Positions 1 through 64,000 of a stretch of DNA of 64,000 bases are shown here, piece by piece; the first letter of the stretch is position 1; every line of letters starts with the position of its first letter. The DNA is taken from the NCBI GenBank assembly GCA_963969365.1, contig OZ017758.1:2480001-2544000 (forward strand), written 5' to 3'. Position numbers and translations under genes: made by a program. The notes below the pieces were generated by a model. That model saw nothing but the letters and a program-made list of their open reading frames with translations, had not been told where the DNA came from and did not search any database. The stretch is from Asterochloris sp. CNOR1 (lineage: Eukaryota; Chlorophyta; Trebouxiophyceae; Trebouxiales; Trebouxiaceae).

Positions 1-2022
1 AGGTCAACCACAAATGCTGCAGCTTTTTGAGCGAGCCTGAATGTACTTGGGTCCCTGCACGGCGGGAGAGTGAAGTGCTTTACGCTGCAGCACCTACAGT
101 GCCTTGGCCACCTTGTAAAGCCAGCGATGTCAGTGCATGGCAGAAGCGGGACTGCATTTGCCGCGTAACGGAGCAGAGTTCAGGGGTGGAGTGCTGCAGC
201 TGTTATGGGCCAGCCTGCCTGCAGCGTAAGGCTGGGGATGTGTGTAACGCCTTGCACCGATTGCATTGTCAGCAGTGTCACTGTGCAGTGCGAGCACGGG
301 GGCCACTCACCACAGCAGTCAAAAAGCACAGGCGGGACAGCAGCGTACCAGGAGGGACAGCTTCATGATAGGCTCAGCTGTCAGCTGGCGAGCCGCATGT
401 GCTCTGCTGGATTGGTGCCATGATGTGCAGGTAGCCAGCAGCGTGGCCGGCAGGGGTCAAGGATGGCTTGGGCGTTGAGCTCTGCAGCAGCACATGTCAG
501 TGATCACCTGCTCTTGCTGAGCAGACACGCCCTGGCTGCAAGCGCGTCCTCGGACTGCTGCAGGCTGAAGACCTGAGAGCTGCCATCCAGTTCCTGCAAG
601 GCCAGGGCTTCAAGATGGAAGCCATTCTAGGTGAGAGACTCGCCGGAATGTTTGGGCGCCCTTAGCTCTGCTGACTACGCCATTCAGGCAAGTCCACAAC
701 AATGTAATTTGGCAGTCTCTCCAGTCTCAATCCTATTTGTGGCGAGGCCTTCATACATTAGCACTTATCAAATCTGGGCTCACAACACCAGCAGAAGTTT
801 TGTTGCATATTGCTGTGGCACATTTATCTTTGTTCAGTCAAGCCAGCTGACAACCTCCTGTGTCGTTGCCCTGCAGGTCACAGCAAGGGTGGGGACTGCA
901 TGGTCACTTATGCAGCCAGGTACGACGACATCCCAAAAGTTGTCAACATTTCTGGGCGCTTCTGGTGCAATACAGGCAAGTCTGGCACTCCAAGTGCAGT
1001 GGCTTGGGCAGCTTCTATGAAGACAGCAAGCAAGGTTAGCAGAAGTTTACTGGCCACTGTGGCTTAAACTGCCCTGGGCAGTGACTTGCATGAACAGCAA
1101 GCTGCAGCTGCTCTGTCTGGCTGCCAGCAGGTGTCAAGTAGCCAGTAGAGGGCTGTCCGACATGCTGGAGTCTGTGTGTCAGCTGTCCAATGTGCCTCCA
1201 GCAATGTGGCACTGAGGAACTGGGCTGGCACTGGTGCAGCCATGTCGTGCTGCCCATGCCTGCGCCCCAACATTGGTCAGGGAATCTTGTATAACCAATC
1301 AGCCAAGCACATACAGACACCCATGCACATGCAGAGATGTACGGCAATTGTGTCAGATGCTGTGCACATCATCCCTTGTCTCTCATCTGCAGGCATCACT
1401 GAGCGCTTTGGAGAGGGCATCATCGACAAAGTCAAGGCTGAGGGGAGTGTGGAGCTCCCTGACGGGCCTCATGGACAGCCCTGGTCCCTCACAAATGAGG
1501 TGAGGGGTCGAGACCATCAGCACATCTCACTGTTCAACATGGCTTCCAGAAGAGCGGGGGCGTCCAAGGCCCGTCGATACTGTCTCGTCAAAGCTCAGCA
1601 GCTCACAATACTCTGCTCATTCAGTGAAGGGTCTCCCACAAGTGTAAGGCTTTTTCAGCACATTGTACTGATGTCAAGCAGATTCACATCACTTCAAGCA
1701 CATCTGGGGCTGAGCTGTTAAGGTGGTGGCCTGCTGCTTGCAGGATGTGCAGGAGCGCATCAACACTGACATGGAGGCCAACTGCAAAGCCATCAAGCAG
1801 AGTCGCGTGCTCACAATCCATGGCAGCGATGACAAGACCATCTCTGTAGAGAATGCAGAGGAGTTCAGCAAATGGCTGCCTGACAACATGCTGCATGTGA
1901 TCAAAGGTGCAGACCACAACTTCCAGCGGCAGGAACACACAGACGAGCTCATCAATACAGCTGTGAAGTTCATCACATCACCTGAGCAACCCCCTGCTGC
2001 TCTTCAGCATGTGACACTTTAA
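1..2022 (+). CDS. Serine hydrolase (alpha/beta hydrolase, S33-like), left copy, exon 1 outside the window
   Basis: Exons 564-630, 877-975, 1393-1499 and 1744-2022 (stop included) encode the same protein as the gene at 4455-6741. Bases 1-2 correspond to the last two bases of exon 1, which must lie to the left. The nucleophile elbow GHSKGG, the late Asp in HGSDD and the His in KGADHNF are all present, so the visible part looks functional. The only coding difference from the right copy is Met instead of Val in exon 2 (A615). The intron after base 975 begins with GC rather than GT. Whether this copy is complete depends on sequence left of the window. Confidence 0.85.
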
Positions 2023-2177
2023 CATCTCATGAGCCTGTCATTCTTTAGGCAGTGTCCATGGCCCCTCCAAATGAGCAGCGCCCTCTTGCAGGGCCTTAGC
2101 GAGGGCATCTGCAGCACACCGTGACCGGACTCAGACATGCATGAAGATTTACTCTGTGCCAAGGCTGCAGCAGCACT

Positions 2178-2466
2178 TCAACCACCTTCTGATTTCACAT
2201 CGTCCCTCTCGCCGAGTCGTTGAAAGGCACTGCGCACAATTAGTTTATGGTCGAAGGCCAGAGGCGGAAGTTTTGTGACTGTCCACCATTCGGCATTGCT
2301 TGCATCATCCTGCAGCAGACACAGTATGATGGCTCCCCGCTGCAAGGCATGTGCCTACGTACAAAGTCAGAACACGAACTAATGTCGCACCGCTGCTTTA
2401 ACACCTAGCTCTGTGCTCGGAACTATGGCTGCATATGCGGCAGAGACTGCCCAACCCCGGGGGTCC
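2178..2466 (-). pseudogene. Duplicated last two exons of the NUDIX gene, cut off from their 5' exons
   Basis: Exons 2391-2466 and 2178-2309 are identical to NUDIX exons 4 and 5 at 7110-7185 and 6897-7028. Their upstream sequence runs through 2787|2788 into the intron of the gankyrin copy, so no NUDIX box is linked to them. If spliced to gankyrin exon 2 the phases do not match (0 against 2), and translation would enter exon 4 in the wrong frame and stop after about 22 codons. They are therefore the tail of a chimeric, probably non-productive transcription unit. Confidence 0.85.
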
Positions 2467-3034
2467 CTGCACAGTGTTCAGTTTGCATTTAGGAGCCCAA
2501 AGTTGAGTGATGCATAGGTCGCCTTTCTGAAGATGCGCCAAACACTTAGGAGCAGGGCTCAAGCGCAGAGGCCAAGAGCATGTAAGCATAGAGGTGTGAG
2601 TGCTCTCTAGGTCAGGCCATTGCGATACCCAGTCACAACATGCAGCCGCAACCCACACCATCAACATCAACGCAGTCAGGCAGCACCTCTGCAGCACCTG
2701 TGCAGAACATCGTGTAATGGTACATCATGCAGCAAGGCCATGCCAGTGTGTGGGGTGGCAGGTGGGCCCAGCAGCAGCAATCCCACCGCATGATGTGGCG
2801 CAGTGCGCCTCATCGATTGGAGTGGCCCTCATGTAAACATTTCCTTCTTGATGAAAGCAACCCCCATGCAAGGCCATTGCAGGCCACATGCAGTCGGCAG
2901 CAGTGCATGCCACTGTGTGGTGCACTGCCATGCGCATCCCCAGGCTGTACTGGAGTCAGAGTTCTGTCTGGTGCGCCTCTTGGTGGCAGGGCACATGCAA
3001 CTGGCAGGAAGACCTGCAATGCACTGTCACGCAC

Positions 3035-4196
3035 TGTGTAGTGCAGCGCTGTCCGGCCACCCGAGTTGGCTGCGTTGGGGTCTGCGTGCAGCTCCAGCAG
3101 GCGCTGTGCCACCTGATCATGCCCCGCGCTGACAGCAGACTGCAGCGGCGTCCATCCCTGCACTGCAGACATGCAGCAGGTGGCCCCTGGAACTGCGCGA
3201 CAGACACTTATTCAATTTTGCCTTGCAAAGCAGGCCCCAATTTGGCCTGCATCATGTCAGAACAGGGGAGCACTGTGCCTGAGCAGCATTGCAGCGGCGG
3301 TCATTCGTGCACTGCAGACATGCAGCAGGTGGCCCCGAACAGTGTGCGACAGACACCGTTTCGTTTTTGCCTAGCACCGCAGGCCCCATTCCAGCCTGCC
3401 GTCTGTCAGCACAGGGGAGCGCTGTGTCTGAGCAGCACTGCAGCAGCGTACAGCCCTGCACTGCAGGTGGACAAGCCAAAAGCTGGTCAGGTGGACTGCA
3501 GTAAGGTTTTGCTCTGTAACGCGGGCCTAGCCCCAGGCTGCAGTCTGCAAGCAGCAGCAAGCGCTGTGCCTGAGCAGCACTGCAGCGCAGTGCAGCCCTG
3601 CACTGTAGGGACACAGCATTGACTCGAGCAACCGCACTTCTGGCAGGCTACAGCATTTGTGAGCCTGCAGACTGTCATCAGCAGGGAGCAGTGCAGCAGT
3701 GCACTACCCAGCCCTGCAGGCACGCTGCAATGGCTTTATGAGCAGTCTGTGACTGCACTCACGGCAAACAGTGGTGGCTCCGGTCTGTCAGCAGCACTCT
3801 GTTGCCCAGCCTGGTTCACCTGTCAGCACAACCACTGCTGCAGCACGACTGCCAGACGCCTGCACCTGTGCTCTTCCTGCCTTGTTGCCAGTCACGGCCG
3901 GCACCCTGTGATCAAAGCTGTGCTTGCAGGCAATGTAGCGCTGCAGCAGCAGAGAGTGCTCTACCTGCTTCATGCTGGCTGCTTACCTCATCATCAGCAG
4001 TGTTCACGCTCTGTCCTGCGCCCTTTTGCACCAGAAAGTCAAGCAATTGTAGGTTGCCACTGGAAACTGCTGAATGGAGGAGGGTTCGCCCGTCTTCGTC
4101 TGTGCTTGAGATCAGGCTCTGCAGATTGCCCTGTTGATCCAAGGATTTGATGGCTTCAAGATCGCCCTTCCTGCACGCCTCTGCCACACTCTGCAT
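3035..4196 (-). pseudogene. PSMD10: Gankyrin-like ankyrin-repeat gene, 5' two exons only (truncated by the duplication)
   Basis: Exon 1 is 3987-4196 (starting ATG CAG AGT) and exon 2 is 3035-3157. Both introns fall in phase 0 and join as TADDE-GWTPLQ. The protein begins with a short helix and then repeats such as DGRTLLHSAVSSGNLQLLDF, GWTPLQSAVSAGHDQ and GGRTALHY. Repeat order and the DDxGWxPL joint resemble the proteasome assembly chaperone gankyrin (PSMD10/Nas6), which has seven repeats; fewer than three are present here. The gene ends because the duplicated unit starts at 2788. An intact parental copy is expected left of the window. It is head-to-head with the hydrolase gene. A generic ankyrin protein is the alternative. 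Confidence 0.7.
3142..3612. repeat. About 148-bp tandem repeat spanning the acceptor of gankyrin exon 2
   Basis: The first unit contains the true 3' splice site and the first codons of exon 2 (read on the - strand). Degenerate copies follow upstream in the intron near 3291, 3440 and 3582, spacing about 149, 149 and 142. Each copy keeps the stretch GAGCAGCA(C/T)TGCAGC and a TGCAG beside it, that is, a copy of the acceptor. Confidence 0.8.
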
Positions 4197-4454
4197 TGCT
4201 CTATCACTGCAGCTCAGGAAACAACCTGATTTTTCGTTCTAGCTAGATCGCATTGATGATGGCAGATGCTTGCCATCAGTGAGCAATCTTACTCAAGACA
4301 TTGCAGTCAAGGCCATGTGAGAGGCGAGGCAGCGTCACTGCACAGAAGGGGTACCAGAAGACAGCTTAAGCACACCCTGCCTATCCTGAACTTGTTGCTG
4401 CACAGGCATAGGTCAAGCTGTCAGCAACCCAGGATAGCTGCGTTCAGGCTTCTT

Positions 4455-6741
4455 ATGGCAGCAGCACAGGAGCAGAGCACAGTCACAGACAAAAGGGTGA
4501 CATTCCAGAATGCTAACCACGAGACGCTTGTGGGGCTGCTGCGCGACTGTGGCCACCAGGCCGCCATCCTCTGCCATGGCTGGAAGTCCACCAAGGAGCA
4601 GAGCATGTTCGCCCAACTGGCCAACAGGCTGGAGGCCGAGGGCCTCACAACCCTCCGCTTTGACTTCAGCGGCAATGGCGAGAGTGAGGGCGGCTTCCAC
4701 TATGGCAACTACAAAGCAGAGGTCAACCACAAATGCTGCAGCTTTTTGAGCGAGCCTGAATGTACTTGGGTCCCTGCACGGCGGGAGAGTGAAGTGCTTT
4801 ACGCTGCAGCACCTACAGTGCCTTGGCCACCTTGTAAAGCCAGCGATGTCAGTGCATGGCAGAAGCGGGACTGCATTTGCCGCGTAACGGAGCAGAGTTC
4901 AGGGGTGGAGTGCTGCAGCTGTTATGGGCCAGCCTGCCTGCAGCGTAAGGCTGGGGATGTGTGTAACGCCTTGCACCGATTGCATTGTCAGCAGTGTCAC
5001 TGTGCAGTGCGAGCACGGGGGCCACTCACCACAGCAGTCAAAAAGCACAGGCGGGACAGCAGCGTACCAGGAGGGACAGCTTCATGATAGGCTCAGCTGT
5101 CAGCTGGCGAGCCGCATGTGCTCTGCTGGATTGGTGCCATGATGTGCAGGTAGCCAGCAGCGTGGCCGGCAGGGGTCAAGGATGGCTTGGGCGTTGAGCT
5201 CTGCAGCAGCACATGTCAGTGATCACCTGCTCTTGCTGAGCAGACACGCCCTGGCTGCAAGCGCGTCCTCGGACTGCTGCAGGCTGAAGACCTGAGAGCT
5301 GCCATCCAGTTCCTGCAAGGCCAGGGCTTCAAGGTGGAAGCCATTCTAGGTGAGAGACTCGCCGGAATGTTTGGGCGCCCTTAGCTCTGCTGACTACGCC
5401 ATTCAGGCAAGTCCACAACAATGTAATTTGGCAGTCTCTCCAGTCTCAATCCTATTTGTGGCGAGGCCTTCATACATTAGCACTTATCAAATCTGGGCTC
5501 ACAACACCAGCAGAAGTTTTGTTGCATATTGCTGTGGCACATTTATCTTTGTTCAGTCAAGCCAGCTGACAACCTCCTGTGTCGTTGCCCTGCAGGTCAC
5601 AGCAAGGGTGGGGACTGCATGGTCACTTATGCAGCCAGGTACGACGACATCCCAAAAGTTGTCAACATTTCTGGGCGCTTCTGGTGCAATACAGGCAAGT
5701 CTGGCACTCCAAGTGCAGTGGCTTGGGCAGCTTCTATGAAGACAGCAAGCAAGGTTAGCAGAAGTTTACTGGCCACTGTGGCTTAAACTGCCCTGGGCAG
5801 TGACTTGCATGAACAGCAAGCTGCAGCTGCTCTGTCTGGCTGCCAGCAGGTGTCAAGTAGCCAGTAGAGGGCTGTCCGACATGCTGGAGTCTGTGTGTCA
5901 GCTGTCCAATGTGCCTCCAGCAATGTGGCACTGAGGAACTGGGCTGGCACTGGTGCAGCCATGTCGTGCTGCCCATGCCTGCGCCCCAACATTGGTCAGG
6001 GAATCTTGTATAACCAATCAGCCAAGCACATACAGACACCCATGCACATGCAGAGATGTACGGCAATTGTGTCAGATGCTGTGCACATCATCCCTTGTCT
6101 CTCATCTGCAGGCATCACTGAGCGCTTTGGAGAGGGCATCATCGACAAAGTCAAGGCTGAGGGGAGTGTGGAGCTCCCTGACGGGCCTCATGGACAGCCC
6201 TGGTCCCTCACAAATGAGGTGAGGGGTCGAGACCATCAGCACATCTCACTGTTCAACATGGCTTCCAGAAGAGCGGGGGCGTCCAAGGCCCGTCGATACT
6301 GTCTCGTCAAAGCTCAGCAGCTCACAATACTCTGCTCATTCAGTGAAGGGTCTCCCACAAGTGTAAGGCTTTTTCAGCACATTGTACTGATGTCAAGCAG
6401 ATTCACATCACTTCAAGCACATCTGGGGCTGAGCTGTTAAGGTGGTGGCCTGCTGCTTGCAGGATGTGCAGGAGCGCATCAACACTGACATGGAGGCCAA
6501 CTGCAAAGCCATCAAGCAGAGTCGCGTGCTCACAATCCATGGCAGCGATGACAAGACCATCTCTGTAGAGAATGCAGAGGAGTTCAGCAAATGGCTGCCT
6601 GACAACATGCTGCATGTGATCAAAGGTGCAGACCACAACTTCCAGCGGCAGGAACACACAGACGAGCTCATCAATACAGCTGTGAAGTTCATCACATCAC
6701 CTGAGCAACCCCCTGCTGCTCTTCAGCATGTGACACTTTAA
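4455..6741 (+). CDS. Serine hydrolase (alpha/beta hydrolase, S33-like), complete copy
   Basis: Five exons, 4455-4721, 5283-5349, 5596-5694, 6112-6218 and 6463-6741, join in phase to a 272-residue protein. The fold's marks are the early HGW oxyanion loop (AILCHGW), the nucleophile elbow GHSKGG with Ser114, an acid in HGSDD (about 209-210) and His238 in KGADHNF. This is the usual size for small S33/BAAT-like serine hydrolases; the substrate cannot be told. No transit peptide is seen from ATG 4455. An in-frame ATG at 4266 would add 63 residues, which are basic and Ser/Gln-rich and could be a targeting extension. The third intron uses a GC donor at 5695. The gene converges on the NUDIX gene with 155 bases between stops. 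Confidence 0.88.
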
Positions 6742-6896
6742 CATCTCATGAGCCTGTCATTCTTTAGGCAGTGTCCATGGCCCCTCCAAATGAGCAGCGC
6801 CCTCTTGCAGGGCCTTAGCGAGGGCATCTGCAGCACACCGTGACCGGACTCAGACATGCATGAAGATTTACTCTGTGCCAAGGCTGCAGCAGCACT

Positions 6897-8569
6897 TCAA
6901 CCACCTTCTGATTTCACATCGTCCCTCTCGCCGAGTCGTTGAAAGGCACTGCGCACAATTAGTTTATGGTCGAAGGCCAGAGGCGGAAGTTTTGTGACTG
7001 TCCACCATTCGGCATTGCTTGCATCATCCTGCAGCAGACACAGTATGATGGCTCCCCGCTGCAAGGCATGTGCCTACGTACAAAGTCAGAACACGAACTA
7101 ATGTCGCACCGCTGCTTTAACACCTAGCTCTGTGCTCGGAACTATGGCTGCATATGCGGCAGAGACTGCCCAACCCCGGGGGTCCCTGCACAGTGTTCAG
7201 TTTGCATTTAGGAGCCCAAAGTTGAGTGATGCATAGGTCGCCTTTCTGAAGATGCGCCAAACACTTAGGAGCAGGGCTCAAGCGCAGAGGCCAAGAGCAT
7301 GTAAGCATAGAGGTGTGAGTGCTCTCTAGGTCAGGCCATTGCGATACCCAGTCACAACATGCAGCCGCAACCCACACCATCAACATCAACGCAGTCAGGC
7401 AGCACCTCTGCAGCACCTGTGCAGAACATCGTGTAATGGTACATCATGCAGCAAGGCCATGCCAGTGTGTGGGGTGGCAGGTGGGCCCAGCAGCAGCAAT
7501 CCCACCCTTAACCCCCTGAGCCCCACCTGCCTGGGTCCCCAAAAGCTCCTATTTGAGTGAGCAGGACGTCCTTGGGGTTCACTGAGGTTTCCTCCTGCAG
7601 CTCTCGTGCTGCAGCATGGTCCAGGGGCTCGTTCTCATCAACAAAACCCCCCGGGAGGGCCCACTGCCCCTGCAGAGGGCAGCAGAGTGGTCGCTCTCAG
7701 ATGACACAATGCTCCACTGGGTCCACAGCAGAGCTGGTGACGGCCATTGCCTCCAGGCAGTTTGGACTGTTCTGCAGCACAACACCAAGAGCTCCAGCCT
7801 TCCTCAGCACAGTAATCTGTCTTCGGCAGCCAAGTCTCAAGCCCGTGGGTCACACTGGGGCTGGCATGGTCACAGAGCCCCCTGGCAAGTCAACCTCTGA
7901 GCTGCGACCTGCAGCACTGGGGAAAATGTCTGTTTGCAAAAAGCCCGCAGCACAGGGAGAATTGTCTGTTTACAGACTCCACCCCATTGGACCCCCTGCG
8001 GGCTGGCAATGCCTGCCTCCTGGCTTGCAGGGCCCCCTGCCCGTACATCACATGGTCCCTGCCCTCTGCAGCCCAGCGCCACCTGGCACAGGCCACTTTC
8101 AATGCAGTAAAGCATGCAGTGTCTGTCGAGGAGACAAGCTGCATGGGCAGGAGACCTGGAGCCGCCCTGTGACAGCCAGACTGCAGTTCACCTGGCAGGG
8201 AGGGTTCTTGCGCTGGATGAGCAGCACCTTTGGTGGCTGCTGCTTTGCCACTATCACTGCGTCCACTGTCATCCCTGGGCGAGGGTCTGCAAGGCACACG
8301 GCATAATCAGAGCTAACAGGAGAAGGAGGTGCACAGAACAAAATGGTGCATGACAGGTTCAGATCAGAACACTAGATGAACCTCCCCAGTAGCATTGACC
8401 TCCTGATCATGTATGTAAGCACAAGCAGTGTGAACTCACACTTGTAGGTGTATTCTCCAGGTTTGCTCATGCTAATCGCTCCCTTGTTTAATGCACGCCT
8501 CTGCTGGGGGGCGAGAGCTGGTGTCCAGATAACAAAGGTGGCCAGAAGGTGCCGTCTAGTCAGAAGCAT
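6897..8569 (-). CDS. NUDIX hydrolase, ADP-ribose pyrophosphatase-like
   Basis: Exons 8440-8569, 8192-8286, 7527-7669, 7110-7185 and 6897-7028 join in phase to 191 residues. The NUDIX box is complete: GGFVDEN-E, seven residues, then RELQEET. It is preceded by MTVDAVIVA and LLIQRK and followed by DPRGWAVSAAY and LPPLAFDH, the order seen in NUDIX enzymes that cleave ADP-ribose or related nucleoside diphosphates. A Thr replaces the last Gly of the box, as in several ADP-ribose-type enzymes. The N-terminal 35 residues are basic and could target an organelle. The right end of the 4.7-kb duplication falls inside the intron between exons 3 and 4, so this gene is whole while a second copy of its last two exons lies at 2178-2466. 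Confidence 0.88.
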
Positions 8570-8813
8570 GGGCTAAACTAATTATTATATGTGTTTAAGA
8601 TGGCTGCAATGCATGCCTATCGTGCCCAAGTTTGGATGTTGAGCCTAGTAATTCGAAGTCAGGCCTAGAAATTCAGTTGAATCTCACGTTGATGTTATCA
8701 ATGCTGTCTCAGCAGATGCCCAGCACTTGGGGTCAAAGGGAGACATGTGCAAAATTGAACAGAATGCTTGAAGACTGGCTTGCTAAAGCTGCGTGGGCGC
8801 ATGGCTGACAAAT

Positions 8814-14852
<6,039 letters not shown>

Positions 14853-17800
14853 TATGCTGCAGGGCGCCCTTGACCTCACATGCTGGAGGCTCTGTGCTGC
14901 TGGCCCCCGCTGCAGCTCGTCCCCAGCAGCAGCAGCATCACAAGCGCGTCAGCAGCAGCCCAGCAGCTTTTCTGCGATGTGCTGCCACTGTATCCTCAGA
15001 TGTGAGAGCTAGCAGGGTTGGCATTGAATCCAGCACAGTAATTGACGCATCTGTGGTGTCACTGGTGTGCTTCGGCTTTGATACCGCAGACAGTGGCCTA
15101 GTGCTCAGGCCTGCAGTGCTGCTCATGCAGGTCTTCTCACTTGCAACTGGCAGACAACAATCTGTGCCGTCCAGCCCTTCTGGGCGGTTGCGTACTTCAC
15201 AGTCAGAGGCAGTGGTGCCAGCTGGCCGTACTCTGCGTGACAGGCGAGGACTAAAGCGGCGCAGCAGGCAGAGTGCCGCTGCTAAATCTGCCAGCTCAGC
15301 ACAGGTGACTATGCACTGTGAAACGCGATTGTACAGCAATGTGATGTTTGTCCTTGCATCGGCATGTGCATCTCAGCCACCTCTGTACCTTCCCTGTTGC
15401 AGGGGCATGTACCTCTGTCAGGCTTGCATGCTGCAGCAGATACACTGGCTGGCGAAGCTGGGCTGCCTGCCAGAGACAGCCGCAGGGCACGGCAGTGTCA
15501 CGGGCGGACCACCAGCACCTCAGCAGCAGTAGCACTGGCAGCTGCAATGGCAGGGGTGAGCAAGCCAACATCAGCATGCTGGCTGCGCAGCAGCCTGTTC
15601 ATTTTAGATGCTCATAGCCTCAGTTTTGTTGCCAGTGCTAGCATCCCTTAGTGTGTAAGTGAGGTGCCCATGTTGGTCTTCAGACTTGCATCTGGAGGGC
15701 AGCCCCGTCCACTGATGAGATGTGGCTTCAATCCAGGTTGAAGTGGGCGCTGTAGAGCTCGCCCAAGAGAGGGTGCACTTGGCAGAGCAGCGCGGCCGTG
15801 CCAAGCACGCGGGCACCGGCAATGCCATGGTGTCCTCTAAAGATGTGGCCAGCGGTTCTGCGCAAGCTGAGCGGGGTATTTCCGCGGGTATGCTTCAACA
15901 GCGGGCAGTTGTCAGTGAGTGGAGGCAGCCGCATCCGTTGGAGCGGCGGCCCAAGGTACAGCGCCATCTCCAACAGGCCGCCAGTGTGCGCCAGAGTTCC
16001 TCGTTATCCACAGCTCATGCGACGCCACAACGGCAGATGGCAACAGATGTTGCGCTGCAAACGCATCGCACGGGGCCGCTTGCCACCCTTGACAACCACT
16101 TGGCGCTGGCAGCTCTAGCATTGTTCCTTGAGAAGGGCAGGTCAGTCCTGTGGGAGCTGAAGTTGGCATGCAGCTCTCATGAAGGGTGCCGTGCTGTTGC
16201 TCTTGGCGTCAATCACTCCGCTATCTTGCTTGCACTCAATCTGCATTTGACCGAGTTGGAGTAAAGGGACGTCAGATGATCAATTTGTGCTTTGAACTGG
16301 TCTTGGCATCCACTTTTTTGCCGTCTTGTTTGCACCCAGTCTGCACTCAACCACGTCAGGGCAGAGGGACTTCAGCCGGGCGTTTTGTGGCGCTAGCTAT
16401 GTGTGCCATGCCCGAGTTGCAAATGTTCAAGCTTTTTCTATCGCGCTGCTGCAGGGAGCCTGGGGACCTGATCTGCTGGGAGCACATTCAGCAGCAGAAG
16501 CATCTGGAGCGACAGCGGGCGGCGTTGCAGGAAAGGCTGCAACATGTGGTCCCTGATGCCCAGCTTGCTGTGCATCTGGAGATGAAGCAGCCTGTTCTGA
16601 TCACTCAGCTGCGTCTTGGCGAGGTGGGTCTGTCTCCGTCTCAGCCCAATGCCAGCGCGTGCATGAGCAAATTGTGGGCAACACTGCTGGACAGTGGTAT
16701 TGCAGCGCTGTGTGCAGTCAGCCGCCACAGCACTTTACCTTCACCTGAGGTGCAGGGGAGCTCCTGTGTTGCTTGGAGACGGCCCTGCGCTGTCCTGATC
16801 TCACCTTGTCCACTGTGCTGACTGTGGTGTGCTCTGCAGATGGCCCAGCAGTGTCTGATGGAGCGTCACGAAGGGCTGGTGCATGCCGCCCTTCAGCGCT
16901 TCAGGATGCAGAAGCGAGTGGCGATCGACGACCTGAAGCTGGCTGGCCTCCGTGGGTTGGAGATTGGCATTGACAAGTGGGACCCTGAAAGGGGTTGCTT
17001 GACAACCGTGGCCTGCTGGTACATTCGCGACCACATCAGCAAGACATACGGCCGCTTACAGACGGCCATCTGTCTCCCAGCCACCACCCTTGAGCAGGCA
17101 AGTCAGGCAGCCGGCGGCGCCTTTAGTGATGCGGGTCGCAGCACAGATGGCATGCTCTGGTTCTGCACGATGCTCCAGCAGCGATGGGGCTGTGCCACAG
17201 CTTGTGAATGGAGACAATGTTTGCAGACAATAATGCAACCATGCTTGCTTTGCAGCTGCCCCTTCAGCTTGTTGTCTCTCCAGGCCTGCTCAGCAACCTC
17301 AAGGGAGGCTGCCACCTTGAAGGTTGCCCTTGCCTGCTGCTGCAGTTGAGCAAGCTGCACAGGGTCAAGCAGGTGTTCAACCACCGACACTCCCGAGAGC
17401 CAAGCGAAGTGGAGCTGTTGAGGCTCACAGGATTTCACCCTCAGACGTTGTCCAGGCTGCAAAGCGCTGCAGCCTTATGGGAAGTAGACCTTGATGCATC
17501 CCCTGAGGATGGCAGCGCCTCCTTGGTGGAGACGCTGTCGGCACAGGGTGAAGGGAATGCCACAGAGTACAGCACCCAGGCCCAGGCCAAGCGTGAGCTC
17601 GCTCGTGCTGTGGCTGCCTTGCCACTGGTCCAGGCTTCTGCCGTTCAGATGCTGTACGGGCTCAACCAGTATGGTCCCATGAGAGCAAAGGAGGTGAGTG
17701 TGCCAGTGGCAGTAACAGCCTGGCTTCAAGCAACACATCTGCCTTCGACGAGCTTCCCAACGCATGCAGTGTGGCCTTGGCTGCAGATTGGGCGGCGGCT

Positions 17801-17897
17801 TGGTATCTCTGCATACAGGCTCAATAAGGTCCTGGAAGAGGCCATGCTGACCTTGCGAAGTAATCATGATCTTCAACAGCTTGTAGGAGCATTCTAG
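14853..17897 (+). CDS. Sigma-70 family RNA polymerase sigma factor, plastid-type (first of two)
   Basis: Exons 14853-15001, 15154-15304, 15403-15555, 15737-16140, 16455-16623, 16840-17097, 17346-17693 and 17787-17897 join in phase to 580 residues. A long Ser/Gln/Arg-rich N-terminus fits a plastid transit peptide. A region 1.2-like helix (ICWEHIQQQKHLERQRAALQ) precedes region 2, recognised by EGLVHAALQRF, DLKLAGLRGL, KWDPERG and WYIRDHISK, the counterparts of the core-binding and -10-melting segments. Region 3 follows (HRHSREPSEVELLRLTGF), then region 4 (VQMLYGLNQYGP and RRLGISAYRLNKVLEEAM). The helix that reads the -35 element is poorly conserved. The intron after 17097 has a GC donor. Predicted role: promoter recognition for the plastid-encoded polymerase. 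Confidence 0.85.
16201..16375. repeat. 100-bp tandem repeat in an intron of the first sigma gene
   Basis: Two diverged units, 16201-16275 and 16301-16375, share TCTTGGC, TTTGCAC(C/T)CA and GAGGGAC(G/T)TCAG blocks. They lie between exons 4 and 5 and do not touch an exon edge. Confidence 0.7.
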
Positions 17898-18258
17898 GAC
17901 AGCTGACCAGGAACTGAATTGTTTCGGCTCCCCAACCACAGATCCCCATGCTGCACCCCTCTTATGCACTGCAATTTTTGGCATCGTGAATGGTTTCAGG
18001 CGCAGAGTTGACATGAATTGTCATGACAGTAATGTTGTGGTGTTACACACGGCGCATTGCTGGCCAGCTGTGCGCACTTGCCGAAATGTTGATGATGGCG
18101 AGGGTCAAGCTTCGAGCATACTCCGGGCTAAGCTCAGCAAGCCGGAACAATTCCCAGATCTGAGCCTGCCATGCCAGCCTCCACAGGCACAGTGCCCATG
18201 CAGCAGCAGGTAGGATGCACATCCTGAGCATGTCATTGAGCAGCATCCTGTATTATAA

Positions 18259-21200
18259 ATGCACTTGGGCTGCTGCAGCATGTTGCTGATTACAGTGCAG
18301 GTAACAAGTTATGCAAGGGACCACCAGACACTTCATCAGCATGCACTGCTCAGCCGAGCTCAGAGGAGAGTGTATAGGCGTGCAGGCCCCAGCGAGCAAA
18401 TAAGCATTGACCACGAGGCAGCACATACCACAGGCAGGCAGCAAAAGGTGCAAAGCTTCTCAGGGCACACTTTGACAGTGCCAGCGCCCGAGGTCAGCAC
18501 GGGCCACCAGAGCAGCTGCGCAGCTGGCCAGCGGCACTCCAATCCTGCACTGACGCGGCGCCAACGCCTCAATGCAGCACTTGCTGCCAAGGCCAGGCAG
18601 CAGCAGCACTCAGATAGAGCCCTGGCGGTAACGGTCCCCCCCGGAGCAGTCGTTGCTGTCCCCAGTGAGCAGCGGCACCAGAGGGGCCTCTCCAGCAGGC
18701 CTGCTGCGGCATTCAGGTGCGCATGCATGATCCGCCAACAGGGCGCTGCCGCGCATTCCTCATCGACTCAACAGAGGAAAACTGATTGTCGTGAAGACAT
18801 GGAGGGCGCTGCCCCCTGCGCAGGGCCTCAGCGGCCTCTGCTGTCGCCGGTGGTGAGCAGCACCAAGGGGCGCTCCCAGGAGGCCTGCATTGCGCCCCAG
18901 GTGTGCGGCAGTGTACAGATCGGGATGACTGATTGAACAACAAAGGTACAAAGCAGTAATTGCCTCCCACCCATGTTTTGCAGCAAGGCACCGGTGTGCA
19001 CCCCCCACAGGGTATGGCAGTAGACCCCGCACACAGAATGGCAGTATTGCCTGCTGCCTCAGCAGTTGCAGCCCTGTTGAGGCAGCGGCACAGAGCTGCC
19101 CCTTTTGTCCCTTGTGATGCGATGCAGCAGTGGAGGGTCTCCAGCAGGCCATCAACAGGGCCTGGGGGTAGCAAGCTATGGACCGCAGCACGCTGCACTG
19201 CCGGGCTGCTTTGCTGTGCACCTCATGCCAGGCAACAGCTGAAGGCATCAGCATGCTGCTGTGCTGTGTACCTCATGTCAGGCACTGCTGGAGGCATCAG
19301 TATGCTGCTTTCACTGATCATTTGCAGCCTCTGTGTGAGTGGCCCAGGCAAGCCTGCACGCCACTTTGCTCATTGGCCTGCACAGGCAGGACCAAACTTT
19401 GCCCTGCTTGCTCCCACACAGCCTTGCAGCCATTGATTTCAAACATGTGATGCAGTCTTCTGCATGATGTGAAGGGGTGATTTGCAACATGACTGAGCAC
19501 AGCGGCTGGGCTGAGGCTTCATGCTGAGGGCACGCTCTGCTGGTGCCCCCCACGAAAGGCAGAGTACACTCGGCACGCACAGCAGTACTTCAATGTGCAC
19601 AAGCACATTGAAGTGCTTGTGCAGCATGATTTGATGCGCTTTCAGCTGTGTGAGAGGGTTTGAATGGGCTGCTGTGCTCTGAGACATACTGGTGAAGGAC
19701 ATCATGTTGCCCTCCTTGATAGGCGCAAGTTGTGCAGTAAGGGCTCTGCATGAGCTGCACTCAGCTGTGCTAAAAAAGGAACTGTAGCAGCACCCTACAG
19801 GCTGCCCTGTGAAGTCAAAATCATAAAGTGTCCTGTGATCCTCAAAACTGATCTCTTGGCAACCTGGCTCTGTGTGCAGGACATATCTGTTTGAGCTGGG
19901 AGCTGGGCTGACCTGCACACTCCAGGTGCCACTTCATGTGGAACACGCTGCCCCTGCAGGAGGGAGATGCACACATTGTCTCGACAGGCGCTCAGATCTG
20001 CAGCTGCCAGCCAGCAGGCGCAGTGTGAGAGCCTGGTTTGTGGTCTGGGAGGCGCGGAGGCGCCCTCAGCCACATCTGGTGATGGTGTGGACACTGTGCC
20101 TCCCTTTCCACAGCAGGGCAGCAGGAGGCGGCCAAGCAGGTGCGCTGGCAGCACACAACAGATGCAGGCAGGCCTGCAACCTGTGGTCTTGCTGAGGATC
20201 CTGGAGAAGCAGGGGTGTGTCCCGAGTCTGGGGTGGGTGTTGTGCCTCAGTGCTGACAGCAGAGCAGCTGGAAGAGCTTGAGCAGGTGAGCTGCCAACAG
20301 GGTCCTTGGTGAGCAGTAGCAAGATTGCCTGAGGCAGGGAAGCCCCACATGCTGGACGCACGGCCTGCTTGCCACAGTGCTGCCGCAGGTGCTTGGAGCT
20401 TTTGAGGAGACAGCACAGATGTTCAGAGGAATTTCCACACCCTGGCTGGTACACTGTGTGTCTGGCGGACTCAGGCGATCCTCTAGCCTAAGTTGATGAC
20501 TGGACCTCACTTTCAGAGGTAGAGCGGGTGGAAGCGCTTGAGCAGCAGAGCAATGACAGGGTTGTCTGAGGCAGATAGCCCCCTCAACCCCTAATCCTCA
20601 CCCCCTTGGGCCCCCTTGATGGCTACATCTCTCTTCCAAGCCAGCAGAGCAGCTGACACGCTTGAGCGGGCGTGAGCTGGCTGCACAAGACCAAGCATGG
20701 CAAGGCGTGCCTGCCACTTTGTAGAGAGGGCGTCCATATAGAGGAACCCTGCCACACTGCATAGAGTGTGGTGGAGGTGCACGCAGCTCCAAGTGTTGCT
20801 GAAGCAGCTTTGCTGCAGCTGTTGACCACCTCTGTCCACCATGCATTCAAGTTTCAGCTCCAAACACTGAGAGAACCTCTCTCTAACCCACCACCCACAA
20901 ACATGGCTGCAGGGACGAAGAAATGGAGCTGCTGAGGGCGATGCGCAGCGGAGAGACTGCTGAAGGGATTCTGCAGCAGGCAGAAGCTGAGTCAGTCAGG
21001 CTGCCCCCTCTCAAAGCGCAACAGCTGTTTGATGCCGTCGTTGCTGGCAAGGTGTGCCTGCAACTGTGGCCATGCTGCTGAGGGCTGCTCTTGTACGTGC
21101 TGGTTTAGAATGTGTTGTACATGCGTGATTCAAAGGTTTGTTGTATTTGCACTGGCTGTGCTGAATGCAAAGCCTGTGAATTCGTCCGGGGCCTGGGGAC

Positions 21201-23545
21201 TGCAGGCTCATGGCTAGCAGCTAGCAATGTTGATAAGGCAACTGCTCAACAGGCTGACGGCTTCCCCCAACCCTGAGCAGATGGCGTGCCCACATGTTCT
21301 GTGGACTGGGGCCGGAGTGGTATCTTGCTGCTGAGCGTCTCCCCTGGGCCACACAGCAGGACACTTGCTCACATCTTAGGTGCACCAGTGATGGAGAGGA
21401 GCCTTGGTGCTGAGGTGGGGTGACTGTGCCACTCTCCTGCGCGACACCTCGAACACGTTGTGCCTATGTTGTGCAGAGAACAGCCTACAGCCTGGAGTCC
21501 GGCTTCTCAGGGGCCCGCGCATGCTGCTGTGGCTCCAAGCCATGGCCCCTCTTGCGCGCACAGAACTGGACATGTTGTGCCTGTGCCGTGCAGATGGCAG
21601 CCCACAGCCTAGAGGCGGCACACAAGGGGCTCGTGCATGCCGCCGTGGCCCGCTTCCACGGTGTGCCGTGGGAGGACCTCGAGTCGGCAGGCATCGCCGG
21701 CCTGCACACCGGGCTGCGCAGATACGATGCTGGCCGCAGCGGGGCCAAGCTGTGCACTGTGCTGGCGTGGTGGATCCGCCAGGCAGTGCACAGCTGCTAC
21801 GAGGGGATGCGCTGGAGCGTGCACCGCCCGCGGGGTGAGGCAGGGGAGCTTGCTGTGAGGCCTGAACAGCCATTCTCTCGGTAGTGCGTGGGGAAGTTGA
21901 GGGGATGCGCTAGAGCGTGCACTGCCCCAGGAGTGAGTGGGGAGGTTTGTGTGGGGTCTGACCAGCCCTTCAGAAGGCATCAACTGGGGAAGTTGAGCGG
22001 TTGAGGGCATGTGCTGGAGCGTGCACTGGCCCAGGGGTGAGCAAGCTGCAGTGCTTGAATACGGCGAGGCAACGCATCATATCGGGAGCACACAATGGCC
22101 AAGCTGAGCGCAGCGGGCAAGAGCAAGTCACTGTGACAGAACTGGATGCGTGCAGATGTTGACCAAGTGCAGGTCATCTGCTGAAAGAAGGACATGTGCC
22201 TTGGCCAAAGGGGTGCTCGTGGCAGTCATGCCGGGAGCAGCTGAATCATTGAAACAGCTCAAATAAGAAAGTCAACGACAGTACACATTATGCCTGTAGG
22301 CGCCCTGGTACACAGCAGACGCATTGCGCGAGCAACCAGCAACTTCCAGTCCCAGCATCTTGGCAAGCAGCCCAACATGCGGCAGCTGCAGCACCTGACT
22401 GGCCTGACGCCAAAGCAAGTTCAGCTTGGCCGGCGCTGCCTCCAACTGCAGGAGGTGAGTGCTGTACGTCGCAATGAGACTGTTCAGCTCAAGTGACGTG
22501 GCAGACCTTTCCACGCCCTGGCAGGCAACAGCCCATAGCATGGAGCTTGATCTGGCCAGCAGATCAAAAGTAGATGGGGCACCTGACTGGACTGATGCAG
22601 GCCCATGCTTGACAGTCATTGTGCTGTGCAGACCTCATTGGAGGAAGTTGTCGATGCTGTGGAGTTGCCAGAAGCCGATGACAGCTGGCGCTTGGGCCCA
22701 GCAGCCGATCAGCACTGGCTCCAGCACGAGCATGATGAGCGATCTCGCAGGCTTTTCTTGGCCCTGGGGCAGGCCATGAGCGCCTGCCTCAGTCCCCTGG
22801 AGTTAGAGATGCTCACTGGGGCTTATGGCCTGAGCAGTGAGCCACCGCTTGGCGTCTGTGGGGTGAGTAACGCTCTCAGCATGCACACAGAGCAGCAAGG
22901 TGGCAGCATAGCAGGATGCACGTGGTGTTTGTGGCGCTTAGGGCTGGGCTTGAGCTCTTGCATGAGCCCATCGCAGGACAACATGCATATCGGGGCTTGG
23001 CAGCTGGGCACTGAGCTGAATCTAGGAATGGTGAAAACCTGGCTAGGCATTTGCAAGGTGAGCATACCTTTAGGCATGTGCAGAAGGCAGGGTGGCAGTC
23101 TGCACTTGCTGTCTGGCGGGGTGTGTGAGCAACTGAGATGTCCTGATTGAGGCCTCTGGAGGCATAGATGCCCACCTGGGCTCCCAGGCTGACCAGTGAG
23201 CTGCTGCTGGGCGTCTGCCAGGTGAAGCAGGCACCAGAGTCATATATATGTTTTGTTGCAGCTCAGCAGGTTCTGCTTTATGTGCATCTGCATGGTCCTC
23301 TTGCTCATGAGCCCAGCCCTGTACACAGTACTGCCTCCCTGCAGCAGCCAGCCATGCAGCAGTGAGAACCGCTGTGAGCATGACTGCCTTTCCTGCAGCT
23401 CTCCAGAGTCCTACGGAGAGACAGGAAGCCTATTGCCCGCATCATTCAGAACGCATGCCGTAAACTGCAGCGCTATGACAGTAAGTGTTTACATGGAGCG
23501 CTTGAATCCATGGCAATGAATGAAATGAACCATTCTCTGTCTTGA
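18259..23545 (+). CDS. Second sigma-70 family sigma factor, diverged tandem paralogue
   Basis: Well-supported exons are 20913-21051, 21594-21834, 22300-22454, 22632-22862 and 23399-23545 (stop); the four joins close in phase. The 5' exons lie between ATG 18259 and about 20285 but could not be fixed. The protein matches the first sigma gene across region 2 (KGLVHAAVARF, ESAGIAGLHTGLRRYD, LAWWIRQAVHS), region 3 (LGKQPNMRQLQHLTGL) and region 4 (LSPLELEMLTGAYGL, SRVLRRDRKPIARIIQNACR). Both genes start the region 2 exon at the same place, with an ATG codon straight after the acceptor, which supports common descent. The DPERG motif has become DAGRSG. The N-terminal part is Arg/Gln-rich like that of its neighbour, suggesting plastid targeting. 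Confidence 0.75.
18664..18910. repeat. Exon-edge echo in the 5' part of the second sigma gene
   Basis: GAGCAGCGGCACCAGAGGGG and its following CAGGTGCGC donor-like site (18667-18725) recur in degenerate form at 18852-18910, ending in CAGGTGTGCG. The offset is about 187 bases. A weaker third copy lies near 19086-19160. Confidence 0.6.
21451..22043. repeat. Echoes on both sides of the region 2 exon of the second sigma gene
   Basis: The acceptor plus exon start (21571-21650) is repeated 117 bases upstream (GTTGTGCCTATGTTGTGCAG, then CAGCCTACAGCCTGGAG). The exon end plus donor (GGGATGCGCTGGAGCGTGCA, then GGTGAG, from 21804) is repeated downstream at about 21902 and 22005, each copy again ending in GTGAG. 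Confidence 0.8.
22800..23226. repeat. Donor-side echoes of the region 4.1 exon of the second sigma gene
   Basis: The exon end near 22806-22868 (CTGAGCAGTGAGCC, then GGCGTCTGTGGGGTGAG) recurs at 23165-23226 (CTGACCAGTGAGCTGCTGCT, then GGCGTCTGCCAGGTGAAG). A weaker copy lies near 22985-23060 and ends in CAAGGTGAGC. Confidence 0.75.
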
Positions 23546-23565
23546 TGGCCCTCTTGCTCCCCCTC

Positions 23566-26344
23566 TCACAACGTGAACCCGACGTATGCCAGCACAGTGA
23601 TGCCAACAAGCCCTGCAGCATTGAGGACAAATTGGAGTCAGGATGAGGGCAAAGCTGCAATGTGACCATGTATGCATATGCAAAATGCTCTTGCAGACTC
23701 ACAGCAAGGACAGCCACAACCTCTCGCCACCCACCTCCAATCACAGTGGCATATGTGCCAATCTGAATAGGCTTCTTGCCCGTGATCTGTAAGGCAACCA
23801 AAACATCTTCAGGAGAAGATTGCTGGTGGCATGTTTGCAGTCCAATGAAAATGCTTGAGGTAGTCTGCTGATTCAGGCGAGGCAGCAACAAGGGGATAGC
23901 ACATTGAATGCGCGTTGCACAAGGGCAGGCCCCCTGAAATTGATTGTGTATGCCAGAGCAAGCTCACCTTGCCAGTGTCTGCGTCGTAGCCGGCAAACCT
24001 CTTCTTGGGGGCGTTGCACTGGGGGCACACATAGTTGCTGGACAGCGCCTCGAAGGGCGTCTTCTGTGCGTACACGTACCCGCAGTCGATGCAGATGTGG
24101 GTGGCCAGTTCCTTCTGGCTGGCTGAGAGCTTCCTGCCAAAGCGAGCTGGCGCCGGCTTCTTGGGCAGGCGCTTGACATTCACTGTGCTCTCGCCGCGCA
24201 CATACACAATGGCAACCTGCACAGCAACAACTGCCAATGGGAGGTGGCATGATGCAGAATAGCTATGACTGGCATGAAGGTTGTCATTTATCCCAGCGAA
24301 CATTCAAGTGCTACATGGTATGTCCTTGCGTTGCACTTGTGTTTCTTCTGAAGGAATAGTTGTGTGTGGAGCAGGTGCATGTGTTTTCCATGCATAGCAA
24401 AGCAGGTGCAAAGCAAGTGCAGTGCAAGTCTTGCTGTGCTCTGCACGCAAAGACCAAGAAACCTTCAGCCATCACCCCCGGCCCAGCAGCAACCTGCCTC
24501 TGAGAGAGGTCAGGTCCCCGCAGGGCTTTGTGCCGCTCCCATGTGCCATGCCAGCAGCTTGCAGCCAGCGGTTTGTCTTGCCAGGGCCGAGTGTAGGTGG
24601 CCAGGGCTGAGCGCGTGCTGCACCCACCGCAGACGGGGCAGTTTGAACAAAAGAGAGATGCTCACCGGGCTGGGAGCGTTGGCCAGGGCAGAACGCGTGA
24701 AACCCAACTTGTCAGAGGGCCACAGTTCGTCGCCAAAGAAGGAGGAGGTGTAGATCACAGTGTCACCGCTCTTGATCCCCGCCTTGGCAGCGTTGCCAGA
24801 GGCATTCTGCAGGGTGGAGGAGCAGGCTCAGAGGGTGAGACTCCAAGAAATGCTGTGTAGTGACCTTGACGAGTGCCTTCACAGTCACATCCTGCTGAAG
24901 CAGAGTTGCCAGAGGCGCCCTGCTAGTCAGCAGCCCACTGCAAGGCTTGGGCGCCACTTGTGATGCCGGCAACAACAGAGGCGCTCTGTACAGCAGATAA
25001 AATGAAGTGCTGTGCCCATGGACTCAAACTATCAACAACATAAACCCATGTGATGTGTACAAGCAGCGCCAAGGGTGATCGGCAGCGCAAGAATCGTAGA
25101 GGCAGGCTGAGGCCTGGCAGATACATGGTCCGTCTGCATTTGAGAATGAGCTGGGACCATAGTGCGCAGAGAGCAGGATGCTTGGCATGGAAAGAGGCAA
25201 GTCCACCCTGTGCTTGGTTTCCCATGCATGTGTTTCTGCAAAGCATAGACAAGCCAAGCAAGCTTGAGGGTCATCCTATCTCTGCAGCAACAAGCAGTGG
25301 GCAGCAATCCAGGCTGGTGAGATGGTTCAGCTGAAGCCGCATTGCCCCAGGCGACCCAAAAGGCACAGAAAGAGACACATCTGCCTAATCAGCAACCAAG
25401 AGGACAGCCGACAGTTGCTTCTGCCGGCAGCATGACTCTCGGAGTTCCAGGCTGCTCCCTATGGGAGTCACCAAGTCAGATGTGCCGCAAGCAGGCCAAC
25501 TTCTTGAAGGCAGCACTGGCTCAACACTGCATAACTCTGTCCTCAGATCACAAAAGAGAGCTGTAGAGCCCTCATGCGTGCGCAAAATGCAGGAAGCAGT
25601 GAGCTCATACAAGTGCTCACCTCTACTGTGAGACCGCCATTAGGGCCCTTAGCTGCCTTCAGCTTGAGCCCCAGAGGCTTCTCCACGTCCACCTGCAGCA
25701 GCAGAGTTCTCCAGCTCAACTTGAGCCAATGCTGCATAGAATGCCTTAGTCTGGCTGATGCACCACCAGGAGGACATTCAGCACTCTCTGCATAGCTGAG
25801 GACAGCTGACGACTGGAAGACTGACCCCCGTCTTGTCCAGGTTACAGCCTGCTGAGAGGCCCCAGCACAGGGCACCGCCACACCAGTGCAGCAGATGTGG
25901 CACACACTACCTGCTTCTGTCAGGCTGCATCACAGCAAGAGGCACTGTGACCTTGAGCACTTTAAGAGATGAATGATGCCTTTCACTGACAGGCAGAGCA
26001 GCAGCCCAGCGCCACAGCTGCCGCTTTACCGTGACTTGCTGGCCACCTCCTCCCCCGCGAGCCTGTGTCACCGTGGCTGCGCTCCTTGCCTGGCGCAGAG
26101 CGCCAGATCGCTGGCTCTGAATAGACCTGCCATAGAATTTGCTGGCGGCAAGCCTCTGCACCACATGTAGACACATCAGCTAAGATGCACCATTTTAACA
26201 TAACAACAGTCTTCGAATCGCAGAGAGGCCTTGTCAGGAGCTCACCTGAGAGGGCCTCTGCAGAGATTGGGGAGGTGCAGCCCTGACCGGCGCCTCACGC
26301 TGCTGGTGCAGCAGGCAAGTTGGATTGTGCAGGAGCGCAGACAT
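23566..26344 (-). CDS. ENH1: PDZ-rubredoxin membrane protein, ENH1-like (plastid)
   Basis: Exons 26246-26344, 26030-26155, 25621-25692, 24666-24806, 23968-24216, 23735-23786 and 23566-23612 join in phase to 261 residues. The first 70 or so residues are a basic, Ser/Gln/Arg-rich transit peptide. A PDZ-like domain follows ([45 protein letters not shown]), then a rubredoxin iron centre with Cys pairs CIDC (188, 191) and CPQC (210, 213), and one C-terminal membrane segment ([13 protein letters not shown]). Domain order and the [11 protein letters not shown] and FGRKL blocks match plant ENH1, a chloroplast rubredoxin-PDZ protein linked to redox and salt tolerance. A small extra exon between exons 3 and 4 is possible, as the PDZ core is slightly short. 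Its stop lies 20 bases from that of the second sigma gene. Confidence 0.9.
24783..25000. repeat. Acceptor-side echoes of ENH1-like exon 4
   Basis: The exon start with its acceptor (plus-strand GTTGCCAGAGGCATTCTGCAG, 24792-24812) recurs as GTTGCCAGAGGCGCCCTGCT near 24903-24922. A weaker version lies near 24964-24995 (GGCAACAACAGAGGCGCTCTG). Both lie inside the upstream intron. Confidence 0.65.
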
Positions 26345-26467
26345 GATGCTCACAGAAAACTTGAGGCTGTGGCCTGATCTCTGGGATTCTGGAGGCAGGA
26401 CATTCTGGAGGCAGGACAGGTCATAGGACTGATCTGGCCGGAAGGGGAGCAGTGTTTGAGATCAACA
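26345..26467. promoter_or_regulatory. Compact bidirectional promoter between the ENH1-like and aldo/keto reductase genes
   Basis: Only 123 bases separate the two divergent start codons (26344 and 26468). A short direct repeat, ATTCTGGAGGCAGGAC, occurs twice at 26388-26418 and is a candidate control element. No TATA box is evident. Confidence 0.5.
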
Positions 26468-29400
26468 ATGAATGCCGTGAGCCTGACCAACACCGATCCC
26501 TGCAGATGCAAGCACGTGTTCCACCATGGTCGCCATACCATGCATCCAAAAGCCAGCATCAGGCGGTCTGGGAGAATAGAGGCCTGGTTTGGACAGAGGA
26601 CACTGCAGCCGCCGGGCCTGAAGGAGCAGCTGGCCTTCCCACGCAGGTACAGCAACTGCAGCTTGCACAAACACAAACTGGGCTGGCACTGAAGCCACTG
26701 TAACAAGCGTGGTCTGACCGCAGGGAGCTCAAGCAGCTAGGCCCCCTCAAAGTCAGCCCCATGGGCCTGGGCACCTGGGCATGGGGCAACCAGTTCCTGT
26801 GGGGCTATGAGAAGGACCAAGACGCAGAGCTGCAGGAGGTGTTCAACCTGATGGTGTCCAAAGGTGTCAATGTGAAATGGATGGAGGGGCGCTGTGCATG
26901 GGAGCAAACCACCACTTGCCCCAGTGCCCGAGTTCCGGAGGCACTTTCAAATACTGGCCTGCTGTGTTGGCGTTAATACATGCTGGTCCTCTGCTGTACC
27001 ATGCATCATGCTCACATGTCAACAGATGGTGGCGCCGCATCCCCCATGTGCTCAGCAGCTCCCTTGACATGCTGTGACATGTTGACCAGCACACCTGCAG
27101 CAACTTGAACAGGACTAGCACACCAATGGCTGTTTGCCAGCCTGGCTGCTTGTACGCACCCCATCTAGTCACGGCACCTGCCCACACAGCAGCAACCAGT
27201 GGGGGGCACAGTCAACCCTCAACCTTGAAACCATGTACAAGCTGCTGCCTTCAACCAAGCTCCCCGTTGCAGCTCTCCCTGACAGTTGTTTCCTTCTCCC
27301 TGCAGGCGTCAACATCTTTGACACGGCAGACAGCTACGTAAGTGCATCTCCTGAAGTCTGCCTGTCTGTTCATTTGGCAGCATGCTGAGCAGGAACAGTT
27401 TGTTGGCACAGGCAGCATGTGCCTTCCTACCTGCTGTACTGTGTCAAATGTCCTGCCCAGGCCGATGAACAATGCAAACCTGCAGACAGCATGGTGCCAG
27501 GTGTCACAACTCGAATGCACAGTTTCTGCTGACAAGTGCTTTACCTCAGCAACCTGAGACACCATCGACCAACTCAGCTGCACAGTGACCTGATGGTCTG
27601 CATGCTGTGCTGCACGCCAGCTCTGTGCTGTGCAAGGCCTGGCAGCCTTCTGGAGGTGCATGTGTCGGGTACACCTGCCCACTCCTTGCAGGGCACCGGC
27701 CTGCTGAATGGCAGGAGTGAGGAGCTGCTGGGGAAGTTTACATCCGAATACCCAGGTTCCAGGAGCAGCCAGGCCAGCATCTGCATCGCCACCAAGCTGG
27801 CCCCATATCCCTGGCGCGTCACGGCCAAGCAGTTCGTGGCAGCCTGCAGGTGGGCTCTGCTGTGCAGGGCTCGCAGCAGCTGTGTGGCATGCTGGCTGTT
27901 GGCTGGCTCCAGACCCTGGCAGGATTCACATGGACAGGCAGGCTGTCGACGTGCCCAGCTGCCACCTGCAAGTAGACTACAGTGGAGCCTAGGGCAATAC
28001 CCTGGGGACACGGTGAACCCTTCATGCTGCAGCCTGCACATCTGCTGTCTGTGAGTCTCAGAGGGTAGTTGTGTCAGCAACCATGCAATCAATGGGATCA
28101 TCACATGGGGGGGGAGGGGGGGGGGGGGTTGTTCTGGACCTTGAGGCGGCCACGCGCTGCAAGTGCAACCCTCGCCAGCCTTGCAACATGCTTCTCATAC
28201 AGCCATGCCCCTGCTGGCATGCTGTGCCTTGTATGCCTTCTTTCAGCAGTGTGGCCTGCCGGCTGCGGCGCTTCCCCCTGAGGGCCGCAGTGCAGGGCCT
28301 GGTCCAGACGGCGTCATGCCAGTCACTGTGACCGCAAGCAGCTGCGGGGCTGTGCTGTGCAACCTCCTGGCATACACTTCAGAGCTGGCCCTGTGACCCG
28401 CTGGTTGCACTCACATCAGTCGGTGGTTTCCGATGTCTGCCTTCAAGCCAGGTTTGCGTCGCCAGCTGAGGACCAGTGGCCATGCTTGTCTGGGCAGGAG
28501 TTCCTGCACCTTCCTGCTTTCAAGCCTGCATTGCCAGCCAGATGGCAGCCGTCTCAGAGGCAATAAGTTCACCTTGAGAGTGTCTGACCTGCCTTTGCAG
28601 AGGCTCAGCACTTGCACTATAGCCTGAGTTTCCAGGCCAATACAGCCAATTGACGACTTGTAGCCCTATTGCGGTGCAGAGGCTCCCTGCGCCGGCTGGG
28701 CATGGAGCAGCTCGCCATTGGGCAGCTGCACTGGTCAACCGCCAACTACCAACCACTGCAGGAGAGGGCACTGTGGGACGGTCTGGTGGCGCTGTACGAT
28801 GAGGTGCACAGCATTCTAATGCCCCTTACCAGTGCATTGCATTGAAGGTGCAGATCATACCGACTGTGAGGAATTTGCCGACAGAGAGAAATCTTATGGT
28901 GCAGTCTACTTGCTCATGGCACTGCCAACCTGAGTGAGGTGACTTGGAGTGCAGCATTGCCTTCCAGTCCTTTGTGTCTTGTTTGCCTGAGCAAGTCTTC
29001 AACAGGTCGCAAGGGTGGAGACGCAGAGACTGCACATGCAATCAGTGCACAGTCCTACCATTGTTGCTCCTCTTTGCAACCCTGCTGGTGGGCCCCAGCA
29101 CACTACCGTGCCCTGCAACACTTTCTGTGATCTGGGAACCCTATGCGCTGCAAAGCAGCTGCTTGGCAGGCTGCCCTCATCAACGCTAACCCTCACTCCA
29201 AATGCCCTGCCACCTCCTGCCCCTGCAGGGCTTGGTGCAGGCCGTGGGTGTCAGCAACTATGGGCCGAAGCAGATGCGCAAGATCCACGCCCACCTGACT
29301 GCTAGAGGCGTTCCCCTGGCGTCAGCCCAGGTAGGGAACTCATAAACCCCACCTGTGGCAGAGCACCTGTTGGGCCAGCTCTTGCTCAGCTGCTGAATCA

Positions 29401-31167
29401 CTCCGCACTCGTTGCAGTCATTGCGTTCGTACTGGCCCCAGGGAATTGGCTGATACCTGTGGGCGGCAACCTTTTCCTGCAACTGCGACATGGTCTGCAG
29501 CCTCACAGCCTGCTGCTTTTAGACTGCAGCATCTGAAGTTGGCCCCTGGCCTGCATGTGCAGGACTTGCTGCTGACCCTCTCCAGCCACTCTACTGCTGT
29601 GGACTGGAGCTGCAAGTATCACATCATGCCCCTTGCCTGCAGGTGCAGCATGCGCTGCTGAGCTGCTCTCCTGCTCAGGCGTGAACACCTGTTGTTGCAG
29701 TCAGCAGAAGCTGGCCCCTTGCCCGCAGGTGCAGTATTCGCTGCTGAGCCGTGGTCCCGCACAGGAGGAGGTCCGCGCGTCATGTCGCGACCTGGGCATC
29801 CAGATGATTGCGTACTCCCCCCTTGCGCTGGGCATGCTCGTGGGTGAGTGCACAGAACCTGCCTAAAAGGTTCCGCCCATGTGTGCTTCCCCTTTGCCCT
29901 GGGCATGCTCATGGGCGAGTGCACGGCTTGCATAAAAAATCGCAAGCACAAGCAGCATACACTGCCTAGGCTGCTCAGCCCAGAAAAGCCCCCCATACCT
30001 TTGCTGTACCTTGCAGGCAAGTACAGCAAGGACAAATTGCCCAAGGGCCCCAGGGGAGCCCTGTTCAGGCAGATCCTTCCAGGCGCTGAGCCGCTGCTGC
30101 AGCTGATGGGCTCCATTGCAGAGTCCAGAGGGAAGACGTACTCCCAGGTGGGCTCAGCCTCTCCTTCCCCTTACAAAATCCACAGGAGTGCAGGGTGCTA
30201 CTGCTGCTGCTGCTGTGGTCGTTTGTTTGTAGGGTGTTGCTATTTCCATCTGAGAGTGTCAGACACCTCAGCAGAGCTGGGCACTCCTGCAGCTTACACA
30301 TACCCTGGCAACAAAGGAGCAGCATTGACGGGCCCCAGCATTACATGGCCATGGCAGTGTTGGCCTGCAGAGTTTGCATTGCTGCAGCTCACAGGCACTG
30401 CCAGGCACTGTGCTGGGGCATCACGGCAGCAATCTCACAGCCTCTGTCTTCACAGCTGCTGCATGGGGTTGCGGCTATCAGAGCAGGTGAACAATATCTC
30501 CTGCCTTCCTGCACAGTGTAAATGATCTCTCCTGCCTCCCCACGCAGCAGCAGCTCCCCAGCTCACAAGTGAGCAATCCCTCCTGCCTTTCCGTACACCT
30601 GCAGCTCGCCAGCTCAGAAGTGGACCTGCAAATCATATTGACTTCTGACCCTCCAGTGGCACTCGCGGGCTGCAGGATGTGCTCAGGTTGCAAACGGGGA
30701 GAAAAAGCATTGCTGCAGGGCGTTTAGGGGTACCGCTGTGCTGCCTTGATGGTCACCCCCCAGTTATTTGCAGCAAAGTTTGTGATCTTGTTCATGGCCA
30801 GGAGCTGTCCCAGCCTGCCAGTGCTTCACAGCTGTCAAGTTGGCCTGCAGGGCAGCCCTTGACTCTGCAGGCAACCCTCAACTCTGGGTCGGCCCTTGAA
30901 ACCTGCAGCGCCATGCCATCTTTCTCTGCAACCATCTGCTGTTGCATGCCTGCCTGATGGGGCGTGCTGCATTTCGTGCAGGTGGCGCTGAACTGGTGCA
31001 TGCAGCAGGGCACCATCCCCATACCTGGGGCCCGCAACCTGAACCAGGCGCGCCAGAACCTCGGCGCCCTGGGCTGGCGCCTGAGCAGCGGCGAACTGGC
31101 GGCCCTGGCAGAGGCGGGTGACAGAGTGGACAGGGGCATGGTGCAAAACATTTTCTGCACCAAGTGA
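26468..31167 (+). CDS. Aldo/keto reductase, plastid-type
   Basis: Nine exons, 26468-26646, 26724-26863, 27306-27337, 27692-27849, 28680-28803, 29229-29330, 29729-29843, 30017-30147 and 30982-31167, join in phase to 388 residues. After a transit-peptide-like start the (beta/alpha)8 barrel shows the catalytic Asp and Tyr (GVNIFDTADSYGTG), Lys (IATKLAPYPW) and His (GQLHWS). The cofactor-side blocks follow: VGVSNYGPKQMRKIH, YSPLALGMLVGKY and IPIPGARNLNQARQN. It resembles the plant chloroplast AKR group typified by Arabidopsis At1g06690. Substrate unknown; NADPH-linked carbonyl reduction is the family's reaction. Introns total about 3.5 kb and hold several repeated exon edges. Confidence 0.93.
28107..28128. 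repeat. G8-A-G13 tract in an aldo/keto reductase intron
   Basis: A near-pure G run of 21 G with one A lies in the intron between exons 4 and 5, on the coding strand. It could form a G-quadruplex in DNA or pre-mRNA. Confidence 0.95.
29536..29925. repeat. Echoes on both sides of aldo/keto reductase exon 7
   Basis: The acceptor and exon start (CGCAGGTGCAGTATTCGCTG, about 29724-29743) has two upstream copies at exact 86-base steps, near 29638 (TGCAGGTGCAGCATGCGCTG) and 29552 (TGCATGTGCAGGACTTGCTG). The exon end with donor (GGGCATGCTCGTGGGTGAGT, from 29830) recurs 70 bases downstream as GGGCATGCTCATGGGCGAGT. Confidence 0.85.
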
Positions 31168-32027
31168 GCAGCGCTTCCGGAGAGGGCGGCCGACAGGGGT
31201 GGCGGGCGAGAACGCTGGGGTCCCCGCAGAGCAGGCAGCAGCAAAGGTCTGGTGAAGGGCGGCAAGCGAGCTCCATTGGGCGCCTGGTGTGTTGGCGTGA
31301 GAGCCGGATGTCAAGGCCGCCCCAACGCACTGCAAGCACAGCTGGCTGGTGGCACCAAGTAACCGGCAGCAGGCTGAGGGACGCTGCTGGGCTGGGCAGC
31401 AAGGACCCTGTGGCTGCCGCACTGCAAGTGGCTGTGCCCTCCTGAATGAGAGCTGCCCTGCACTGGAATGGGTGCGGGCGTCAACCCCTGCCTGTGGACT
31501 GCAGGCTGCTGCGCACACACATGATGACTTCTTACAGGCTTTGCACCACTTATGTGTTATGTGGTGACATCTATCTAGTCCACACATGGCTTTGGTGCTT
31601 TCATCAAACAACCTCTCTGTGCCGAGATGTGAGCTGTAACGTGGTTTGAAAACTTGCGGGGCAACATGATGTTCAGCACTGATGATGCAAGAGAGGGTTT
31701 AAGAACTTCTTTGATGGACATGACAGCAGCTGAGAATCCAGACAAGAAAGCAGCAACACTCATGAGCTGATACAATTGACAAGTGGCAAGGTGATAGAGT
31801 CGCAGTGTATCCATGCTCTGCAACTTTGACAGACATATCTAGACACAGCTTGGTTGCTTCTGAGACCTGAATGAGTTTGAACAAGGGAGCGGGTTGACAG
31901 GGGACATCATGGAGCGGCTGCCGGTGACCACATCTCTGCGTCCCCAGCAGCTTCAGTCAGCATGGCAGTGTGTCATTCAGCTGCTAGGGATGACAATGCG
32001 AAATAGCCTTATGGCTGTGTTCTGCGC
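31168..32027. other. Intergenic region between convergent genes
   Basis: These 860 bases separate the stop codons of the aldo/keto reductase (+) and the acetamidase-family gene (-). I see no exon, RNA gene or repeat in them. They should hold both 3' untranslated regions. Confidence 0.6.
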
Positions 32028-35000
32028 TCAGCGCTTGCCAGCTGCTGCCAGGGCAGCGGCCGTCGTGGAGGGAGCTGGTGCTGGTGCCAGTGTTGGGTAG
32101 CCAACTGGGCGGCTGCTGCCTGGAATGACCTTAGATCCCGTGTAGGGGGTGTTGGTGTCGTTGATGTTGGTGAAGGCCCACTTGGGGATGGAGGCATGGA
32201 TGCCTGCAGCATCAGGAGTGTAGGTGTTTAGGTTTGTTGCTGCATTGGGAGTGCCTGAGTGTATCATGCATCACAGTTGCATACACAGACACAGCCCAGC
32301 TGCACAGGATGAGTGAAATCAGCGAGGATATGCCACGCATCTGGCAGCATTCCATATGTGCTGCAGTCGTCCCTGCAACAAGAACCGCTCTGCCCTCCGT
32401 GTGCAGCACGTCTCAATGTGCTAAGCGAGGACATCAACACCGATGGACCCAAGGGCGACCCATGTTTGTACCGTAGTTTCCGTCCACGACCTGGGTGACG
32501 CTGAAGTCCACCAGTGCTGTGATGGCTGTGATGGTCTGGTCCTCTGTCAGGTTGAAGGCACGCATCATGAAGTCGCGAGTCTGGTTGTAGGCCTGCAGAC
32601 AAAGGTGTCAGGCATTCAGGGACAAAGCAAAGGACTCTCATGCGCACAGCCTGGGCAGAATGAGCCATGATAGCGCTCAAGACCTCTGTCACCAGGCAAG
32701 TGTGGCTACTCTCTCGTGCCACACATGGCACACACACTGGCTCAGCTTCACAGCAATAGGTCACTTTTGGCTGCTGTGGGATGACACCTTCCCCCCTCGC
32801 AGAAGCTTTGCTCTGTCCTGAGGCACCCCTGCCAACAACAGGCGGTGCTCAGGACGTGTGCCGCGCCACAGCTGCCTGCAGCACTGGCCTCCACAGCCCT
32901 GCCTGGTGCCCCCTGATACAGAGCTGCAGACATGCCCAGCTGCACTCCACAGCAGTAGCCAAGATGCAGACATGCCCAGCTGCCTTCCACAGCAGTAGAC
33001 ACAGCTCAGCCTGACAGTCCCCAAAAGGTCCGGGGTCATCTGTGGGAGAGTTACAGGGCAAGCAGCTATTGCTGGCTGCAGGTGCCCCATCACAGTGCAC
33101 TCACGTTCTTCATGGTCAGGTCCAGGTCGCTCAGGTTGTAGATGTCATTAGGATCCCCGTCCCCAGGGATGTTCAGGGGGTCAGTCTGCAAGCAGGGGAG
33201 TGCAGGTGGTGTCAGCATGTCACCACATCAGAGGTAGTAGCATCCATTAAGAGCAACCTCAGGACCAACACCAAGCATTGGGCATTGAGAAGTTCCTGAC
33301 AGTCTGTTACACCGTCAACCTTGTTCAAGAAGCTCATGCAGGTACCCAGAGTGAGCCTGTGACTCACGTAGGTGTAGCCTTGCACAATCCACTCCTCGTC
33401 ATTCTCCAGCAGAGGGAAGTTCAAGTTGGTGGCAAAGGCTGGCAGGGAGTTGGCCTTGAGCAGGGTCACCTTGAACCTACACAGACACATGTCGCTGAGG
33501 GACACGGCACAGAGCAGCACAGACAGAAGAACCACAGCTCGCAGGCTCTGGAGAGTAGCACAGCAGGCTGCCCACCGCAGGAGCCCACAAGTGCAGCGCC
33601 AATGTTGCGCTGACATGCACCGGGCTGTTGTGAGGAGGGCACATGCATGCCAGTCTGCAGGCAGCAGCAGAGCATGGCCCTCTGCGGCAAAGCACAGCGC
33701 ACAATAGCAGCTGCACCAAAGGTCAGAATGCCATCTGGCCTCTTTTTAGGTCAAAAGCTTTTAGGTCAAAAGCTGGGACTCACTGGCCGTTGATGGAGGT
33801 TTCGATGGCAGTCCCGTCCAGCTCGCTGTCGCCCTGCGCAGTGTGGGCATCACCCATGGACAGCAGGGCTCCAGCCACCTTGACAGGGTAGTACATTGTC
33901 GCGCCAACACCAATGCGGCGGTCGTCAACATTTCCACCTGCAGCAGCACTTCTGATTTGCAATGGGGACGCAATGGGGGTGGTTGATGGTTGGTCATTGG
34001 TAGTTTGTTGGTTGGTTGTGGTGGTCTGCGCTTTGTGACGATGTCCATGTGAGAGGCAGCAAACAGCAGGGGTCAGACTTGCAGCAGAGGTCAAATCTGC
34101 AGGTTGCAAGTGCATGTAGAGCAGAGCACAATGCATCGTGAAGGGGCTAGACTTGCAGCAGAGGGGCAGGCTGCTGCCTCAAGTACCTCATGTGCTGGGA
34201 GCAGCAATGATGCAGCAGCGATGCAGCCTACGCAAGGCAATTCAGTATATCAAGGGTCACTATGCCGAGGCTTGGATGCTAGAGACAGCTGATTCTGACC
34301 TGACTCAAAGGGAGGAACACTGTCCTGTGTCGCATCAGTGTCTTGGGCCAGCCCAATGTTGCCGATGTGGAAGTTGACCGGGACCTGCAGCAGGCACAAA
34401 TCCTCAGTTGGACACAGTGAAAAGAAGCACCAGTGCCCTAGGTGGATGCGAGCTTGCATGCAGCCAGACTGAGATGACATAGCCAAGACATGATGTCAGA
34501 CCATATCAGCCATCTCTATCATAACTCGTCAGCGTCCATCGCTGGTGGCTGAAGCTGTCACTTCGTGATGGCAACATATCAAAGCAATAGCGTGAGCAGC
34601 AAGCTTTCCGTTCTGCAGCAGCAGGCCTGGCCCTGTCTTGGCAGCAGATGCACACAGCTGCAGAGGCATACCTTGAATTTGCCACGAATGCTGTAGTCCT
34701 CACTGCCCGTGGGGTGAGATGTGAGGATGCCAGGGTAGAGGTAGCCCGGCCATGACTGGTTGTTGGTCACGCAGGGTACAGTCAAGTTCTCTGCAGGTGC
34801 AGGCAGGTGTGTGTATGTCTTTGGCTGGGGAGCCATGACACCGAGAATGCTGTTTGAAATGAGGCACAGACAAGCAATTGCAGGGGCAAAGGAAACCAAA
34901 AATTGTCATGAGCAAAAAGTTGGGGTTCCTCGATATGCAGCCTTCGTGAAGGGCACGATGTGACCGGCCCTTCTAGTGCAGCCCTGCACAGCTGACAGGG

Positions 35001-38000
35001 GCAACAAGGACAGAGGCTGGGCATGCAAAGGTTAGGCTAGCACAAGAAGTATCTGAAGGCAGCACAGAGCACTCACTTCTGAAGGTCTCGGCGGTGTTGT
35101 CGAAGGTCTCCACCAGGCCATTGGCAATGTTCTGCATGGAGCCTGTGGTGATGGTGCAGTTTGTCACTGGGCCTCTGTAGCCCTGGTTGGGGCTGCCAGG
35201 CCACTGGCCATATCTGCAGCAGAGGCAGGGGATCTGGGCACCTGGGAGGTCTGCCAGGTTGGGCTTCAAACTGCGGCCGAAGGATGTTGCTCAGCATGCG
35301 CAGCCTGCAGTTGCTGATGGTTGCAGGAGAGGCAGGGCCCAGGCAGTTGTGGTGGTCTGCCATGGCAACTACTGGCAGGCTGTCAGTTGAATCATGGAGC
35401 AGGTTGCTGTACAAAGTCACAGAGGCCTTTTCATGCAGCCAAGACCGCATGCAGCATGTGAAGCACAGCTCTAGAGGAGCCCAGTTGGGGCACCCTTACT
35501 ACATCCAGGGTTGTTGTGACACTCAGCAAAGCAATCTGGAGTTGGGTCCCTAAAGAAGAGCTTGGCCCAATTGCGGCCAATCCTGCAAGCAGGCTTCTGA
35601 GTCCAGTGCCCCACTGATCCAAGCAAAGCTGCAGGCAGAGGTGCTGCCTGAGCCCCACCTGAACTGGTAATCGGGCACTGCCACATAGGCGTCGCCCCCA
35701 GGCTGCAGCATTAGCCTGCAGCATGGGTGCAGGGAGGGGTGGCCACTGCTGCCAGCCTAAGCTTGTGCTAAAGAGCACCACAGCATGGAAGCAATATGCA
35801 GAAAGTTATCTGAGTTAAGGCAGGCTTTTCACAGCAGGGTTGGTGCTGCCAGTAAAATGGTGCAGCAAAGTCACACCAGCGAGTCCCTTGCCTTAATGCA
35901 ATCCTGTGCAGCAAGTTTTAAAGTCCTTACTTCTTTATTTCCACTTGGCGGCGCAACACCACTCTATGCAGCCCACACTCACTCATAGATGGTGATGACC
36001 TCCCGCTTGATGCCATCCAGGAAGCCGGCCACAAACTGGTAGCCCCAGGAGGCAGCAGCATTGCTGCCGTAGGCCTTGCCGGTGGAAGGGTTGATGCGGG
36101 GCTTCAGGTCAAGAATGTCCACCTGCAGAGAGCCGCAAGTCTCAACAAGACCTGCGAATACACACAAGCTTGATGTTGCTGCTGTCCTGTTGCCAGTGCC
36201 AACAAGTTGCGTGCTCAGATTGCATTTGTTGAGGGTGTTGTACTGAAGCACCATCCTCATGTGGTAGGCAGTCTCACAGCAGAGTGGGCGCCTCATCAGA
36301 GTTGCGCCACTGGCCTTGTATTGCTGTGACAGCCAGACCGGCCAGCCCGCAATACAAGAATGCCCCCAGGCATCCCTGAAGGAGTGCATTATCTGGTACA
36401 TCCCACAACTTTGAAGAGTACTGCCCACTCAGAACACATGCTGCAGGTGAAGCAACGTGCCCCACCTGCAGCACATCCCCTGGCTCAGCCCCGCACACCC
36501 AAACTGGGCCGGTCAGGACATGCACTCCATCGCCGTGGCCAGAGCGTCCGCGCCAAGCCACACCCATGTCGCCCTCATTCCACCTGCAGGGGGGGTGTAC
36601 GGCAGACCTACAACAGGCTGCACCTGGTCACACACGTGCAGGACCATGTGCAGAATGCCCTGCTCGAGTGCACCTGCTCTGCGGGCAGTGGAATCATGAG
36701 GACTGGGCTCACTGGCAGGCCGCAGCGGTGTAGAGTATTGAGGGGATGCTAGCTGTAGGTGTACTGTTTGTACTGTTGGTCAGTGTTCCTCCAGCATAGG
36801 GAGTGCACGCAGATAGCTGCATGTGGATTGGTTGCAGCAGTCAACATGTGCTTGTGGCCGGGGCAGGTTGACCTGCAGCCCTCTACGCGCCATGACAAGC
36901 AGTCTGCCATGCTCCACCATGCTTGAGACCCCCGGGGCAAAGTCTTACGGCAGAGGCATGGATGCAGGCATACATCACTGCCTGCTTGCACAAGTCCCAT
37001 GAACAAAATCATAGAAGCAGGCATGGACGTAGACGTGGGCAGGGCCAGGGTTTGCTCCACACTGGGTCAGCCTATACCGCGCAACAACACTGTGGGAGGC
37101 GTCTGCCTTCATGCTCTCGGGTGCTTGTCACAATCTGCTGACTCAGGCACCACACAAAAGCAGTGTACAATGCTCACGTGTAGATTGACTCGATACCAGG
37201 GTCGCCTGTGATCATCTTGGCTGGGTCATCGCCAGCATGCTGAGTGCACATCTCCACCTGCATCGCAGCAGAGACCTCAGCATGACATGGAGCTGCAGCC
37301 TCTGCCACAGGCAGCAGACATCGCTGTGGTGCTGGTGCTAAGCCCGCCTGCACATGGCTGCATGGGCGATAGGTCACAGGCTCAAGACTTGCCCACTGCA
37401 CAGGCTGAGGCAGCAGGCATGTCCGACATGGAGGTGCAGCAGTGCACAAACAGCAACCTGCCAAGTGTGCAGTGGAGGGCAGGGCAGTCTGCTCACATTG
37501 AAGGTGTCGCCGCTGTTGACCACCATCTTGGGCGCAGCACCTGTAGTGGGCATGCACTGCCACTTGGAGGCACAAATTGATTCGCCAGGACCATCATCGT
37601 TATGCATGCAGCACTCAGCAAAGCCAGGCCTCACCAGCATAGTAATAGCCCCAGTGGACAGTGTTGTTGTTAGCTTGGAGTGTTTGCACAGTTCCTGAGG
37701 AGGGGCTGGCACACTGAGCTGGGGGCGACTGCAGCAGTCAGGTGGATGCTGTTGGTTTGTGCAGCTGTCCGCGGCTGGGGCTGTGTTAAGGGTGAGAATG
37801 ACAGCTTATGCAAATGCCCAGGTCCATGGCTGCAGCAAGGCATGTATGCTGGAAGCAGCTCTCCGTACCAAGCAATGGGCTGGCACACTGCCAAATCTAG
37901 CACCAGTTGTAGACACTGGACACAAAGCCTAGCTTGATGCAGTATGCAGCCTAGTCAAGCTCGAAACAGGCTGTCCTGACAAAGACAGTGCCTTAGCCAG

Positions 38001-38653
38001 TCTCAGCTGGCTGCCAAGGCTTGCATAAGCCAGTGTGGAAGCACTTCTCATTCAGCCCCAAGCAGACATGTACCCGCATGTGACCCCCCTGCTATACCTG
38101 CAGAGTCCCTGACGGGATTGGTGCCACCAGGTGCCTGCAGCAGCCGATATGGGACCAGCTTCAGCTGAAGCGCATGTATGCTGCCTTGAAGGTGGCCCCT
38201 TCATGATCAGAGATGGATGTGTTATTGGAGCATGTTAATCCTATTCGCAGCATTGAGCACATGCGTCAGGGGCACGAAGGTGTTTTTCAGATCGCTGCCT
38301 GGTAGGTCTGTATAACAGATAGAGAGGGGTTGCAGAGGGCAACGGTCGCGGCAGCCTTGCCAGTACACATGATGCCACCCTAAGACAGCAACTGACTAGG
38401 ATCACTGATGACAATAATTTGGGACCCTTGCACATTTTGGAGAGCATTGGGTGGCATCTGTCAGCCCAGGCTTTCCAGCATTTGGGCCATCCAGAAACAT
38501 GCATGGCTTGTCAAGCAGTGCCCTGCCACATCGTGGGGAGAGGGGCTTCCCGAGATCACCAAGTCAAACTGACCTGCCTGCCGGGCCTCGAACTCTCTGT
38601 GCCGTGGCTCCCCATGCTGCCAGCACCAGCAGGGCGGAAGACAATAGCTTCAT
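32028..38653 (-). CDS. Acetamidase/formamidase family protein, predicted secreted
   Basis: The first exon, 38574-38653, encodes a clean signal peptide (MKLLSSALLVLAAWGATAQ). Further supported exons: about 37628-37711, 37497-37550, 37178-37257, 36466-36583, 35983-36122, about 35658-35701, 35500-35582, about 35082-35216, then 34672-34790, 34300-34384, 33784-33937, 33368-33476, 33105-33185, 32472-32592 and 32028-32203; those from 34672 to the stop close in phase. Family marks are TVHWGYYYA, GVHVLTGPVWVCGAEPGDVL, GYQFVAGFLDGIKREV, PVNFHIGNIG, NVDDRRIGVGATMYYPVKV, GALLSMGDAHTAQGDSELDG and QVVDGNYG-IHASIPKWAF. Members hydrolyse formamide or short amides to ammonia. Introns before 36600 and between 37711 and 38574 are not fully resolved. 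The Ala/Pro/Ser-rich tail is unusual. Confidence 0.88.
32926..33000. repeat. About 36-bp tandem repeat in an acetamidase-gene intron
   Basis: The block GCAGACATGCCCAGCTGC followed by TCCACAGCAGTAG occurs twice in tandem, between the exons ending at 33105 and starting at 32592. Confidence 0.8.
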
Positions 38654-40356
38654 GGTGGTGTGTTTTGACTCGGAGCACAATCGGACGAAAGTGGAAGCAT
38701 TTCGTGGTTCACAAATATGACGTACAGAAGCCATCGGGCCGAGTAGCGACGCCAGCTGCAGAGTGCAATGGCCTTCGACACCTGTGTCCAGGAAGACACA
38801 TGTGAGCACTTGGCCAATGCTAACATGGACCAGCATACAATGGACCGCATCACTTCCTCTACAGCAGCTTGCACCAGATGGCAGCACCTCCTCAGGGTGT
38901 ACGTCAACAAACTCTTGTTTGTCAGCAGCTGCCAGGGCAGCTGTCATCATGGAAGGAGTTGGTGCTATTGCATTCATGGGGCGCCCAAGAGGGCGGGCTG
39001 GGGCCCCAACAAAACATTGGAGCCAGCATGAGGAGTGCTCGTGTCATGGATGACTGCCCAATTGGGGCATGCATGCTCAAGGCCTTGGGATGCATGCTTG
39101 CCATGGGAACTCCATATGGATGCCTGCAACCTTCCTGCACAGCTCATGCAGGCTTGACAGGACCTCTGTGTAACACATCAAGGCACCATCCCCCAAACAT
39201 GCACTCAAACGTCCTGGTGTGCCCTTGCACTGCCACTCAGTCAGCCAGCACACGGGCATGGGGGCAAGCCAGCAGCACTCTGCCGGGCTGCTCCCTTTCC
39301 TGCACTGGGAAAGTACATGCGTGCTTGCAGGCAGCAACTGGGCCATGAACGCCTGTTCTCCTCTCAGGCCAAAACAGCAGCTCAGTGCAGTAAGCAACGC
39401 CATGAAAGGCAGACCAGTGGGAGTGAGCAGAGGAGGAGCGGTGAGCATATGCATCAGGCAGGCGGCCCTTGGCAATTGTGGCCAGCCAGCATGGCCGCCA
39501 CTGCCACAAACGATGACTTCCCGTGCTGGGCAAGTCCACCCAACAGGAGACTCATCGAATTAGAGCTCACCCCAAGCCAAAGCTGCTGAGCTGCCTGCGG
39601 GGCCCCTCACCTGTGGGGCAGTAGTACCTGATGTCTTCAAGTATCATATGAGCTGGGGAGATCATTGCTGTGGCTGGGTCTCAACAATCAGACTGAAACA
39701 ATCACACATCAAATTCAGGTCAGCTACAAGTTCAAGTGCCAGGCAGGGCAGCAAACATGATCAGGGCCCTTTAGCAGGCTGTCAAGTCTGCTGGCAGCTG
39801 TGCGCCCGCCACAAGGTGCGTGACCCTGTCACGCACGCCATGGACCCCAGAGATGCTGGCGGACGCAAAGCCATCTGCAGAGCAGATGACACTTCTTAGA
39901 GATCAGCTTCTTTGCTGCCTGCTGACAGTGTTACGACTATGCAGCTGCAGCAGTGCAAGACATCCGCGCATGCAATGCATTGGGTCGTCAGACTCATTTT
40001 GCAGCTAGGACTGTTGTACTGCTCTGTACCTGCCGCGCCCTTGACCCGCACCAGCTCCATGCAGAGCGCCCGTACAAACACATCAAGTTGTGTGCATCGC
40101 GCGGTCTCCTGCAGCAGCCGCTGCTGCAGATCCTGCCCTGCAAGCAGTCAATGTCTGACGTGAGGGGCCAGCTATGCAATGCCATGTAGCATGCCTCAAT
40201 GTTTAGGGGTATTCTGCTGCTTGGCTCAGGTACCACACAAGCACACACACCAGTTCCAGACCTGTTGCGCTGAATGATAACTCCAGGTGACCCAGTGCTC
40301 TGCCTTAACTGAGGCCACATGCTGCTCCTGCCGCACCTCACAGCCTGCCTCAGACC
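38654..40356. other. 1.7-kb spacer upstream of the acetamidase-family gene
   Basis: Apart from the decayed acetamidase fragment near 38880-39130, I see no convincing exon on either strand. The stretch should contain the promoter of the acetamidase-family gene and the 3' end of the coiled-coil gene. Confidence 0.5.
38880..39135 (-). pseudogene. Decayed copy of the acetamidase-family C-terminal exon
   Basis: On the - strand this segment resembles the last exon at 32028-32203. The tail-like stretch IAPTPSMMTAALAAADK parallels APAPSTTAAALAAAGKR, and on the + strand the run CAGCTGCCAGGGCAGCTGTC parallels GCTGCTGCCAGGGCAGCGGC. The middle of the exon is much less alike, and the reading frame around the conserved HASIPKW motif is not kept. 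It is probably the relic of a tandem duplicate of the gene downstream. Confidence 0.55.
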
Positions 40357-43300
40357 TCACAATGCCTTTATTACTGCACCTTGCTGGGCACTGAGCTGGC
40401 TGGGCCAGGCAGCGCTCTCCTCCAGCAGCGCTTTGAGGCGGTCCAGCTGCTGCAGATGGTCCTGGGCAGCTGCCTCATGAGCCTGTGCCTGGGAGGCCGC
40501 AGAGTGCAGGGCCTGCAGGTGCACACGGCAACAGTGCAGGGCCTGCAGGGGTGACATGGCGGACCAGTCAGTGGTCGGCTGTTGAGCTCCAGTGGCAAGT
40601 CCGCACGGCAGCAGTGGCATGTCTGCACAGCAGCGGGGAGGCAGGTGAGGGTGAGGAATGTATGCCTAAATGCAGGCCTGCACGACATCATGTGGCCAAG
40701 TCACGGGAGACAGGGCACTACAGCACACAAACAGGTGACACATGCATTGAGGCAAAATCCTGCCCTGAGACTGCTGCTGCACATAGGGCTGTGTGGCTTG
40801 GCTGATATGGCCTGCAGAGAGTATCGCAAGCCACAGCCTTCAGATGAACCTCATTGAGCCGCCTTGACAAATCAGCTGCACACTTTCCCTATTCTGCAGT
40901 GACCTCCCTTAGGAAGCACATGGTTAGTTGCTTCAGTCGCTCGTACTGAAGCATGCATCTGGGGAGGTAGCCATCCGCCCTCCACATCTCGCATAATGCG
41001 CTATACGCTCAACAAGGCAAGGTCGACATGTGGCGTGTAACGCCTTAATGATCAGTCGCTGTACAATCTTTACATATCATGATCCAAGACAAAGAAGAGG
41101 TAGAAGAAGAGGTATAGGACAAGAGGTATAGGACAAAAACTATACCTCCGTGGCGTGTGGAGCCAGCTTCTTGCCACCAGCACAACTGCAACCCCTTTCC
41201 TCAAGCTCCCTGGGCAAGCTCTGTGGCCTGTGAAGCTAGCTTCAGCCATCACAGTCACTGTGTACCGCTGAGACAACCTACCTCTGAGGCCTGGGCAGCC
41301 TCATTAGCCAGTCGATCCAGCTCCACCTGCTGCCGGTCCAGCTCCATCAGCAGCCGGTCCCTACTGGCCTTCAGAGCTGCCACCTGGCCTCTCAACGCCT
41401 GCAGCAAGGGTGCTGGATCTGCAGGAGGAGTCGCACAGCCCATGCAGTCCATCTGCTACCAGCAGTGTCAGCTTATTGCTGGCATGAACGCAGGCTTGTA
41501 CCATGTGTGTGAGTTGCCGATTGCTTGCTGCACTCCATCAAGCAGCTCGACTGCTGCAGGCTGCTTGTCATGTGTTGCCTTTCTGAGCTGGTCAGCACCC
41601 TGTTGTGCATGGTAGCGAACTGCAGAGGACATTCTGTGGCTGGCACAGTTCCTGTTGGCAATGACGGCTGCCCTCAGCTCTGCTGTTGGTGGCAAGTACA
41701 ACAGGTAGCCTACAGCGCCAGCACAGCTCACTGAAAATGGCAGGACCAGCCTTGACCTGCGTGCTGACACATCTGAAGCTTTTGGCGCACCTCCAGGGCC
41801 CCTTCAGCAGCAGCATGATTGGCAGGGCCTGACGATGCAGCGCCCCCATCTGTGCCTGGTGCTGCCGCACCAGTGTGCTCTTGATTGGCAGCTTTCTGGG
41901 TGCTGGCCAACCTCATTTGGGCTTCTGCAGCCTGTTGTGTGTAGGCCTGCAGGGACACAAAGCGCTTTCATGTTCCATAAGCGATGACGTCCTGAGGGCA
42001 TGACTTTGTCACAGTGCAGCACAGAACAAGCCGCCGTTCACGTTCTGAGGGCATGACTTTGTGACAGTGCAGGGCAGAAACAGCCGCTTTTCATCTACTG
42101 AGGGCATCAGTTTGACAGTGGCAGACTAGACTGCAGCAGTGAGCAGACGCACTCGGTGGCATGCATGACTGTCTGTCATGAACTGATGGGCACACAGGAC
42201 ATGAGCAGGGATAGGTTGCAGCCAAGCTGCAATTCAGATGTGCTGAATGCCCAGAGAACCACACCCCACCTGAGTTTGCAGCTGCTGAGCAGCCAGCCGC
42301 TCGTGGGCCTGCTGCAGCTGCTGCCGGAGGGGGGCAACCCCCGCCTCGACCAGCAGCCCAACATCTGCGGGCAGAGGCACTGCAAGTGGTGCCTGCACCC
42401 CAAAAGGCAGCCCTGGTCACATTACCGATCAGGCCCACCTTTACAGCTGCTGTGGCTTGAGCAGCCCTTGTGCTGCCTGATGCTGGAAAATGGGCTGCAG
42501 AACACACGTGCCCAACAGCAAGCTGGGCGCATTTGTGTTTGCCTGCCTGGCTGTAGCAAGGTGGGCTTGTTGAGGTGCGGCCTGCTCTTACCTGCCTGCT
42601 GGTGGCGCGGGCCCCTTCTGCCTGCAGGGCCGCCAGCTCGTTGCGGAGCGCTGCTGCCTCCTGTTCCGTGCAAAGCTGCTCCTCTTCTGCCTTGGCCGCC
42701 CTCCTCTCAGCCTCCTGCAGGTGTCTGGAAGACCACAGTCAGATCCTGCATGGCTATGCCTGCACATTGGATGCATGCGGGCTATTCCTGAGCGGCGGTT
42801 GCAGCAGGTCCTGATGTTCAAATGAAGTTACGTCGTGAGGTGCAGTTTTGAGCAATGCAGTGCCTGAGTGGCCACCAGAGACCTGCAGAAACAGGCCACA
42901 GTGTTAGCACTGCCTGCATGGGGTCACCGCGCCCCAACCGTCGTGTGTTGAGATGGCAGCACGCCCTGCGCGATGGTGAGGCGTCGTCCCTGCTGCTTGT
43001 CAGCCTCTGCTGCGCAAGAGTAGCGGCTTCAAGTTCTGTCTCTGTACAGTGTAATGCGCTGCCAGCCTACTGGAGATGAGCCTGAGATATCAAACAGAGC
43101 AGGGGCTGTGGCAAGGTTCACAGGTTTCGCCCTGATGCAACTCAGCAGCCTGCACATGCGCCCTCTGGTAACAACGCAGCGCACCCGCTGTGCAAGCAGG
43201 GCGCTGTCCCTGCTGCTTGCCACTCTCTGCTGCTCGGAGCTCAGCCTGGTGGCGGCCTCCTCCAGGCTCTGCGCGTGCTGCCGCTCTTTGTGCAGGGATG

Positions 43301-43536
43301 ACTGCAACTGAGCGACAATGCCTGCGCCGCAACAGTGAGTGTTCAGCCCATATTTCTGGGCAATGTAAGCAGAGCTCACCTTTGAGATGACCAATCTGCT
43401 GATCTCTGTGCTGCACGTCCTTCACCAGGCCCTCGCATCTGTACTCCAACGCAGAAGCGGTCTGCGCCTGCTCCTGTAGCTGCTGTACATGCTGCTGCAG
43501 TTGAGCCAGCTGAGTCCTGAGCTCCTGCTCTGCCAT
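40357..43536 (-). CDS. Coiled-coil protein of unknown function
   Basis: Exons 1 and 2 (43380-43536, 43185-43321) join in phase and begin MAEQELRTQLAQLQQHVQQL. Later coiled-coil exons lie near 42592-42725 (HLQEAERRAAKAEEEQLC), 42271-42391 (LRQQLQQAHERLAAQQ), 41770-41946 (AYTQQAAEAQMRLAS), 41282-41450 (LKASRDRLLMELDRQQVELD) and 40357-40522 (HEAAAQDHLQQLDRLKALLE, stop at 40357). Heptads with Leu and Ala at core positions and many Gln/Glu run through nearly every exon. No globular domain or membrane segment was recognised. It could be a centrosomal, Golgi or flagellar scaffold, but nothing in the sequence decides. Exons between 42592 and 43185 are incomplete in this reading. Confidence 0.7.
41981..42125. 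repeat. About 61-bp minisatellite in the coiled-coil gene
   Basis: Three units contain CTGAGGGCATGACTTTGTCACAGTGCAG-like sequence (the third ends GGGCATCAGTTTGACAGTG). They lie in the intron between the exons near 42271 and 41946. Confidence 0.85.
42960..43250. repeat. Donor-side echo of coiled-coil gene exon 2
   Basis: The plus-strand stretch GCTGTCCCTGCTGCTTGCCA (exon end and donor, near 43200) recurs about 215 bases away as TCGTCCCTGCTGCTTGTCAG near 42982, within the downstream intron. Both are followed by CTCTGCTGCKC-like sequence. Confidence 0.65.
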
Positions 43537-43731
43537 GCTGGTCTGGGAAGCTCACAGCTGCTGCTGTGCAGGGTCATGTGCAGTCACCAGCTGAATTGTC
43601 TCAGTTGGAAAACTGTACAATCACCCAAAGATAACAACCCAGACATGCAGTTCCAGCTGTGAATGCTCAGTCATGTGTTTCTACATTTGTTCTCAGATGC
43701 TGCATGCATCACGACAGGCTGTCTTTCTGCC
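43537..43731. promoter_or_regulatory. Short divergent promoter between the coiled-coil gene and the next + gene
   Basis: The start codons at 43536 (-) and 43732 (+) are 195 bases apart, so both promoters must be here. No core element was recognised by eye. An in-frame ATG at 43663 would narrow the gap. Confidence 0.4.
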
Positions 43732-46379
43732 ATGTTGCCATCAGATAGTCTGCTCTCCTTCTTGCTGGGCACACGTCGCCCACTGAAAGGCCCCAACCCA
43801 GCAAACCTCCTTGCACTGCTGGGGTACAACTTTGAGAGCAAGAGCTCCCGGCCTGAGCACACTGCCATGCCTGATGTCATCAAGGGCCTGGCAGTGGCAA
43901 GGGAGAGCGCATACTTCAAGCAGGAACAGGTCTGTATGTTCCTAGCTGCCTAGTGGCTGGATCAATGCAATCAACGTGTGGACCCAAGCTTGCGTCTCTG
44001 TTTGGCTGCCAGTCCTGACCATCAGTTGAACAACATCTGCAGCTCCCATTGTCATGTGTTAGCCATGAGGGCACATAGACTGCAATGTCCTGGCATGCAG
44101 GAGGTGGATCTGCAGCGTTACAGGACAAGGCTAGTGAGCCTAGGGAAGCTGCAGGACGCTGCAGGAGCCAATCTGCGGCCGCGGCGGGAGCAATCCTTCC
44201 AGGAGAGCATCCGTGCCTTTGAGGGTGAGTTGTGCTGCAGAAGGGCCACTAGGCAGCATGAAAGCTACGTCCCCAACCAAGGGCTGCGTCACTGACTTGT
44301 ACAGCTCCAGCACTGTGCGGCAGCAGCATACATAGCTGCATCATGCAGTCTTTACGTCAGGGGGGCTGTGTATCTGAAGCTCTGAACCTGCCAGGGCAGC
44401 CAGTGCGCCCTGCCTGATTTTGAAGCTGCCGGCGCAGCTTGCATGACGCACAGCCTTGAACGCCCTGCAGTGCTGCCGGAGGTGCTGCAGCAGCAGGCGC
44501 GCTTGGATGACCCCCAGGCAGCAGCGCGGCGAGATTTCATCAGGTGGGCGCCGTGTAAGGCTATGCTGCACCACTGGCGCTTCCTGCCCTGCCCCCTGGT
44601 GCCACCCCTAAGCGCAGTCCAGGGCTTGTTCAAGCCTGCCAGTCTTGCAGGCTGGGCAGATCTTTCATTTTCTGCTCACTGGCGCCTGCAGCCTGTGGAG
44701 CAATCCCATCTGGCTGGACACTTTGAGCTGAGCTGCACATCTCCTCACACCTCCACAGCCTGCCCTCCCACCCAATCAGTCACTAGTCATACCCCTGGCT
44801 GCAGGCGCATCAAGGCCATGCCGGCAAAGCTCTCCGAGGCTGAGCTGATCCGCTATCGCTCCAGCGTGTATGGGGTGGCGGCCACCGTGGGTCATGTTCC
44901 AAGAATGCACCTAGGCGAGTTGACCACCTGCATCCTGTGCTTCCAAGCTGTCTTGCTGTGTGCCCCACCCTGGGCCAGGGCAGGCAAGCTGACTACACCG
45001 CATATTCTTCATGTGCAGTGCGGCCAAAGATCACTGCACCAGCCTCAGGATCCATTGTTTTCCTTTCAGAATTGCTAAGTTGCGCCACCCTGTGCTGCAC
45101 TGTGGAGCTGAAGTTTAGGTTTCAAACCACCTCGTTTCATTTTCTGCAGGCCGGAACCGGTGGTATGTCACGCCGCATGCTGCCAGCGCAGTGCCTGCCG
45201 TGGCCCTCTCCCCTGAGGCTTCCGAAATGGCCAGCCGCGCGTACTCGACAGGTGTGACTGCGACAGTATGCGTGATGGGCTGCACCATCTGCTTTGTCAG
45301 GGATGGCCAGCAGCTAACTGATGATAGGGATGGCAGTGACACGCCAGCACGAGCTGCGGGGGCCATTGAGAGCATTGATGTGAGACTGCATCTGATTCGC
45401 TCTTCCCTGAGTGCTGCTTGAGTTGACCATGCCAATGTAGGTCGTCAATAAAGGGGGCCGTCAATACAGGGGTTGGCTCCCTCAGGCCCTCTGCTTGCTC
45501 TGCTTTGCAGGCATCCACTTGCTGGTATAAGACAGTTGATCAAGAGCAAGCTCTTTTCTAAAAGAGTAAACCCCGGACCCTGCAGGTGTTCGCTCGCTGG
45601 TCTACGGCTCCATGCTGGGGTTCCTGGGAGTGGCTGTGCTGGGCACCGTGGCGGCCCAGGCTGCAGGCATCACCAGCCTGCAGGATCTGCAGGGCCTGGG
45701 CCAGGAGGGACACCCCATTGCCCAGGCCCTGCAGACCCGTTTCGCTGGGCTGCGGGAGCGTGTGCAGGCGAGCGATGCCTGTGTCCCTCATGCATAGCAT
45801 CAGGGCTCCCTGCAAGAAGTCTGGTGGCAACAAGACAGGAGAGGAGGCTGGCAAGCGTGCGTTTGCAGAAAAGGGGCATCTGCTGGGCTGCCAGATGGTG
45901 TGCAGGTCATTATGTGGGCTTGCCCTACACAACTGGGCCAGTACAGTTGGCATGCAGTTCTGGGGCAGGGATATTTGCTGCAGATGCATCAGCACACAGC
46001 AGGCGTGGGCAAATTCAGTTGCTTTTCCTGCTTTGGCATGTTGGGTTGCGTCCAGCCAGCAGCACATTGATGCAACAATCTGCTCTGTCGGTGCTGCCTT
46101 TGCTGTCTCCGGCGGGCCTGAAGGGTTCCCAACAAGGATTAAACTGCTCTGCAGAAGCTGCTGCCCCAGCCCAAATCTCTGGAGCCAGCAGCAGCTGTGG
46201 CCTTGGCAACCCCAGGGACTGTGGTGCCTACTCTTGCTGCTGGCGATGGAGCACTGAGTCCTTTGGGCCAATCTGCGCCACAGACTAGCGAGCTTAGACG
46301 ACGATTGACGCGGCGCTTTAACCCTGCTGCCTCTCAATCAGGTAGTGCTCCCAGCTCCAGGGCGGCTGATATTCTTTGA
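43732..46379 (+). CDS. Unrecognised protein with one membrane segment
   Basis: Exons 43732-43929, 44101-44224, 44471-44543, 44805-44914, 45586-45761 and 46155-46379 join in phase to about 301 residues. The N-terminal half is helical and charged (LARESAYFKQEQ-like, QEVDLQRYRTRLVSLGKLQD, EVLQQQARLDDPQAAARRDF, LSEAELIRYRSSVYG). A hydrophobic stretch, YGSMLGFLGVAVLGTVAAQ, looks like a single membrane span. The tail is Pro/Ala/Ser-rich and ends with basic LRRRLTRRF. The intron after 44914 would need a GC donor (TAG|GCGAGT). I recognise no family. Start could also be the in-frame ATG at 43663. Possibly a green-lineage-specific organelle or endomembrane protein. Confidence 0.6.
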
Positions 46380-46853
46380 CCAATTTCTGCATGCTTCATG
46401 CATTTGCACAGCTTTGCTTATTTCACAGAACACATCAATCATCAAACTTTGATGCCTTGAATGAACCCGTATCAAAGGGCTTTATGCTACAGCTAGCTGT
46501 TTGCTGGTTGACGTGGAACTGAATTCCTGCTGCCGAACAGCACTTCAGTCACAGGCTGCTCATTATCTTGACCACCACACTAGCTCACTTGTTGCGGTTT
46601 TGTTGCATGTCTTAGAAAGGAATGAACGAATCATCAAAGTTTGCTGCCATGAATGAATTGCTGCCATCTGCTTCAATCAGGTTGGTCAGTCAGACAGCCT
46701 GTCAAAGTTTTTCATGCAGGAATCACAGAGCAGTTTCTGAGGACAGGATTTGTTGACGCTCATGGGCATGGTTCTGAGATGGGGAGTTCTACATGCATTG
46801 AGGAAACAATACTTCGATCCTGAAGCTGTCAGCCACATGGCAGCGGCTGTTCT
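46380..46853. other. Spacer between convergent genes
   Basis: These 474 bases are AT-richer than their surroundings. A motif AATGAAC followed by ATCAAAG recurs near 46459 and 46621. No exon or RNA gene was recognised; the stretch fits two 3' untranslated regions. Confidence 0.5.
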
Positions 46854-49800
46854 CTAGTTTAAGGCAAGCAGGCGCCTGCCTGCTGTAGCTAGTGTTGCTG
46901 GTGGCGGCGATGATGCCTCCTGGTACGTTACCCGGTAAACTGCCCCAACCTGCAGCAGAATGTGACTGTTGCACATTTTGGTCCTGAAGTTGCCCTACAA
47001 TGGAGTACACCCAATCAAAGCCCATCTGAATGTGGTAGCACCTGAAAGGTCGTCCAAGAAGGGGCTCCACAGAGCATACACAATGCCACAGCTCACCTGG
47101 TCATCTGAAACGAGCAGAGACCCGTCATTCAGGACCAGCACATCAGCTGGGCGCCCTGCAAACAAGAAAAGCGGTCATGAGATAAGAAGGTTCTGTGAAC
47201 AACCTTGTGGTGCATGTACAGCAGTGTTGTCAGGCAGGCCATAGACACAGGTTAGAACTGCTGCTTTGTCAGGTGACAACAAGGGACTCACCCCAGACAC
47301 TGCCAGTGCTCTCAGTCAGGAAGCCCTGGATGAAGGGCTCGTAGCTGATGGCATTGCCCTCATCATCAACAACAAGCTGCATGACCCTGCAGCAGCAGGT
47401 TGCAGGGCCTCAAACCTGCTGCAGTACTTTGCTGGGGGTTTCAATGTGTGGCAGCTGAGCAGGGCGACTGGAAGCCCACATGAGGAGACAGACATCATCT
47501 CAAAAGACATCCTGTGCTGCAGGAAATATACCTGTAGCCAATCTTCTGGTTGCTGGGCACGTCCCAACTGCCATGCTGGGCGTTGAAGATGGTGTTGTTG
47601 GTGTAGTTGGAGGGGAAGCTGAACACTGCAGAACGAACCACTGTCTCAAGTCAAACACAGCCGTGCTGTGATCTAAGATTGTGGAAAATGATATGTAGGT
47701 ACTGCAGGATGATTGCAACAACTGTTGCTGTGGCCAGAGCTGGCACAAAGGACGAGGAGCTGGCAGCCAGACTGAAGCAACTTTGGAGTCAAGGACTAGG
47801 CAGCCCACCCCTGAGCTGAGATCGTCAAGCAAACATTGACAACTACATGTTGATGAGATAGCATGCCAGGTTTTGAACAGGAACAACGGCATGTCTCACC
47901 TGCTGGGTCATAGAAGCGCAAGCCCAGTGTGGCCACATGGGGGCCCAGGGGTTGCACGACAGGCTCCGTGTTGACTGCACAGCAGCAGGTAGCTGGTCAT
48001 TCAGCAGCCTCACAGATGCTTTAAAGCTACTCAAGTACAATTGGTTGTCTCAGCACACAAGCACAGACCTAGACCTGACTGGCAAAGGACAAGCTAGCAG
48101 CCCCTCAGCGGGGCAAAGGCACATGGCAAAAGGCTCTGCTTAGCTTGAAACACTGCACACAGGTTGCTACGCAAGTGACTGTACGTAAAGCATGCTTGCA
48201 CCAGGTGCGGTTCAAAAGCAGGGGACAAAAGGACACCTTGAGGCGACACCTAGCTGCAGCCTGTCTCACCCTCACAGTACTGGAACTGAGCCTGGGGAGT
48301 TGCGTTGGGCTCGGGTGTGAAGGTGACATTCGGGTCCACTATCACTGACTGCATGCCCACCGTGCGCAGGTCATCAGGGCCAAAGCCCTCGCTGCAGTGA
48401 GACAGGTCAAGTCAGCAAGGGATGGCGCCTGAGCGGCCTGTAGCCCTCGATCCGGCCTGTCCCCAGGACCAGCAGGTGACCCAGCGGGTGACAATTTCCA
48501 GCCTGCACAGTCCAGCAGGTGACAAGCTCCAGCCTGCACAGTCCAGCAATCGTGATAGCCAGCACTGACTGACGCAGGGAGCTGCATGGACCCTCAGGAG
48601 CCTGCGAGCGGCTGCGGAGCCTGCGAGCAGCTACGGAGCCTGCACAGCGCACAGCCAGTAGAGTGCTGGTGCATCAGCTGCAACCCCATTGCATGAGGCC
48701 CACAGCCTAAACCAGAGCCTGACATGCTTGCGCTTGCCTGTAGCTTGAGCTCGCCTGTAGCTTGAGTTCAACCCCCACAGCTGCAGCTTCCCCATAGCAT
48801 GAGCTTCCCCCAAGGCTACAGTTTCCCCACAACTAGAGCTTCTCCACAGCTGGACCGTCCCTCAGAGCACAAGCTAGCTGCAACCTCACTGAGCCGCATC
48901 ACAAACCGGCACAGAAGCAAGCAGGCCCTCACATATCGCAGTAGGGGAAGCCAAAGTTCTCCTGCACAGGGGCTGTTCCGATGTAGTCGTCCGGGTGGCT
49001 GGTGGTGTAGGTCACATTGCCAATGTCATCACGACCATTGTTGCTGAAGTAGAAGTCGCCTGTGCTGGGCTGGAAGGCCATGCCAACCACGTTGCGGATG
49101 CCTGCAGGCTCAAGCCAGAGTGTCAGCATCACATGGGTAAAAGCTGTGCAAAGGACAATGCTGCAGTGCCCACACCTTGCATCACAGCAGCTGTTGGGGG
49201 AGCATGGACTTATCAGTCCAATAGAGAGGCAAGCAATCTGCCCAAATAGGCATCGAGATGCAACATATATGTGCAAGCGCATGTGTGGTGCTGTTTCAGA
49301 GGTGCAACAGGAGGCAGGCAAGATGAAGGACTGGCCTCTGCACAGATGATGCTTGGTTCATCATCCTGTTGTGCCACAGTGCAGAGGGCTCCAAAGCTGG
49401 TCAACTAGGTTGAGCCACCAGATCTGATTGAGAGCCTCAAGTATGATCTCTGTTAACAGCGACCAGTGCCAGGATGAGGACACCTTGCCCCACAAGGGGG
49501 CCAGCTGGCCTTGACCACCATGACCGTGCCCAACAAGAAGGGGCAGGTTGTGCCCACCTTCCACCCAGACCTCCAGACCTGACCCATCCAGGTTCATGCG
49601 CAGGATTTTGCCAAAGGTGACATTTGTGCCGTTGGCGAGGATGATGCCGCTGGGGCCTGGGATGCCGATGTTAAAGGGGGTCCCCAGATTGAAGTAAAGC
49701 TGCAGCAGAGGCAAGGCAGCTGTGACAGCACGATGAGACATGGCGCAGGACTGCCTGATGCCCTGTGCAGGCAATGAGTCACTCAGGGAGAGAGCTCTGC

Positions 49801-51654
49801 AGTGGTGCTGCTGTGCTGGCCACAGGAAGAGCTGTCTGCCAGTCAGCAGGCAAGGAACTGCTGCACTGCAGCAGTCCTGGGTGCTGAGTTTTGCCCTGGT
49901 GCGGCACCCTTCCTGTATGGCTTCAATGGCAAAGGTATTCAAGGCAAGCCCAGTGCAGGGCCCCAGCCCACCAGCAAACAGCACGCCATGAGTTGCATTC
50001 ACCTTCTGGTCAGGACCAATGGCAATGTAGTGTGGGCCATGGTCTGACATGGAGGGCAGGTTGCCAAGAACGACCGTGCCATCCGTGAAGCTCTGCAGCA
50101 GGGCAAGGCTCAAGGACTGGTGATCTAAGGCGCTCACATTGCATTTGATTGCTACAGGTGTAAATGGCTGGTGCCAGTATGAGCAAAAAGTGGCAGGGCC
50201 GCAGAGCAAACATGCCTGAGCAGTAGCTGGATGTAAGCACAAAGGCCCTTGACACAGTGGCGAGCCAAAGGTGCTGGGATGCTAAAAGTGGACGCTGGGC
50301 ATTGCAGGGCGGGATGCATGCAGCAGGATGGGCACACAAGTCTGGCACATGGTGCAACAGGGTGGACACGCAAGTGGCGCGTTGTGCAGCGGGGTGTGCA
50401 TGGAGGTGGTGGTCCGCACCTTGCCAGCCAAGGCGAGCGCATCCACATTGTCGTAGCGAGTCACAGCCGCCGAGCTGGCAGTCCAGAGGGAGCCATTGTA
50501 GTAGGCGATGCCCTGCAGGCAAAGATGCTCGTGTCAGCTCCAAATCAAAACTGGCAGAGGCGCAACATTTAGGCTGTATATCTGACATATCAGTGCTGCA
50601 GCTCTCCAGTACCCATAATGGTTACACGATGTGGTCCCTAAATGCAGAGACGACCAAGTCCTTTACGCTGACACCCTGGTAAATACTGCGATTCTTGCTT
50701 TGCGCAAGCTGGTTGCATCTGGGAAGTGTTCAGCCATGCCGGCTGCAGAAGGGACACCCACAGGAACAAAATAGGAGTGAGCCATGCCCTGCAGCTCTGC
50801 AAAGCACCAGGGCTGCAGACATAATAATGATGATGCTCTGCAGGCAGACTCCACTTTTGGCCCTGCAGGCCTGCAACGCAATGGTCTGCAACACATGCTG
50901 ATACAAAATCTGGATCACAAAGCTGCCCGTTGGTTTTGAGTGGTTTGGTCGAAGGTGGGCAACTTGAGAAAGTGCGCCAGCTGCTAGTGTAAAGCTAGCC
51001 CGTCGTGTTCAGGGCCACTGTAACCATATTATATCGTAGCCATAATGGCCTAGCCGAGCCCTTGTGATGACCAGGGGGGGTCTGATGGCACATACCTCAG
51101 CCCGGCATCAGCCTTGGCCAATCAGGGAAACAGGCAGAAGCAGACAGCCGGCCATAGTGTTCTGGCGGCTGGCGGCCAGCTATGACTGACTAACTGGAGA
51201 TTTGCAGGGCACTATCATAAGCATGAGTCAGTTCACCTCCGGTGTGCTGCTGTCGTCCACGACTTGGACCACACTAATGGTGCCATTGCTCTGGGCATCC
51301 ACCAGCGCATACACCTGCAGCAGAACATGGCAGCAGATGAGAGCTGCATTCAAAGTCCAATAGGGGCTGCTTCTGTATGGCTCCCACAAATCCTCAGGCA
51401 GAGTGCACGCTGGCACTAGACATGGTTCTCACCGCGCTAGCGCCAGTGCTCAGGTACACAATGGTGGCCGGCTCTGGAGCCTCTGTGGCCAGCGCGAGGG
51501 TCCTGGCACTGGGCAGGGTCTGGTTCACAAAGGCGCTGATGGAGAAGCCAGCTGGCAGAGTCAGGCTGCTGAAGGGAAGAGTGGGAAGTGTCTGCTGGGC
51601 TGCAGCTGAATGCCACAGGCACAGCAGAGCGACCAAGGCTACGCAGATCTTCAT
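46854..51654 (-). CDS. Secreted sorbosone/glucose dehydrogenase-like beta-propeller protein
   Basis: Twelve exons join in phase to 444 residues: 51433-51654, 51237-51314, 50420-50512, 50003-50092, 49558-49699, 48933-49101, 48270-48391, 47900-47974, 47532-47625, 47292-47386, 47097-47155 and 46854-46949. A signal peptide (MKICVALVALLCLWHSAAA) is followed by PAGFSISAFVN. Typical blade motifs of soluble PQQ-dependent sugar dehydrogenases come next: GIAYYNGSLWTAS, HGPHYIAIGPDQK, GKILRMNLDGSGLEVW, GIRNVVGMAFQPSTGDFYFS, NGRDDIG, ENFGFPYC, AQHGSWDVPSNQKIGYR, GRPADVLVLNDGSLLVSDD and GAVYRVTY. The reaction would be oxidation of an extracellular or vacuolar sugar aldehyde using pyrroloquinoline quinone, but PQQ dependence is not proven by sequence alone. 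It shares a short promoter with LSF2. Confidence 0.92.
48468..48860. repeat. Two adjacent minisatellites in a dehydrogenase intron
   Basis: A roughly 37-bp unit (CCAGCCTGCACAGTCCAGCA) occurs twice at 48508-48548, followed by GGAGCCTGCGAGC units near 48595-48640. Further on, short units of the type TGAGCTTCCCC or TAGCTTGAG recur from 48735 to 48850. All lie in the intron 48392-48932. Confidence 0.75.
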
Positions 51655-51823
51655 ACTAGCAGACAGCGGCAGAGTTGTGCAAGTTTGTGCAGAAACAGGC
51701 CCTTTTGTGGGTTATTACGAGCTCTCTATCCTGTTTATCAATAGATTGCGTAACGTCCAGTATAGAGTGCCATGTCACCTTTGCATCCAGATTCCTGGAA
51801 CCCTTTCAATGTTCCCCAATGGC
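51655..51823. promoter_or_regulatory. Compact divergent promoter between the dehydrogenase and LSF2 genes
   Basis: The start codons at 51654 (-) and 51824 (+) are 169 bases apart. The region is AT-richer than its flanks and contains ATCCTGTTTATCAATAG near 51728. Both genes act on carbohydrate, which makes shared control possible but unproven. Confidence 0.45.
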
Positions 51824-54770
51824 ATGATGCGCCCTTTGCACTACCAGCAGCCATGGAGTCAGCGATGCATGGTTGCTGTGACCCCACTGCTCGTTCAGCC
51901 ACTGCCCAGGCTTTCCCACTTCACACCCAGCAGAGCCCCTCGATCTCAGCTGATATGCGGAGCCGCTGGAATGAGCTCTGCTACATACAACGAGCAGATG
52001 AAGGCTGCCATGGGGTGGGAAAAGGCAGATCCCTTCGAGTACCACTATGAAAGGTATGCAGTTCTGGGGACCAAATGCACCTGTGATCAGTACCCCTTAA
52101 TGCTGTAGATGCAATGTCAATGATGCCTGATGCTCTGCAGAGGAATCTATGCTCATGAGGTCCACCCAAATCTAGTGCGCTGCCTACATTAGGCTTGCGA
52201 TGCCATCTGAGTGTGGATCTGACAGCGTGCATTAGATGGTGGCGTTCAAGACGCTGCAGTCCTGATACAGGCAACAGGACAGCTTTCAGCAGCTCAGCAT
52301 TGTGCAGAGGCAGCACGTCTTCCCTTCCCCAGCCTGAAATGCTGTCTTCTGATGCAGCTGTGTGGATCGCAGCCCAGGCATGCAGAGGACATAGATGAGC
52401 TCAAGCAGGAGCTGTCAGTCACTGCTGTGCTCAATGTGAGTCAGCTTTCAACACTGCATCTGCTGCTCAGCAGCCTGTGGTGTGATGTGAGGCTTAGCTG
52501 CTCACTGAGACTCCCCAAAGCTGTCTGCAGCTTCAACAGGATAAGGACTTTGAGAACTGGCAGGTGCAGTGCGTGCAGAGACAGACATGTTTGCGCTTAG
52601 GTGCTGTGCTGTGCCGCGTCATGCCTGTTCTCTTTTGTGCTGTGCTTTGCTGGCTGCGTCTGGAGCCTGGCCTGTATACCGCAAAATAGAAGCTGCTTGA
52701 GCAAGCCAGCACAGCAGGCAGCTGCGCCTCCCAGCTGCGGCGATGCAGTGTTGCTGGTTCACTCACCTCTTCTGCTGCTTGCAGGTGGACTTTCACAGCG
52801 TCTTCTGGCATGCCAAGGAGCTGGGCATTGACATTGTCCGCTGCCCGGTGAGTACCTAGCTGCCCTCACTGAACTGACATGTTGCATGCACTGAACTACA
52901 AACAGCTGCATTTAGGTGAACAGCATGCACTAACCAGCAAGCATGGCAATACTGCGTCCCTGGTGGATGAACCTCCACCACTTCCAGGTTGGCCCAAAGA
53001 GAGGCATGGCCCACACAGGGTCAACACTGAATGAGGCACATTTTCTACTTTGGAACCACACACAATCATGCCCGGTTTCAGGGGAAGCTGTGGGGCGCTC
53101 CTTGGAGGTTTGCTGCACACACTATCCGGCTCGACCTTGACTGGCCCTGCACCCCCATCTGAGACCTCTGTCGAAGCCTCGCAGGTGCTGTCCCTTCCAT
53201 ACCTGAAATTCTGAGGGTGCATCCCACCATCCCATGGCCAGGCTGGCCTGCATTTGGCATTCTTTCAAACCCAGCTGCCACTGTCATGCTGCAGGCAAGG
53301 GATGCCAGGCCCTTGGTCTCGGTGTGCAGCCCTCTGCCTTACTCACCCAGTGACACAAATTATTGCGGTCCAGAAGTTCTGGCGCAAGTGCCCTGTTGCC
53401 GATGAAAGTGGACATTCCCTTTACATTTGCTTTGGTGGCTCGTCCATGCAGGCAGTGTAGAACCTCCTGCGCGGTGCGGTGCAGACAGTGCCTTTGCTTG
53501 TTCTCCTCTGCCAGCACAGCCAGTGGGCCACAATGGCAGCATTTACCCCGTCAAGCATCTCCACTGCCTGCGTCAGTGGACTTCAACTGCTATCCCATGC
53601 GCAACATCCTGCCCCAGGATGCCACCTTGTGCACGAGCGCCCACAGCACTACCTCTCAAAACAAGCCTTCTGGGTTTCACCTGGAAAGGCAGTCATACGC
53701 TCAATCAACCCCTCCGCCCTGCCACTGCAGGCGGTGGACTTTGACCCCCACTCCCTGCGCAACATCCTGCCTCAGGCCGCCGCCATCGTGCATGAGCGCC
53801 TGCAGCGTGGGGACCGCCTGTACGTGCACTGCACAGCGGGGCTGGGGCGCGCGCCGGCTGTGTGCATTGCCTACCTCTACTGGTTCCAGGGGATGACCCT
53901 AGACGCGGTAAGTCCCTGCTTGCTGTGCAGTGGCAGCTGTGTGGCTGTACATGCAAAAATGTGTCTGTTGATAGCCTGCGGCAGCGGTCACGTGATTCAG
54001 GGCATGGTCCCGGAGGGTTGCATGAGTTCTGCTTGCTCAGCTGGTTTTCGGGCGGCAGCTCGTGCGCTGCATGCTTGGCATTCCGTCAAGTAGCCTACGC
54101 ACGTACTCCGGAAGATGTGCAGTTCTTGAGAGTGGTTACAGCCTGCTGCGCTGACAGCCAGTCAATGTACTGGCCAACAGAGCTAGGCCTCTGCATATTG
54201 TTTGCTTCTGGGCCCAGCGCGAGCACCTGAGACACATCTGGCAGGTATGGCACAGACTAAACCTCGCTGGCCTGTTGTCACTCAGACTGCGCATGCCTGC
54301 CACCCCTGTACAGGCTGCCTGTTGCCTGCTGGTCACCTCAAAAGCCCCCAATGCTCATGCCTTCAATGCAGGAGTTGATGTTTCTCTTGCGTGCTGGTGA
54401 CTCAAAGAGCGCCTGCATGCCTCACACAACTGTGTGGTCTCCCACCTGCGTTGCAGTCTAGGTGACTGCAAAGGTTGCCAGCGGCCAGCCCGCTCTATCT
54501 CATCTGCACGCTCTCAGAGCTAGTGCCAGCTCAACTCCAGTCTACAGGTCGGCTCAGACTGCACGACCTTGCCTGCAGGCCTACAAGCACCTGACGGACA
54601 TCCGCCCATGCGGCCCCAACAAAAATGCAATTCGCGGAGCCACCTATGACCTCTTGGATGGGCGCCCCTTTGATGAGTTTCAGCACCTCCCAGAGCATGC
54701 CTGGACAGACCTGAGCCAGCAGCAGCGCACTGACATACAGCAGGCTGTGATGTCCTCCAAACATGGCTGA
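51824..54770 (+). CDS. LSF2: Phosphoglucan phosphatase LSF2 (starch metabolism, plastid)
   Basis: Exons 51824-52053, 52141-52174, 52358-52435, 52531-52563, 52785-52847, 53731-53907 and 54579-54770 join in phase to 268 residues. A transit-peptide-like start (PRLSHFTPSRAPRSQLICGA) precedes YNEQMKAAMGWEKADPFEYH, GSQPRHAEDIDELKQE and LNLQQDKDFENWQVDF. The dual-specificity phosphatase signature HCTAGLGRAP contains Cys180 and Arg186 (CX5R). The C-terminal block RPCGPNKNAIRGATYDLL is typical of LSF2 and SEX4. No carbohydrate-binding module 48 follows, which separates LSF2 from SEX4. LSF2 removes C3-phosphate from starch during its breakdown. In-frame ATGs at 51809 and 51869 are alternative starts. 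Confidence 0.94.
53560..53815. repeat. Acceptor-side echo of LSF2 exon 6
   Basis: The exon start (GTGGACTTTGACCCCCACTC and GCGCAACATCCTGCCTCAGG) is preceded 158 bases upstream by a copy, GTGGACTTCAACTGCTATCC and GCGCAACATCCTGCCCCAGG, continuing to GTGCACGAGCGCC. The copy has a CTGCCTGCGTCAG in place of the true CACTGCAGGCG acceptor. Confidence 0.9.
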
Positions 54771-56488
54771 GCAGCCCTTCAGGCCTGGAGTCACCCACTT
54801 TTGTGCGACCATTGGCAGTTTTCAGGGTTTTAACTACACTGCCAGAGGTTCCTGGTGCCTATAGTGGAGTTTGATGTTGAAGCAGCCCATGATACTTTGC
54901 AGCATGGGAACTGCGGAGGAGCAGCGCGCTAATGGGTTGCCAGATCCTGACCCTCATCTGTGAAGAGCCTCAAGCGGCTGGTGTCAACCAGATGTTTCCG
55001 TCTCCTGAGATCATTATCTTCAATTCCCAATGTCATTTCAGGCTACAGACAAGCGGGGGGCATGGCCATCACGACTGGCATAGCCATCTCAGTCTGAAAA
55101 TGATAGGACCCGTAAGTGCTGAGCAACAGCACCTCAGATGCCGTAAAGGCTGTGTCCCATCATCATTTATCTGAGGTGCCATCAATTCAGTTGTCAAAGC
55201 CACTGGTCGTTATGACATGTACAGTGCCATGCAGCTCCAGCCTAACCATGGTGACAGCACATATAGGTTAATGAAATTCTCATCAACGATTTAGCATTCA
55301 GCAGTATCCCAGCATTGCATGTTTGTCAATGGGCTTGAAGTGGACGGCAGACCAGGCACTTTCAGCTGGGTCAGGACTTACAAGTGTTGCAAGCACTCTT
55401 TTGTTAACTTGAATGTCAGTAGGCAATGGCACCAGCTTGAATCAGACCCAGACATGCTGCAGCCCCTGGCAGCACGTGTGACAGGCGAGAGCATATACGT
55501 GGCACTGAAGTCCAAGGCAGACAAGGATTGTGAGGCTGTCAGTGGGCCTCAGCAGATGCAGTCTGAAGAGGACGACCCACCAGACGCTCGTCACCCTGCC
55601 AGACTGTCGCGGCGTCATTGCTTTTACCCCAATATGCAGCATACTGCAGCGTCCCCAGCAGTGCCAGAAGCAATAGCACCTAGAGGTGCGCCGCTCCCAC
55701 TGCATAGATGCGGAAGCTCTGCAGCTATGTTTTGGACAGCAGGAGCAGATCTGACAAAGTTTGGCCATTGGTCAGGTCTGTAATCAGAAGGAAGGTGAGC
55801 CCTCTGCAAGGTGGCTGCCAGCTAGTAGGTGACCTGTTAGGGGCCCACTTCGCCACAGAACAAGTACACCTCAGGCTTGTCAGGCTACTTGCCCCCTCAC
55901 GCAGGAGGGTCCGTCTTTGGCGTGGGGGTCAGAGAGGTGCAGCCATGTCAAGCTGGTCAGCTGTGAAGAAGACACACCTGTGAATGCTGCTCATTGGGGG
56001 AAATGCCCAGGTGATGTCCCCATCCAGCTTAGGCTTACTTGTTGGCTGCACCCAACGAGCTTAAGGCTGACAGCAGAGCGTCTCAAGGCTAGACCTGATT
56101 TCCCACTGTGGGTTTTTATTCAATCCGTAGCGGCCTCTGCAGGTCTACGTATCAGGCTGCCAGTTCTCAATCTGCTGACCCCATTGTAGGTTCCACAGCC
56201 GCGGCACATGCGCCAAAGCTGAAGCGAGCAACCCAGCAGGCGATACCATCTTCTGCTCCGGGTGACTGTCGCGGGTGAGCAACCGCTACATCAGCCAGCC
56301 CCATCACCACCTTGTCCAACTCACTCCCATGCATTCGAGCCTATCTGGCTCCGCAAACTGCTGCTGAGGCATTCAGCAGGCGTCTACGAAGGTACTCTAC
56401 TCTACTCTCAAGAGCACAGTTGTTGCATTGCAGGCCTTCCTGGGCGCTGAGCACTGTGCGCTGACCCAGAGCCTGCCGCTCAGTCAGC
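54771..56488. other. 1.7-kb spacer between LSF2 and CCDC39
   Basis: I could not support an exon here. Open frames such as the one at 55319-55783 have no recognisable motif and no splice-consistent partners. The region should hold the LSF2 3' end and the CCDC39 promoter and leader, possibly with a leader intron. Confidence 0.5.
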
Positions 56489-59400
56489 ATGGAATCCACC
56501 AGGTTGGGGCGCTTTGCCTTCAATGCAGCCGCACAGGAGGCCGCTCACCACCCCCCGCCTCAGCAGCGCCCCCACTTCCTGCCGCCGTTTGCCAATGAAC
56601 GCAACAAGGCGATAGATGATCTGCTGGTGCAGCTGGAGACTGAGCTGGAGGTCACAGGCAAGCCCTGCAGCATGATGTGGACTGATGTGGTCTGGGACAT
56701 GCGGCCTTGCACAGGACATCTTGCAATGCAGACATGGCCAGGCCTGACACCTGGACCTGGACCTGGGGACTCATGGTGCACATGCATCATGGCTGCACCC
56801 GCCACACTGCTGGTGTGAATGGCAGCACAGTTTGTGCACCAAGCTTGCTGTCAGCACTGTATGCTGCAAGGCATCCTCCATTGCACCGCTTCAGCCCAGC
56901 GGCCTTCCAAGGACATGTACCTTTTGGCATGCTGCTGCCTCGCAAAGCTGCTCAGTGCAGTATTAGTGTCGCCTGTTCCTCAGAGCATACACGAGGAGCG
57001 TCACGTCGCCAATGGCAGAAGCCAGGCCTCTTCCAGGCACACAAACCTTGTCGCTCACTCAGCCGCGGTCACTGCCAGAGAATCGTCAGTTGCTGGACAT
57101 GCAAGCTCAGTCACATGGACTCACGCAGCTACTACCTGGCCGCAGATGCAGCCATTGCCGGGCAGGACTTGCTTGATGCGATGGCTGAAGCTCAGGCATG
57201 CAAGTGCGCTCTCAAGTTTGCTCTCTGTTGCAGACGTGGCCATTGAGGAGAATAAGGACCGCCTGGGGGTCATGCAAGAGCACTTGGCCAATGTGAACCA
57301 GGAGCTGGCCTACACGCAGAGCCGCTTCACTGCCAAGCAGCATGAGCTAGAGACAGAGTCGCACCTGAGGCAGCTGGCCAAGCGGGAGACGGTGAGGCGA
57401 GGCCAGGCTCCGGCTCCGGATGGGCTCATGAGACGCCCCAGTCATATCCAAGCATGCCCACTTCATGGTGGTGCCAGTACAGTGCAGGAGCACAGTGGCA
57501 CAGGGCTGATGAGATGCTTTGCCATGCTCAAGCAGGTCTATATTGCCATTGTGCCAGCGCATTCCTGGGGCACAGGGGCATAGGATATGCCTTTGGGCAG
57601 AGCTACTGTGTATGACTTTTGTCAGACCTGCAGAGAACGACGGATACCTTTTAGGGGCTTGCTGCATTGCACAGCCGCTGCGCGCTCTGGCGGCAGTTAT
57701 GTGTGACATTGGGCTTTAGGCGGCCGCCATCAGCTGCGGCTCCTCTTAGGCCCCTCTGCAACATGTGATAGTGCTGCAGAGACATCTTGACAAACCTGCA
57801 GAGCGTCTGCCTGCCCAGCAGTAGCCATCTGAGTCCTGTGTTGGCCAAGTGACCTGGATAATTGATTGCTGCAGGGACGCTTGACTAAGGATGTGGAGCG
57901 CCTGCACGCCCAGCAGCAGCAGCTGACAGATAAGCTGGACTCGCTGCACACGGAGATCTATCGCGGCAACGAGCGCATGGACCAGTTCAAGCTGGTCATG
58001 AACTGGAACCAGGAGGAGTTTGCGCAATGGGCACTGGCGGCAAAGCAGAAGGTGGGTCTGGTGCTCGCGTGTGGCCAAAACTGAGCGACTCTGTGCAGAG
58101 TCAGCAGAGTGGACGCACCAGCAGAGTCACGCCTCACAGCCGCTGGCTGGCAGATGCTGTAGGCTGGCAGGCCGGAGCCAGTGCATCTGTCAAGATAACC
58201 GCCACAGAGAAGTGTGTGCTGTGGGCACTGACTGTGAGGCCACGCGTGTCTAGCTTTTCTTTACATGTGGTGGTGTGGCCCCACAGGCATTTGCACGCTG
58301 GGCACTGACACCATAGAATGTTGGCAGCAGCAGCAAACCTGCCAGTGCACTATACCAGCTCAGCACATTGCGCAGTGGGCACTGGGAGCCAAAGCATGAG
58401 GGGCGCAGTGTGGTTCTGCGCACAGGGTGGCTTGCTCAGGTGATATGCTGCAGCTTTCGGTGCCAGCAGCCATCAGCGCCTGTGGCCCTGCTGCAGTACA
58501 GCAACGAAGAGAATGCCTCAAGCTGCAGCACTTCTGCAAAGGAGGCGGTGATCTGCTCTCCCCAACCTGCGAGAGGGGGACATTCTTACTCCAGAGCAGT
58601 CCACAGCTGCTTATCTGAGACCAAGTTGTGAGTGACAATGCCGGCAACCTGGATCGAGACTGCTGGTACACACTGGGGCCAGTCTCAGAGTTGTACTCTT
58701 ATGGTCCAGGTGCAAACGCCAGCAGCAGCCACACTGCCATGCCTTCAAGTCAGGCTGGACCCATGTCAACATCTCCATGTCGTCTGCCAGCGAGAACTGG
58801 CCGTCATCTCAGTTGACCATTGTTGTTGCTCAGTGTGATGCCCGTGCCTGCAGGAGGAGGACAATCTCACTCTGGAGCAGTATCAGCGGCAGGATGAGGT
58901 CCGCATCAGGGACCTGACAGCTGAGCTGGAGAAGCTCTCCAAGCAGGTGTGGCAGCAATGGTCCTGTATGAATTCAGCTGATCTCAGACTGGCACAACCA
59001 ATGAGCCACCTGCCAGTGCTGTCCTCAGCTGCCTGCCAGCATTTACAGCTTCACAAGTGTAAGCGCTGCTGTCCTGCTGCCAGGCCGCACGCACGTGCAG
59101 CACTCTTGGCTGTTCAGGTGCCCAAGCTGCAAATCCTCCTCCTACAGCGCAGCTCTCTCTGATGGCCTGCCGCCTGGGTGTCACCTGGCTGAACATGCCC
59201 TTACCTGCCGATGCCTGCCATGTTGCAAGTTGTGCAAGCTGGGCAGTCCCGCTGCCCAGGTCGCACAGGCAAGTATCTTTGTTGTCCTCCTACCCAGGCC
59301 ACACATGCAGATGGCTGTGGGTGCCACCCCTGACGCTGCCGTGCAGGTGCAAGTGCAGCGCAAAGCTGTTGCCGATGAGGTCACAGAGACGCAGGCTGCC

Positions 59401-62400
59401 CAGATTGAGCTGGACACGACGGCCGAGGAGTTCCGCAACCTGCACAAGGAGCGGCAGGGGTTGCTGGCACAGTGGGATGACACCATTCAGGGCATGCGGC
59501 GGTGAGCCTGCTGCAATGTGGCAGGCCTGCGCAGCCAGCTTTGCCACTGCATAGATGCTATGATGCCAGGCTGATAGTCAGCCAGGGCAGGATTTGCTGG
59601 CACTGAGGTGCTGAGCAGTGGCTGGAACAGCCCTTGAGCGCTGCCAGGGCACTGGGGTCCCTGCAGGCATGTTGGACTGGGGGCGGGACTGAGTGCAGTG
59701 GCAGAGCTGGCTGGCAAAATGCTGCTTGGCTCTCTCTCGCACTGTGTTGCATCATGTGGTCAAATACCATCTGGGGCATGCAGCAGTAAGCCAGCAGCTT
59801 TAGTTCCTGGGACGCTGGCCGATCAGCAGGCAACAGGCATCTCTGCGGCGCCTGAAGGCCAGCATGCCTGTTGGGGTGCAGGCGGGATGATGCCATCCAG
59901 AGCGCCGCGGAGGCCTTTGCCGCCAAGAAGGCTGAGCTCAGGGAGCTGAAGGCAGCGCTGGATGCTCAGGCCAACTTCCTGGACAATGAGCAGGCCAACA
60001 ACCAGGAGGTGAGCCAGCTTTATGTCTCATGGCCCTCGGAACAAAGGGCATTCCTGTGCAATGAGCAGGCCATGAAGGGAGGCCAAAAGCTCCATCACTT
60101 CCAGTGCCCTGGGAGGAGTGGAAAGATGCGCATACGAATGCAGATCTGTCCCACCGTGTTCTGGTCGCAGTCGTAAGGGGGCAGTGCTCACCACTGCATG
60201 CAGGGCACACGTAACTGCAGGACCGGCCTGCTGATTCAGGGGTGGGCAGAGAAACTCTCAAGCTGCCAGTGAATGCTCCAGGAGGGGACTCTGGCAGCAC
60301 AACGCTGTCCTGCCTGCAATAATGGGCGCACTCCAAGCTGCAGCAGAGCGGCCCAGCAGATGCAATGAGCCAGCAGTCAAAGCGCCATTGGTCCAGGTCG
60401 TGCACTCCTGCAGTCAGCCGGTACCACACATTGCTGTCCTGCCTGTAGACAGAGGCCCGCATTCAGCTGCAAGAGCGTAAGGTCGGCAGCCTGCGGGAGG
60501 TGCACGCCCAGGAGCAGCAGGAGCTGGACCAGGCCCAGGATGCAGTGGAGCTGCTGAAGAATACAGCAGCCAAGGCGCAGGAGGAGCTGGCTGCCCAGCA
60601 GACAGCCAATGCCAACTCCAAGTAAGCAGATCCCACCCAGCAGGAGTAAGCGACTCCATCCATTCATGGATGGCAGTTTGACGCCCGTCAGCAGCCCCCT
60701 AGTCAGCAGTGCTGCTTTCAGGCAGCATGAGCGGGGCAGACATGGTGCCCAAGCCATTCAGAGACTTCCCTGCTTGGTGGTGTCTCACAGGCGTTCCTGT
60801 CTGGACCAGAACTCACCCATCATGCAGCTCCTTGTGGTGCACTTGACCTCTGCTGCATCATTGGTCAGTGTGTGAACCCCGGCAGTCTGCCTACCCAGGG
60901 TGCTGGCAGTCTGCATGGCCAACCAGCAGCTGGCTGCAGCGGCATTTGCATTGAGCCTGATCACACGTTTACTCCAGAAGGGTTGCCACAAGCAGCAAGC
61001 TGCACAGTATGCAGCACCATGTGCAGTACAGCTGCCAGGACCTGCGTGCTGCCTGGAGGAGACGCCGTGCAGCAGAGGCGCAGAGCCCTGGCGGCAATGC
61101 TTTGCGTCTCAGTGGGGCTTGTGTTATGTGCAGGGATGCCATGCGGGAGCACCAGGCCTAAGAATACGGAGCACGCCCCACAGCAGCTGCATGCTGCCTG
61201 CAGGACTGCCATGAAGCAATCTCAGAGGGCCCTGGAGGCAATGTACTGCAGCCAATCAGACATGTCTGCTGTCTGGAGAGGGGCTTTGCAGCAGGTGCAG
61301 CCAAGACTCATGGCCTGTGCATTACCGCTCAAGGTGACTGGCCTGATGCCTGCAGGAACACCATGCAGCAGAAGTGCTTGGGGCAGCGCAGTGCAGATGA
61401 CGGGGACTGATTGCTGCTCCCAGAGCTGTGTCCATGGTATATTCGGCGATCACGGCATGTCCAGAGCAGCACAGGTGACTGACCCAGCATGCTGCCTGCA
61501 GGAGCTCCGTGCAGCAAAAACGCAAGGCCCTGAAGGCGATGCAGCGCAAATTTGCGGCGCTGCAGGAGCGCCTGAAGAATGAGCTGGCTGCCCTGGACAC
61601 CACTGAGGCGCGAGTGCGCCACCTGGATGGCCTGCGCAAGGTGGGGAGCGCCAGCAGTATGACCTGGCATGTTGCCGGCGCAGCACCTGCAGTGACATCG
61701 GCGTTTGCAATTGTTCACCTCCTTATCTCCCAGCCTGTGAGAGAGACCATGACAGTGGGCTCTCCCATACTCAGCTTCCTTCTTGAAGATGCAGTTGCTG
61801 GCTGTGCCTGCTGACTGCATTTGCAGAGACTAACATGCAGTGGTTGCCCCAGCGTCTGGCAGTCAACATGGCAACTTCAAGGCCGCATTACAAGGGCTGC
61901 GTGCCTGGCCAGCATTCACAATCAGCTGCACATCTTAAAGAGTCAGTGGGCCGAGCCAGCTGATCACTGAGACGCAGACAAACCACGATGCCCTAGGCTG
62001 AGGCCGTGCGCGCCTGATCAAAGTCTGGAAGGCAGCGCAGACCATGGGCGCACAGCATCTCCCATGTTGTGCATTGGGCTGACCCAGCACTGTCCAGCTG
62101 CCGTGCAAGCTGAGGCTCCTACATGGATGCCATCCAGGCCACAGCGGGGAGCTGCACACACATCTCCATATTGAGACTCACCCCTCTCGCTCTGACCTGC
62201 AGGCTGAGGCCGCCCGCCTGGACGCGGTTCGGAAGGAGATGCATGTCCTCAAGGGCCAGCAGGTCAAGCAGGGACAGGAGCTGTTCACGCTGCGCAATGC
62301 AGAGAAGGAGATGATCTCAGAGATCGCGGGCGGGCAGGCGCAGCACAAGAATGTGGCTGAGCGCATCCGCAAGCTGGATGAAAAGGTGAGGGCCACCTCT

Positions 62401-64000
62401 GCCTACCTGGTCGGATCATGGGAAGCTGAAGGGGGGCCATTGAACGGTGCTGCAGAGGGCTGCTCCCGCATGGCTGGACTGCACTTCCTCGCCTGCAGCT
62501 CAGCTGGAGGCACTTCAGGATGTGTAGTGCAGCTGCAGCACCAGAAAATCGCCCCCTGCCTGCATAGCCAATCACACCTGCCCCTACACAACACGGCTGT
62601 TCCAGACTCTTGAAGAAGAACCGGCATTGTCGATACCTGTTGGCTAAAGGCATGCTCCTGTCTGCACGTCTCCCGGAGGTGCTGTACTCTGCACAGCACC
62701 AGATGCTGCACACACGCAGCTCCAGCTGCCTCAGTTTGCGCCCTGCCAGCCCAGTTGAGGTAATCCTGCACACCCTGGCATGGATCACAGGCCAGCATGA
62801 GATGATGTGAATTTCATGTGTCCCTCGAGTTCAGTGGGGCTTTACGATTCTCTGCACATTGCCTGCAGGTCACAGCCCAGCAGGAGATGCTGTACAATGT
62901 GGAGTTCCAGCTGCAAATGATGGAGCGCAAGGTGGCACGCGCCGGCGGAGAGCGCTCAGACGACGAGACCCGCGTGCTCAATGGGCGCATTGCTAAGCTG
63001 ACGGAGACACTGGAGGGGGTGAACGCTGAGCATGGCATGCTCAGTGGGCAGGTCAAGAAGGCAGAGGAGGACCTCGGTGGGCTCCACATGCTTATGCAAG
63101 AGCACAGTGGTTTGAGGAGTCGCTATGAACAGCGCTTGGCGGACACATTGGTGGCGAGGATGTCTTGGCAGCTGGGCTTTCACTGCAAAGTTCACAGCTA
63201 CCACGCTTTCCAGATTGCCTGTGGTGCCCACCCCAGTCAGCTGAGGGTTGCGCAGGTTCCCCTGCTGTGTCAAAGGAAGCATTGTATTACATGGGGCATC
63301 ATGTTGACCAGTCCAGCCTGGCAGCTGCTGTGCAAGCCATCCCGGAAGGCGTAACCTGGACCAGCACATAGGTTTGCATTGACCTCAAGCCCAGCCTTGG
63401 GCGAAACTTAGAAAGATCCTGCAGGCTACCGGCAGAGCATGCAAGCCAACAGGCTTGATCGATGTTCAGCAGGAAGCTGACAGCTGCTTTGCTATGCAGG
63501 CCACCTGCGGCGGCACAACCTGGACCAGCGTAAGGTGCAGGCAAAGCTGGAGGACGAGATCACAGCTATCCAGCTGGAGGCTGAGCTGACGGCCAGGTCT
63601 CTGAAGACCTCTGTTGCGGTGAGCAAGGCAGAGGCCTGTGGGACAGTGATAGAGCTATGGGCGCGGCGCAATGGCAGCCCCCTGTGTGGTGCAGGTACAG
63701 AGCCTGGGGCAGGTTTGAAGACTGGCCAGGCTTGCCAATATGGACCGTATTCTAGTCTGCGATGCCCAAGATGTCTTCGTGCGTGTGATGAATGTGTGCT
63801 TGCCAATCTGCTGCCCTGCTTTGCGGCGGCACACAAACTAAGGACCAGGAGCACTGTAAGATGGGACCCATCTCATCATGCATATGGCCAGGCCTGAGAG
63901 GACCACATGATGACACTTACTGTGCGACTCAAGGCAGTTGATTTGGTGGCGCATCTCATTGCAAAGCTCCATTGCCTGCAGGTTCAGGACAAGCTCAGTA
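56489..64000 (+). CDS. CCDC39: CCDC39/FAP59 axonemal ruler protein, 5' part (runs off the right edge)
   Basis: Exons 56489-56657, 57234-57391, 57875-58051, 58854-58946, 59347-59501, 59882-60008, 60449-60621, 61502-61640, 62203-62385, 62869-about 63076, 63500-63618 and 63982 onward give about 570 residues of the roughly 940 expected. Phases close throughout except that the end of the tenth exon is uncertain. The order of blocks follows CCDC39: LPPFANERNKAIDDLL, ELAYTQSRFTAKQHE, MNWNQEEFAQWALAAK, DNLTLEQYQRQDEVRIRDLT, QIELDTTAEEFRNLHKERQ, LLAQWDDTIQGMRRRDDAI and QQEMLYNVEFQLQMMERKV. Almost all of it is coiled coil. CCDC39 with CCDC40 sets the 96-nm repeat of motile cilia. The first intron uses a GC donor. 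Confidence 0.95.
58020..58400. repeat. Donor-side echo of CCDC39 exon 3
   Basis: The exon end TTTGCGCAATGGGCACTGGC, then AAAGCAGAAGG, recurs in the intron as ATTGCGCAGTGGGCACTGGG, then AAAGCATGAGG, at about 58367-58400. Shorter matches to GGGCACTGAC lie near 58223 and 58299. Confidence 0.75.
58566..58890. repeat. Acceptor-side echo of CCDC39 exon 4
   Basis: CCTGCGAGAGGGGGACATTC, then TACTCCAGAGCAGT, at 58566-58600 mirrors the true acceptor and exon start CCTGCAGGAGGAGGACAATC, then CACTCTGGAGCAGT, at 58847-58881. The offset is 281 bases. Confidence 0.85.
61040..61550. repeat. Four-unit, about 148-bp repeat ending in CCDC39 exon 8
   Basis: The true acceptor and exon start is CTGCAGGAGCTCCGTGCAGC, then GCCCTGAAGGCGATG (from 61496). 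Upstream copies lie near 61350 (TGCAGGAACACCATGCAGCA), 61199 (TGCAGGACTGCCATGAAGCA, then GCCCTGGAGGCAATG) and 61052 (TGGAGGAGACGCCGTGCAGC, then GCCCTGGCGGCAATG). Steps are about 146, 152 and 146. Confidence 0.85.
61990..62245. repeat. Acceptor-side echo of CCDC39 exon 9
   Basis: AGGCTGAGGCCGTGCGCGCC at about 61993, continuing to TGGAAGGCAGC, matches the true exon start AGGCTGAGGCCGCCCGCCTG at 62201, continuing to CGGAAGGAGAT. The offset is about 208 bases. Confidence 0.75.

Follow-up and report, generated by a model that had tools for sequence, protein, structure and literature searches.

Exon-edge echoes in the introns of Asterochloris sp. CNOR1 are probably neutral debris of short local duplications

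Introduction

Are splice junctions preferred sources of the sequence copies that lie in the adjoining introns, or do such copies arise anywhere and only seem tied to exon edges? The question is raised by a window of 64,000 nucleotides of Asterochloris sp. CNOR1 (contig OZ017758.1, positions 2,480,001 to 2,544,000, forward strand; coordinates below count from its first letter), for which an earlier note had described degenerate copies of exon edges (here echoes) in seven genes. Our analysis supports the interpretation given there in part. We think it probable that short local direct duplications arise regardless of junctions and that the echoes are neutral debris of this process.

Results and Discussion

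Exon-edge echoes, gene by gene

Alignments revealed copied segments that contain an exon edge, its splice site and adjoining intron. Each of the seven genes named previously carries at least one echo, strong in the gankyrin-like, second sigma, aldo/keto reductase (AKR), LSF2 and CCDC39 genes, clear in the coiled-coil gene and weak in ENH1. It is also confirmed that donors as well as acceptors are echoed, on either strand, and that the copies are direct, diverged and located in the intron next to the edge:

3134-3735, minus strand: gankyrin-like array, an ankyrin-repeat exon's acceptor edge in four to five degenerate copies, with steps of 149, 142 and about 111 bp
21453-21533, plus strand: echo of the second sigma acceptor 21594 (source 21570-21649), 61/81 identities, lag 117
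21899-22041, plus strand: two echoes of the second sigma donor 21834 (source 21801-21839 and the following intron), 73/98 and 62/91 identities, lags 98 and 202
24900-24923, minus strand: weak candidate echo of the ENH1-like acceptor 24806 (source 24787-24810), 24 bp with a score of 16, which is the scan's noise level
29527-29679, plus strand: two echoes of the AKR acceptor 29729 (source 29702-29765), 41/52 and 43/52 identities, lags 86 and 172
29880-29937, plus strand: echo of the AKR donor 29843 (source 29809-29868), 48/60 identities, lag 71
42939-43013, minus strand: echo of donor 43185 of the predicted coiled-coil gene (source 43159-43233), 75 bp, 67%, lag 220; gapped 54/77
53561-53647, plus strand: echo of the LSF2-like acceptor 53731 (source 53722-53806), gapped 66/88 identities, lag about 160
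57756-57825, plus strand: moderate echo of the CCDC39 acceptor 57875 (source 57854-57920), gapped 57/78 identities
58566-58600, plus strand: moderate echo of the CCDC39 acceptor 58854 (source 58847-58881), 80% over 35 bp, lag 281
61017-61373, plus strand: three echoes of the CCDC39 acceptor 61502 (source about 61461-61548), steps of about 145-150 bp

The gankyrin-like exon spans about 3035-3157; its edge was read by eye, and there are ankyrin Pfam hits for this gene. TRF gives the array a period of 149 with 2.2 copies at 80% over 3134-3466, and its pairs have lags of 149, 298 and 440. The AKR exon is backed by Pfam and PDB matches and the LSF2-like exon by 4kyq; the LSF2-like source consists of 9 bp of intron, the remainder being exon, and its echo reaches a z of 11.1 against other introns. 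No gap interrupts the alignment to Chlamydomonas FAP59 around the CCDC39 exon edge at 61502, and for AKR, LSF2 and CCDC39 the outer junctions agree with the protein alignments. Two exons, 21594-21834 (second sigma) and 29729-29843 (AKR), are echoed at both edges, and the spacers of the AKR acceptor echoes lack homology to their flanks. The ENH1-like intron has a z of 6.2 in the intron-shuffle test, and further weak candidates with scores of 16-17 (40512, 60448, 62202 and 59501) fall in a score range where some chance pairs are expected. At a score of at least 16 and a lag of at least 40, 16 of the 198 predicted exon edges are covered.

Local direct repeats in the window

Ungapped direct pairs were scored at lags of 12-600 bp, with distant lags in the same window as control. 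At a score of at least 16, the window contains 85 local direct pairs vs 4 at distant lags, an approximately 20-fold excess, so that about 4 of the 85 are expected by chance; inverted local pairs number 5. Degenerate minisatellites and intronic tandem repeats are likewise in direct orientation, and the array-like cases at 3134-3735, 41982-42114 and 21801-22041 resemble them; unlike minisatellites, many pairs here have two copies only, with an unrelated spacer. The description of the echoes as tandem is not confirmed: among 40 pairs with a score of at least 20 and a lag of at least 40, the spacer is shorter than 20 bp in 7, and among the remaining 33 it resembles a flank (p<=0.02) in 12 but not in 21. 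Pairs with an identity of at least 0.9 are scarce (6/71). A lag-autocorrelation table showed a small near-lag excess that could not be told apart from local heterogeneity in base composition, and it was not used.

Three duplications within introns, to which no strand is assigned, illustrate the range:

41982-42114: tandem duplication without an exon edge, period 53, 81% identity, also detected by TRF
32922-33001: head-to-tail pair (40 + 40 bp), 90% identity
16198-16389: near-tandem pair, lag 100, 66% identity

The first exemplifies this process away from junctions. Both members of a pair lie inside an intron in 26 of the 98 predicted introns, and recognisable copies (score of at least 16) cover 4491 of 50,668 non-exonic bases (9%), figures that do not bear out the earlier claim that local duplication is a main source of intron growth.

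Are exon edges favoured?

Exon edges were compared with mid-exon positions, as the earlier note had proposed, and with mid-intron positions, a control that it had not proposed, after removal of all introns from the second hydrolase copy and of those shorter than 120 bp. When matches to the own intron were judged against other introns (p<=0.0133), echoes were found at 22/181 edges, 1/72 mid-exon and 135/1439 mid-intron positions. The comparison of edge with mid-exon thus came out in favour of edges, for this window, and it had the same direction in two other gene models and in homology-supported genes only; the preference proposed in the earlier note holds against mid-exon, but it is not established against mid-intron. 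The bootstrap difference between edge and mid-intron at z>=3 is 0.020 (95% interval -0.035 to 0.071), and because this interval spans zero, the splice junction is not demonstrated to be a hotspot.

Splice junctions might nevertheless be hotspots at which a transcription- or splicing-coupled process, e.g., template switching driven by R-loops or nicks close to the ends of exons, preferentially copies edges into the adjoining intron. The double echoes of the two exons above are in line with this, as is the spacing of many echoes, which do not lie head-to-tail (21/33 spacers without flank homology). Edges were echoed about twice as often as mid-intron positions at z>=5 (0.094 vs 0.050), with a difference interval of -0.001 to 0.091 that just includes zero. 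Matches are also fewer far from any edge: beyond 600 bp from a predicted edge the rate is 0.031 (554 positions) vs 0.112 for the whole scan, a scarcity that uniform landing of duplications does not predict. In a random-rotation test run at five threshold settings, a score of at least 14 gave 16 covered acceptors vs 8.4 expected (P=0.003) and 29 edge-touching pairs vs 20.6 expected (P=0.037), each in one of the five settings; at a score of at least 16 and a lag of at least 40, acceptors numbered 10 vs 6.6 expected (P=0.08), donor edges 6 vs 6.6 and exon-exon pairs 2 vs 4.8. Against a hotspot, donors showed no excess in any of the five settings, the excess of edges over mid-intron is insignificant at z>=3, and the 50 bp of intron next to the splice site show no enrichment (7/182 in the same comparison, with a shorter search target). 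An earlier control, restricted to the longer intron side (p<=0.01), agrees on the last point, with 9/170 for the intronic 50 bp flanking splice sites vs 11/170 for mid-intron; it gave 11/96 for acceptor edges, 8/97 for donor edges, 2/76 for mid-exon, 7/85 for the last 50 bp and 2/85 for the first 50 bp. We consider a junction hotspot unlikely. It is just as doubtful, if not slightly more so, that local templated copying by transcription- or splicing-coupled repair draws preferentially on junctions, chiefly on acceptors; exons would in that case steadily supply their introns with decoy splice sites and so make them longer.

Decay of the copies and further alternatives

The echoes look like neutrally decaying sequence. 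Mismatches are flat by codon position (78/318, 69/308 and 84/307) and CpG has decayed in the intron copy (33 exon CpGs read TG/CA in the echo, against 8 changes in reverse), overlapping pairs being counted more than once in these tallies. The echoed AG or GT is retained in 10/19 cases, with a neutral expectation of 0.60 (ungapped pairs with a score of at least 16 over predicted edges only, gankyrin and LSF2 excluded, overlapping pairs again counted repeatedly). Retention is thus no higher than neutral, and splice signals kept as selected decoys were rejected. The impression that many echoes keep GT or TGCAG is accordingly not upheld; TGCAG occurs 410 times in sense and 389 times in antisense in the 98 predicted introns.

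The echoes could alternatively be degenerate duplicated exons, alternative or dead, from tandem exon duplication. The ankyrin and coiled-coil genes encode repetitive proteins and some echoes cover tens of exon bases, yet copying of a whole exon would include its middle, where echoes are nearly absent (1/72), and the near-even mismatches across codon positions also speak against it; we regard this origin as improbable. Still less credit is due to an artefact of composition, in which CTGCAG/CAG-rich, CpG-poor introns mimic acceptor edges by chance: TGCAG is indeed frequent in sense introns (410 vs 48 expected from base composition), but the far-lag and inverted controls come from the same sequence and yield 4 and 5 pairs, compared with 85 local direct ones. 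This reading was rejected for the main set; composition may account for the weakest candidates (scores 16-17).

A further possibility, that introns are born when AGGT-bearing exon segments are duplicated in tandem (the Rogers model) and that the echoes are what is left of this, is the least probable of these alternatives. AG- or GT-bearing duplicates do occur near junctions, but the model demands that the surroundings of donor and acceptor match at a lag equal to the intron length (+/-10 bp). This register reached a score of at least 12 in none of the 98 predicted introns (null fraction 0.007); the best score, 11, was reached by one of them (null 0.010). The model was thus rejected for these introns, and the link to AGGT intron gain drawn in the earlier note is not supported. 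Nor did the 64-kb window show dispersed introner-like elements, which would place similar sequences in the introns of different genes: blastn pairs of at least 38 bits numbered 2 at separations of >=5 kb and 17 at separations of <500 bp.

A neutral account and its simulation

On the account that we favour, introns would gain short local direct duplications, tandem or near-tandem, whose lags range from about 15 bp to several hundred. Replication slippage, template switching or unequal exchange is the probable source, and the position of splice junctions would have no influence on where the duplications land. Those falling within an exon would alter the protein and be purged; one in an intron, or across a junction whose outer splice site is still used, would leave the mRNA unchanged and could drift. 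The copy would then decay neutrally, with CpG deamination prominent, and the exon member would be frozen, so that such a pair should diverge about half as fast and stay visible longer. This slower divergence could make echoes seem tied to exon edges. In 22 hand-chosen echoes identity was higher on the exon side in 14, lower in 7 and equal in 1, which fits a frozen exon copy; for the strongest gankyrin echo the order is reversed, with 0.97 on the intron side and 0.53 on the exon side.

One simulation setting, in which duplicates were old and exons almost frozen, gave an edge rate of 0.121 at z>=3, close to the observed 21/181 (0.116), but it puts mid-exon echoes at 8%, against 1/72 in the data, and makes mid-intron echoes too rare (0.060 vs 0.096 observed), and no setting fits the edge, mid-exon and mid-intron rates together. 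Simulated edges were below mid-intron in all of nine settings and above it in 3/6 settings of a further series (z>=3). Constant-rate simulations yielded 24% and 34% young pairs (identity of at least 0.9) vs 6/71 observed. Spaced copying, simulated in two of the nine settings, gave mid-exon rates about equal to edge rates, contrary to the data.

Comparison with known systems

Internal gene duplications that cross exon-intron boundaries were described by Gao and Lynch 2009 (as cited in PMC3443670 and PMC4974935). As in those cases, a junction-containing segment is duplicated locally in direct orientation; however, the cases cited are new introns or duplicated exons, whereas here the copies lie inside existing introns and a new intron is not evident. 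In the potato RdRp gene, an intron was gained through a duplication spanning the intron-exon boundary (PMC4974935). There too the duplication spans an acceptor junction and the splice signals are copied, but according to that source the new intron arose via a cryptic donor, whereas here the original junction is apparently still used and the copy decays. Intron gain by AGGT tandem duplication (Rogers 1989; Hellsten 2011; both after PMC3443670) shares with our case duplicates bearing splice-like words, but not a repeat lag equal to the intron length, found here in 0/98 predicted introns. Among the open-licence papers that our searches listed, no title or abstract beginning dealt with echoes of exon edges in the introns of algae. 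The scans for relatives gave no match, for the desaturase in viral contigs and for CCDC39 in viral and genome contigs.

Implications

The neutral account offers a simple explanation of how long introns here may slowly grow. It also calls for caution: repeats touching an exon should stay recognisable longer than intron-internal ones, and links between duplication and splice sites therefore need mid-intron and age-matched controls. The residual excess at edges, if upheld genome-wide and with age-matched controls, would indicate a splicing-linked source of intron growth.

Gene models

Genes were predicted with a self-trained coding model and a splice-aware gene finder, which returned 108 exons (median about 118 bp) across 10 models in the window and 98 introns (median 406 bp), with predicted donors mostly GTGAG or GTGGG and the acceptor TGCAG in 86 of the 98 introns. 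The finder fused some neighbours (the two hydrolase copies; the two sigma genes; the coiled-coil gene and the acetamidase; LSF2 and CCDC39), so that the 98 "introns" include some few that are actually intergenic, and the gankyrin-like gene is absent from its models. Many models were backed by protein searches (Pfam or structure matches).

Predicted products and their protein-search support
CCDC39: Pfam, E 6e-153; Chlamydomonas FAP59 (7ju4), E 3e-142
Dual-specificity phosphatase: nearest Arabidopsis LSF2 (4kyq), E 2e-40
Aldo/keto reductase (AKR): supported
Acetamidase/formamidase: supported
Glucose/sorbosone dehydrogenase: supported
NUDIX: supported
Rubredoxin (ENH1-like): supported
Flavin amine-oxidase family protein: supported
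Alpha/beta hydrolase: supported
Ankyrin repeats: supported
Sigma-70: sub-threshold matches

The flavin amine-oxidase family protein we take to be a carotenoid (phytoene-type) desaturase; the predicted protein at 43732-45797 found no match in the Pfam search. Codon bias, gene content and the FAP59 match fit a green-algal source. A predicted 17-residue CCDC39 exon (58497-58547) is doubtful, because the alignment to Chlamydomonas FAP59 shows no counterpart, and is either a false exon or a lineage-specific insert. Positions 1-2787 and 4720-7506 form a near-perfect direct duplication (lag, the distance between pair members, 4719; single mismatch at 615) that bears the alpha/beta hydrolase gene and runs up to the left end of the window, which would reflect either a recent duplication of the gene in tandem or a duplication introduced by the assembly.

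Local direct repeats

Ungapped pairs scoring at least 16 numbered 85 at lags of 12-600 bp, versus 4 on a matching number of far diagonals and 5 inverted local pairs in the window; composition is therefore no explanation, and the orientation is direct. Pair frequency tends to fall with growing lag, and at lags of at least 40 identity was 65-90% in 63 of 71 pairs, reaching 90% in six. Both members of a pair lie inside 26 of the 98 predicted introns, and the load is uneven: 13 of 54 clusters fall in CCDC39 (7 kb) and three in the desaturase gene (6 kb). The earlier note had called the copies tandem, a description that does not fit every pair: among 40 pairs scoring at least 20, the spacer is shorter than 20 bp in seven, and in the other 33 it resembles a flank in 12, as an aged tandem copy would, but is unlike the flanks in 21. 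Non-tandem spacing could stem from ageing, later insertions or template switching.

The glucose/sorbosone dehydrogenase-like gene has four short minisatellites (periods 14-35 bp) clustered at 48481-48864 within a single predicted intron, and there is an 84-bp direct repeat (22783-23225; 71%, lag 359) on either side of a small predicted exon, 22977-23057, of the second sigma gene.

Placement relative to exon edges

Echoes, that is, diverged direct copies of exon-edge segments inside the adjoining intron, had been noted in seven genes; alignments bore them out in the gankyrin-like (exon edge placed by eye from sequence), second sigma, AKR, LSF2, CCDC39 and coiled-coil genes, and that of ENH1 is a weak candidate. 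Exons 21594-21834 and 29729-29843 are echoed at both edges (spacings 117/98 and 86/71 bp), which suggests locally duplication-prone spots.

To test placement, the exon annotation was rotated 400 times relative to the repeat positions, with five settings of the thresholds. At score at least 16 and lag at least 40, 10 acceptor edges were covered versus 6.6 expected (P 0.08), with 6 donors versus 6.6 and 2 exon-exon pairs versus 4.8; at score at least 14 there were 16 acceptors versus 8.4 (P 0.003), 6 donors versus 8.6 and 29 edge-touching pairs versus 20.6 (P 0.037). Mid-exon coverage was in deficit at score at least 18 (202 bases versus 504 expected, P 0.003). Acceptor coverage per copy at score at least 14 was higher for near pairs (0.091) than for far pairs (0.031), the near copies also being longer (38 versus 27 bp). 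In a sliding scan the match fraction was 0.15-0.17 over the 30 exon bases that follow acceptors and 0.09-0.13 over the 30 that precede donors, 0.15-0.18 and 0.09-0.15 in intron sequence 100-300 bp from acceptors and donors, respectively, 0.00-0.08 in exon sequence 50-150 bp from an edge, and 0.031 (554 positions) more than 600 bp from every edge.

The fairest test compared 50-bp segments with their own intron, other introns serving as the null. At p<=0.0133 matches were found for 13/90 acceptor-side and 9/91 donor-side exon edges, 1/72 mid-exon and 135/1439 mid-intron segments, and 4/91 first and 3/91 last 50 bp of introns. The claimed edge preference stands against mid-exon (difference 0.10, 0.055 to 0.149, at z>=3), but the intervals for the difference from mid-intron include zero (0.020, -0.035 to 0.071; at z>=5, 0.045, -0.001 to 0.091). 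Two alternative gene models gave, at z>=3, 23/209 and 20/162 for edges, 95/1172 and 111/1084 for mid-intron and 1/74 and 1/68 for mid-exon, and homology-supported genes only gave 13/108, 59/640 and 1/43.

Decay of the intron copies

Where one pair member is exonic, free drift would be expected in the intron member alone. Over 22 echoes, hand-picked at fixed ungapped lags, exon-side identity exceeded intron-side identity in 14, fell below it in seven and equalled it in one (means 0.66 and 0.51); the best gankyrin echo is reversed, its intron side being better kept. Exon CpGs align with TG or CA of the echo in 33 instances, versus eight in the opposite direction, and mismatches are spread nearly evenly over codon positions. 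Of the two members, the exon is therefore the conserved one, and the echo resembles non-coding debris. However, the equal mean identities of exon-intron (0.79) and intron-intron pairs (0.78), both truncated by the detection threshold, tell against a simple freezing account. Splice words, said to be kept in many echoes, survive as AG in 7/12 and GT in 3/7, which is decay of a neutral type.

Introns of the window have a CpG observed/expected ratio of 0.33 versus 0.52 in exons, with TpG/CpA in excess, suggesting CpG methylation and decay. Intron TGCAG and CTGCAG occur at about 9 and 15 times the base-composition expectation, nearly equally on both strands, with about four TGCAG per intron, real acceptor included.

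Origin of the echoes

The AGGT (Rogers) model, intron birth by tandem duplication of AGGT-bearing exon segments, expects donor and acceptor surroundings to be alike when offset by the length of the intron; such register similarity was found in none of the 98 predicted introns, and this origin, to which the earlier note likened the echoes, is rejected. According to a review (PMC3443670) and a report on potato (PMC4974935), introns are known to arise by tandem duplication, also when it crosses the junction of intron and exon.

Simulations of randomly placed duplications decaying neutrally covered 15 settings, in runs of four (two with spaced copies), five and six; in tandem settings, units wholly exonic or spanning a whole intron were discarded. 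When the exon rate was set to 0.2-0.3 of neutral, simulated edges fell below mid-intron in all nine settings of the first two runs; with nearly frozen exons (0.05) they exceeded it in 3/6 at z>=3 and 5/6 at z>=5. The setting nearest on edges gave 0.121 for edges, 0.060 for mid-intron and 0.083 for mid-exon, versus 0.116, 0.096 and 0.014 observed. Random placement can therefore reach the observed edge rate; none of the 15 settings fitted all three rates simultaneously, a misfit that a mixture of ages and a shorter unit length could plausibly mend. There may be an edge excess, of up to about two-fold.

A comparative study in Chlamydomonas (PMC8226300) describes conspicuously long introns, with an unknown driver. 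For this Asterochloris window, the low rate far from edges and the intron-end counts lower our confidence slightly, and we regard it as reasonably probable that local direct duplications land regardless of splice junctions, those disrupting exons being purged and the intron copies decaying neutrally.
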